Positions 1 through 64,000 of a DNA stretch of 64,000 nucleotides are shown here, one piece after another. The stretch is taken from positions 5,890,001 through 5,954,000 of the forward strand of contig OX388310.1 of assembly GCA_947579605.1 (NCBI GenBank), in the 5' to 3' direction. The notes under the pieces were generated by a model. It was not told the DNA's origin. It was given only the letters and a program-made list of their open reading frames with translations, and did no database searches. Both the position numbers and the translations under genes were made by a program. This DNA is from Athripsodes cinereus (lineage: Eukaryota > Arthropoda > Insecta > Trichoptera > Leptoceridae). The stretch's first letter is position 1; each line of letters opens with the position of its first letter.

Positions 1-1087
1 AATTTCTTGTTACAGGATATTCGTAAATTACGTAAGACTATTGACTAGGTGTCTTTTTATCGATATCGCTTAATTTCAAACCATTTATAATTTTAAAGAA
101 CAAAATTTTTCCTTTCTAGCAGTATTCAGATGCATCAGCATTTTAAAATTCAAGCTATTTTTATTGTAGGTATACCACAAATTCTACAGAATATTTATCA
201 ATAAATTGATGAAAATTGCACATAAAATTCAAACTATATTGTTTCAATACAATATTCATATTTATTCCCTGAATAAAGCCAGGTTTTAAGTTCGTTATAA
301 TTATTTATTGTTTATTATTCTAGATGCTGCGAAATAACAATAAATTAACAGTTTAAATAATAATAATTATTATTATTATTATAAAATACACCGCACTTAC
401 TGTGGTTTAATAATTAATTAAATGCTTACAAGGGAATAAATTGCAGTGAAATAAATACATAAACAATTAATAAAATGCAGTACGCAATGTGTAAGTAATG
501 ACGTTTATCAGGCGATGGGAAAATATTATTTGAACTTAATCAGTGCGTATTAAATCACATAAAAAGTATTTGTCGATCTGGCAACATTAGGTATACCTAC
601 TTGCTAATACTACTGTTATGTACTACTACACGTGATGATGGGAATTATACATGTTTTGTATGTTACAATGTTTTTTAGTTGGCAATTAAACTCTTTGGCT
701 GCTGCACGTACATTTATTTATATTTGTACACCTATGCTCAATTGACTCTTTCAACAGTGCGTATTTTTGTCATGATACATATTTGTGTAAAGAAATATGA
801 AAAAGAGTTTAATGAAAAGTCCAAACACACCCCAAATGCCCTCGTTATAAAATGGAGTAAGTTGACAACGGTATCGAAACGCAGACTTTCAGCTATCAAT
901 GCCATGAACTACTATCAACCTACAGACCACGTATCACTTTTGTATGCGTATTTTAGCAGATACGTAAGATGTTATCAAGATGTCAATGCCATTATTTTAT
1001 GCTAATGGTTTTCAAATGAAAAACAAGTATGCCAGAACAACCTATTATTGATAATTTCTTTTGAATCCTCATTGTAATAATTAGTTC
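1..1087. other. AT-rich sequence, no feature seen
   Basis: I see no gene here. Open frames are short, lack homology that I recognise and do not start with a convincing ATG. A short (TAA)n-like run lies near 358-382. Confidence 0.5.
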
Positions 1088-1131
1088 CCCATGCAAGGGT
1101 GTCAATTTATCTTACTAAATACACGACAGTA

Positions 1132-3604
1132 TGCTACGCATTAAATAATCGCTGCGGAAAAGTTCATACTGGCTAATGTTCCTACAGTCATTTGTTGTCT
1201 GTGAGTCTTCCGTAATAATAATAATAATTGTACGTTACAAGGAACACGTGACTGGCTGATGCTTCGATCTGCACACGGCACCACATCGTATGATTCTCAT
1301 TCCCTTGAAGAATAACCGTTAAACGTGCCTGTTCCTCCTCGCGTCGCTTGCAAGCAAATTCAGTTACCCGCAAACCATGGCATAGGTTGGACGAAAGAAG
1401 GGTTTGTCCCTTCCCGCCTTAGTCGCGAACAGCGATGTGCGTAACTCCGACACAATAATAATAATAACAATAATTATGTAATAGTACTTAACTTCGTAAT
1501 GTGATAAACAAGTGTGTTGCCCTCTATTGTATGTAAAACTATCCTTATTGTGTGTCGTTAATAATGTACTTTACAAGTCTGTGTTAGTTTTACGTGCGCG
1601 ACCAATCTTACCGCCAATATCAAGGAACAATAGTAACGATTAATAATTAATAGTAATTAATAAATTGAATAATGTTATGAACAGGCTTGTGTTACCTTTG
1701 AGTTATATATATTGGGTTATTGAAGTGATATTAGGATAACATTTGGAAAGTTTTGAGTAAATAATATATGTCCGTTAGGGTGTGGTTTCGTTGTGTTCCC
1801 GCCAATATTCATAACCGTGTGAAATAAGATAATCCATTGTTTCTGAACAACTATTCCATGTTAGGAATCATACAAACCACTTAAACAATTCTTTATACTT
1901 GCTCAGTGATGTAAATTTAACATTATGAATGTGTTCATAAGTCTGCAACGTGTACCGCTTCATCTCGGGTAGCCTGCGCAGTGCTTATCGGTGATTTACC
2001 GATGTAACTCTCATTCCAATGTGAATTTGAAAGGACTATTGAAATAGTGACGCCTTCTACCTTTTACACAGAGGATGGAGTGGAAACATATAAGGTTTCT
2101 CAAGCCTCTCGAGAAGTAGTGACCTCTTCCGTCCTGAGAACAGAATCTATCAGATTCTGACACCACCTACGCACCCCTGTACGTCTTTGGAATGGCCAGC
2201 GACCGCCATAGATACCTCAGAGTATGTTTCTTTCACGAACCTGCCTTCTACCGTCAATGTGTACAAAATACGTCATCAGTAACATGCACGTCTTTGTGTT
2301 ATTCAACGACTGTTCGCTTGTCCACCTGTAAGTGACTATCTTACTATTGAATATTGTTGGTGATGATAATTTTTCCATAACTTAGTTCCTATTATCATTG
2401 AACTGACCTATGTATTAATTTCCTTTGTGTAATAATTTAAGATTTTGAGTTTGAATGAAGAATGAATGATTCCATTTAATTATTTATAAATCACATGATA
2501 AACCAGGTATTGATTTATATTGATAATACCAAGGATGGTGTATTTGATAATTGCCATTGTTTGTTTTATTGTCTCAGTCCGAATATGGTATAACTTTCAT
2601 AACTTTGTATATTGGACGGAATGATATTCCATACAAAATTACTTTGAAGTTACTGTCTTGTTATGTATAATATGTATACACAATAAACGTGAATCACTTA
2701 CCATAAGTTATCTTTCTGTTGAAATCCATTTATTATACCTACAAGTACCTTCTGTGCTTCTATTCTGTTTAAAGTGCATTTCTTAGCCTCTTTGTAAGTG
2801 GAATTCAGATAACCTAGTTTATACTTGGAGTAGTTATGTCACAAAGGTTCAATTCCTTGATCAACCAATGGATGAAAGACCCTATTATTTTACTATGAAA
2901 GCAACAAAGAGTTAAAGGAATGGCTCCACTGATGGAAATAATATATCCACTTTCTTGGAAAGGTCTGATGTACTTATGATAATCTTTGTTCCACTTGATA
3001 TAATTTTTTATTGTTTACTTGGAGATATATATCTATAATTCTACTCAAGACAGGATATAAGTAGAATCTTTGCAATATAGAGTATGCAAACAGAAGAAAC
3101 ATTGCTTAAATTACCTATGTATTCTATAAGGATATGATGACCATAAGAAAATGATGAAACCGAAGGATAAAGAATTCTCTGAACTTTACGTAAGTATAAT
3201 ATGTATAATTGAAGTATGTACCTGTCACCCACACACAATGCATTCCTCTTGTACAGACCAAGTAGAATCATCCCTAGACATGAACTTGAGCCAAAATATT
3301 AATCTGTTTTACTTGCAAATATAATTGTAACTTTCTCTATATAATATAATTAATTTTCTATGTGTTTCGCTTACGTACATTGCAAAATGTATGTAGCGAA
3401 GCTGGGGGCTAACGAGTCAATTTATATACTTACCTTATGTACAATTCATGTAAATTCATTTCTTTAAATACTTTCTAAATATTTGATAATTTCTCTTTTG
3501 ATAATTTTGTATAATGAATTGATACGATTTCGTCCACGGACGAAATCGTGTTAATTTGTGAGCTCGTCCTTGGATGTAGCAATGTGGGCGGACGTATCGT
3601 ATCA
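1132..3604 (+). repeat. 5' LTR of LARD copy 1
   Basis: This matches 7041-9513 over its whole length. It begins TGCTACGCATTAAATAATCG and ends CGTATCA. It is unusually long for an insect LTR and has no long open frame. Compared with the LTR of copy 2 (21513-24030), the outer parts are nearly identical, but a central block (about 1640-2640) is clearly more diverged and has indels. Confidence 0.92.
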
Positions 3605-3680
3605 ATTTGGGGGCTCGTCCGGGATGTAGCAATGTGGGCGGACGTGTACGTAACATTTGGGCAGCTCGTCCTGGATCGTA
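3555..3680 (+). repeat. Three tandem PBS-like units across the LTR/interior border
   Basis: Three imperfect units begin at 3555, 3606 and 3656 (period 51 and 50 bp). Each contains TTTG..., GCTCGTCC and GGAT. Units 1 and 2 also share GGATGTAGCAATGTGGGCGG. Unit 1 is inside the LTR, unit 2 supplies the actual primer-binding site, and unit 3 resembles the site used by copy 2. Copy 2 keeps only two units (23980 and 24031), so one unit was lost or gained between the copies. Confidence 0.85.
3608..3625 (+). promoter_or_regulatory. Primer-binding site, tRNA-Pro type
   Basis: Three bases after the 5' LTR stands TGGGGGCTCGTCCGGGAT. It is the exact 18-nt complement of a tRNA-Pro 3' end including CCA. 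A tRNA annealed here would prime minus-strand synthesis and so define the LTR 3' end. The same 18-mer is known as the primer site of murine leukaemia-type retroviruses, but nothing else in this element suggests a retrovirus. Confidence 0.88.
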
Positions 3681-6600
3681 CAACTCGTATAGTTGTTGGC
3701 CCGAAAATTTTAAATGTATTGTGTGGTGAATACATATGATTGTAAGGTTCAGAGTTCTCATCTTTATTGTGTAATAATGTGTATTGATATTAATTGAAAA
3801 TGTAATAATTTTAATGTGTGTATGTATATGAAAACAATTTTAAAAATGAAACAGGAATCGTAAGATAAATAATTTAAATGTCCGTAATTAAAAAATAAAT
3901 GTGTTGTTGTATAGCGCAAACGGATGTCGCGAGTATTGTTATAATGTGGAGTAAAAAATCGATGCTGCATAGAAAGAATTGTATCGTGAAAGTATTCCGT
4001 CGAATTGTTTCGTTATAGGCCGCGAACAAAACATCGTGAGCCGACCTACATAATAATAACGAAGATATAGTGTGTATCTATAATATCGAACGCCGTACGG
4101 ATAAATAATAATATTATACCGTAGTTGTGCGTCGCGAGAAACGAGCGGTGTGCGAAAGGTGGTATACATAACTATGCAGCGTATAGTATGTACCTATACG
4201 TCGCAAGAGAGAAAGAGACATCATACAACCTACCTCAACATTGTAATAGAAATATTCACGCGCGAAACGGGAACTCCGCTTTACTAGTAAAATGTATAGT
4301 TGAAAATAATAATATTGGAATGAAACGAAATATGTACCTACCTATGCTGTGGTATGTATAGTGAACCATTTCGTACAAGGAACTTTGTTTTACCGATAAA
4401 CAGAATTTCGTTGTAATGTTATTTTGATAGTAAATTCATTTTCAAACGATGAGAGTAAAAATCGATGTTAAATATTAAATTGAATTAAATTTTTTGAAAC
4501 AGTAAAATGTTGCATTTGGAATAAATATCCTTATTGAACTCTTGGAGAAATAATATTAAAGGAGCGTTGTTGTATAAAATTATGCGTAGTAGAATTTTGA
4601 TAAGAATATATATATGCGTACGTAGTGATGTGACGAAATAATAATGACAAATAATATTAAATAAATATTTTTGTTTTGAGAAAATTAAAGTTAAAAAATA
4701 AATCGAAATGAATAATGTTAACCCTTCACGACCGTTCACGAAATTTGAAATATAAATCCACTTAACCCTTAGTGAAACATGACCGAATTTGTTAACCCTT
4801 TGTGAATAATAATTGAATTTTTTTTAATGTCAAGTTGTGAACTATAACTGAATTTTTGAATTTAGTTAAGAAACAGTTAACCCTTTGATGACCATCGTTG
4901 AAAATTTTGACATTAACGTAAATAGTAGAATGATGTTTTGTAAATTTTTTGGAAATTAAATGAGTAACCATGTAACGATGTAGAATTTTTGCTGTTGAAT
5001 ATTAACTCTTCGTGTACGGAATTTGTTATCTTTTGTGAAGTAATTAATTTTCTTGAAATGTAATAATGTGACTTTTGCGGCTTATTATCAGCGTGACATA
5101 TTGAAGTAACCTATGCCTTGTTTATTTGAGAACTGAGTCCGTTTAGTGAATTGTTCCGTAAAGGTAAACTAACGAACGCTCTTTGATAAAAATGAGTTAT
5201 GTTTATGTAATATGTAAAGCCGTGATAGGAGAGATGTGTTAAATACTTTTTGTGTGACTTTTTGTGTAATCAATATAGAGACGATGTTATCTGGATGTGT
5301 GAAAGATAAATCGTAATGCTCTTTTTGATGAATGTAGACAATGTGATTGCTAATCGTTCATGCCTATTATTTTGAAGTTTGAGTTTATATGACGTTTAAT
5401 TCCGCGTAGGACACGTAGTAATCTCTTATGAATTGTAATTGGAAATGTTTGGATGTAGTATATCCTTGTTGAATTAAATAATTTTGTGACTTTGTGTAAA
5501 AGTTGTTTATGTTGCTTGAATACATTGGAAAATGTGATAGAACATTTTGACATTGAACGGAATGGCTTATGAAAGACACAGAATAAAACCTGTAGTGGAA
5601 TGTTGGCTACAGATATTCAATGGGATAATTTTGATTAATTGTATGTTAGTGAATAAAGATGATGTATGAATCTGTTTATGAAAGGTGAGCCCTGTATGAA
5701 GAAGTAAATGTTGAATTTGAATAATGATGTATGTAAAGAATTTATTGAACTTGTAACTTGTATATTGTGTAGCAAAGATCGAAAGTTGTTCAATGTATTT
5801 GTCATGTATTAAGCCTGTGTGAGGGTAGCTCCCTCTGAGATTATCTCTTTGTGAGAAATCTGTCTCTGTGTGAGAAATGTGACTATGTAATATGCGTAGA
5901 AGGATTTGACGCCAATAATGAATATCGGTTACTGTAAATGTGATTGCAGTCGTCGTGATGTACCATTATGTCATGTCTGCGTGTAAATTGTTTTTCTAAT
6001 ATGTATATGTCCTTATTATGTATGATTTCTTTCTGTGCTTTGCCAATATCTTTGTATGGTACATGGTACATGAAATCACTTGTATATGAGTGCTATTAAG
6101 CTTAATGGGTAAAATGAAGCGTAAATGTGGTATCTCTAATTCCATCTATACACAATTGTTTATATTTATTTAGATCCCTTTATGTTACTTTTCCAATGGC
6201 TTGCCGGATACATGTAACTGGAATCGAAAATGATGTAAACCAACTTCTTAAGTATGTAACTTTTGTTTTATATGTTTGTCATGTTTAAAATGTTAACTTG
6301 TCGTCGATCGTAGTAAATGAATCCATCAATGAAACGTACGTATATTGATAAATTGAAAGGAATAATTTTATCACCAATGTAGAACGAACCGTATATTGTA
6401 ACGTAATAACGATCCTGAGTTTCTATAAAATTGTATTGTAAGATGTTTAAAGTTGTTGTTTTCATAACCTGTGTTTTTCATATACATGCACATATGCACC
6501 TGTCTATATATATACACACCTCTATGTACTATTATATTGTTATGATTGTAGCTCTCAAACTTTTGATAGGAGCCCCGTACTAAAACAACCAAAGTGAATT

Positions 6601-6794
6601 TTGTGTTAATATTAAAAAGTGTAAGTCAAAATATGAAAACAGTTCGCATCAATTTTGACTATGGGCAATTTACCGCGAGTGTTTAATAATAATTGAACGG
6701 GCTATAGGATGTAAGAAACATTGTAATAGTATATAAGCTACCATTTTTTGAATTGTTTGTCTGTAATTGGGTACCTATGTAGTTGCTTATGTAT

Positions 6795-6968
6795 CCAATG
6801 GTTCTCAACTTTTATGTAACCAGTGGTACTCAACTTTTTTATGTGACCAGTGGTATTCAATCTTTTCATGTAACCAGTGGTACTCAACTTTTTTATGTGA
6901 CCAGTGGTATTCAATCTTTTCATGTAACCAGTGGTTCTCAACAATTTTTGTAGTGGTTCTCAACTTTT
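6795..6968 (+). repeat. 27-bp minisatellite in LARD interior
   Basis: Units start at 6820, 6847, 6874, 6901 and 6928 with an exact 27-bp period, flanked by degenerate units at 6795 and 6951. The core is CCAGTGGTNCTCAACTTTT, alternating with CCAGTGGTATTCAATCTTTT. Copy 2 has fewer units (about 27161-27285). The core resembles the CAGTGGTTCTCAACC terminal repeats of some hAT elements. Confidence 0.85.
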
Positions 6969-7019
6969 TTTTTGTATAATTGGGGAACTTGAAAATTTGT
7001 CGCTTCTCTTCAAATTTTC

Positions 7020-7040
7020 AAGAGGGGCCGAAAGGGAGAA
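7020..7040 (+). promoter_or_regulatory. Polypurine tract of LARD copy 1
   Basis: A purine-rich run AGAGGGGCCGAAAGGGAGAA abuts the TG of the 3' LTR. Its position and composition fit the plus-strand primer of LTR elements. The identical tract lies at 27331-27350 in copy 2. Confidence 0.85.
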
Positions 7041-9513
7041 TGCTACGCATTAAATAATCGCTGCGGAAAAGTTCATACTGGCTAATGTTCCTACAGTCAT
7101 TTGTTGTCTGTGAGTCTTCCGTAATAATAATAATAATTGTACGTTACAAGGAACACGTGACTGGCTGATGCTTCGATCTGCACACGGCACCACATCGTAT
7201 GATTCTCATTCCCTTGAAGAATAACCGTTAAACGTGCCTGTTCCTCCTCGCGTCGCTTGCAAGCAAATTCAGTTACCCGCAAACCATGGCATAGGTTGGA
7301 CGAAAGAAGGGTTTGTCCCTTCCCGCCTTAGTCGCGAACAGCGATGTGCGTAACTCCGACACAATAATAATAATAACAATAATTATGTAATAGTACTTAA
7401 CTTCGTAATGTGATAAACAAGTGTGTTGCCCTCTATTGTATGTAAAACTATCCTTATTGTGTGTCGTTAATAATGTACTTTACAAGTCTGTGTTAGTTTT
7501 ACGTGCGCGACCAATCTTACCGCCAATATCAAGGAACAATAGTAACGATTAATAATTAATAGTAATTAATAAATTGAATAATGTTATGAACAGGCTTGTG
7601 TTACCTTTGAGTTATATATATTGGGTTATTGAAGTGATATTAGGATAACATTTGGAAAGTTTTGAGTAAATAATATATGTCCGTTAGGGTGTGGTTTCGT
7701 TGTGTTCCCGCCAATATTCATAACCGTGTGAAATAAGATAATCCATTGTTTCTGAACAACTATTCCATGTTAGGAATCATACAAACCACTTAAACAATTC
7801 TTTATACTTGCTCAGTGATGTAAATTTAACATTATGAATGTGTTCATAAGTCTGCAACGTGTACCGCTTCATCTCGGGTAGCCTGCGCAGTGCTTATCGG
7901 TGATTTACCGATGTAACTCTCATTCCAATGTGAATTTGAAAGGACTATTGAAATAGTGACGCCTTCTACCTTTTACACAGAGGATGGAGTGGAAACATAT
8001 AAGGTTTCTCAAGCCTCTCGAGAAGTAGTGACCTCTTCCGTCCTGAGAACAGAATCTATCAGATTCTGACACCACCTACGCACCCCTGTACGTCTTTGGA
8101 ATGGCCAGCGACCGCCATAGATACCTCAGAGTATGTTTCTTTCACGAACCTGCCTTCTACCGTCAATGTGTACAAAATACGTCATCAGTAACATGCACGT
8201 CTTTGTGTTATTCAACGACTGTTCGCTTGTCCACCTGTAAGTGACTATCTTACTATTGAATATTGTTGGTGATGATAATTTTTCCATAACTTAGTTCCTA
8301 TTATCATTGAACTGACCTATGTATTAATTTCCTTTGTGTAATAATTTAAGATTTTGAGTTTGAATGAAGAATGAATGATTCCATTTAATTATTTATAAAT
8401 CACATGATAAACCAGGTATTGATTTATATTGATAATACCAAGGATGGTGTATTTGATAATTGCCATTGTTTGTTTTATTGTCTCAGTCCGAATATGGTAT
8501 AACTTTCATAACTTTGTATATTGGACGGAATGATATTCCATACAAAATTACTTTGAAGTTACTGTCTTGTTATGTATAATATGTATACACAATAAACGTG
8601 AATCACTTACCATAAGTTATCTTTCTGTTGAAATCCATTTATTATACCTACAAGTACCTTCTGTGCTTCTATTCTGTTTAAAGTGCATTTCTTAGCCTCT
8701 TTGTAAGTGGAATTCAGATAACCTAGTTTATACTTGGAGTAGTTATGTCACAAAGGTTCAATTCCTTGATCAACCAATGGATGAAAGACCCTATTATTTT
8801 ACTATGAAAGCAACAAAGAGTTAAAGGAATGGCTCCACTGATGGAAATAATATATCCACTTTCTTGGAAAGGTCTGATGTACTTATGATAATCTTTGTTC
8901 CACTTGATATAATTTTTTATTGTTTACTTGGAGATATATATCTATAATTCTACTCAAGACAGGATATAAGTAGAATCTTTGCAATATAGAGTATGCAAAC
9001 AGAAGAAACATTGCTTAAATTACCTATGTATTCTATAAGGATATGATGACCATAAGAAAATGATGAAACCGAAGGATAAAGAATTCTCTGAACTTTACGT
9101 AAGTATAATATGTATAATTGAAGTATGTACCTGTCACCCACACACAATGCATTCCTCTTGTACAGACCAAGTAGAATCATCCCTAGACATGAACTTGAGC
9201 CAAAATATTAATCTGTTTTACTTGCAAATATAATTGTAACTTTCTCTATATAATATAATTAATTTTCTATGTGTTTCGCTTACGTACATTGCAAAATGTA
9301 TGTAGCGAAGCTGGGGGCTAACGAGTCAATTTATATACTTACCTTATGTACAATTCATGTAAATTCATTTCTTTAAATACTTTCTAAATATTTGATAATT
9401 TCTCTTTTGATAATTTTGTATAATGAATTGATACGATTTCGTCCACGGACGAAATCGTGTTAATTTGTGAGCTCGTCCTTGGATGTAGCAATGTGGGCGG
9501 ACGTATCGTATCA
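7041..9513 (+). repeat. 3' LTR of LARD copy 1
   Basis: This is the partner of 1132-3604, with the same length and boundaries. It is followed by the target duplication AGTA (9514-9517) and then LINE-derived sequence. Confidence 0.92.
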
Positions 9514-9517
9514 AGTA

Positions 9518-9712
9518 CTTGATATTTTCACTCTAACAGATAGGTATATTTTCTATGTTATCCTTTCGTCACTCTTTCCTCATTCAGTCCACATGTCCAA
9601 ACCATCGCTACTTATTTTCACGCATTCTATTCACAGCATTCTTGTTGCATCCACACATTCTTCTAATATCCTTATTCTTCACTCTATCACGAAACGTTTT
9701 ACCATCCAACCA
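9518..9712 (-). pseudogene. LINE reverse-transcriptase 3' fragment, split by LARD copy 1
   Basis: On the minus strand this encodes a decayed version of the C-terminal segment that is better preserved at 54286-54789 and 60664-60987 (order ...RDRV..EDIRRM.GC..., then the RWFGH region). The continuation lies left of the LARD at about 1088-1131, where CATGCAAG...TTTATCTTACT matches the same LINE at 34131-34165. The LARD therefore landed inside an older LINE copy. The reading frame is broken. Confidence 0.7.
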
Positions 9713-10466
9713 TGTAGGTATTTGTTGTGCAATTAATATTTTTTTACTTGTATCAAACGATTTTTTCAAACTAAATTGGCATATATTTGAAAAGTATATC
9801 GACGAAGCTTTAAAAGCTACAAATTATTTTTATTCCATTATACAAAATTCTCGGAAACCCTTCAGTCTTCTGCGTATGAATATAATATATAAATGAATAT
9901 TTTATATTAATTAATTAATTTCGTTGAAATATCTGCGCTCAATTTGGATTGAAATATAATACATCAGAATATTTCCTGGAAATTATAATACCAAAACAAG
10001 AATTCCCATAATTTTGATTGAAGAATAGATAGATATATTAAGTTTATTTTATTTGAGTAGGTACTAGTTTCATACCTGATTTTGCTTAGGAAAAATTTAT
10101 TAAAATGACATGAATATACTGCGTATTTAAAATATATCAAAATATATTTTAAATACGCAGTTTTCCTTCTAAGATAATGACAGAATGGTCAATAATGGTG
10201 GGAAATGTTTCAAAACTGGAAAAAAACCTGTTTGTAATTACATACAGTTTACTGTCGTTTCAAAAATTTAAGTACTTCATATTTTTTATTAGAAATTTAA
10301 ATACTTAGCTCATCAAATTTTTTTATACCTGTTTCTATATTTATTCTATAGGTTGGTATATATATTTAATTCGCACACAAATCTAATGATGTAAAACAAA
10401 CTGTGTGGTCTGTGTGAATTGAATTGAATTATGTTATGTTATAAATAGAAAAAGTAAAAAAAAAAT
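9713..10466. other. AT-rich spacer
   Basis: Apart from the hairpin at 10118-10161 I see no gene or recognisable repeat. Confidence 0.45.
10118..10161. repeat. Perfect 20-bp palindromic hairpin
   Basis: The arms ACTGCGTATTTAAAATATAT (10118-10137) and its exact reverse complement (10142-10161) are separated by four bases. It is not followed by a T-run on either side in a way that marks a terminator. It may be a remnant of a very small fold-back element. Confidence 0.75.
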
Positions 10467-10708
10467 CCCGTGGAGCACCCGGTAAAGAATTGGTCTCCCA
10501 CTCTTCTGCGTAAGTTTTCGAGTGTCCTGTAAAAGGCAGGTGTTCGAAAAAATTAAGACATTTTACTTCTTAAATTCAGCGATGAGGCTTGCCACCCATC
10601 CTGAATGTCTTGATTTTATATTGGCACGAAGAGGACAGTTTGCATGTTTCTTACATGCAGCTGATCTGCTGGCTACCCCACTTGTGGGATATGCCGTGAT
10701 GGTATAGT
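10467..10708 (+). mobile_element. tRNA-derived SINE, copy A
   Basis: About 240 bp, starting CCCGTGGAGCACCCGG and ending ATGCCGTGATGGTATAG. The head has a loose pol III box A (TGGAGCACCCGG) and a box B-like GGTGTTCGAA, as expected for a tRNA-derived SINE. Near-identical or diverged copies lie at 11899, 16017, 37741, 45422, 48301, 52391 and 53409. Copies differ mainly in the TAG-type tail. It encodes no protein; the open frame through it is incidental. Confidence 0.72.
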
Positions 10709-10883
10709 ATATATAAAAAAACTTTAATATCTTTCTGAATAATTGAAAATATTTACATTTCGTTTCCTAAATACTGCTTCAAAGATCAATCTTTGTAAAA
10801 AGCGCATTATTTTCTTTCTTTGGTGGTGCATGTTTACAAAGAGTCTTATATTTTCAGGCTTACAGAATTTCAAAACAAAAGTG

Positions 10884-11097
10884 TAACCAGGCAGGTCACG
10901 TGACACGAATGCCTGACGAAAGATGGACGAAGAAGGTGATGGACTAGAGGCTTATAATGGGACGCAGAAGCGTGGAAAGGCCCTAGACAGGAGGCTCCGA
11001 TGATATTCAAAAAGTGGCTTGCACCGGAAGAGAGTCGCGTCTGTAGAAGTCCAAGAGGGAGGCCTTTATTCTATACTGGACACAAGAAGAAGGCTGA
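10884..11097 (+). pseudogene. LINE ORF2 C-terminal remnant
   Basis: The frame reads QAGHVTRMPDERWTKKV, then after stops GRRSVERP, SDDI.KVA and finally EAFILYWTQEEG. This is the pattern of the C-terminal end of an insect LINE polyprotein ([W/Q]AGH..RM.DERWT...GRRS..RP...SDDI..VA). Three or more in-frame stops and the absence of the RT core show a 5'-truncated dead copy. Confidence 0.65.
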
Positions 11098-11898
11098 AGG
11101 TATGATAAGGTAAAGTACAGACTACATATATTTACGGTATAGACTCGAGAGGTTTGTAGGCTCCACCTACGAATCTGGAGTAACGGATTAAACTAAACAA
11201 ATACATTGACTAGCAGATTAATATATTCAAATGCTTTAAATTTTTATTTCAAAACATCCTACGGAAACCCAACACTGCCTTGTTTAAATTCTCGTTTCGT
11301 AGATATTTACTTAACTAAACATAATTAACATAATGGTACATAAGAAGTATTTACCAACAATCAAAGAATGTAAACAAATAAAGGTGAAATATGAGGCTTT
11401 ACAAACACAGTAATATTATAATATAAATATTTTTTCATGATACTAGAGTTAAAATTTGGCAAACACTTCAAGAGGGAAATATGTGTACTTAATAGTATTA
11501 AACCAACTGTTTTGTTTCATATATATATATATATATATGTAGGAAAAACATTATAATATGTAGCTTTGAACTCAGATTTGATCAAAGAATAATCACGCAG
11601 CTAACCAAAAAGTATATTTTATATAACAAACAAAACCCAGATATACCTATCTTTGAAAAAAAATATGGCATGACCTATAACGCAAATCAGAAGGAGCAAA
11701 AATTCTGCAAAATTTAATGTTATGAAGAATTTTTCAACGTATGCAAAATGTAATTGATTGATCTAGATAAAATTATTTTCTTTTACGAGTGCAGTATCAG
11801 GTAGCCCCGACGTTGGCAATCATCATGTAGAAGGCTTCTGTCTTGCGCAACTCGAAACAATTCCTCCATCCGTCGTATTAAGAATGTTACGCATGAAA
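11098..11898. other. Spacer, nothing specific seen
   Basis: AT-rich, with a short (TA)n run at about 11519-11538. No gene or recognised repeat. Confidence 0.4.
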
Positions 11899-12160
11899 CC
11901 CGTAGAGCACCCAGTAAATAATAAATTGGTCTCCCACTTTTCTCCGTAAGTTTTCGAGTGTCCTGTAAAAGGCAGGTGTTCGAAAAATTTTAATTTAACA
12001 TCTCAAATTTGACGATGAGGTTTACCACCCATAATAAATTCCTTGATTTTATATTGGCACGGAGAGGACAGCTTGCATGTTTATTTTATGCAGCTGGTCT
12101 GCTGGCTACCCCTCTTGTGGGATATGCCGTGATGGTAAAGTAGTAGTAGAAGTAGTAGTC
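11899..12160 (+). mobile_element. tRNA-derived SINE, copy B
   Basis: The same family as copy A, more diverged at the head (CCCGTAGAGCACCCAGTAAA), with the body TTGGTCTCCCAC, box B-like GGTGTTCGAA and end GGATATGCCGTGATGG. It is followed by a clear (TAG)n-type tail to about 12160. Confidence 0.72.
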
Positions 12161-13119
12161 ATGACACCTGCCTTCTGCCCACTCCCCGTCCACCTTAAAT
12201 CTTGCCTTGTTCAATTAGTAACGGGAGTAATTGATATTTTTGTCCACATGAAATGTAAAGAATGTATTGTTTCAAAGACAATAGTATAGTTTTTTTTTTA
12301 TTTTTAAAATTATTCAATGTGTTCTTCTTAATTACGGATACCTATGTCATATCAATTTATTTCCATTTTTAATTGATTCAAAACTAATAAAATAATTTCC
12401 ATACATAATCTTACACAAGTTGTAAAAATGGAACTTTTCCATAACTTTTCATACAAAGTTTCAGACATGGTGTGACAGAAACTGAAATATTTCCGTCAGC
12501 AAAAATATGACGTGTGAAATTTACTATTCCAAAACGCGCTCAGTATATAAGAGTATATTACACAGAGGGCATTAGTTTCAACTGTTGTAACTAATTTATG
12601 AGTCAACAAAATATGAATTAACTCAAATATTGTCTTATTCGTGTTTCAGTGACAGTTGACAATATGATTTGATGATGGAATATTATTCACTTTGAAATAT
12701 TATTAGAATTTATAATGTTTCTTCCCTCACATCCGTATTTGACACATTTTTTCACAATCAGTTTTTAAATATGCACACATAACTTTATATAGCTAAAATA
12801 ACATTGCTTTGTATTTTACTATGATGTATACAAAGTATACCATAAACACATCCAGCGCTTCCACCGATGATATAGCAGCATCAGAGTTGAGTATAAAACT
12901 AATACTTAAAGAGAAATAATCGACTGTATACTATAGAAAGTGGTATACTTCGTTAAGATTTTAGTGAAACAGTGTTCATTCATATTTCAAATTTTTTTAA
13001 ATGATGATCCCAATATAACATATCACTGTAATATTAAAATCAGCTACATGTTATATTACACAAATTTGTTTGTGTTAATAAATGGACATTATGTCTTTGT
13101 GTTGGTATATATAATAAGT
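12161..13119. other. Spacer, nothing specific seen
   Basis: No convincing coding frame, RNA gene or repeat is seen in this AT-rich stretch. Confidence 0.4.
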
Positions 13120-13440
13120 TACAATTCATTGGATTGGTCTGCAACGAGTTTGGTTTTTCTTCTCCATTCGTCTCTATTCTCAGCCAGTCTTTTCAGCTCT
13201 ACGTACATATGAGCCACAGTTCATGTCCCTCTTCAGTTGGTCCATATACGCGTCTCTTGGTCGGCCTCTGCCATTTGTCCCCTCGGTCTTACCCTCCGCA
13301 ATGGCGATGAGTAGTCCTGGGTGCCTGATGTTGTGGCCAATCCAGTTAGCTCGTTGTTGGCCGATTCTCTTAAGAAGTTGCCTTTTTTCGCCTACCCTGG
13401 TTAATACTTCTTCGTTTAGGTAAATGTGTTGTTTGGTCTT
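13120..13440 (-). pseudogene. LINE C-terminal fragment
   Basis: The minus strand reads EVLTRVGEKRQLLKRIGQQR, then ANWIGHNIRHPGLL, GRGRPR and YMDQLKRDM. This is the usual tail of a LINE reverse transcriptase polyprotein (R....WIGH..R.....EG...GRGRPR...YMDQ). It belongs to a different LINE family from the fragments at 54090 and 60603. Only the last hundred or so residues remain, in two frames, so it is a 5'-truncated relic. Confidence 0.7.
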
Positions 13441-14655
13441 TGTGTTGGTAAATGAATAAAAATATTAAAAAATATTTTATTAGGTACCTCCGTATTGTTA
13501 TATTTTATGTACAATATCCTTTTTTATACAAAGTACGTCATTTATAATACCCACACAATGGTATTATCACGTGTGTATGTAGGTACTACTTATGTTTTTT
13601 TCCTACAAAATGTAATCACTCTAGTCTTGGAATATTACAATTAAGATAATATTAAGATATTTACCTAAGGTTATTCCAAAACCAAATAAACTTACTTTTA
13701 AATACCTACTCTCACAGTTACCAAATAAGATTGTGTTAAAAAGTGGTGTATAGATTTGCAGCAATATTTTTACTCAGAATTTCTAGATGAAATTTGACCA
13801 TTTAGGTTTCAAAACTCATACTTTGAAACCTAAATAGGTGCTTATTTGGAATTAATTTTTCAGTATGTATTACATCCCTATTAAATTAATGATATTTTAT
13901 CCACATGCAGTTTCTGGGAGAAAGAAATTAAAATTTCGAGGCAATCAAAAATTAATGTTTCTTAAAGGATGCGAGTAAATAAGTAAACTGGGAAGATTTG
14001 GACATAAAGAACGAACTTTAAAAACGAATAAAATATTCGCGTCCGAATGAAAAGATCACAATGAACGTGGACGTCCAAAAACTATGTTTACCAAACCCTC
14101 AAGAATGGCTTTTTAGGTAGGTACTACATATGTTGAAAAGGGTGTATTTACTTACATGATAAATTGATTGAATACAGAGGAAGCGGAAGTAGGTTGTAGG
14201 AATTCAAAGGTGGGACGTAAGGGTTTACATAAAAATAAGTTTTGAGAAACTCTAAGTAAAAGTATAGACAGATAGTACGATCAAATGCTTTGACAATAAT
14301 ATTCATATTTTTCTTAACGCTTACACGTGGAGTTAAAAATATTATTTGATATATATGTAGAATGTCATCGACTGTGCTTGGTATTTTATTGATATATTAC
14401 CCTTTGAATAACAATCAAATAGCATCCTCATTGATAAAACCAATTTTAGAAATGAATTTGTGCTTATCATTTACTATGACGAAAACTCAACCATTCTACA
14501 TTTATAATAAATGCTGACACTTTGTCACAAGCATCGATATAACCTAATAATAAATTAAATTCTGCTATTGTCCGTTGAGGATCTGGTCAAAACGATTAAA
14601 TGTGCATTCAATCCTCAGTCAGCCAAGTTTTTGACTATCTTCTGTTCTCCATTTC
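13441..14655. other. Spacer, nothing specific seen
   Basis: AT-rich; no recognised gene or repeat. Confidence 0.4.
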
Positions 14656-14659
14656 TGAG

Positions 14660-14822
14660 GAGGTAACAGAAAAGCAAAAATCACTCAGGTTCGTTTACAC
14701 AGATTCTGTCGATAGACTATGCTGACCATGCCTTTTGCGTGGTTGGTCCTTTGCTATGGAATAAAATTCATTATGATTTGCGAACTCTGGAGAATGTGGA
14801 GGTGCTCAGGGCAAAGTTATAG
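14660..14822 (+). pseudogene. CR1-type LINE C-terminal fragment
   Basis: The frame 14718-14822 reads YADHAFCVVGPLLWNKIHYD followed by LRTLENVEVLRAKL and a stop. The pattern GP.LWN.....LR.....F[KR]..L is typical of the end of CR1/Daphne-like LINE polyproteins. Upstream of this the frame breaks. It is a short dead remnant. Confidence 0.6.
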
Positions 14823-16016
14823 ACTCTATTGCTCAGGAGGTGTTATGATTTCTGAATAGGCCCCTTGCAGTAGCTTTTACACAAGACAGCGCATTTTAAA
14901 AGAATTATCTAGTTATTTTTATTATTCAGTATCTTATCTTTCAGTCAAATAAATTCAAAATCTATTAAGTCTACTGCTCTCTTTCATTAATTTCGCATGC
15001 CCAAACAATTATTACTTATTAACATATGAACAATCATCTTGATTACTAGATCAAATTTTATTTCACATACTTCTTCTACCTTTTCTATTCATTATAAATT
15101 TTACGACATTATTTCAAATTAAACAGTCTCTATTCGAAAATTTTCGGACCTCAAAGGATTTGATAGTTTTGTTAGAAAAAACGGGTACGGAATTGTGTTT
15201 GCCTGGGAGCTGTATCTTTGTCCTATTAAATTCGTATTCAGTTTCAAATATTTATACTATGATGCTGTTTCTAGAAGTAGAAACGTTTGTGAAGTAGAAG
15301 AATACATGTATTATTATCAAATATAAACATTATGATACTTTTGTATCTAATACACGTGTAAGAAACAATGTATTCTGACATGAAACATCTGACATTTTTA
15401 ATGTTAGATGTTATGATATCCTACTTATATGTAGGTACTAGCAGCTTTTGAATCCGACGTCCCTCAAAAAACATTGTCTGATTGTTTAAAGTGTTTTTCG
15501 TATCAATTTGGTAAGGGTTTTCATAGCAGACATAGTAAATCATACAATAATCAAATTGATAATTATTATTTAAATAGAATTTGCACTTGTGAGATAAAAT
15601 TGACAATTTCTAGTATATTATTGTTACCTGCTTACTGGTGGTGACGTACCCATATATTTGTACTCATGTATGTACATACCTTAAATATCCCGACGGACTA
15701 CTCTGAAGGTACATGAAGCATGTAGACTATGTATATGTACATTATATAGATAACCTAATTGGATATATTATAGATAACCTAATTGGATAACCTAATCAAT
15801 TTATGGCTATGTAGGTATGTATTTGCATACTTATAATAAATTAGTGATGTTTTAATTAATAGAACGATTTATTTATTTATTTATTATTTATTTATTTAAT
15901 TTAAAACACAACTTATATTTCGATACATTTATATTGATATTTTATTATAGTTAACAATAAACACTTCGTATTCCCCAAACAGCAATGAAATGCTGGTATG
16001 AGGGGAGGATGGTTAT
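14823..16016. other. Spacer with only simple repeats
   Basis: No gene seen apart from the short tandem repeats listed separately. Confidence 0.4.
15746..15903. repeat. Short tandem repeats: GATAACCTAATTG units and (TTTA)n
   Basis: GATAACCTAATTGGATA occurs two to three times between 15749 and 15800. A (TTTA)n microsatellite follows at about 15869-15902. Confidence 0.7.
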
Positions 16017-16282
16017 CCCGTGGAGCACCCGGTAAAGAATTGGTCTCCCACTCTTCTGCGTGAGTTTTCGAGTGTCCTGTAAAAGGCAGGTGTTCGAAAA
16101 AATTAAGACATTTTACTTCTTAAATTCAGCGATGAGGCTTGCCACCCATCCTGAATGTCTTGATTTTATATTGGCACAAAGGGGACAGTTTACGTGTTTC
16201 TTACATGCAGCTGATCTGCTGGCTACCCCACTTGTGGGATATGCCGTGATGGTATAGTAGTAGTAATAGTAGTATAGTAGTA
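16017..16282 (+). mobile_element. tRNA-derived SINE, copy C with (TAG)n tail
   Basis: Nearly identical to copy A over its whole body and ending in a TAGTAGTAATAGTAG-type tail at 16255-16282. This copy shows best that the tail is a TAG microsatellite of variable length. Confidence 0.78.
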
Positions 16283-16289
16283 GATGTTA

Positions 16290-16672
16290 TTCTAAAACTC
16301 AAGCACAAAATGTCTTCTCACAAAAATTGCTTCTTACATAATTGTCTGTTCGGCTTCTTAGTATATAGTTTTTCAAATATTTCTTAAATTGATCAATATT
16401 ATTCAGTTGCTTTATATTATCTGGTAGTGAATTGAACAATCCAATAGCTGTATTTAAAAAAAAAACTATTTCTCTCTCTGTTCGTTCTAGGATTATCACT
16501 GATATTAATCATAGTGAAATACATCGGTTCTTATCCAGTCCCCGATTTTAGGATAAACTATATAAATGTTATAAGTATTGATGTATTTGTCCAGATGATG
16601 GGAAAAAAGGAGTATCGTGTTGCTCGAGCTCGAAAAGTATGGGAAAGTTTTGAAAGGCTTATCTATACCCAG
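16290..16672 (-). pseudogene. CR1/Daphne-type LINE 3' fragment
   Basis: The minus-strand frame 16299-16499 ends ...FFLNTAIGLFNSLPDNIKQL followed by QFKKYLKNYIL. This is the W/FN.LP..I......FK..LK..L pattern of CR1-like LINE C-termini. Upstream (to the right) the sequence is out of frame and then interrupted by the MITE at 16676. About 68 bp of it (16498-16565) recurs at 17648-17715. Confidence 0.6.
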
Positions 16673-16675
16673 CAG

Positions 16676-16886
16676 CAGGGCTACTCTTGACAAAACTAAA
16701 CACGATCTTAATCTAGTCTTGATCTTGATCATACGACGCACGAAGTGACTATTGGCCAAAAATACACGCAAACCGATCGCGCGTTAGCGGTAGCGCGATG
16801 TTTTTGACCATAGTACCTTCGTGCGTCGTATGATCAAGATCAAGACTAGATTAAGATCGTGTTTAGTTTTGTCAAGAGTAACCCTG
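16676..16886. mobile_element. Fold-back MITE, 211 bp
   Basis: About 71-bp inverted arms (16676-16747 and 16816-16886) start CAGGGCTACTCTTGAC and differ at very few positions. They enclose a GC-richer centre (CCGATCGCGCGTTAGCGG). Both flanks have CAG, which may be a 3-bp target duplication, but the TIR itself starts with CAG so the boundary is ambiguous. It carries no coding sequence. Confidence 0.8.
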
Positions 16887-17647
16887 CAGTTGATAGAAGA
16901 GATGTGATTTGTTTAATTTTTACCTGAATTATACCTACTTCTTTTTATTGTAAGGTGGGTTTATTGCAAAGGCACGATCTCTTCTAACTAACCCAAATGC
17001 ATATTATATTTAATGCATTGTTCTATAACATTGTATTTATTCTGATCAATGTACATTAAAGAATGAGTACCTAAATAAATAAATAAAAAGACTTTCATAA
17101 TTCTGTTATCTAGAATCACTCACAACGAATTCTTCAGATGATATTAGTTTTGACATTTTATATTTGATAAAGGAGTTTATTTAAACGCACACACATGTAG
17201 GTACTGTGAGGGACTCGTAACACGTGTAATATTAATCCGATTTACATAAATGTGCATGAGAAACGTATCATCGATACAAACCGAGATTAAAGTGAGATTT
17301 TAAAGCTGTTTTTTTATTAAAAGATGTTAAAAACAACGCAGCTACGATCCGAGAATGAAAATTTTCACATGCAAACTCATACGTTACGATATTGTTTAAA
17401 TACAGGAATCTGTTCTGTGCACTTATTTTAATTTAATAATGTAAGTAAGTAGTGAGTAATAGCATTATGTCTTTCTTGCACATTATGGTTTCTTACGGAA
17501 CTTTTTCTATTCTATTTTTATCTCACTCTTTGCGAACTAGGTGCATATTATTCTTGGTGCCTAAATTCGGAACACATAAAGGATAGTAGGTATGTTAATG
17601 AAGGTAGGATTAATATTATTTCGCGAATTTAATATGAAGAAATAATC

Positions 17648-17715
17648 AGTGATATTTTAATCATAGTGAAATACATCGGTTCTCATCCAGTCCCCGATTT
17701 TAGGAGTAGATATTG
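17648..17715 (-). repeat. Second copy of a 68-bp LINE segment
   Basis: TCAGTGATATT..AATCATAGT and the following AAATACATCGGTTCTCATCC repeat 16498-16565 with few changes. It is a short relic of the same LINE family. Confidence 0.65.
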
Positions 17716-19151
17716 AAAGCAGCCAGTTCTTGTATGAACAACCATTATATTCTAAAGCATTTTGGAGTCAATTAAACATACTTTACACTTTTAAAATTAT
17801 TTTTATTTTATACGCGGCAGACAAATTTCCAGCCACAATTCTCAGCATTATGCGATCAAATAAGTTTCCAAATGACAAGTCATGGTTAATCACAAAAACT
17901 TGATGATGGTGATGATGATTCTGGATGATTTTTTTTTTGACGCCAATAAAAGTTTCTAGGGACTAGACGCTAGGCCTAGAGGAGTGCAGTTTTCAATTTG
18001 CTTCTAAAGCTGGTGACAGTTTGATTCTCTCTAATTGTTTCTGATTGACAACTTAATGCCGGAAAAATAATCACCTGTCCAGATAATAAGACAAATAGCA
18101 ATGAGCTCACAATGCGGATTTTTTTTATTATTTAATTTTGTACAATTTTTACAATTATTATGATGAAAATATATCATGTAAAAAAAGAAATAAAGAACAA
18201 TATAATAATGTCCTTGTAGTACAAAAAAGGTGTCTCTATCGATTTAAAACAATGTAGTAGAAAAACATTTTTGTTTTCTAATATACTTTCACGTACTTTT
18301 GCATTTTAAAAATATCGCTGTTTTTTATAACTTTATACTGAGAGTTGGCTTGCCCAATACGAAAACTTTAGATACGCCACTGATGTACACATGTAGATAT
18401 TATTAATAGCACATAGGAAACAATGGATTAAAATAAAGTAGAATCCCATATAGGTATAAAACTGCCATATTTCATTTGAAACTCAAATCTCCCCACAATT
18501 TAATTCTACTGAACATCGCATAACGTTACAACAATAAAATCATATTACGTTACATTTTGCTTTGTAATATTTCCCTTTCTCAGTCTTCTTCTGTCTTTAT
18601 TTTCTGATTCTTTGTTTCAAAATACACTCGTTATGAGTGCTTTACCATGAAAATATAGAAAAAAAATGCGCTTTACTGTGTCCAAAACTCCCATCAAAAA
18701 CATGTATTTTCAGCTTTCTTCTGAAACCCTTTCGATTTGTCTCCTCTTGGAGACCTAGAAAAAGCATTTTTCATATAATTATAATAGGTATAGAATAATT
18801 GACAATAATTAACCGATAGTCAATTAGAATTAAGTAAGTTAAATTATGAAATAAAAGCAAATATAAATATAAATAATTGCTGGAGGTCATGTTATATGAT
18901 TTTTGGAAATTGATGACAGCTAAAATTTTCAAATATGTCAAGTCAAAAAAGAAGTTAAGATATTTCAAATATCGAAAGTTTAGTTGCTACTTAGGCAGTT
19001 TATTATAAAATTACTCGTTTTATGTAAATAAAATCAAAAAACTGACGAGTATTACTATGTACTTTTATTCAGTGACCAGGTTTCGACATGTTATGTCTCG
19101 TTATATCATTATGTATATTTTTACTTTTGATCCCAAACCACTTATACCTAT
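17716..19151. other. Spacer up to the transposon
   Basis: AT-rich, no gene. A CGCCACTG end (18374-18381) preceded by TTTAGATA looks like the terminus of a CAGTGGCG-type DNA repeat, but I could not find its other end. Confidence 0.35.
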
Positions 19152-19181
19152 CGTCGCTGGTTCAATGAAACCTCTTATGTG
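19152..19181 (+). repeat. Left TIR of transposon E1
   Basis: 30 bp, exactly reverse-complementary to 33263-33292. The outer CGTCGCTG is shared with transposon E2; the inner half GAAACCTCTTATGTG is repeated subterminally. Confidence 0.95.
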
Positions 19182-19243
19182 TCAAAATTTCCAAAAATGA
19201 GTTTTTGGTGTCAAAATGTTCGTCTCGTCAAGCTGCGTATGCC

Positions 19244-19431
19244 AATGAAACCTGTTATGTGCTAAAATATGTATATCAAATGTTATAAGGAAAAATGAAA
19301 TCTCTTATGTGCGGCCGTCACCAAAAGTTGATTCATGAAACCTCTTATGTGTCATTCGAACACATACGAGGTTTCACGAATCAGATATTAGCGAATCCAG
19401 TACTGGCGATTTAGTATGAAAGCTCCTATGT
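19244..19431. repeat. Left subterminal repeats of E1
   Basis: The TIR inner motif ATGAAACCTCTTATGTG recurs, with one or two changes, at about 19245-19261, 19295-19311, 19335-19351 and 19415-19431. An inverted copy (CACATACGAGGTTTCAC) is at 19360-19376. Such arrays are candidate transposase-binding sites. Confidence 0.85.
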
Positions 19432-19846
19432 GATGTGACAAAATGACGCCGCTTATCAGTCTCTGGATTAAGTTGCCACACTCATAAAAATAACGATGTT
19501 TTTGACGAAATAATGCAAAGCATTAACAATTAAATTTATCTTATTTACAAAGATAGACCATTTATGGATTGTAAAATATATTTGAAATAGGTAAAATTAT
19601 ATTATGTAAGACGAATTGAATTTAAAAAAAAAAAATATTTCAGTGAAATATATTTTAATTAAATGGTCTTCTAGTTACTTTTGTGAAAATATAATTTTGA
19701 ATATGGCAGCACTCTACTTCGCTTGTCAATTTAGCCGCGCAGCTGGATGTCCGTCAAGTTAAATCGCGTCTTGTTTGAGTTGGTTGTAGTGTGCTCGTTT
19801 GGATTTCGTTTTCGTCGTTAAAAGTAATAAAATAAACAATTTTAAA

Positions 19847-22800
19847 ATGGATAAGAGGAAATTTGTTGCTTCAATCAATAAAAGAACAAAAATGATGGTA
19901 GAAATGTCACGAGAAAAATCAACGCCAAATCGAGGTAAGACTGTTTCTGAAATGTTGTTTTTTCATTAATTTCATTTTGAATTGACAATCTTTTTCATTA
20001 TTTAGAGTAAATGAAGTATCTTGTGGCGTCACACATATTATTACTTTAGTTTTTGGTGGTATAAAATAGAAAATAAGCTATTTAAAGTTAATTAGCACGT
20101 GGTAATTGATTCCCTTTATTTCCAGGACATGGTAGTGTAAATGCAATCATTGAAAATGTTCCCATCCTGTCTACATCTGAAGAGAAAGGTAATATACTAG
20201 AGTGAATGTTATGTTTTGACTTATTATCAATTTATTGTAACAATTTTCTTTAATATGTTTTCAAAATATCCATGCTGATTGTGTGTCTGTTTTGTGATTT
20301 CAGATTCCAATTTTTTTAATGTAATTGATGATATAGATACTAACAAAAGCACCTTGAGTGGCGAATCATCAAACAATTTAGGTGAGCCTATACTTATTTA
20401 AATCAATCATATCAGTATGCATGCTTTTATATTTGAATACATACAAATCCAACGTCAATTAATTGAACTTCTGTTTGTCCGTCTAGGCGAATGATATTCA
20501 TATTGACTTGTTCTATTGTTCCAGATTTAAGAACTGAAAGCAATAAGATTTATGTAGAGAAGATTCATCCAATAGCTGTTGAAGCAAATAATATAGGTAT
20601 GCATGCTTTTATATTTAAAAACACAAAAATCCAGCGTCATATAATTTACATTCTGTTTGTTCGTCTAGCGGAGTGATATTCATATTAATGTATTGTTTTT
20701 TTCCAGATTTAAGTACTGAAAGCAATAGGATTTATGTAGAGGAGATTCATCCAATAACTGTTGAAGCAAATAATATAGGTATGCATGCTTTTATATTTGA
20801 TAACACATAAATCCAGCGTCATATAATTGACATTCTGTTTGTTCGTCTAGCCGATTGATATTCATATTAATGTATTTGTTTTTTTCCAGATTTTAGTATT
20901 GAAAGCAATAGGATTTATGTAGAGGAGATTCATCCAATAACTGTTGAAGCAAATAATATAGGTATGCATGCTTTTATATTTGAAAACACATAAATCCAGC
21001 GTCATATAATTTACATTCTGTTTGTTCGTCTAGCCGAGTGATATTCATATTAATGTATTGTTTTTTTCCAGATTTAAGTACTGAAAGCAATAGGATTTAT
21101 GTAGAGGAGATTCATCCAATAACTGTTGAAGCAAATAATATAGGTATGCATGCTTTTATATTTGATAACACATAAATCCAGCGTCATATAATTGACATTC
21201 TGTTTGTTCGTCTAGCCGATTGATATTCATATTAATGTATTTGTTTTTTTCCAGATTTAAGTATTGAAAGCAATAGGATTTATGTAGAGGAGATTCATCC
21301 AATAACTGTTGAAGCAAATAATATAGGTATGCATGCTTTTATGTTTGAAAACAAATAAATCCAGCGTCATATAATTTACATTCTGTTTGTTCGTCTAGCC
21401 GAGTGATATTCATAATGACTTGTTCTTTTGTTCCAGATTTAAGCACTGAAAGCAACAAGATTTATGTAGAGAAGATTCATCCAATAACTGTTGAAGCAAA
21501 TAATATAGGTATTGCTACGCATTAAATAATCGCTGCGGAAAAGTTCATACTGGCTAATGTTCCTACAGTCATTTGTTGTCTGTGAGTCTTCCGTAATAAT
21601 AATAATAATTGTACGTTACAAAGAACACGTGACTGGCTGATGCTTCGATCTGCACACGGCACCACATCGTATGATTCTCATTCCCTTGAAGAATAACCGT
21701 TAAACGTGCCTGTTCCTCCTCGCGTCGCTTGCAAGCAAATTCAGTTACCCGCAAACCATGGCATAGGTTGGACGAAAGAAGGGTTTGTCCCTTCCCGCCT
21801 TAGTCGCGAATAGCGATGTGCGTAACTCCGACACAATAATAATACTAACAATAATTATGTAATAGTACTTAACTTCGTAATGTGATAAACAAGTGTGTTG
21901 CCCTCTATTGTATGTAAAACTATTCTTATTGTGTGTCGTTAATAATGTACTTTACAAGTCTGTGTTAGTTTTACGTGCGCGACCAATCTTACCGCCAATA
22001 TCAAGGAACAATAGTAACGATTAATAATTAATAGTAATTAATAAACAGAATAATGTTATAGACAAGCTTATATTCTATTTGAGATATATATAGACTACGA
22101 TTCTAATGGTGATAATGATAATGTTTGGAAGTTTTGAGTATAATAATATATGTTGGTTTTGGGCGTGGTTTTTGCTGTTGCCGCCATTTTACATATCCGT
22201 GCGAAATTAGATAATCCATTGTTTCTGAACAAATATTCTATGTTAGGAATCATGAACAATCACATAAACTGTTCTTTCTACTTTCCCAGTATTGTGAATT
22301 TGATTGAAATTGCGAATGTGATCCTAAATCTTCAGCGTGTACAGCTTCACCTCGGATAGTCAGTATATCGCGTAGCGGTGATTTACCGATATAACTCGCA
22401 TTACAATGTGAACTGTGTAATCCTCTAGTAACTTCTCCGGTCCATACCCTTGTCAAAAGAGTGATTAAAAGACTAGCTGAGTATTTCTGAAAGGAATATT
22501 GAAATAGTGACGCCTTCTGCCTTTTACACTGAGGATATTGTAGGAACGTATAAGATATCCCATGTCTCTTGAGAAGTAGTGATCTCTTCCGCCTTGAGGA
22601 CAGGATCCATCTGATTCTGGCAACACCTACGCACCACTGTACGTCTTTGGATTGACCAGCGACCGCCATAGATACATCAGAGTATGTTTCTTTCACGATC
22701 CTGCCTTCTACCGTCAATGTGTGCAAAATACGTCCTCAGTAACATGCTCGACTTTGTGTTATTCAACACCTGTTCGCCTGTCCATCCGTAAGTGACTATA

Positions 22801-25800
22801 TTGCTATTGAATATTGTATGTATTTGTTCCGTAACAGAGTTCATGTCATCATTGAACTGACCTATATATTATTTTCCGTTGTATGATAACTATATATTAA
22901 TTTCCTTTGTGTAATAATTTAAGATCTTGAGTTTGACTGAAGAATGAATGGTTCCATTTAAATAATTATAAATCACATGATAAACCAGGTATTGATTTAT
23001 TTTGATAATTCCAAGGTTGGTTTATTTGATAATTACCAACGTATGTTATTATGTCTCCATACAAAATTACTTTGAAGTTACTGTCTTGTTATGTATAATA
23101 TGTATACACAATAAACGTGAATCACTTACCATAAGTTATCTTTCTGTTGAAATCCATTTATTATACCTACAAGTACCTTCTGTGCTTCTATTCTGTTTAA
23201 AGTGCATTTCTTAGCCTCTTTGTAAGTGGAATTCAGATAACCTAGTTTATACTTGGAGTAGTTATGTCACAAAGGTTCAATTCCTTGATCAACCAATGGA
23301 TGAAAGACCCTATTATTTTACTATGAAAGCAACAAAGAGTTAAAGGAATGGCTCCACTGATGGAAATAATATATCCACCTTCTTGGAAGGGTCTGATGTA
23401 CTTATGATAATCTTTGTTCCACTTGATATAATTTTTTATTGTTTACTTGGAGATATATATCTATAATTCTACTCAAGACAGGATATAAGTAGAATCTTTG
23501 CAATATAAAGTATGCTAACAGAAGAAACATTATTGCTCGAATTACCTAAGTATTCTATAATGATATGATGACCATAAGAAAATGATGAAACCGAAGGATA
23601 AGGAATTCTCTGAACTTTACGTAAGTATAATATGTATAATTGAAGTATGTACCTGTCACCCACACACAATGCATTCCTCTTGTACAGACCAAGTAGAATC
23701 ATCCCTAGACACGAACTTGAGCCAATATTAATCTGTTTTACTTGCAAATATCTTTATATACTTTCTCTATAATATAATTAATTTTCTATGTGTTTCGCTT
23801 ATGTACATTGCAAAATGTATGTAGCGAAGCTGGGGGTTACGAGCCAATTTATATACTTATCTTCTTATGTATAATGTATAAATAATGTAAATTCATTTCA
23901 TATAATATTGGATATTTCCTTTTTGATAATTTTGTATAATGAAGTGATGCGATCGTCCTAGTGGACGAAATCGTATTAATTTGTGAGCTCGTCCTTGGAT
24001 GTAGCAATGTGGGCGGACGTGTACGTAACATTTGGGCAGCTCGTCCTGGATCGTACAACTCGTATAGTTGTTGGCCCGAAAATTTTAAATGTATTGTGTG
24101 GTGAATACATATGATTGTAAGGTTCAGAGTTCTCATCTATATTGTGTAATAATGTGTATTGATATTAATTGAAAATGTAATGATTTTAATGTGTGTATGT
24201 ATATGAAAACAATTTTAAAAATGAAACAGGAATCGTAAAGTAAATAATTTAAATGTCCGTATTTAAAAAATAAATGTATTGGTGTATAGCGCAAACGTTT
24301 GTCGCGAGTATTGTTATAATGTGGAGTAAAAAACCGATGCCGTATAGAAAGAATTGTATGGTGAAAATATTCTGTTGTAAATGTCTCGTATTAAGCGGTA
24401 AACAAGACATCGAAAACCGACCAACATAACATAATGAAAATATAGTGTGTATCTATACGTCGCGTGTGCGAACGCCGTAAGAATAGATATAATATTAGAA
24501 CGATAATATTATTATACCGCAGTATACATATCTATGCAGCGTATAGTAGGTACATACCTATACGTCGCGAGAGAAAGAGACAGCATACAACATACCTCAA
24601 CATAATAGTAATATGAATACGCGAATTGGGAACTCCAGATTACTAGTAAAATGTATAGTTGAAAATAATAATATTGGAATGAAACGAAATAATATGTACC
24701 CATAGTGTTATGTGTATAATAAACCAAAGTGTACAAAGAACTTTGCCGGTAAACATAATTTTGTTGTTATGTTATTTTAATAGTAGATTCATTTTCAAAC
24801 GATGTGAGTAAAAATCGATGTTAAATATTAAATTGAATTAAATTTTTTGAAACAGTAAAATGTTGCATTTGGAATAAATATCTTTATTGAACTCTTGGAG
24901 AAATAATATTAAATGAGCGTTGTTGTGTAAAATATGCGTAGTAGAATTTTGATAAGAATATAAATGTGCGTACGTAGTGATGTGACGAAATAATAATGAT
25001 AAATAATATTAAATAAATATTTTTGTTTTAAGAAAATTAAAGTTAAAAATAAATCGAAATAAATAATGTTAAACCTTCACGACCGTTCACGAAATTTGAT
25101 ATATAAATACACTTAACCCTTAGTGAAACATGACCGAATTTGTTAACCCTTTGTAAATAGTAATTGAATTTTTTTTAATGTCAAGTTGTGAACTGTAACT
25201 GAATTTTTGAATTTAGTAAAGAAACAGTTAACCCTTTGATGACCATCGTTGAAAATTTTGACATTAACGTAAATAGTAGAATGATGTTTTGTAAAATTTT
25301 TTTTTGGAAATTAAAGGAGTAACCATGTAACGATGTAGAATTTTTGCTGTTGAATATTAACCCTTCGTGTTCGGAATTTGTTATCTTTTGTGAAGTAATT
25401 AGTTTTCTTGAAATGTTATAATGAGACTTTTGCGGCTTATTACCATCGTGAAATATTGAAGTAAACTATGCCTTGTTTATTTGAGAACTGAGTCCGTTTA
25501 GTGAATTGTCCCGTTAAGGTAAACTAACGAACGCTCTTTGATAAAAAATGAGTTATGTTTATGTAATATGTAAAGCCGTGGTAGGAGAGATGTGTTTAAA
25601 TACTTTTTTTTGTGACTTTTGTGTAATCAATGTAGAGACGATGTTATCTGGATGTGTGAAAGATAAATCGTAATGCTCTTTTTGATGAATGTAGACAATG
25701 TGATTGCTAATCGTTCATGCCTATTATTTTGAAGTTTGAGTTTATATGACGTTTAATTCCGTGTAGGACACGTAGTAATCTCTTATGAATTGTAATTGGA

Positions 25801-28800
25801 AATGTTTGGATGTAGTATATCCTTGTTGAATTAAATAATTTTGTGACTTTGTGAAAAGTTTGTTTATGTTGCTTGAATACATTGGAAAATGTGATAGAAC
25901 ATTTTGACATTGAACGGAATGGCTTATGAAGGACACAGAATAAAACCTGTAGTGGAATGTTGGCTGCAGATATTCAATGGGATAATTTTGATTAATTGTA
26001 TGTTAGTGAATAAAGATGATGTATGAATCTGTTTATGAAAGGTGAGCCCTGTATGAAGAAGTAAATGTTGAATTTGAATAATGATGTATATTAGAATTTA
26101 TTGAACTTGTAACTTGTATATTGTGTAGCAAAGATCGAAAGTTGTTCAATGTATTTGTCATGTATTAAGCCTGTGTGAGGGTAGCTCCCTCTGAGATTAT
26201 CTCTATGTGAGAAATCTGTCTCTGTGTGAGAATTGTGCTTATGTAATATGCGTAGAAGGATTTGACGCCAATAATGAATATCGGTTACTGTAAATGTGAT
26301 TGCAGTCGTCGTGATTTACCATTATGTCATGTCTGCGTGTAAATTGTTTTTCTAATATGTATATGTCCTTATTATGTATGATTTCTTTCTGTGCTTTGCC
26401 AATATCTTTGTATGGTACATGGTACATGAAATCACTTGTATATGAGTGCTATTAAGCTTAATGGGTAAAATGAAGCGTAAATGTGGTATCTCTAATTCCA
26501 TCTATACAAAATTGTTTATAATTATTTAGATCCCTTTATGTTACTTTTCCCTTGCCGGATACATGTAACTGGAATCGAGAATGATGTAAACCAACTTCTT
26601 AAGTATGTAACTTATGTTTTATATGTTTGTCATGTTTAAAATATTAACTTGTCGTCGATCGTAGTAAATGAATCCATCAATGAAACGTACGTATGTTGAT
26701 AAATTGAAAGAAAGAATTTTATCACCATGTAAAACGAACCGTATATTGTAACGTAATACAGATCCTGAGTTTCTTATAAGGTTGTATTGTAAAATGTTTA
26801 AAGTTGTTGTTTTCATAACCTGTGTTTTTCATATACATGCACATATGCACATGTCTATATATATATATATATATGCACACCTCTATGTACTATTATATTG
26901 TTATGATTGTAGCTCTCAAACTTTTGTTAGGAGCCCCGTACTAAAACAACTAAAGTGAATTTTGTGTTATTACTAAGAAGTGTAAGTCAAAATCTGAAAA
27001 CAGTTCGCATCTATTTTGACTATGGGCAATTTACCGCGAGTGTTTAATAATAATAATTGAACGGGCTATAGGATGTAAGAAACATTGTAATAGTATATAA
27101 GCTACCATTTTTTGAATTGTTTGTCTGTAATTGGGTACCTATATAGTTGCTTATGTATCCAATGGTTCTCAACTTTTTATGTAACCAGTGGTGCTCAACT
27201 TTTATATGACCAGTGGTATTCAATCTTTTCATATAACCAGTGGTTCTCAACCATTTTTTTGTAGTGGTTCTCAACTTTTTTTTGTATAATTGGGAAACTT
27301 GAAAATTTGTCGTTTCTCTTCAAATTTTCAAGAGGGGCCGAAAGGGAGAATGCTACGCATTAAATAATCGCTGCGGAAAAGTTCATACTGGCTAATGTTC
27401 CTACAGTCATTTGTTGTCTGTGAGTCTTCCGTAATAATAATAATAATTGTACGTTACAAAGAACACGTGACTGGCTGATGCTTCGATCTGCACACGGCAC
27501 CACATCGTATGATTCTCATTCCCTTGAAGAATAACCGTTAAACGTGCCTGTTCCTCCTCGCGTCGCTTGCAAGCAAATTCAGTTACCCGCAAACCATGGC
27601 ATAGGTTGGACGAAAGAAGGGTTTGTCCCTTCCCGCCTTAGTCGCGAATAGCGATGTGCGTAACTCCGACACAATAATAATACTAACAATAATTATGTAA
27701 TAGTACTTAACTTCGTAATGTGATAAACAAGTGTGTTGCCCTCTATTGTATGTAAAACTATTCTTATTGTGTGTCGTTAATAATGTACTTTACAAGTCTG
27801 TGTTAGTTTTACGTGCGCGACCAATCTTACCGCCAATATCAAGGAACAATAGTAACGATTAATAATTAATAGTAATTAATAAACAGAATAATGTTATAGA
27901 CAAGCTTATATTCTATTTGAGATATATATAGACTACGATTCTAATGGTGATAATGATAATGTTTGGAAGTTTTGAGTATAATAATATATGTTGGTTTTGG
28001 GCGTGGTTTTTGCTGTTGCCGCCATTTTACATATCCGTGCGAAATTAGATAATCCATTGTTTCTGAACAAATATTCTATGTTAGGAATCATGAACAATCA
28101 CATAAACTGTTCTTTCTACTTTCCCAGTATTGTGAATTTGATTGAAATTGCGAATGTGATCCTAAATCTTCAGCGTGTACAGCTTCACCTCGGATAGTCA
28201 GTATATCGCGTAGCGGTGATTTACCGATATAACTCGCATTACAATGTGAACTGTGTAATCCTCTAGTAACTTCTCCGGTCCATACCCTTGTCAAAAGAGT
28301 GATTAAAAGACTAGCTGAGTATTTCTGAAAGGAATATTGAAATAGTGACGCCTTCTGCCTTTTACACTGAGGATATTGTAGGAACGTATAAGATATCCCA
28401 TGTCTCTTGAGAAGTAGTGATCTCTTCCGCCTTGAGGACAGGATCCATCTGATTCTGGCAACACCTACGCACCACTGTACGTCTTTGGATTGACCAGCGA
28501 CCGCCATAGATACATCAGAGTATGTTTCTTTCACGATCCTGCCTTCTACCGTCAATGTGTGCAAAATACGTCCTCAGTAACATGCTCGACTTTGTGTTAT
28601 TCAACACCTGTTCGCCTGTCCATCCGTAAGTGACTATATTGCTATTGAATATTGTATGTATTTGTTCCGTAACAGAGTTCATGTCATCATTGAACTGACC
28701 TATATATTATTTTCCGTTGTATGATAACTATATATTAATTTCCTTTGTGTAATAATTTAAGATCTTGAGTTTGACTGAAGAATGAATGGTTCCATTTAAA

Positions 28801-30414
28801 TAATTATAAATCACATGATAAACCAGGTATTGATTTATTTTGATAATTCCAAGGTTGGTTTATTTGATAATTACCAACGTATGTTATTATGTCTCCATAC
28901 AAAATTACTTTGAAGTTACTGTCTTGTTATGTATAATATGTATACACAATAAACGTGAATCACTTACCATAAGTTATCTTTCTGTTGAAATCCATTTATT
29001 ATACCTACAAGTACCTTCTGTGCTTCTATTCTGTTTAAAGTGCATTTCTTAGCCTCTTTGTAAGTGGAATTCAGATAACCTAGTTTATACTTGGAGTAGT
29101 TATGTCACAAAGGTTCAATTCCTTGATCAACCAATGGATGAAAGACCCTATTATTTTACTATGAAAGCAACAAAGAGTTAAAGGAATGGCTCCACTGATG
29201 GAAATAATATATCCACCTTCTTGGAAGGGTCTGATGTACTTATGATAATCTTTGTTCCACTTGATATAATTTTTTATTGTTTACTTGGAGATATATATCT
29301 ATAATTCTACTCAAGACAGGATATAAGTAGAATCTTTGCAATATAAAGTATGCTAACAGAAGAAACATTATTGCTCGAATTACCTAAGTATTCTATAATG
29401 ATATGATGACCATAAGAAAATGATGAAACCGAAGGATAAGGAATTCTCTGAACTTTACGTAAGTATAATATGTATAATTGAAGTATGTACCTGTCACCCA
29501 CACACAATGCATTCCTCTTGTACAGACCAAGTAGAATCATCCCTAGACACGAACTTGAGCCAATATTAATCTGTTTTACTTGCAAATATCTTTATATACT
29601 TTCTCTATAATATAATTAATTTTCTATGTGTTTCGCTTATGTACATTGCAAAATGTATGTAGCGAAGCTGGGGGTTACGAGCCAATTTATATACTTATCT
29701 TCTTATGTATAATGTATAAATAATGTAAATTCATTTCATATAATATTGGATATTTCCTTTTTGATAATTTTGTATAATGAAGTGATGCGATCGTCCTAGT
29801 GGACGAAATCGTATTAATTTGTGAGCTCGTCCTTGGATGTAGCAATGTGGGCGGACGTGTACGTAACAGTATGCATGCTTTTATATTTGAAAACACATAA
29901 ATCCAGCATCATATAATTTACATTCTGTTTGTTCGTCTAGCCGAGTGATATTCATATTGACTTGTTCTTTTGTTCCAGATTTAAGCACTGAAAGCAACAA
30001 GATTTATGTAGAGGAGATTCATCCAATAACTGTTGAAGCAAATAATTTAGGTATGCATGCTTTTATATTTGAAAACACATAAATCCAGCATCATATAATT
30101 TACATTCTATTTGTTCGTCTAGCCGAGTGATATTCATTTTGACTTGTTCTTTTGTTCCAGATTTAAGCACTGAAAGCAATAGGATTTATGTAGAGGAGAT
30201 TCATCCAATAACTGTTGAAGCAAATAATATAGGTATGCATGCTTTTATATTTGAAAACACATAAATCCAGCGTCATATAATTGACATTCTGTTTGTTCGT
30301 CTAGCCGAGTGATATTCATATTTATGTATTGTTTTTTTCCAGATTTAAATACTGAAAATAATGGAATATGTTTAGAGGAGATTCAACCAATATCTAGAGA
30401 TTCCATTCAAATAG
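19847..30414 (+). CDS. Transposase E1, N-terminal exons 1-12 (nine tandem 24-codon exons)
   Basis: Twelve exons are predicted from ATG 19847: 19847-19934, 20126-20188, 20304-20381, then nine 72-bp exons 20525-20596, 20707-20778, 20890-20961, 21072-21143, 21255-21326, 21437-21508, 29979-30050, 30161-30232 and 30343-30414. All introns are phase 1 with GTAAG/GTATGC donors and TTNCAG acceptors, so every internal exon keeps frame if skipped or duplicated. Exon 1 encodes MDKRKFVASINKRTKMMVEM, comparable to SKRTSMMVHLA in the E2 protein. The repeated exon encodes D-L-S-T-E-S-N-R-I-Y-V-E-E-I-H-P and then ITVEANNIG. Repeat starts are 182 or 183 bp apart, with signs of a two-unit higher-order repeat (exons 5-6 and 7-8). 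The array is split by LARD copy 2 after exon 9. The extension is about 292 residues before the terminal exon. Confidence 0.75.
21513..24030 (+). repeat. 5' LTR of LARD copy 2
   Basis: Partner of 27351-29868. The first ~510 bp and the segment 23056-23460 are almost the same as in the copy 1 LTR, while about 22035-23055 is markedly diverged and has an extra block near 22406-22475. Confidence 0.92.
24031..27350 (+). other. Non-coding interior of LARD copy 2, with polypurine tract
   Basis: Closely matches 3605-7040 with small indels and a shorter 27-bp minisatellite. The polypurine tract AGAGGGGCCGAAAGGGAGAA (27331-27350) abuts the 3' LTR. No open frame of retroviral size on either strand. Confidence 0.75.
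24033..24051 (+). promoter_or_regulatory. Primer-binding site of LARD copy 2 (diverged)
   Basis: TGGGCAGCTCGTCCTGGAT begins two bases after the LTR end. It resembles the tRNA-Pro complement seen in copy 1 (3608-3625), with CA in place of one G and T in place of G. The same sequence is the third, unused unit in copy 1 (from 3656). Whether it still pairs with tRNA-Pro or with another tRNA is unclear. Confidence 0.65.
27351..29868 (+). repeat. 3' LTR of LARD copy 2
   Basis: Same length and ends as 21513-24030. It contains the same antisense 158-codon open frame (28088-28564) as the 5' LTR (22250-22726). That frame is not kept in copy 1, so I do not call it a gene. Confidence 0.92.
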
Positions 30415-30590
30415 GTATGTATTACATTTGATTGCATACAAATCTTCAGTCGCACAGCTAATGTTATGTGATTACTTCAATACAACACTATTATCACGAC
30501 ACTTAGGAACTACAAAGTTTTCACTTGTATGGCATTTGTTTCAGGTAAATCATCGGTAACAAAAAAAAGAAGCATATTATTAAAGAAGCA

Positions 30591-32357
30591 ATGAAAAATA
30601 GGGTGTCAGGGACCAATTATATTGGCTTCAAAAGAAACCAATCCAAACTTGTAGGATCTGTAGAAAGAGCCGCTCGTTCAGTTAAAAAACGATGCAACCA
30701 TTCTACCATGAAATGCAAAAGCACCAGGTCCTACATGTGCGGAACTATTTCGGACCAAAAAAGGGAGCAATTATTTGCTCAATTTTGGGAGATAGAGGAC
30801 TGGACTGCAAAACGTGCCTACGTTAAAGCATTAGTAACATCAAGAAGTGTGGTGAAAAGACGAGTGGTCCCAGCTACCAAAAAGGCGAAATTAGAGGGCC
30901 ATGACATAATGTTGGAGAACGATGATGGTTGTAATGTTAGGGTGTGCAGAAATTTTTTTCTTAACACCCTGGACATCGGAGAAGACAGTTTTAGAAGGTG
31001 GTCCTCAAAAATTGAAGAGTTGGTAGAAAACCAAATGCCAAGTGAAGCCGAAGAATCTCAACATGGAACATCAGAGTTAATCTCTAAAAAAATTATTGAA
31101 AAAAAGAAAGCCTTAAAAAATGAATCTATACGTAAAGCTTTGCTGAAAAAGGAGGACAATGTTTGTGTGAAATCGCAGGCCTTAGATGACTGGTTGGCGT
31201 TAATACCAAAGGTTCCAAGTCATTACTGCAGATCATCATCTAAGAAGGTGTATGTCGAAGCAACTTTTAAATCATGGTCTCACATGCACAAGATTTATGA
31301 AGAGTGGTGCAAGGCAGAACTGAAACCCTTTTTTGGTAGGAAGCACTTTAGTGATGTGTTGCAAAAAAATAAAAATATCGCAATACATCACCCTCGTAAA
31401 GATATGTGCGACATGTGTTGTCAATATAAAGAAGGGAATCTTCCTGAGGAAACATATGCCGCACATATGAAAAAAAAAGAAGAATGCAGAGAAGCCAAAC
31501 GTCTTCTTACCTCAGAGGCGAATGGCAAAAAGTTAGTTATTACAATGGATTTACAAAGTGTTTTGCTCGCCCCCAAGACAAATGCCTCATCTATGTATTA
31601 TAAGCAAAAACTGCAAGTACACGACTTTACCATTTATGAAATAAATACTAAAGACGTGTACTTGTATGTTTGGAATGAGGTTGATGGGGGCGTAACCAGT
31701 AATGAGTTCACCAGCTGCATTATTGACTTTTTATCATCGAAACTGGGGATAGGATATGAAGAGTTTGTGCTCATCTCTGATGGGTGCGTCTACCAAAACA
31801 GGAACAAAGTTCTAAGCTCTGCTCTTCGAGACTTTAGTTATAAAAATAATGTGCATGTGACCCAGTTTTATCTTGAAAAAGGCCACACACAGATGGAGGC
31901 TGACTCAGTCCATGCCACTCTGGAGGGTTATTTTTACCCTCCAATTCATGCACCTTCTGATTATGTCTGTAGAATGAGGATGGCAAGAGAGAGACATCCT
32001 TATAAAATTAATGTTCTGCACTATGACTTCTTCAAAAACTTTTCTCTCTTGCCATCCAATTTGAAATCATTAAGACCATCATCTACAGTGGGCGGATCCA
32101 AAGTCACCGACATCCGCCAATTAAAATATCTCCCTAATGGGGATATCCTCTACAATTTAGGTTATGGAGAAGATTTCTCGCCACTTTTGCAAAGAAATAG
32201 CACAGTGGGAGAAATCATGCCTCCTAATCTGTATGAGAGGAAGATCCCCATTACGGAGTCAAAATATAAGTGCCTCCAGGAACTAAAGCCTGTGATCGAT
32301 AAAGATTTCCATGTATTTTATGACAGTCTGCCTTTTACAAAGGGAAATAAAAAATAA
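30591..32357 (+). CDS. Transposase E1, terminal exon with DDE catalytic domain (588 aa from ATG)
   Basis: One uninterrupted frame. Residues about 35-50 hold spaced Cys/His (C35, C42, C50). About 60-85 reads like R..LF..FW....W..KRAYVKALV, and 118-130 VCRNFFLNTLDIG. Residues 205-285 hold KVPSHYCR and a probable zinc site HHPRKDMCDMC (C273, C276). The catalytic core has TMD320LQSVLLAP, LISD397GCVYQNRN and TQME436ADSVHA, giving spacing D-76-D-38-E, as in RNase H-fold transposases. The protein is about half identical to the E2 protein through the core. A canonical acceptor (GTTTCAG, exon from 30545) precedes it. From there, however, phase-1 splicing runs into TGA at 30592-30594 and is one base out of frame with this ORF. 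The break is at the A8 run 30561-30568. Translation from ATG 30591, a -1 shift, or a weak acceptor at 30585 or 30588 are alternatives. Confidence 0.85.
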   Translation: MKNRVSGTNYIGFKRNQSKLVGSVERAARSVKKRCNHSTMKCKSTRSYMCGTISDQKREQLFAQFWEIEDWTAKRAYVKALVTSRSVVKRRVVPATKKAKLEGHDIMLENDDGCNVRVCRNFFLNTLDIGEDSFRRWSSKIEELVENQMPSEAEESQHGTSELISKKIIEKKKALKNESIRKALLKKEDNVCVKSQALDDWLALIPKVPSHYCRSSSKKVYVEATFKSWSHMHKIYEEWCKAELKPFFGRKHFSDVLQKNKNIAIHHPRKDMCDMCCQYKEGNLPEETYAAHMKKKEECREAKRLLTSEANGKKLVITMDLQSVLLAPKTNASSMYYKQKLQVHDFTIYEINTKDVYLYVWNEVDGGVTSNEFTSCIIDFLSSKLGIGYEEFVLISDGCVYQNRNKVLSSALRDFSYKNNVHVTQFYLEKGHTQMEADSVHATLEGYFYPPIHAPSDYVCRMRMARERHPYKINVLHYDFFKNFSLLPSNLKSLRPSSTVGGSKVTDIRQLKYLPNGDILYNLGYGEDFSPLLQRNSTVGEIMPPNLYERKIPITESKYKCLQELKPVIDKDFHVFYDSLPFTKGNKK

Positions 32358-32961
32358 TTTGATTGTACCAATTGCTGTTTTCTTTTACTTCACCTTAAAC
32401 TTAAAAGTATCATTACTAAAATTAGCATGAAATTACTATAAATTTACTGAGGTATCTGTAACCACTTTCAAAGTGTGTTGTTTGAATGGACATACTGGGA
32501 GTAATCCAGCGAGTTCACTAGAATTATAACCTTTCCAGACAAAACTTGAAATGGTTTGCAAGTATTATTTTGTAGCAGAAGTAAGGTAGGTTAGATAAGA
32601 AAACAAAGTCTGTATTGAGATGAATTTGACAGTAGCAGTTAATAATTTCGTGATATATGATGTGATTATAAAATCAAATGATGTGAAAACTATCTGTCAC
32701 ATTTAACATGTCGCAACCTTAATGTAGAATAATTATTATCCTAAGTTAAAATTTAAGTCAACCTGAGTTAAGTACAGTATTAAGAAATGATAATGACAAG
32801 ATTCGAGATAATGTAATGAATGAGAGTTATAAGATTTCTAAATAATAATGCATTTTAAATTTGCTTCAGATATTTATGTAAATATTGTTTTTTTTATAAT
32901 ACAAAGGTTTAAAATTCTCATTCGAAAATCACACTTAGGATAGTTCTGCATTAAAATATAC

Positions 32962-33095
32962 TATGAAATCTCGTATGCGTCATTCATAAACGCACAATGA
33001 CAGTTGATGTTTGGCACATGAAACCTCTTATGTGTCACTTTAGACACATACGAGGTTTCATGTGCCAAATGAAATCTCGTATGTGTCAATAATTC
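32962..33095. repeat. Right subterminal repeats of E1
   Basis: Copies of ATGAAACCTCTTATGTG occur at about 32963, 33018 and 33068, and in inverse (CACATACGAGGTTTCATG) at 33046-33063. The pair at 33018 and 33046 forms a near-perfect inverted repeat (ACATGAAACCTC...GAGGTTTCATGT). Confidence 0.82.
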
Positions 33096-33262
33096 AGAAA
33101 AATGCAATAATAATATATAAAAAACATTGTTTTATGCTTTTATTTAACTCCATGTGATATATTTTGACGTCTTGCATGAATTTGATAAAAAAATTGGTTA
33201 CATTTGTTGATCTGTGGAGTTTTAAACAGTTTTTTGCGTCTCCTGTAAAATTTGGTTTGGAG

Positions 33263-33292
33263 CACATAAGAGGTTTCATTGAACCAGCGACG
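33263..33292 (-). repeat. Right TIR of transposon E1
   Basis: Exact reverse complement of 19152-19181, followed by the target duplication CTAT (33293-33296). Confidence 0.95.
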
Positions 33293-33296
33293 CTAT

Positions 33297-34018
33297 CTTT
33301 GATATGAATTTCTATACTAATGGCTTGTACAACCCTCACCGTTTATGACTAATACACATACTTAGTAATACTAATATAATGTAATTTAGCGTGGTGAAGA
33401 CGAGCTTCACATTTACCTATAGTAGTATAATTTGAGAAGCAATATAGAAAAGCCCAACAATACAATGTGACCTGAGGGTGACCCTTATCTTGAAAACCAC
33501 ATTTACCCCTTTAATTTTCTTTATGGAATAAAAATCATTCATTCGTGATTCGACCCTCAGCGAGACCTGTCACTTGGGAGAGGTATTATTTCAATTCAAT
33601 GCTTATTAACTAATAACCTCAATTTTGATTATTATAATAATGAAATTAAAATACGAAATCACAACATTTGCCATTTCATTTTGTCATAAAATACCAACGT
33701 TAAATTGAAGTTTGTTGCTCTTGTAGCTGCATAACTTTTCCAATTATTGTAGAAAAATTTTAGTTGAGTATCGATTAAGTTTTTATTATTTTATTTGTTG
33801 ACTAAAATAAAGTGTTTTTTATTAGGTAATTTTGATTTAAGTGTTTGTTGTCTATAAATCAAGCGATAAATTTCAATAAAATATAAATATAGAATAAATT
33901 CTCATAAAGTTAGGAATAATGAAAATAGTTAACGTGTTTTGTATTATAAATAGTATTGTAAATCCGCTCTTCAGGTTATTTAATAACAAAAACAGCGCAA
34001 TATTTAAAAAAAAAATAC
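33297..34018. other. Spacer, nothing specific seen
   Basis: AT-rich, no recognised gene or repeat. Confidence 0.4.
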
Positions 34019-34295
34019 TATCTATCTATCTATTCTCTCGCCGTATCCCAAGTGGGGTAGGCAGAGAGAACGGAACGCCATATAGATCTGTCCTTACATA
34101 CTTTCGCTTCTTCAACAGTCATACAATTTCTCATGCAAGCACGTTGATTTATCTTACTCAAAACACGGCCGTCCTTGAGAATTTGATCTACATGATCAAG
34201 CCATGTAGTTCTCGGACGCCCGCGCTTCTTCACATCGCTCCTTTCAGACAGGTATATCCTCATTGTCATTATTTCCTCTTCCATTCGTTCCACAT
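34019..34295 (-). pseudogene. LINE 3' end (same family as 54090 and 60603)
   Basis: The minus frame reads ERMEEEIMTMRIYLSERSDV, then KKRGRPRTTWLDHVDQILKD and ...SVLSAYPTWDTARE. It corresponds to the last ~85 residues of the LINE polyprotein. It ends in a (TATC/GATA)n tail at 34019-34031, the usual simple-repeat 3' end of such LINEs. It is 5'-truncated. Confidence 0.75.
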
Positions 34296-34639
34296 GACCA
34301 AAATAATACTAATAATATAAAAAAGGAATCAGAGTAAACCCTAGATAACGGTCACAGCTAGGGAATGTTAAAATATCGGATCTTCAATGTCTGTAACAGG
34401 TGATGATGGTGTCGGCTGATAGGTGGTAGGTGCATAGGTATTTAGTTTCCTACTCAAATTCTCTTGTTTAAACAAACCACTTATGCGACGATGTTTCCGT
34501 GTAATTAAAAGCTTGACGTTGTGTTATATATTACTACCACTTATAGGTGCAGCCTTTTTGCTTATCTAGACTGACATGTCAAAGTAATGGTACACCAAAG
34601 AATTTTCAGATGTACGTGTATTATAATTTTATTAATCAA

Positions 34640-34863
34640 AACATATAAATAAAGGTATTCTGCAGGGTATTCCGGAGGGCAGGAGACCGTTGAGCAGACC
34701 ATGACAAAGATTGTTAGATAACATCAACCGAGATCTGGAGGAGTTCAATGCTAAAGACGACTGGCAGTCCATTGCTAAGGATAGAATGGCTTGGAGATCT
34801 ATTGTTTCGGAGGCAAAGGTCCTACAAGGGCTATTCGGCCATCGGAAGTATGTAAGTAAGTAA
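34640..34863 (+). pseudogene. LINE C-terminal fragment with (GTAA)n tail
   Basis: The plus strand reads GRRPLSRP, stop, QRLLDNINRDLEEFNAKDDW, then QSIAKDRMAWRSIVSEAKVL and QGLFGH. The GRP..RW.D.I..DL.......W...A.DR..WR..V..A...QGL order is the C-terminus of an insect LINE polyprotein. It is followed by GTAAGTAAGTAAG. One in-frame stop and the truncation mark it as dead. Confidence 0.7.
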
Positions 34864-34869
34864 GAACAC

Positions 34870-36748
34870 ATAAAGTGGTTTCAGTAACAGTCAGAGGACC
34901 AGAAACAAAGAAGATGTCTATGTTTTTTCAACTAACATTTGTTGTAAGGAATAATAGGTATGCAAAGAGAAAGGCTAATCATAAATTTTGACAGCTTTGA
35001 AAGCCCAATTTATATATCCTAGAGGTCAAAGTGTGAGATTCTAAGAGAAGGCAGATATGTTGGTTAATTGGAACTAATGCTATGTAAGTGAATTATCTAG
35101 TATTAGTACTGTTGAATAATACGATGTGAGTATATAATGGGCTTTAACGATAATGATTGCAAAGATTTCAAATAAATACCTTAATACTTCGATTAACAAA
35201 AAATACCTATATATGGGAAGAAATCAATAGAAAAGAAAGTTGTTACCCCTTCCCTCTTGGAAGATTCTTGTATACTGTAATAAGCAGTTTTTTGCATGTT
35301 AATTAAAATTAAAATTATAATAAATATTTATATATAATTACAAAAAAATAATTTGCAGGACAAAAATAACATGTTCGTCTATTCAGAAATTTCTATTTAA
35401 TCAAACTAAAAGTAAAGTTGAATAGAAATGTGATCTTAGGAATGTAAGACAATTTAAAAACTCTTGATATCAAGTCTATGAAAGGTTTAAAAAGTTTCAA
35501 TAAAATCCTTTAGTGGAAGGATCCACCTAATATAAATAATAAAATACGAGTTGCTTAATATGTTTATTCTTTACCAACGTATGAACATATTTCTTAGAGT
35601 TTCATAAATACTCTATATATGTAAGAGTGATATCAAATAAATTTGTTTACATTTTTTTTAAAAGATGATCACAAAAACTCTCAGAGCACAGGTTCTTCTC
35701 AATTTTGAGCGTACAATAAATGTATTAATAATGAATACTTAACTGTATTAAAAATGTTTTCAGAATATTTTCAAAAATAAATAATTACAATTTCACTCCA
35801 TTTTAGAAAGAAGAATTTATTTACGATGTCAAAAACTTAAACGAAGGAAGAAATTAAATTTAAAACTATCTACATCTTTCTTCACAATCACAGGATTTCC
35901 AACGAATAAGGAACTCAACTTCGTGTGATGAAAATAAGAGTTTTCCGTGTCATAAATAATTATAAAACATTTAGGTATATTGCTAATATGCATATGTATC
36001 TCATCGCTGATCCCGAACATCCATATAATAAACAATAATGCTTGTATCGTGTAAGTAAGGTAGATCGGCAGAGAGAGAATCGAATCTGAAATCTCAGAAA
36101 CAGAATCACAGAATCTAAAATTTATATTTTACGAGGAGTTGATTTTAACAAGAGACTCAAACAAATACAGAGAAAAGCGGAAAACCTTTTCTTTTTAGGA
36201 TAAGTTAGTCAGCCGAAGTGCAAAAATATGTAAGAATAAATAAATGATATTTTGAGTTAATAATATACAAACTTCACCAACTATAATAAGATAATATCAG
36301 CATAAAATAAATCTAGTGGAAAATATAAAGTAACCATCTCCATATCCAACCGTATAATACTGTTTATAAAATGTAATAATAGCAGTAAGAGACCTTACAT
36401 TTAGATTGTATGCAGGTACTCTTTCGGCCCTTAGAATCTAATGGAGGTTCATGATTTTGAATGTCCATACTTACCGATCTGAATACATAAGTTCACAATA
36501 CAAAAGGGATAACATTACATACATAATATAATATATTAATGTAGCGGAGCTTTTTCAAAAAGTTTTTTCATCCGTACAATAAAAATGTGTGTTGGTGGAT
36601 ATCCTTTTGATGGTTTGAATACTTTTGTACAACTTTTCAATTAGTAAGGTATATCTAATTGTCGCCCTTTAATACCGAAATTGATAAACAACGCCAAAAC
36701 AATGTCTTTCTTAATCATCATCTACATAAATTCGGTTTATATATAAAT
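34870..36748. other. Spacer, nothing specific seen
   Basis: Long AT-rich stretch without recognisable coding capacity or repeats. Confidence 0.4.
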
Positions 36749-37243
36749 ACTAGCTGACCCGGCAAACGTTGTTTTGCCATCCTATACCTACATTATTTTT
36801 TGGAAATTATTTTGAGTTCAATAAAAAATAACTAAAGACTATAAAGGTGTGAGGATGTTATAATAATTAAAAGACAAATGAAGCGTTGTAGACAAATTAT
36901 TAAAGTAATTTTTATTTAGACTTATAGAAGACGCCTGGCGGGGATAACTGCAGTAATCGACCGGAGTTGAAAATGATGAATTATGTACTTATATCGCTAT
37001 TAAAAAAATGGGGTTGATGGTGGAAGGGTAAAAACTTAGGGCTGTATGCATAAAAAAATATTTTGCCCTAAATTAAAAAAAAAAAATGGGGTGGACCACC
37101 CTTAACTTTAAGGGGTATGAAATAGATGTTGCCCGATTCTCAGACCTACTCGATAAGCACACAAAATTACATCAAAATCTGTTAAGTCGTTTCTGAGGAG
37201 TGTGATAACAAACACCGTGACACGAGAATTTTATATATTAGAT
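36749..37243 (+). repeat. Interspersed repeat starting ACTAGCTGACCCGGCAAACG
   Basis: The start TAGCTGACCCGGCAAACGTT, the inner ATTCTCAGACCTACTCGATA and the end GACACGAGAATTTTATATAT are, from memory, those of a repeat widespread in insect genomes. I cannot state its class. There is no coding sequence. Confidence 0.5.
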
Positions 37244-37740
37244 GTACGGTAATTTGGTGTTGACATAAGCAGTTATCGGTACAAATACCCGTAAAAAAGG
37301 TACCGTGAGTAAATATTCTTTAAGAAAAGGTAGACATTTCAATATGAAACAGAATAATGAAAAGTAAGATTTGTATTATGATAGAGTGAAAATCATATAG
37401 GTATGGCCACACAATTTTGGCAACCATGGGTCACCCTGAATATCTTGTGAATAGTGTTATAGATACACTCTGCTTCTATTGAGAGAAAGAAGAGTTCAGA
37501 CTGTTTCCTGGCGATAACACTCTAAATGGGTGAAAAGCCATCCAAAAAAAAAGAAAAAAAGTTGACTCATTGACACGACATTGTTTTTTATTCTTTCCAA
37601 CAGATGCAAAAAATGTGCTTCTTGTTTTACCTTACTTAAATGCAGTTATAATTACATCTTAAAAAGGAAATATTATAATTGGTGGGTTTTTATTTTATGT
37701 GGGTATTGAGTCTTGAAATAACCCCCTCAATGAAAATGGG

Positions 37741-37985
37741 CATATATAGCCTGGTCATAGCATGTGGATTTGCAATTCATGTGCATGTAATAAACATGCA
37801 GGTTGCCCCTCCCGTGCCGATATAAAGGTTAGGCAATCAGGATGGGTGATATCAATAGGATACAACACAAAAGTGAAGGATTCAGTAGACCAGCTGCATG
37901 TTATAATCACGCTGGTTGTCCACTTTGTACCATAAATAAATAATGCATGGCATAGCCTCATCACTTACGTAAAATGTATTTGTTC
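37741..37985 (-). mobile_element. tRNA-derived SINE, copy D (diverged)
   Basis: On the minus strand it contains ATATCACCCATCCTGA, TTTATATCGGCACGGGAGGG and TGCATGTTTATTACATGCAC, matching the SINE body. A second overlapping piece (CCAGCTGCATGTTATAATCA) suggests rearrangement or two copies. The head with box A is missing. Confidence 0.5.
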
Positions 37986-38544
37986 AAATATCAACCTTTT
38001 ACAGAATGCTGAAGAACTTACAGAAAGTTGGAAATCTATTTTTTGCTGGATGTTCCATGGGATATACAGTTAGAAAATAAACTATTTTTTTCCAAATTCA
38101 AGAAATGGTTGCTGTAATGGAATTGTTGGGAAATTAAAAAGATATTTTAAAATGTTAAATATTTGAATACCTAATAATTAGATATAGCTGAGAATAATAA
38201 ATATACATGTTAGAATAAGTGTAAGTAATTTCATGTATGTAAGCAGTACCTAACACCTCCTTCACACAAGTTTACTTATTAAAAAGGCTCATACACTCTA
38301 ATACAGATTAATCAAGCTAATGTAATGAAATAATATGTACGAAAACCATTGCAATACTTACCTACTCACCATGCCATACTCAATGCAGAACAAAAAATAA
38401 ATCATTCTTAAAAAAGGAGCCATATTTTATTTATCTACTGATAATATTATCTCACAAAAAATAGAAAAATAAATTTAGTTTTAATATTGGACCAAAAATA
38501 CATAATATAAGATTTATTTAATTCTACTACCTAAACACAGTGAA

Positions 38545-38770
38545 TGAGTAAAATAATAAATTTGTTTTTTATTTTTAATTTTTTTCTTCCTATACTATGC
38601 TAGGTCCTCTAGACGTTGCCAAGCACATGGCAAAGGCTTCCCAATCTCCACTTCTTGAGTAAAATAATAAAATTATGTATTATTTTTAATTCTCTTCTTC
38701 TTGTACCATGCTAGGTCTTCATGACGTTGCCAAGCACTCGGCAAATGCTTTCAAATCTCCACTTTTTGGA
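38545..38770. repeat. Tandem duplication, ~113-bp unit
   Basis: GAGTAAAATAATAAA recurs at 38546 and 38658. The following blocks ATGCTAGGTCCTCTAGACGT and ATGCTAGGTCTTCATGACGT, each followed by TGCCAAGCAC, repeat with about 15-20% change. Confidence 0.75.
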
Positions 38771-39727
38771 TATTTTACTGTCTTCAATTTATTAACTAAC
38801 ATCCCATATTTGATTTTGTCATTCTTGTTATTGAAATGAATAACCAGTCATATCTGTAAAGAAAAATAATATATTATATAACACATTTTAGATAACTCTC
38901 TTACACAGATTTTACAAAAATTATGGTTCGTTTAGTGATACCTAGTTCAATCTTGGTACGCTTTATTTAAAATTTATGATTCATGTCTCAGTTTACAGTG
39001 TAACATTTTCATTAATTATAATATAATTCAAAGTGATAAATAATTAGTTATCCCTATTATTTGGCTATATATTCTTGTTATTATATATATAAAATATAAT
39101 ATATGTACATAAGTATTAAATGTCTTATAAATTAAATTCATATAAAACACTGCAATTGGCCTTATTTTTTTGTTACTATGACTTAAGTTCCTTATGCTTT
39201 ATGTGCTGTTGTGTTTAAATTAACAAATATATTCTTACCTTTATAATAATTAATGCTCTCTTAGAATCACAAGGCAGAACCAGCTTCCAAGATTCAGGGT
39301 GCCTTTGCATTAATCATGTAATCTTTTCCTAGCCCTCAAATGTCATTGTCATGGTAATGAATAATCCTTTAACATCAGAATCGTTTTAATCAATGTTTAT
39401 TGTTATGCATTTTCCATTATTTCTGTAAAAAGGTAAAAAAACAAAGTTTTAATATCTTGTTGTAAATTACTCACGATTAAATACGATTAATATGATTTCT
39501 TCATAATGTTGCATCTACTAACTTAATATTATCAATATCAATTAAATAATATCACGGTATTTCTTAAAATAGTAAATTACTTCAGATGTAATTGTATAAT
39601 GTCAGTTTATAAGTTCATAATGAATTAAATGAAATGAGTTGTCAAACAAAACTGACTCCTGTAACAAATGTTATATTTACTTGTGTTTTTAAGGCATAAC
39701 CTCAAACATTTCTTCGTAGAAACTAAT
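38771..39727. other. Spacer, nothing specific seen
   Basis: AT-rich, no recognised feature. Confidence 0.4.
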
Positions 39728-39731
39728 GTAT

Positions 39732-39761
39732 CGTCGCTGCATATTCAAAAAGAGACATGTG
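39732..39761 (+). repeat. TIR of E2, left in window (3' end of the gene)
   Basis: Exact reverse complement of 44498-44527. Begins CGTCGCTGCATATTC. Confidence 0.95.
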
Positions 39762-39939
39762 CGTGGGTACTAGTTTTGAGAAAACACGAAAAAACCTTCT
39801 AAAATCTCAATTACACAAAATATTTCACAAAAAATAACGTCAATAAGTAGAAAAATACACTAGTTTTCATTATAACATCACTTTAAAACTATATCTATGC
39901 CATAAATATGCAAAAAAAGTTTTTTTTCAAAAAATTAAT

Positions 39940-39990
39940 CACATGTCTCTTTTTGTATAAACACGACCTTCACATGTGTCTTTTTCTATA
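39940..39990. repeat. Subterminal repeats of E2, left side
   Basis: Two copies of the inner TIR motif in inverse orientation: CACATGTCTCTTTTTGTATA at 39940-39959 and CACATGTGTCTTTTTCTATA at 39971-39990. They are 31 bp apart. Confidence 0.85.
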
Positions 39991-40810
39991 TGACAGAACT
40001 GTTGTAGTAAGTACCTGTAAGTAGTACTATCATAATACTGGTCTATGAAAATTGACGCGCGTCTGTCAAATTTTAACACTTTTTAGCAAAATATTACATT
40101 AGTAGTTATATTTTTTTTACTGAGAATGTACATAGTTATTATTTCCATATAATTACTTTATTAAAAACCAAAAATTGCAATTATGTCTCATACTATTAAC
40201 CATCGCAATATTTTCCTCACGTTATGCCCAGCAAAATGTATTCTACTAATTTAGACAATGTAAATTAAATAAAAATTGTGATTAATTTTATTCATAATAT
40301 TATGATAGCAATACAAAATATTATACTTACAGAATTCTCTCTACTTACATTTTATTACTCACAACTTCTGTGGTCTGGTCTATAGTAATTTTAGTATAGC
40401 TCTTTCTCAACTGAGGGTTTCATTATAGGTTGATAATGATATTTATTTTGATTCAAGATATTATTTAAGGAATAAAAAAAAGTTTCCATTTAATAATTAA
40501 TTGGTTCAACATTATATTGATATCAATTCAACCAGTTCATATATAAATAAAAAAAGAGGATAAGTAATAACAAAAAAATATTTTTAATTTTTTTTAATAT
40601 CACAAAAAATCAAATACAATAAATTAACTTTACTTATTTATTTTACAATGTGTAATTACTTAATCTACTAGTTATATATTATTTACAGCAATCTTACTTA
40701 TAACATAAAAAAATATTAGATACCATATTATACACATTAGAAATATCATTAAACTAATTATTAAAAATCTAATTTATAAATTAATCTGTCTTATAATATA
40801 TAAATCAAAT

Positions 40811-42465
40811 CTACAAGTGAGGCAAAGAATCATAAAATGGATGATGGTCCTTATCCATCACCATCTTCAGTTCCTGTAAATTTTTGAATTTTGCTGCGGT
40901 GATAGGAATCGGACCATCATACAATTTTTGGGGTATAAAATAACCGGGCTTACGACGCTGCTGAAGTATGCTCCAATCTTTTTTCATATCTATTTTAAAC
41001 CAGATATCACCAGATGGAGCATACTTCAGAGCTCTAATGTCTGTGACAACAGGATCTCCCACTTTTTTCCCAGGTCTTAGCGATGGCAGGTTTGTCGGAT
41101 TGGCCTCATAATTGAGGAAAAAATCATGGTGAACATTTCTGACTACATAGGGGTGTTTTGGCCTCGCCATTTGCATTCTCGCTATGTAGTCAGATGGCGA
41201 ATAGATGGGAGGCTTAAAATAATGATCTAAAACAGAGTGCACATTATCAGCCTCCATCATCGTATGCCCTTTCTCCAGGATAATTTGCTCAATTATTAAA
41301 CCTTTTTCCTTTGCAACATCGCTAAGAGCACTGGCCAACACTCTATTTCTATTTTGATAGTTGCAACCATCTGAAATGATAATAACTTTTTTGAAATTTT
41401 GGAGGCCCCTAAGGTAATCCATGATGCACGACGTGAATTCATTGGATGTTACACCTCCATCGGCTTCATGCCAAGTATAGAGGGTAACATCCGCATTGTT
41501 CAGAGCGTATATAGTAAAGTTGTGCATCTGCAGTTTTTGTTTGTAGTAAACTGCAGATGCTAACAACTTTAGGCACAATAATACGCTCTGTAGGTCCATT
41601 GTTATCACGTGCGTGTCATCATTAGCAGACTCCTTTGCTTCTTTTTTAGCCTTACGGGCCTCCTCATTTCGTGTCAAATGAGCTTCTAATTCGTCTTTAC
41701 TTATCATTGCATATTTATATGATAAACACACATCGCACTGATCTTTGCGAGGCCTGTGGATTGATACTTTTTCCTCCCTCACTACCCTTTCAAAAAGATT
41801 CCTGCCCACAGTGGGCAGGGACTCACTCACACACCATTCATTACATACAGTCAACATGTGAGTGAAGGACAAAAAAGTTGAATCCACAAACCTCATTTTG
41901 GAATTGGCCCTGCAGTAATGGCTGGGCACTTTGGGAAGTAGGTCTAACCATCTCTTAATATTTAAAATATTGGAATCTTTTTTGATAGATTTAAGAGATG
42001 GTTTTACCGGGGGTATATTCTCCTTTTGTTCTTGGTCACACCTCAAAGTCCATTTTGCATACATACTTACAGTTATGCCCAAAGTATTGACAAACATTTT
42101 CCGGCAAACTTTATATTTTTCGCCGGAAATTGTTGGCAAATAAATATTGTGGGCAAATTGTTTCTTTATCGAAACACCGGGACGACGTCTTCTGATTTTT
42201 CTTGGTATGACAAGTGCCATAACATATGCCTTTTTTTCATCCCACGTGAACGACCAAAATTTTTTAAAGATATGGGCACGATCCTCATCGCTGAAGGCGC
42301 TGCAACAATAAGTATTATTATTAAATACTTTTGGATCGTGCCCACATCTTTCCTTGATGGACTTTGCAGGTTTGACCTTCTCTTGAACATACTTCTTATC
42401 TTTCTTTCTGAATCCCAAGTATTCTTTCCCCAGAGACCTACGTTTTTTATTTTTTTTTATTTTTT
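40811..42465 (-). CDS. Transposase E2, DDE catalytic part
   Basis: The frame is open from about 42465 down to the stop at 40811. Residues are numbered from the MGFRKK position at 42418, where the codon is TTG, so this is not a real start; true translation must enter from upstream. Features in order: RCGHDPK...YCCSAFSDEDR (25-47), FW.F.WDEKKAYVMALV (54-70), KVCRKMFVNTLGI (103-115), LPKVPSHYCR (161-170), zinc-type HRPRKDQCDVC (C228, C231), then the DDE core TMD274LQSVLL, IISD350GCNYQNRN and TMME389ADNVHS (D-75-D-38-E). The end HPFYDSLPHL matches HVFYDSLPF of E1. All three acidic residues are kept and no internal stop is seen. The sequence upstream, GKEYLGF, aligns with GTNYIGF of E1. Confidence 0.85.
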
Positions 42466-42876
42466 TTTATTTTTTGTGTCACGCGGTCATCATATAGTTC
42501 GCTTGATACCATGAATACACCAGTCATTGGACACAAAACTCTATCATTATTATCATTTTCTGAATGGAAACTACTACTGGGAGATTCTGTTTCTTTTACA
42601 GCTATAAATTTCCCGGTCACTGGGCAAAGTATCAGCGAACTCCCTTGTGCGCTATCATCCACATGTTCCTCCACATCCACGTGTTCCTCCACATCCACGT
42701 GTTCCTCCACATCCACGTGTTTCTCCACTTCCACATGTTCCTCCACATCTACAACGCTTAAGAACTGCCCGGTGATCGGACAAAGTGTTTTTTCTTGTTC
42801 TACCATTTCCATGGCTTCACTTCTCCTAGCTTCGTTGGCTAGATGCACCATCATACTCGTCCTTTTACTATACATT
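42447..42876 (-). CDS. Transposase E2, N-terminal part (LCPxTGxF repeats)
   Basis: The exon begins at 42876 after a good acceptor (TTTATTTCAG on the minus strand), with ATG at 42875-42873. The start SKRTSMMVHLANEARRSEAM resembles exon 1 of E1. Three copies of a short motif follow: TLCPITGQF, ILCPVTGKF and VLCPMTGVF. Between the first two lies a repeat of V-D-V-E-E-H (18-bp DNA unit, about 42657-42750). The frame ends in a lysine run KIKKNKKK and TAA at 42447, inside an A6-T-A9-T-A9-T-A6 tract. The catalytic frame continues one base shifted. It is one gene with the DDE part, broken or bridged at this tract. The motifs have no function that I know. Confidence 0.7.
42657..42750 (-). repeat. 18-bp coding minisatellite (VDVEEH repeats)
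   Basis: CCACATCCACGTGTTCCT on the plus strand is repeated about five times with few changes. It encodes an acidic VDVEEH tract in the N-terminal part of the E2 transposase. Confidence 0.88.
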
Positions 42877-43116
42877 CTGAAATAAAAGACAATATTTGTT
42901 GAATTTTGTTGGTATTTATTTTGTAAAACTCCATTTTAATCAAATTATGTGTAAAACCATATAATAATTTATTATTTGATGAACAATATTTGTATCAAAG
43001 TCAATAATTATCTAAAATTTTAATGAAAAGAATAAGCTGGTGAATGTGGATGACAATAATTATAATATTTTAAAGCTCATATGAATAATTAATAGTATGT
43101 GAGTTCGTATAAATAC

Positions 43117-43726
43117 CTGCTGCAATTAATGTGGTTGTTAGCCTCGGTCAAATTTAAGATTATGAATTGATGAGGATCAGGCAATCAAACAATCTGCAAC
43201 AAAAGAAAAAACATATTAATCAACAAATTAATAATACTTTTAGAGATACAGAAGCCATGACAAGAGCATTGAATTGTATTATTTACAACTTTAAAGTTTG
43301 ATAACTTATGAAGGTACTGATTTTAGCCAACTATAAGATTATTATTTTTAAGTTCGTATGAATAAATATTATGTAAGTTCGTATAAATACCTGCTGTAAA
43401 TTAATGTAGTTGATAGCCTCGGTCAAATTTATGATGATGAATTTATGGAGATCGGGCGATGAAACAATCTACAACAGAAGAAAAAACATTAATACTTTTA
43501 GAGATACAGAAGTGGTGCCAACCGCATTGAATTGTATCATTTACAACCTAGATTAGAAGTAAGTTATGGAAGTACTAATTTTAGTCAACTATAAGGTTAT
43601 TCTTTTTAAGTTCATACCAATAAAATAGATATATTATTTGAATTGGTATAACATACCTGTCAGTAATTTAGTAGATAGCCTTGGTCAAATTTATGATGAA
43701 ATAGGGAGATCAGGCGATGAAACAAC
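43117..43726 (-). repeat. Three tandem exon-like units upstream of the E2 transposase
   Basis: On the minus strand three units have an acceptor-like and a donor-like end: 43726-43657 (70 bp), 43468-43391 (78 bp) and 43193-43117 (77 bp), with (TTGTAG or TTGCAG)/...CAG/GTAT. They share ATTGTTTCATCGCCYGATCT and AAATTTGACCRAGGCTA. Only the middle one has an open frame, so they are best seen as alternative 5' untranslated exons. Unit spacings are 258 and 275 bp, so intron sequence was duplicated too. Confidence 0.7.
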
Positions 43727-43939
43727 CTACAACAGAAGAAAAAACATATAAATCAACAAATTAATACTTTAAGAGACACAGAAGCCATGTCAAAAGCATT
43801 GAATTGTATTATTTACATCTATAAACATTCAGACAACAAATTAATTAGTTGTGTGTGTCAACATTAAAATTACAAATAGTTATAGATAAATAGTTACCTT
43901 TTAGAAATATATATTATGTTTGAATAAACTTGATTATAA

Positions 43940-44050
43940 AAATAGTGTCCTTTATCACTTCAAAACATTAAAATAATAGTGTCTTTTATCACTTCACAAC
44001 AAAAATAGTGTCTTTTATCACTTCACAACAAACAGTGTCTATATCACGTA
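43940..44050. repeat. Short tandem repeats AATAGTGTCTTTTATCACTTC
   Basis: ATAGTGTCNTTTATCACTTC occurs three times from about 43941 to 44029, then degenerates (ACAGTGTCTATATCACG). It lies in the presumed promoter or 5' region of E2. Confidence 0.8.
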
Positions 44051-44310
44051 AAAATATTGTAATTGCTGGGAATCGTACGAAAATATCAATGGGGAACTAG
44101 AAGAATTGTTAAATTAATGATGATTTGTAACTTTTATCACTGGAAAAGACTAGAAAACACGAAAAAAAACAGCTTCTTGACGAACACCAACCAGTAAACA
44201 ACGCCTCTGCAAACGAAATGGCAGAGCTGTCAATGCAGCGGTCACGCCAACCCACGCTAAGCGGACATAGACAAAACTAATCATGTGATAGGGACTAAAA
44301 TTGCCGTTTA

Positions 44311-44357
44311 TTCAAAAAGAGTCATGTGCGGTATTGTCACATGTCCCTTTTTCAATA
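44311..44357. repeat. Subterminal repeats of E2, right side
   Basis: TTCAAAAAGAGTCATGTGCG (44311-44330) and an inverted CACATGTCCCTTTTTCAATA (44338-44357) repeat the inner TIR motif. Confidence 0.85.
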
Positions 44358-44497
44358 GGCGAATATTTTGGTGCACTCACATATTTCATTTTCTATCTCC
44401 GTGATTATTAATTTAATTAAAATAATTTTTATTGTAGTCGATAGAGAAAAAGAAACTGAATCGAGTGGTATATTTAACTCATTTTCGATAAAAAATT

Positions 44498-44527
44498 CAC
44501 ATGTCTCTTTTTGAATATGCAGCGACG
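44498..44527 (-). repeat. TIR of E2, right in window (5' end of the gene)
   Basis: Exact reverse complement of 39732-39761, followed by the duplication GTAT. Confidence 0.95.
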
Positions 44528-44531
44528 GTAT

Positions 44532-45421
44532 CATATTACTTAGTTCATTATATCTATTGGTTTTATATGAATGTGTACATAAACATCATTATTACCTTTT
44601 ATTTAGTCCAAAAATATTTGTTATAGTGTTCACTATCACTTCACTTAATTCACTCTGTACATAATATTGTGTATGAGTGGTACCACTCACATTTGTATAT
44701 AATATAATGTACAATATTTTATTGTCATACTATGAAGTTTATTATTTTATAAAATGTAGTAGTTAAATAAATAATTCTGTACGGAACGCAGACTTTACAA
44801 AATAGACATATTATAGCGTCTTTATTTTGTCAAAATATAAATGGCGTCGTTTCCAATATGTCAAATTATCGAGCGACGTGATTGGCCGACGTAGAATATT
44901 TATAAAACGATGTTGCCGTTAACAAAAAATAATGTTTTTTCGTTTCTTGAATCTTCATGTAACACGTTCAAATTATTTAAATATTGGTTAATTCGCGTAA
45001 AACATGTTGCAAAAGTATTAAAAAAACACAAATTAAACTATTTTATGTAACATACATTTATAATGATACATTTACTCGAAATAAATTATCGATATTTTCT
45101 TAATTAATTTTAGTATGGCAATATAATATGGTACACAATTTTGGCGGTAAAGAATATTTTCTTACCCTTTCAAACTGACGTATAAAACGTATTTTTTATC
45201 TCATTCACACTTTTTTTTTACACTCTTTTTTGCTGTTTTTCTCGCTCCTCAAAAAGAAAGTACGGCATTTAGTGGGTTTTTATTTCACATAGATACCTCA
45301 TCTTGTAATGGTCAGGTCAATGGAACGCAAATTCCTTGAAATGGGAGAGTATAGCCCGGTGAAAGTTTAGTATGGAAATTCAAAAATCATTTTTATAAGA
45401 TATAAGGATAAGGATTGGATA
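44532..45421. other. Spacer, nothing specific seen
   Basis: AT-rich, no gene or repeat recognised. Confidence 0.4.
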
Positions 45422-45652
45422 CACTACTACTACATGATCACAACATATCCCACAAGTGGGGTAGCCTGCAGACCAGCTGAATGTAAGAACCATGCACGCC
45501 TTCTTCTCTGTGCCAGCAAAAAAACTAAGACATTCAGGATGGATGGCAAACCTCATCGCTGAATTTGAGAATTACCTTCCTTTTACAGGACACTCGAAAA
45601 TTTACGGACGACAAGAGTGAGAGACCAATTCTTCGCAGGGTGCTCCACGACT
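45422..45652 (-). mobile_element. tRNA-derived SINE, copy E
   Basis: Full-length in reverse: TAG-type tail (ACTACTACTAC, 45422-45432), CATATCCCACAAGTGGGGTA, CCTTTTACAGGACACTCGAA, and the head GGGTGCTCCACGA ending at about 45652. The overlapping short open frame is incidental. Confidence 0.75.
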
Positions 45653-46029
45653 TTTTTTTTAAATTGGATGCTAGATGAAATTACATCGCACTCAGAAAAG
45701 ATGTGCAATCACTGTAATACAAGAGTAACAATGGTTCTGGCGTTTGAGAATTTCCAGTGGAAACTGACCAAAAATAGTACAGTTCTTTCAATTACAATGT
45801 TTCAGACAATTTGGGTGCCCGTCTTTTATAATACAAAGTTTTCTAGTAGGTACCCAGTAAAAAACAAAAGTTCGTATAAAATCGTGAATTTAACGCCTAC
45901 AACATCTTGAATTCAGCAAAAAGTACACAAAAAGTAAGTAAGTTCAGCACACATTCGTGAATGTCACCTTTTATTGACACTGAAGAAAAATATTTATATA
46001 CTTGTTATAAACATGCATGTAGTCTATTT

Positions 46030-46130
46030 GTGAGAGATGGCGTAGAGATATTACTAATCGGCAACCTAATGGTAGGCAAATTAACTTTCAATCGAAAGGT
46101 CCTGGGTTTGAATCCTTCTACGCGTCTTCA
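46030..46130 (+). mobile_element. Second type of tRNA-derived SINE head
   Basis: A tRNA-like segment with GATGGCGTAGAG (box A-like), an ACTTT/AAGGT stem around a 7-base loop, and GGTTTGAATCC (box B-like, 46105-46115). It does not end in a proper acceptor stem, so it is more likely a SINE promoter than a functional tRNA. Confidence 0.45.
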
Positions 46131-47139
46131 CAATTGAATATTAAAGAGCACATTTTATTTGGAATTATTTTAAACCCAGAATATCTTTCAAATTAATTTT
46201 AAGAAATAGTTTTTTTTAAATAACTTTGATCGTTTCTTTAAGTATGTTTAATTTAATAAGTAGGTATTTTTATGTAAACTTTTAAACTACGATAGAATAT
46301 AATTATGTAGGTACGTAAAAAAAAAATATTTTGAAATATTTAAATTATTTTGGTTATTTAAATTATTATATTATCTTATAGTTCAGTTTCAGTTTGTTAT
46401 GTATTTTTGGAATTATTATTAATGAATTAGGTTTATAAAATTAATTTATTCATGAAGTTATTATGTTACGCCTAAACTAAATCAGAATTACTCAACCTTT
46501 TTTTTTCTTAGAAACAATTCTATTCATTTTTCAAATGCCATCTACTCGTCATGAATGGCTGGAGATTATCTCACGTGTTCCTGTAAACAGGACGTCTTCG
46601 TTTGTCTATATTTGATATGCGTACCATAGATCTTCTACATGCTCAACCTCAAGAACACACATTTGCATTAGACAGCCATGATGCCCAACTCAGAGAATAT
46701 CCTGCAACACACAGATTACTGTATATCATAACGTCGTAGCTATCTCAACTCCATAGCACCGATTGCGATAAACAATGGTCATTATGTAGGTATTGATATT
46801 AAATTTCCATATAAGAAACTACACCCTGGTCCTAGTTCTTCGATACATCGTATCCTTTATCAAATGGCAGTCAGTAGTCTAAAGTAAATTTGCCAACAAA
46901 AAACTCCTATTAGTCTACGATAAGATCTCTCTACCACTGGTTGAGTACGACATCTTTTCACAATGAGAATGTCGTATTCTCAACTTGGCATCTGCTCGTT
47001 CAGTATAATATGAGCATTTAATTATCTTTCATAATGTTACATCCAGAATTATCTTACAAATAATACATAATTATTAATTTGCTCAAAGTTTGAACTTTTG
47101 GCATTTGCCTTGTATTAATAGTACTACTATGTTATTCTA
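46131..47139. other. Spacer, nothing specific seen
   Basis: AT-rich, no gene or repeat recognised. Confidence 0.4.
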
Positions 47140-47143
47140 GTTC

Positions 47144-47329
47144 ACGGGCGAAGCCATGGGGAGGGTTTTAGGGGTTCAAACCCCCCTCCCCCCGAAAAGT
47201 AAGAATTCAACATCAATAATCATTTTTTTTTATATATTTAATATAACATAATGGTTATTGCATGCACTTTCAGTAGTTTTATTTTCTTGATCCCCCCTCC
47301 CCCCGATACTAAAACCTGGCTACAACCGT
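47144..47329. repeat. Short repeat with imperfect inverted ends and C-runs
   Basis: CACGGGCGAAGCCATGGGGA at the left and the reverse complement of TAAAACCTGGCTACAACCGTG at the right form imperfect inverted ends. Two runs of CCCCCCTCCCCCCGA lie inside. It looks like an old non-autonomous repeat; class unknown. Confidence 0.5.
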
Positions 47330-47659
47330 GTTCTTGTTAATTCAAATCCAGTAGCCATAATTACTGAAAGTCTATAGATATGGGATACGATAAAATAATC
47401 CTGACTGATTCATGTCTCGAAAATAATTACCTGAAAGTACAATGTCCTCAGTAAATTAACAATCCTCTTTCACAATATACAGTTTCAATAACAACGCCAA
47501 TGACAAAACATTTGTTATATCCTGGTAAAACGACTCTTAATAAACTATTTTTGAAAAAACAAACACTGTATTTTCCACATTTACAATTTTATTTGTTTAA
47601 ACGTTTTTCAAGACCTACTGTCTCATCTTCAGAACTAAAACTAAACATAAAAATCAAGT

Positions 47660-47760
47660 ATCCTGACAAGTGGTGGGTGGAGTCGGGAGTGGGGGAGAAA
47701 GTGAGGTAGGGGTTGGAGTGGGAGTAATAAATGACAATAGGGGGGAGTAATTAATGACTC
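47660..47760 (+). other. G-rich, purine-rich patch
   Basis: GGTGGGTGGAGTCGGGAGTG is followed by GGGGG, GGTAGGGG, GTGGGAG and GGGGGGAG within about 100 bp, against an otherwise AT-rich background. G-runs of three or more are numerous enough for a possible G-quadruplex on the plus strand. No gene is linked to it. Confidence 0.55.
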
Positions 47761-48300
47761 TTAATAGTTTTTCACAGAGTCGCTACATTGCATGCAGGAA
47801 GCATGTTTCCACCCTGAACTCCCGAGAAAACCGTTGAGGTTTATAAAAAGGAAAATAAAGGTATTAACTATCGGTATGTTTCTATTTCTTAATCTGCGAA
47901 ATCTAAATTGTCTTATTTGAAACAACCTTTGAATTTAGTAAATAATTTCATTCTACCCACTATTAGATTAAGTACATTCGTATTATTATTATTCGTAATA
48001 TTACGCCAAAACTAAGCCTCAATTAAATTATCAAAACGTCCTTTGTTTTGAGCCAATATCACTTCAAATTTTACCTCATCCTCTTTTAATTGAGTTGCTA
48101 TTTTCACGATACAGTTATTCTTCATAATATTCTCTATTATTTTATAACAAGTCACTGTTTACATTGGATATCCAAACTTGCCTGCTTTACAAGAAAAAAC
48201 ACGAGAAGATTAGGTACATCACATTTTCAGGAAATCTATTTTTACAATTAAGTTGTAAGTTTTCATTAAAAGTAAGTCATTTTATAACTACGTTATATTC

Positions 48301-49085
48301 ACGAGATATCTCACAAGTGGGGTAGCAGGCGGACAAACTGTAAGTAATTAACTTGTAGATTGTCCTCTTTGTGACAATATAAAATAAGACATTCAGTACT
48401 GGTGGCATATTATATCAACGCTGAATTGTAGACGTTAATTATTATTGTCTTTTTTTTTATTATTATTTATTTGAAAAATATCATAAAAATACATATATAT
48501 TACACATTTACTAAAATACACTTAAAAATCTATTGTTTACTATCCCTTTGAAAGAGTAATACTTATGTATGGGATAGATTTACAGTATTCTTAATTTTAC
48601 ACATCTAAACAATAATATACTTAACTAATACTTACTCTAGATATATTCTACTTGACAATTAACTTTTTTTTCAATAAACCTATTTTATTTTTAAATACTC
48701 TATAATTCCCGACGTTTTTTAGTTCCTTTGGTAGCCCATTAAACCATTTTGTACCCTGGTAGATGTAATGATGTTGTGTAATAGTTTTCCTACACATAGG
48801 TACAGATAAATTACCCGCCATATGTGACCTTCGACTCCGGACTGTATCAGCGACCTGACCATCAAAAGTTTCTTTATATATCTGTAGCACTGCTATATTC
48901 CTATACAACTGCTCCACTGTAGGTACCTCGAAAATTGTGAAGAGTTCAGTGTCAGTGTTCAGTGTTTACTTGTCTTATACAGTAGGTTTTACTAATATCT
49001 TCCTTTTACAAGATACTTGAAGACTTGAAGAAAAGAGTAGGAGACCTATTCATCACTTGGATCTCCCAGAAACTCCATGGGGACT
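48301..49085 (-). mobile_element. tRNA-derived SINE, copy F, split by an insertion
   Basis: The SINE tail half (48301-48435: GATATCTCACAAGTGGGGTA, GACATTCAGTACTGGTGGCA) and head half (about 48995-49085: CTTCCTTTTACAAGATACTT, ACTCCATGGGG) are in the same reverse orientation but about 550 bp apart. The intervening DNA contains a LINE fragment. Confidence 0.6.
48640..48920 (-). pseudogene. CR1-like LINE C-terminal fragment inside SINE copy F
   Basis: The minus frame reads DTVRSRRSHMAGNLSVPMCR, then YIYQGTKWFNGLPKELKN and YRVFKNKIGLLKKKL. The R.H......P.......Y.G...WN.LP..[LI]+.....FK..+..L order is the end of CR1-type LINE polyproteins. A T-rich stretch (48450-48459) and AATA-rich DNA lie at its 3' side. 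Confidence 0.68.
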
Positions 49086-49384
49086 TGGTTATTAAAAAAA
49101 AATGGAAATTATCATTAAAGGAATTTATCATAACATTTTAATGCTATTTTAGGGATTATTTAAAAAACATATCTTGATGACGTATATTTATGTTACATAT
49201 AGCTTAATATACTTCATGTGTATTGAAGCTTAAAAATAATTCGTCAATTCGTCAATTCGTCAAGAAGGTACTTTGAACTTTCTGTCGGATGTATGAATCT
49301 ATAAAAGAGGTTGCATATTCTCTATGAAATACTTTAATCTATATTGTTGTCATTTGTTACACAAGTGGATATAGCACTGAATCA

Positions 49385-50130
49385 AACATGCTGACTTATA
49401 ACTGGCTGTCTGAAACCAACCCCAGTCCACAAACTGTATTGCTTGGCAGAAATCGCTCCCCCGGCTGTCCGACGAAGTGTAGCAACCGACTGTGAGAGAA
49501 CCTCACAAGAGACAGACTCAAAGCATCTCCTATTTAACCATGTTCCCCCACCACAACGTCTCAGTTCTAGACCATCATTTTTAAACTCCTCATCCTCACT
49601 GACGGGCCCTGCTCCCTCTGAACGCCTACGTAGGTGGGCGGAGGATTCGCAAATAAGCGAACCTTTCCTAGCCCAAGAACACCTTGCTACAGGAGGCAAT
49701 CTAGAGGACATGGAAAACCCTAAATCGACTGAGATCTAGGAAACTGCCGCGATAATAGAGAACGATGAGGCTTCCTACAGAACGAATCCGGAGCATGTGA
49801 CTGTGGTGCAGCACAGACTATGCCACACTTCTTGGAGTGTCCATTGTGCCCTGTCACTTGCACTATGGAGGATATTTATGACGCATCTCCACCTGCTGTG
49901 CGTTTTGCATAGTACTGGAGATCAGTTTGATTGGTTTTTTTCTGGGTTCCGACACGATAAATAATTTGTTACACTCACATGACTTGGTCATAATCTATTT
50001 TATAAAGGTTAACATTTTATATTATTATATTTACGCTACGTTTCAATTATATAGATTTTGTCTTACAATTCTAATAAAGTTTGTTTCATTATTAGTTTTA
50101 CTAATTATGTAAACGGCGTAGGCCGTGCAA
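49385..50130 (+). pseudogene. LINE polyprotein C-terminus with CCHC-like end
   Basis: The frame 49443-49739 reads RLRRWAEDSQISEPFLAQEH and stops. Beyond it, in a shifted frame, are remains of TLNRLRS, then after stops the CDCGAAQTMPHFLECPLCPV order (cysteines near 49797-49858) followed by CTMEDI. This HxxC/CxCG-type tail is typical of lepidopteran LINE polyproteins. Frameshifts and stops show it is dead. An A/T-rich 3' end lies near 50130. Confidence 0.6.
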
Positions 50131-51490
50131 TGATAAGTAATATAAATAATAAAATGTTTTAAGTGATTTGTAAATACAAATTTAGTGATTTGATTGGCAG
50201 ATAAGTCTGAATAAACATTATATAAAGCTCTATATTATAATGTTTTCAAACTAATATTATTGTCTAAAATAGTTATTTCACGGTCTACTACTCGAGAATA
50301 ATGATGGAAATAATACAAACAATGTAGTTCTATTTGGACAAAAACAAATCCATACAGATGCTAAGCACTTTATTTTACTGAACACTTGATCTATATAATT
50401 TATTTTATTTTACCAAATTTACGCCATTTAAAAATAAATAACTACGATATAAACATCTGCGCACTCATGAAAATATTCCTACATTATAATACAATTAAAC
50501 ATAGGCACATTTTAATACCAAGATCTATATGTTCGTTGCTAAAACAATTTAGGAATTATACATCAGGTGACAATAATAAGGAGAACACTTTTATTTGCGA
50601 GTTTAGTTGACAAGTGTAATACTGACATTAGCTTAATGCTAATGCGTGATAAAGTAAATCGACTTTTAATTAATAAGCATAAGCTTTGATAATAGGTATG
50701 AAACCATCCTTTGCAAATAATAATTTATAGCAAAAATAAAAAGTGAAACATTTCTTAAATTTTCAAGAATTCTTCATCCATAAACAAGGTCAAAAGATAA
50801 TGAATATTTGACTCTGTGAGTTCACATGTATAAATGTTTGTGAGATATTCATTAAATCAAAAGAATTCTGATACAGATTTTTTAAAGGGTACAAAGACAG
50901 AAAAATTTAGGATGAAACAATAAGACATTGTAACATTGGGCAGAATCTAATCAAAAGAAGTATGAAAGGCTCTGAATTGGCTAAATTGAATCGAATTTGA
51001 TCACTTAAACCAACGTTAGCCAATTCGTAAACGATGGGACGTCTTCCTCACTTTTTCCAGTAAGATTCTGCACAATGTTACATAATGTAAACTTGGTTCT
51101 CCATTCTAGATGTTTAATTGGTTTTGTCATATGTGCGTTGAGCATAAAGCCAGTTAAACAAATTATGTAAAAAGTTTTAAATTCTTTTACATTTGAGTAC
51201 TTACCATATAAAATTATAAAAATTATTGTATCATCAACCATATTTTTCAAACAATATTATTGGACACATGATAATAACTCATCTCTTTATATTTTATCTT
51301 AATCTATTGTTTTCTATTTTTGTAACATGCCATACTTGTATTAAAGGTTCACTTTACTTTTGCCTGACGATGAGAGCGGACCTCTATAAAGCCGACTGAC
51401 AAAATTAAGTCAATATTGGAATGACTAGATATCGTTTTACATTTTAAAATTATTGATTTTATAATGTTTAAAAATCTACATTTCTTATTC
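50131..51490. other. Spacer, nothing specific seen
   Basis: AT-rich, no gene or repeat recognised. A (TA)n run begins near 51512. Confidence 0.4.
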
Positions 51491-51634
51491 CAGAATTTGT
51501 CAAATATTCACATATATATGTAGATATATATATATATATATATGAAAGACTGTATGATCTAATTTTCATTTGAAATGCATGTGCAACATGCATTCCATTA
51601 ATGAAAGATCATGTAATTTTACGCAGGAGATAAT

Positions 51635-51819
51635 ATAAGATGAATGTTTTACTCCATTTCACTGCGTACAGTCTGGCAGAGACTTGGCTCTTGCCTTTGC
51701 ATTTGCCTTTACCTTTTCATCTGCATGTTTTGGTGACAAGCCGTGCCTCGTCCCGTATGCAAAGGCAAGAGCCAAGTCTCTGCCAGACTGTACGCAGTGA
51801 AATGGAGTAAAACATTCAT

Positions 51820-51824
<5 letters not shown>
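51635..51824. mobile_element. Fold-back MITE, ~190 bp
   Basis: Perfect ~68-bp arms start ATAAGATGAATGTTTTACTC and include CTGGCAGAGACTTGGCTCTT. They surround about 54 bp. The flanks are TA-rich and a TA duplication is possible. The perfect arms suggest a young or recently formed copy. Confidence 0.88.
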
Positions 51825-51854
<30 letters not shown>

Positions 51855-51990
51855 TACAAATTAAAATGTCAAAGTGTTTTTAATTTTCCTGACATAAATG
51901 CAAAACATAATGATTAATTTACATTTTAAATGAAACGTTTAATTACAGAAAAACATTTTATAAAGGGCTATCTTTCATGACATTTCTTGA

Positions 51991-52318
51991 AATTCATCAA
52001 TTCTTATTTATGTGATTGAATCTTTTCAATTAAATTTACAATCTGTTTGTATGCATGTTTGCATATCTTTGGAAAGAACCTTACTTGGAGTAATCTTAAC
52101 CAAAGACATATTTTATGGGGCTTAAAACATATTTACTTCATAGCCTAATTAAGAAATTCATCAATTCTTATTTATGTGATTGAATCTTTTCAATTAAATT
52201 TACAATCTGTTTGTATGCATGTTTGCATATCTTTGGAAAGAACCTTACTTGGAGTAATCTTAACCAAAGACATATTTTATGGGGCTTAAAACATATTTAC
52301 TTCATAGCCTAATTAATA
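51991..52318. repeat. Near-perfect tandem duplication, 164-bp unit
   Basis: AATTCATCAATTCTTATTTA starts the unit at 51991 and 52155, and the units continue without visible difference to TAGCCTAATTAA. No coding content. Confidence 0.92.
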
Positions 52319-52390
52319 AACATAAAAGAAGTTTAGAAACGATAAACTTGTCTCCACGATCTTCCATTATCATAATTATATTTATCATCA

Positions 52391-52850
52391 TCACATCTCC
52401 CACATTTGAGCTAGCCAGTTAACACCTGTATGCTACAAACATGCAGGTTGTCCTCGACGTGTCACAAAAAATACATTATTCAGGATGGCTTGCACACCTA
52501 ATCGCAGAATCGAAGGTGTTGAATGTCACAAAATACAATATTTGGGCAATTAATTACACAGATCGAACTAGTCCCAACAAAAGATAATTATGAATCTTGT
52601 ATTATGGGTACTTACTCTAATACATATAATACAACCCACCAAACATTAATATATATAAATTTATGTAATACTCATGCCCAGAAAAGTTTAAAAAAGTTTT
52701 TTTTTAATATTGCCCTAACCGGGAAAAGAAACCGGAACCTTGTGATTCAAACGCAAATGTATACTACCTGTGTAACACCAGAATATTTACTTGTGATGAT
52801 ATAAATACTTGACTTTTATGAGACACTCGTACACTTACGGAAAAGAGTAG
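52391..52850 (-). mobile_element. tRNA-derived SINE, copy H, diverged and split
   Basis: The tail half (52391-52515: CATCTCCCACATTTGAGCTA, ACATGCAGGTTGTCC, TTATTCAGGATGG) and a head piece (about 52808-52850: GACTTTTATGAGACACTCGT, ACTTACGGAAAAGAGTAGG) lie in reverse orientation, separated by ~290 bp of unrelated sequence. Confidence 0.5.
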
Positions 52851-53408
52851 GCTGGAGTAAAAGCCCTTTTATTGACAAGGGACTTTACGAACAAAATTAT
52901 GAAACATCGATCAAATAAAAAAAAACGTGCGAAGCCTAAAAGCTGGTATAGTAATAATAATAATGAGTTCTTTTTTTGAAAATTTAATTAATATCAACCA
53001 AAAGACAAAATGTAATTCATCTCATTTTTCATCATTAACAATGTAAAAAAAAGGAATTGGTATTTGAATAAATACCCAGTTAAAGCACTAAAACTGGCTT
53101 TAATTTGCTTAACGAGCAGAAATATCCAAGAAGATTAATTAACAATACAGAAGATTCGAGACAAATTTTTCTTTCTTTCAAAAAGATTTATGTATTATTA
53201 TTTACGAAATGCTTATTTATTATGGTTCGTCTTTATGATAATGAAACTGATATTTTCTACAGGAATTACCACAACGACATCTTCTACATATTATTATTTT
53301 TTTTATTAACGAAAGTTGTATTTTTGCGACATAACGCCTTCATCCACTCATGTCTTCAATTTAAAAATATGTATAAATAAGTAGGTATCTACCATGCATC
53401 TCTACTTG

Positions 53409-53635
53409 CCGTGGAGCATCCGGCAAAGAATTGGTCACCCACCCTTTTCCATAAGTTATCTGGCATCCTGTAAAAGGCAGTTGTTCGAAAAATGAAGACA
53501 TTTTGCATTTCGAATTCAGCGATGAGATTGGCCTCCCATCCTGAATGTCTTATTTTTTTGCATGGAAAATAACGGCTTTAATGTTTATTATGTGCAGCAA
53601 GTATCTGGCTATCCCACTTCTGGGATATGCCATGA
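53409..53635 (+). mobile_element. tRNA-derived SINE, copy G
   Basis: CCGTGGAGCATCCGGCAAAG to TGGGATATGCCATGAA. It is about 15-20% diverged from copies A and C and lacks a clear TAG tail. Confidence 0.7.
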
Positions 53636-54089
53636 ATTTTTTGTGACATTAATGTATTTATTTTAACATTAAACTATCCCCGAATAATATTATGAAAACA
53701 TCCAACTGTCAAATGTGCTGAAAATTATTCAGATTTTTTCATACCTATTCATTTCACAAATATTATGATTTTGCAAAAAAAATATCAAAAAATAATTATT
53801 TCCTATGCATTCTTTACGCTTTTGTTAGTTTCATTTAATGTCACGACTTTCATTTATTCCTGTCATCTTTTTGCGTAACCATTTTGTAAATTATTATTTT
53901 TTTTAATTAGACGTTGAAAAGCATGTTGACATTTGATACAGTGGCGGAACTAGAAATGTAATGTAAAAGTTGTCAAGATTTCGTTATTATAGCAAAAGCA
54001 AAAAAATACGGGAAATATATGTTTAGGGTAGCAAAAAGAATAACTACACTCTGTGGCGTTTTTCATCGACGATTTGAAGATTTTGATAT

Positions 54090-54789
54090 TTTACTAATAC
54101 TATACTTTCTATACTATACTATACTATACTATACACTCATGCCGTGTCCCAAGTGGGGTAGGCAGAGAGAACGGAACGCCAATCAGATCTATCTTTACAC
54201 ACTTCCTTCGCTTCCTCCACATTCATACAGTTTCTCATACACGCACGTCGGTTCCTCTTACTCAACACGCGGCCATCCTTGAGAATTAGATCCACGTGAT
54301 CAAGCCACGTGGTTCTCGGACGCCGCGTTTCCTCACACCCTTTCTTTCAGACAAGTATATCCTCTTTGTCACTCTTACCTCGTTCATTCGTTCAACATGC
54401 CCAAACCACCGTAGTTTATTCACGCGCATTCTGTCCACAACACTCTTCTTGCATCCGCTCATTCTTCTAATATCCTCACTCTCCACTCTATCACGCAGAG
54501 TTTTACCAACCATTCTTCTCAACGATCGCATCTCTACTGCATTTATTCCACTTTCATCCTTCTTCAACCACGTCCATGTCTCGCTTGCATACGTAAGTGA
54601 CGGTACCAGAATGGAATTGTGCACCAGCATTTTAGCCATGTTCGACACATTGCTATTGCTGACAATGGGTCGAAGTGCACCGTTTACTCTAGCACCAGCC
54701 ACTTTCCTTCTTTCAATGTCCCTATCGCATCTTCCATCCCTCGCAAACATACTTCCCAAATAAAATATATACTCACTTACTTGCTCCAA
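54090..54789 (-). pseudogene. LINE reverse-transcriptase 3' portion (longest copy)
   Basis: The minus-strand frame 54286-54789 has 167 codons. It contains YIFYLGSMFARDGRCDRDIE, VPSLTYASETWTWLKK, AVEMRSLRRMVGKTLRDRV, DIRRMSGC and KLRWFGHVERM. This is the region after the RT catalytic core in LINEs with a Y.SETWT...LRRM...RW.GH.ER signature; clade not resolved (RTE- or Dong-like). The frame shifts near KRG.REPRG, and the end (...SVLSAYPTWD type) continues to about 54138. The 3' end is followed by a (ATACT)n tail at 54107-54134. It lacks the catalytic YxDD part. Confidence 0.75.
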
Positions 54790-56890
54790 ACATTTTTACT
54801 AATACATCTCTTTAATAAATACTGTTATTTTTCTTTGAATATACTTCGAGTCCATATAAGTTTATTTTTAATCAAAGTTCGCACAATAATTCCTAGTTTC
54901 ATGTTCATGCAACGTTAGATGGTACAATAATAATATATAAGTAATATTATATCTGTAGGTAGGTATATTTAATAATATCTTTTACTTTACTTAGGTAAAT
55001 TACAGAGATACCGTGGATGAATTATTAAATTCAAGTGCTGTATGTTAGAGTTTGTAGCGGTAATAATAACGTCTTAAGAAAACCCTTCAGGCGATAGCTT
55101 AATGAAACATTCATTTTTGTTCTTCTTCCCCTTCTTCACCCACAGTCCTTTCCTTACCTATTTACAAAAGTTGTTTTTCTCGGAATATATTTCCTTTATC
55201 GCAACAGAAGTATCTTGTGATATTAATTCCTATAGGAAAAAACATGTTCAACATGCCGACGTTATAAAATATAACGTCTGACCAAAGTTGCCTATCAGAC
55301 GAAAAACTTGGAAAGTATCTACACATCAAATACTCGCTGAAAATCCTGAAAACATGTGAACGTGCTTTTACAGTTTATCTGAAAATTGTGTCTCAGGTAA
55401 AATGATCAGAAATAAATAATTAAATAAAGTCTTTCACGGTGCTTTTATTGCTTGCAAGTTGGTTTGATTTCACCATCAAGTTAGCTTCAAATGAAAAAAA
55501 GAACATTTTTATACAAGTTATTAGTGAGAAAAAATCTTGAAATGTATAATTCAAATCGGTGGTTATAGATTTAGGTGTTAAAAATAAAAATATCATTGTG
55601 GATGTATTAAAAGATAACATGTCTAACATTTGCCTTTCTGCGATTTTGGTAAACCACTATAAATTATTTCAGAAATGAGCATTACATATTATTCAAAAGA
55701 GGTAACCGTTCTCTGTAGGAATAAGGAAATATCAAAAAATGTTAATTATATGTTTATTAAAAACACAGTTTCACTTAAAACACAATGAATTTTAAATGAA
55801 AGGTTATTCAAAATTTAAGCAAAAATATTTGAAGGAAATGTAAATGAATGAACTAAGTAAATGATAACCAATGAAAAAGTTTTGGGTTAGTTGGAAAACA
55901 TCGCGCCCTTGCGATAAACTCGCCCTCTATATATGTATTGATTGTATCTAACTTGGATGTTTAACTTTTATGTATTTGTTTGTTATCAATATACAGTAAA
56001 GAATGAAAAAAAAAAAAAGTTTTTTTCCGTTAGATTGTAAAATGTGGAGTGAATAAATAAAGCCCCTTTCAAAAATTGCACTTTATTGGAAATGTCTGAA
56101 AAAACTCGCTATAAATCATCAAATGTCCATCCGCCACGGGGTATAAACCCACGAGTTTGCTATTTAATTTTGTCTTCTGCGAAAATCTTCTTAGATCCTC
56201 TATTTTCTTTATATCGTCATTCCATCTTCATTCGTCCTTTGTCTCCGATCCATTAATTTACGACTCCATCTACCGTCTTGTCTACGACTTACATCACCTT
56301 GCCTGGAAATAATCATAACAAACAATAAAATTACTATTTATAGCCAAACACATATAAATATTATTATTTACCAACAAGAAGTTTTCAATGTTTATGAACT
56401 GAGTTGCATATCGATTCCTACTTTAAAAGTTTCTCTAGCAGATTTGACGAGAGTTAAGCACTGAAACTCAAGTCCATATTACACTAACTAAATACTGATA
56501 CGAGACAATTTGCTCGCCCGAGTAGAACACCAATGCAATCATGATAATCAGTTGGTCCTACTCAGTCCGAGCGGTCTGGCCAGAATAGTGAATAAAATCA
56601 TGATTTATCTACGAAACTCAATAAGTTCTTCTTCATTCCTTGCACCCTATTTTGCACTGAATTAAATCCTTTCTGTAGATATTTTTCTGCAACAATCACT
56701 ATTATTTTACTTAATTTATGAAATAACTTCAAAATTTACAGATCTATTTCCACACTCGGACCGTTAAAGGATAGTACACAAAAAGCACAATAACCTTTAT
56801 TGACATAAACGAGATAATAATATAACAAGTAAATGAAGTGACAAAAGGTAGAAATAAGTCGATCATCTTGTAACGGGGCAAAATATAATA
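54790..56890. other. Spacer, nothing specific seen
   Basis: AT-rich, no gene or repeat recognised; an A-run lies near 56008-56019. Confidence 0.4.
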
Positions 56891-56895
56891 GCCTA

Positions 56896-57015
56896 CCTAG
56901 ACAAAATGCATTTGACGATCGACTACAAATGAACTTTTCGACAATGTACATAATTGTTATGGTACATTGTCGGAAAGTTCGTTTGTAGTCGATCGCCAAA
57001 TGCAATTTTTCTAGG
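56896..57015. mobile_element. Small fold-back element, 120 bp
   Basis: Imperfect ~50-bp arms: CCTAGACAAAATGCATTTGA on the left and, reversed, CCTAGAAAAATTGCATTTGG on the right, continuing through CGATCGACTACAAA to GACAATGTAC. The loop is about 12 bp. No TSD could be fixed. Confidence 0.78.
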
Positions 57016-57432
57016 GCTGCAGTAGGTAACTTGATGTATCCAAATGGTGTTCTTGCTTTACATAACTACTTAACTTGGATGTAATTCTACTTGCAACTTT
57101 GCTAAACCAAGTGTAAATCAGAATTTATAAATAATACAGTACTCCATTCCAAGATGACGTTTAAGGATAATATGTAGTTGTAAGTTACACTGGTAACACT
57201 TCAACTTTTACAAACATCATAATATTGCATTGTTTCAGTGTATTCTGCGACGTGCTGTGTCACATAAAACGAAACTTTCTGAATCAACACGAAAATGCGA
57301 TCTTGTGTATGACGTATCTACAAATCGGTGAAAAATTGTCAAACATTTATTATAATAGTGTATCAGCTATAAATTTCTTGTCTCAGCTGCCATTGCTCTA
57401 ACTTTATAACTAGGTAATACATGTAACTTAAA

Positions 57433-57962
57433 CTCAGTGGCGAAACTAGACTTTTTATACTACTTTTGCTTTCGTAATATTTTTTATTTTTTTATGATGA
57501 TGACGAATGATTTTATCGGCGCCATTAGATCAAGTATGCACTTCAAGGGCACGGGAAAATCTGTTGGAAGAAAAATTTCTTAATTTAGCCCCTGAATGTA
57601 AGACTTGCTGCCTTTGTTAAAATCATTCAGTTTAAGAAATTACAATTTATTTTATAAATATTTTTTAACCCTTTTGTCATCAAATAACTAATATAGTATA
57701 GTAATTTAAGATATTTTATTATGTCATTATTTTTGTATCAAAACAGATTTTCAATTTTTTGCCACCCTTCGCCCAAAATTAAAATTAACAATAAATATAA
57801 TATAATCCCATTTTTTTGTATGTAAATTATGTTACTTCAGTAAGTCTGCAGTTTTGCATTCGGTTGTTGAATCTTGGGTTGACATTTTACATAAATCTAT
57901 GAAAAGCACACCATTGAAGGTATGTGGTGTTTTTTTGCATGTATGAGAAGAACGCCACTGAT
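57433..57962. mobile_element. Possible CAGTGGCG-ended DNA repeat
   Basis: It starts CAGTGGCGAAACTAGAC and ends GAACGCCACTG, giving an 8-bp inverted end. A related start (CAGTGGCGGAACTAG) lies at 53939. I found no target duplication, so the limits are uncertain. Confidence 0.35.
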
Positions 57963-58852
57963 TCCACAATGTACTGCTTCTTCGGGTGTGCTTATCTTCT
58001 CACTCAAATAATAATTCGATTTTATGCCACGAAATAACTTTGTTTGAAACTTTAAAACATTTATCCTCAAGTTAAAGAATAATAGAAATTTATTTTATAC
58101 TTAATAATACAAAGCCATCTTTACACTTTCTTACAAAAACAGCAAAAATACGAAATCAGATTAAGTGACTAACAAAGTTCTTTTGATTTTTAAGCAAAGT
58201 ATCTTAAAGGGAGTGAATTAAAACAGTTCTATAAAATTATATCGCAAATGGTCGATAGCATGCTCCCAAAATCTTGAAGTTTCAATCAAGATGTTGGTGA
58301 TTTAATTCATGCTGTAAACTTACTCCATGTGAACGGTGTATGCTACGATTATTACTGACTGCTAAGGAATTCAAGGTGTAAGTGGGTTCATTCGAAACTC
58401 AAATTTATTTAAATAAATTCTACTTCACAGTAGGTATGACCTAATAGAATGTCAAAAGAATCAATGTCATTTATATTTCAACTGTCATAAAGGGCACTGG
58501 TTTATTATTTTATCAGTACCTACTTAATTTGTTTTCAAACCGTGATCACATAGTAATACTACCTGCAAATAAAATATATAAATAATTCTTCTTTTAAAAA
58601 AATATTGCTCGCTTGGCAAACTATATAATTATACCATTTATTTATGTTAAAATAAACATAAAAAATATGGAGTTTAGCAAAATAAACGTGAACTGAATCA
58701 ATAAAAAAAATAACAAATCTTGTCACATAGTGTGAACACCGGATAAGATTTTTTTTTCAATGTTAAGTAATATTAATATAGGTACATAACGTGTAGGTTT
58801 TCTATAACCAAAATTGTTTTCATTTTTGTTTTTTTTTTTACTTTATTCCATA

Positions 58853-58890
58853 CAAGCGTATGTAACCCGGCATCGCTCGGGTTTAATTAA
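58853..58890. repeat. Small hairpin AACCCGGCATCGCTCGGGTT
   Basis: A 6-bp stem (AACCCG/CGGGTT) with a GC-rich loop, looking like the end of an old interspersed repeat. Confidence 0.4.
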
Positions 58891-58974
58891 ATAGAAAACC
58901 TTGCAAATACATGGGTTAAAACAACAAATTCTTATTGAAAAAAAAGGAGTAAGCACTTACGTGGATAAAAGAAG

Positions 58975-59590
58975 TAAAAAGCTCTTCCCAATGAGAAAAC
59001 TTAATTTTTGACTCCCTACATGCCTATATCTTAGTAACAATAAATAGGTAGGTACCTACATCATAAAAAGCATTGCAAATCTCTTCTTAATGAAAAATCT
59101 TGAAGTTTGATACCTCACATGCCCATATTTAGGTAAAAATAATAGGTAGGTACCTACATCGAAAAAAGTGCTGAAAAACTCTTCCCAATGAAAAATCATG
59201 AAGTTTGATACCTCACATGCCCATATTTAGGTAAAAAAAAATAGGTAGGTACCTACATCGAAAAAAGTGCTGAAAAACTCTTCCCAATGAAAAATCATGA
59301 AGTTTGATACCTCACATGCCCATACTTAGGTAAAAAAAAATAGGTAGGTACCTATATCGAAAAAAGTGCTAAAAACCTCTTCCCATTGAAAAATCTTGAA
59401 GTTTGGCACCTCAGATGTTCACATTTATGTAAAAAAATAATAAGTAGGAACCTACATGGAAGAAAAAGTACTAAGAACCTCGTCCCGATGAAAAAGCTTG
59501 AAGTTAAGAAATCCCACATATTGGTAGGTACCTACATGAAAAAAGTGCTAAAAACCTCTTCCAAATGTGTAAAAACTCGAAGATTGTCAT
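58975..59590. repeat. Tandem array, ~100-bp unit, about six copies
   Basis: CTCTTCCCAATGAAAAATC-like blocks begin near 58983, 59082, 59178, 59279, 59379 and 59478. Each is followed by TGAAGTTTGATACCTCACAT and TAGGTAGGTACCTAC. The central units are almost identical and the outer ones diverged. Open frames through it are incidental. Confidence 0.88.
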
Positions 59591-60378
59591 CCCAAATTTC
59601 TATAAGAAAAAAGGGTAAACATCCCATTTCGTTAAAAAATTGTAGGCACATAAATGTTAAAATATTATAATTGTCCACATTCGAATTTGTATTTTTGGTT
59701 TCCAGTGCATAAATGGGTATTTGCTATGAAATTAAAAAAGTCAAGAATAAATTGTCACCTAAGTATTTACTCTTTATTCCCAAAAAACCTTAAAAATGGA
59801 TTATCTGCATCCTTCAATATTTCAGAATATTTTACTATCAAATATTTCATAATTTATGTAAAAAATATTAGGTGAAAATAAATAGGTTCCCACTCATTGA
59901 AAATCATTTAACATTGTTTATGGATTTTATAGGTAAAACTATTATTATTCTACAGTATAGTTTTCTATGGTTTCATAATGTCTTCCATTATGAAAATAGC
60001 CCAATATGTCAAAAATATGCAATTTTTATTCACGTAATTCAAGAGCTTTTCTCATTAGCAAACACGATATTTTATTACGAAAATAAACCCTAAATATTTA
60101 GTTTCAGAATTGTTGCATTAATTGTTACATCCATTTTGATATTAATTCAATACAATGAAAAATGTTTGACTGTGAATATTGCTATTTACTAAATCTTGCA
60201 TTAATTTTACATACATTTTGTTGCTAATTTTGTGACATGGTCGCATTAAAATTAAAATATCTTTATCAATACGTAAGATATTTAAAATGTTTTAAGCCTT
60301 AAACCTGCCCAGAAGATGAGACCTTGTATAGAGTGTATTATTTTACTTCGGTCTTTCCTAATTTCCGAGTCCATTAAG
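59591..60378. other. Spacer, nothing specific seen
   Basis: AT-rich; the short open frames have no recognisable homology. Confidence 0.4.
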
Positions 60379-60422
60379 GACATACGTACATACATACATA
60401 CATACATACATACATACATACG
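60379..60422. repeat. (CATA)n microsatellite
   Basis: About ten CATA units. Confidence 0.95.
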
Positions 60423-60602
60423 AACGGACTCAAATATTTATGTGTGGATTCAAGGACTCGAGTTACATAAATAAATATTTTCAGGGATACAATGGATTTG
60501 TGTAAAAGAATAATTATAATCATTAACGATTATTAAAAAAATATTCTTTACAAGGTCGTCGTAAAGGTTGAAAATGAATGTATTTACTTATTTATTTTAA
60601 AG

Positions 60603-61104
60603 AAGAAAAGTAGCCGGTGCTAGGATTAACGGTGCACTTCGACCCATTGTCAGCAATGACAATGTGTCGAACATGGCAAAACTGCTAGTGCACAATACCA
60701 TCCTGGTACCGACACTTATGTATGCAAGCGAAACGTGGACATGGTTGAAGAAGGACGAAGGTGGAATAAATGCTGTGGAGATGAGATCGCTGAGGAGGAT
60801 GGTTAGTAAAACGTTGCGTGATAGAGTGAGGAATGAGGATATTAGAAGAATGAGTGGATGCAAGAGGAGTGTTGTGGATAGAATGCGTGTAAATAAATTG
60901 AGATGGTTTGGTCATGTGGAACGAATGAAAGAGGAAAGAATGACAAAGAGGATATACTTGGCTGAAAGGAGGGGTGTGCGTGCATGAGAAATTGTATGAC
61001 TGTATAGGAAGCGAAAAAGTATGTAAGGACAGATCTAATTGGCGTTCCGTTCTCTCTGCCTACCCCACTTGGGATACGGCGTGAGGGAATAGATAGATAG
61101 AAAA
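60603..61104 (+). pseudogene. LINE reverse-transcriptase 3' portion with (GATA)n tail
   Basis: The same family as 54090-54789: RRKVAGARINGALRPIVSND, LVPTLMYASETWTWLKKDEG, AVEMRSLRRMVSKTLRDRV, KLRWFGHVERMKEERMTKRI. After AERRGV about 30 codons (the GRPRTTWLDHVD stretch kept at 34019) are deleted, with a frameshift. The end (VLSAYPTWDTA) resumes and stops in AATAGATAGATAG. 5'-truncated, catalytic core absent. Confidence 0.78.
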
Positions 61105-61213
61105 TAGGTCGTCCATCTTTAGACGTAGATCTCCGCTATGATTTTCCATTCTTTCTTTTTATGTTTCACTTCATCTCCTTCCTTCCATATTAAAATTATC
61201 GATCACATAATCA

Positions 61214-61681
61214 AATTCATTCATTCATTCATCGCCCTCAACGCTCCTCTGCACCAATTGCGTCACCTCTTTCGTTGTCGATGTCGTTGTCATAGGAACA
61301 GTGTATTGTGAAAGAGGGGCGTCCGGCCCGACGAAACCCTTGCGGACAGAAGAACAGTGCTCTTTTTGGCCAACTATCATTGGCCATTCTCAAAACATCT
61401 CCCAGCCAGGACCATCGTCTCTCCTGTATTACAGAGGTTACAGGTCTCTGCTGGGTGCACAGGCGCACAGCATCATTTGTAACATGTTCATACCATTTGA
61501 CATCCAAAATCCTTCTGAGACACTTGTTTTCAAAGCTTAGTATCTTCCGCTCTTGAGCCTTGGTTAAGTGCCAAGATTCACAGCCAAATAGAAGGAGTGG
61601 GATGATGCACACATTGAACAAGCGACATTTTGTCCTGATGCTGAGTCCAGACGCCTTCCAAACTTTGTTCATGTTATTCAT
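61214..61681 (-). pseudogene. LINE C-terminal fragment, different family, with (ATGA)n tail
   Basis: The minus frame has LLLFGCESWHLTKAQERKIL, SFENKCLRRILDVKWYEHV, RRWSWLGDVLRM and GRPS. The pattern (.G.E.W..T......F...CLRRIL...W....N.......Q.P....I..RR..WLG..LRM) is that of RTE-like or related LINE polyproteins. It ends beside ATTCATTCATTCATTCATC (tail). A 45-bp relic of the same family recurs at 61868-61912 (GGGATGATGCACGTACTGAA). Confidence 0.72.
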
Positions 61682-61912
61682 ATTATTTAGGTAGGCACCT
61701 ACACAATAATTTAGATGTGCGAAACTTATGAATTATTTATGTACTTGTTTATAATTTTGTATTCTTACTTGTGTATGATAATGTTTAGTTAGGAACATCC
61801 ATATTATTCTGTTGACTTTTAGAGATTGACATATTTATCATTAAGTGTATATGTATAAGCCATTTAGAAGAATTGGGATGATGCACGTACTGAACAAGCG
61901 GCATTTTATCCT

Positions 61913-64000
61913 TACATAATCAAATAATCGCTAATATCTCATAATTATCAAAATATGTTTTATTTTTTGCAAAAACAAATGCCGAGTAAAGAGTTATAGT
62001 TTTTCATAATTTTATCGTCTCGAACTATTTGTATGATACTATAAAAGCTTCACACAATACAAAAAAACTAGGTGTTCTTTACATGCATTGAAAAGGATGG
62101 TTATTTATAGAGCATCGTTATTATGTTATGTACTAGGTGCTGATATAAGGTAGGTAGGTACTATGCAACGATGTGAAACCAATTAACTTTTTGTATTATC
62201 TTTTACAGAAGCGAGTGACATTACATGCTATAGGTATAGGTATTATCTATACATCCCAATGCATTCTCATTGTACCTGTTTAAATTTTTCAGTGGCGTGT
62301 CTTCCACATATGCCGCAATGGCCAATAAAAAGTATGACAATGGGAAAAATCATAATTTCGCGCTCAGTCTTAAGTAAATTCTTGCGTATTCTTACGTATT
62401 CAATACACCATCGGTGTACATGCATGGTAAAGGATGAATCAGATTGTTAATGTTGTAAAGTGTTGTCTCTAGTGCTAAAAATTTTAGCACGTAGCAATGC
62501 GTAACTGTAAGAACATAGTTTGCAAGAATATTGTAATCGTGAGTGGTGTCTTATAGGGAGTGTCTCCTCCAAAGGATATTGAGAGTTGTAATTTAGGAGA
62601 GGGTTTTGTCGAGGGAAGCCTTTGAGGCAAATCCTGAGTTCTCTCTTCAAATGTTTCTTTTTTGTTTCGTTGAGTCTGGATGATGTAGGAGTTCAGCTCT
62701 TAAAACATCCAGGGGAGAGTGGTGACAAATCCTTAATGACAATGTCCTCATAAGACGAAAGACGTCTCTCTGAATAAAGAACATACTGTCGAAAAAAATA
62801 TAATTCTTAAGTGGCATAATATTATTATTATGGTTGCACTTAAGATAATGCAAGACAAGAACTAAATAAAGCATTATTGTCTTGCTTTAACGTATAGTTT
62901 CTTATGTGGGTTATTTCCGTAATATTTCTGTCTCGCTCATCTTCTTCTAAAATACGCTACACAGCACTACATAACTGAAGTGCCCGCATACATAGGTATC
63001 TGTTGAAGGTATTATTTCGCAATTTGTATAGAAATATAATCCAGGCTTACGATCGTAGTAGAATGCGTTGGTTTTCCTTAAGAGGGCTCAACACCCCTTC
63101 TTTGGGATTTCATGCAAACGAATTAGCAAAATTACTACCATTTTATTTTTAATATATTTTAAATTCTGGATCACATGTAGGTATGTTATTTTTTATAATT
63201 ATATAATATTTTGAACATTTTTAAATGCGATTTTATCATTTTAGTTTTATTTTGCTGCGAGAAATATAGTGAAAATATTTTTTGAAAATTACCGTCGCAA
63301 TGATGATAGGTTGAGTGGTGCTATTTTAAACAAATTATCCTTAATAATACAAGAGTGTTAATAAAATTTTAAAACCAAGATTAATCTTATAATATCGTGA
63401 ATTTTATGATGCACCTTGATTTATTTATTTACAACACTTGGATTTTCTTAATTATTATGACAAACTGCATACACATAAAAAAAATTCATTATCATAAAAA
63501 TTATAGAAAATGTTTATGATTCAACCATTTGTTTTATTTTTATAATAATATGGAATGTTGTTTACCATGCATACTACATATTATATAACATCATTATGTG
63601 CAATAATCAAGAATAAAGCGAGTTTAACAAATTTTTAGATTCAGAAGGCATACTCTGTGCCGAGCGAGAGCATGTGGGGGTATACTCGCTCCGTCTCTGA
63701 ATTAGGAAATAAATAAATTCAATTTATAGAATAAATACAACTTAAATTTTATTTATATGTGACAACATACTATTTTTTTATACTAATGAATATTTTTGCA
63801 TATAAAATTTTGGCTTATATTTATTAATAAAGCTATTTTATTTATTATTTAAATAATTTTCTCTGCGCCTACTAAAAATTGCTGCCTGAAACCACTAGAG
63901 CTAAATCTGATTTGTACCTTAGGTAAGAACGGCTGGCCAGTACCTACTTAAATGAGTGACCATCATAACTATTATTAGTCCAATTTTACAGACTTTATTG
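61913..64000. other. Spacer to window end, nothing specific seen
   Basis: AT-rich; short open frames without recognisable homology, no RNA gene seen. Confidence 0.4.

Follow-up and report, generated by a model that had tools for sequence, protein, structure and literature searches.

DNA transposons with 4-bp target duplications and a predicted RNase H-fold DDD transposase in the genome of Athripsodes cinereus

The Sola superfamily of DNA transposons comprises elements with Sola1, Sola2 and Sola3 transposases, which were reportedly presented together in its founding paper by Bao et al. in 2009. Sola3 elements target TTAA. The excerpt of PMC10741241 describes Sola as having a 4-bp target site duplication (TSD), a DDD transposase, terminal inverted repeats (TIRs) of at least 11 bp, and an element size of mostly 2–9 kb, and Sola2-type elements are assigned an AT-rich AWWT target in the excerpt of PMC3627910. 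TTAA is given as the target of piggyBac and Kolobok in the excerpt of PMC9587614. These literature passages on Sola supply the TSD length, the DDD signature and the Sola2 target, and contain no Sola1 terminal sequence or protein.

Two elements, E1 and E2, lie in the stretch of 64,000 nucleotides analysed here (the window). Both are complete elements and very probably represent cut-and-paste DNA transposons of autonomous type that belong to one group, whose DDD transposase is predicted to adopt an RNase H fold. The mechanism of this group is of the ordinary cut-and-paste type, and its catalytic domain is related to Pfam DUF7869. No clear name for the group was found in the databases and literature searched, its catalytic domain being filed as the uncharacterised DUF7869.

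Anatomy of E1 and E2

Both elements (Table 1) start with CGTCGCTG as part of perfect 30-bp TIRs, and hold copies of the inner TIR motifs just internal to both ends; the coordinates, TIRs, TSDs and subterminal repeats given in the initial annotation were all seen. E1 and E2 account for two of just six inverted repeats in the window whose arms match perfectly over 30 bp or more and which span 100–20,000 bp, and two 4-mers drawn from the window agree by chance in 0.7% of cases. The eight-letter start that had been pointed out is real, but alone it is unspecific and mildly enriched in the host genome (2,658 forward and 2,593 reverse places versus 1,681 and 1,675 for the control), the specificity residing in the 30-bp TIR. 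Elsewhere in the window, an inverted repeat with 37-bp arms (54147-61074, span 6.9 kb) encloses a second pair (54655-54684 / 60628-60657) and has the appearance of two inverted copies of one repeat, and two short foldback structures are found at 51633-51826 (70-bp perfect arms) and 16682-16880 (64-bp perfect arms).

Table 1. Features of E1 and E2 in window coordinates
Feature	Positions	Strand	Basis
E1 left TSD, CTAT	19148..19151	.	read from sequence
E1 transposon as present, nested LTR element included	19152..33292	+	ends; 5,590-bp siblings without insert
E1 left TIR, 30 bp, perfect	19152..19181	+	window repeat analysis
E1 predicted first exon of 88 nt, from start codon up to GTAAG donor	19847..19934	+	same in two sibling copies
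Tandem array of ~182 bp, left part, predicted E1 intron	20405..21512	+	repeat analysis
LTR retroelement nested in predicted E1 intron	21513..29868	.	absent from two sibling copies
Tandem array of ~182 bp, right part	29869..30392	+	repeat analysis
E1 exon 2, predicted	30545..32357	+	window copy and two sibling copies
E1 transposase ORF, 588 aa	30591..32357	+	ORF list; modelled
E1 CDMC zinc-type motif (C273, C276), conserved H292 further on	31407..31418	+	alignment
E1 first catalytic Asp D320, strand 1	31548..31550	+	model, alignment
E1 second catalytic Asp D397, end of strand 4	31779..31781	+	model, alignment
E1 third catalytic Asp D438, most likely (E of the initial annotation = residue 436)	31902..31904	+	alignment, own-genome loci
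E1 right TIR	33263..33292	-	window repeat analysis
E1 right TSD, CTAT	33293..33296	.	read from sequence
E2 left TSD, GTAT	39728..39731	.	read from sequence
E2 transposon, 4,796 bp	39732..44527	- (gene strand)	ends, TSDs
E2 TIR	39732..39761	+	window repeat analysis
E2 transposase ORF, 535 aa, all three Asp (locus L027)	40811..42418	-	ORF list, alignment
E2 N-terminal ORF, 142 aa, different frame from transposase ORF	42447..42875	-	ORF list
E2 internal repeats, upstream of gene	43059..43825	.	repeat analysis
E2 TIR	44498..44527	-	window repeat analysis
E2 right TSD, GTAT	44528..44531	.	read from sequence

E1 had been taken as a single 14-kb transposon. This reading was rejected, since the 14.1-kb span contains an LTR retroelement that is missing from two sibling copies on C10 and C19, which measure 5,590 bp each, carry their own TSDs (ATAT and ATTT) and are 97–99% identical to E1 over two long aligned blocks. 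The nested retroelement holds two LTRs of 2,518 bp each (21513-24030 and 27351-29868) with 100% identity and TG...CA ends, is flanked by the 4-bp TSD GTAT (21509-21512 and 29869-29872), and has inserted inside the ~182-bp repeat array, within the apparent intron of the transposase gene. A further copy of this retroelement family is found at 1128-9517 of the window, where pieces of the E1 insert match at 83–94%.

The transposase gene of E1 is predicted to have two exons, the second of which is preceded by a TTTCAG acceptor at 30544; the product of the first is similar by eye to the N-terminus of E2. In the frame of exon 1, the two siblings have 603 open residues in exon 2, whereas the window copy has 15 before an A-run breaks the frame. 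The frame change between the two ORFs of E2 is likewise located in an A-rich run. Because of the frame break near the start of exon 2 and of this frame change, the window copy of E1 and E2 itself are possibly not autonomous now. Regarding E2-like copies, one (C3:18283900-18289399) is 97.8% identical to E2 over 1,740 columns, its second end not being found in the stretch fetched, while another (C19:497400-502399) has the ends alone in common with E2.

Copies, families and target sites in the genome

Other copies with TIRs and TSDs were looked for in the host genome (716 Mb, 160 contigs) and found, which favours the transposase reading. The E1 protein gave 107 matching stretches (stretches, not elements; 74 of 1,109 candidates scored), and the E2 TIR, allowing up to three mismatches, was located at 963 forward and 969 reverse places, compared to none for the reversed pattern. 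These 1,932 ends correspond to at most ~960 elements. The same genome holds many relatives, some of which, judging from their sequences, moved very recently.

One such case is a 4,046-bp family (L014-L022, L029) spread over several contigs, for which very recent movement is indicated by the near-identity of its copies. Seven copies have both ends, all seven with TSDs, and differ from one another by 4–11 substitutions and 0–24 gap columns, with a length of ~4,046 bp (4,026 in L029). The stretch matched in the own-genome search is free of stops in six of the seven (five stops in L029), and the open frame extends over 753 codons in L014, L016, L018 and L020, 641 in L015 and 640 in L022; an ORF of 733 aa was read in copy L016.

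Short copies were sampled as the first 20 listed plus-strand E2-type ends with one mismatch. In 16 of them a right end lies at most 1 kb away (the other four have no partner within 1 kb), giving spans of 257–261 bp in 13 cases and of 225, 359 and 490 bp in the others. Identical TSDs flank 14 of these 16, and two have no matching TSD. Twelve short copies are 90–98% identical to each other (mean 94%), and three that were compared to E2 share little with it beyond the terminal 30–34 bp and the inner TIR motifs. Since their ends are common with those of E2, the short copies were probably mobilised in trans.

TIRs and 4-bp TSDs were seen in all of eight further elements, which are 30–43% identical to E1; in seven cases a matching TSD was itself a search condition, which makes this weaker proof. 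Their ends start with CGTCG except in L067 (CGCCA), and the identical ends of L066 and L068 leave about seven families among the eight. One of these families, L065:3338-5410 (C1:27414800-27421799), has the TSD ATAT and ends CGTCGGTG, and its transposase bears an N-terminal C2H2-like zinc finger (a sub-threshold Pfam match), a candidate DNA-binding part.

Altogether, identical 4-bp TSDs flank 33 of the 35 elements with both ends read; in 7 of these the search itself required a matching TSD. ATAT predominates (16), followed by AAAT (6), TTAT (4), ATTT, GTAT and ATAA (2 each), and CTAT (1). AWWT sites thus account for 24 of the 33, versus 5.8% of the 4-mers of the window, and nine are not AWWT. 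TTAA, the target of Sola3, piggyBac and Kolobok-type elements, is found in none of the 33, and neither is the TA duplication of Tc1/mariner, the TSDs being 4 bp long.

The ends, TSDs, copies and conserved acids can be read directly from these sequences. By analogy with known transposases, the protein would most likely bind the TIRs and the adjoining repeated inner TIR motifs, and the element would be excised by a two-metal DDD chemistry. Insertion would then proceed with a 4-bp stagger at A/T-rich, mostly AWWT sites to leave the 4-bp duplications, and the short non-autonomous copies would probably be moved in trans by the same transposase.

It could also be argued that these proteins are domesticated host genes lying by chance between repeats, given that some relatives are annotated as ordinary host genes. 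This explanation is extremely improbable: multiple near-identical copies sit at separate sites with individual TSDs, and in coding copies read at both ends the gene lies within the TIRs. A TIR together with a TSD of fixed length is found in E1, E2, the two E1 siblings, 7/7 copies of the 4,046-bp family and 14/16 short copies, and the differing insertion sites with TSDs rule out domestication of these copies.

Catalytic triad and predicted fold

The proteins of E1 and E2 are homologous, as had been proposed, with 44.6% identity over 572 columns (E 2.5e-165), and the CDxC motif and the other motifs quoted in the initial annotation are found in both ORFs. Across an alignment of 83 proteins, C273, C276, H292, D320, D397 and D438 are invariant (83/83), residue 436 is E in 78, S in two, P in two and Q in one, and the acids are spaced as D-(73 to 80)-D-40-D (41 in one row). 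The three Asp likewise occur throughout the 38 loci examined in the host genome (L011-L040 and L061-L068, where L011 is E1, L027 is E2, and L030 and L033 are pieces of a single element).

The triad had previously been read as D-75/76-D-38-E. The count of this spacing is correct; nevertheless, the acid that never varies at the third place is an Asp two residues past the E. That Glu is the third catalytic residue is very unlikely, even though E436 is retained in 78 of the 83 proteins and stands, in the predicted model, at the start of the helix that also carries D438. D438 is retained in all 83, and in the 4,046-bp family, whose copies are near-identical, position 436 is Q and position 438 is D; among its seven two-ended copies, six show no stop along the matched stretch, and the 753-codon open frame is kept by four. 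Since this very recently moved family has Q at 436, D438 rather than E436 is likely to be the third catalytic acid. On residue conservation and this Q, the DDE reading was dropped in favour of DDD, which is most likely the triad of the group.

The predicted model of the catalytic domain is RNase H-like (pLDDT 90.1), which also favours the transposase reading. According to the DSSP elements of the model, D320 lies on strand 1, D397 follows strand 4, and D438 belongs to the final core helix, and the best 50 matches listed in a fold comparison of the domain are all integrases or mariner-type transposases. Foldseek gave weak matches for the domain (three at E ≤0.001, the best being a viral terminase nuclease) and none at E ≤0.001 for the full model; hAT (Hermes), ISCth4 and TnsB appear in Foldseek lists only, at E 0.007 or worse, and their absence from the VIA rows carries no conclusion. 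A phmmer search of PDB sequences with E1 returned no integrase, its two matches (E 0.12 and 0.78) being at chance level. Of the proposed DDE transposase, an RNase H-fold transposase is thus supported as a prediction, but E as its third acid is not.

Relatives and comparison with described superfamilies

The search with E1 yielded 419 relatives at E ≤0.001 among 7,997 scored candidates, while a profile search gave 385 and a query with a distant own-genome family 487, the overlap between these two not being removed. Named relatives among the matches listed (the best 120 of the 419) belong to insects (beetles, moths), to gastropods (limpets and one further snail, with the genera Patella and Gigantopelta) and to fish, and are labelled as unnamed, hypothetical, uncharacterised or DUF7869. 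One match listed belongs to a bacterial MAG and is probably a host contaminant.

Pfam DUF7869 (PF25273, cut-off 26 bits) gave no hit to either E1 or E2. Among 12 further proteins scanned, seven pass it (P0010, P0091, P0099, P0122, P0125, P0126 and the own-genome L067, the best with 34.6 bits) and five miss it (P0004, P0086, L064, L065 and L066). P0004, P0010 and P0091 show weak sub-threshold matches of DNA-binding type upstream of the catalytic domain (Pox_D5; RFX_DNA_binding in P0091), which may mark a DNA-binding domain. In a quick tree of 38 rows, E2 falls with the own-genome families L023/L028 and E1 joins two beetle and two unnamed proteins (support 82, below the starred level), so that E1 and E2 are not grouped together. 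L065-L067 make up a separate clade that is deep and long-branched.

These results give the Pfam domain of unknown function DUF7869 a likely function as the catalytic core of a transposase. The domain turns up in moth, beetle, fish and mollusc proteins whose genes are annotated as normal host genes, and these deserve to be examined as candidate transposons. Moreover, the recently active family, with its single-exon copies, known ends and target preference, makes activity directly testable.

Regarding classification, membership of the E1/E2 families in Sola is moderately favoured, the two having been compared by description only. The alternative of a hitherto undescribed superfamily-level lineage apart from Sola1-3 has roughly half that probability. 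It would agree with the labels of the relatives listed, with the lack of any mention of DUF7869 in the literature searched, and with a Sola HMM survey of molluscs, which in the excerpt of PMC10294476 reports bivalves only, whereas Patella and Gigantopelta, which yielded relatives in the present searches, are gastropods. However, that survey covered five gastropod genomes and names neither of these two genera in its main text, and a 4-bp TSD, DDD and an AWWT-like target are reported for Sola or Sola2 in the excerpts of PMC10741241 and PMC3627910. Slightly more doubtful still is the fuller proposal that DUF7869 represents the catalytic domain of a so far undescribed DDD superfamily spread across animals, distinct from Sola1-3, with CGTCG-type ends, AWWT targets and recently active autonomous copies in this genome.

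Compared to known systems, the group, which is tentatively kept within Sola, resembles that superfamily in its 4-bp TSDs, its DDD triad (by conservation), its TIR length, its element size and its AT-rich target, as set beside Sola's description and not its sequences. The AWWT target of Sola2 is found in 24 of the 33 TSDs, with other 4-mers in nine, whereas the TTAA of Sola3 is absent from them all. Retroviral integrases are DDE, in contrast to the most likely DDD of this group. Mariner (Tc1/mariner) duplicates TA rather than 4 bp, and identity to the Mos1 mariner transposase and SETMAR is ~8–12%. DUF7869, for which Pfam gives no function, is the nearest named domain, although E1 and E2 are themselves unmatched by it.
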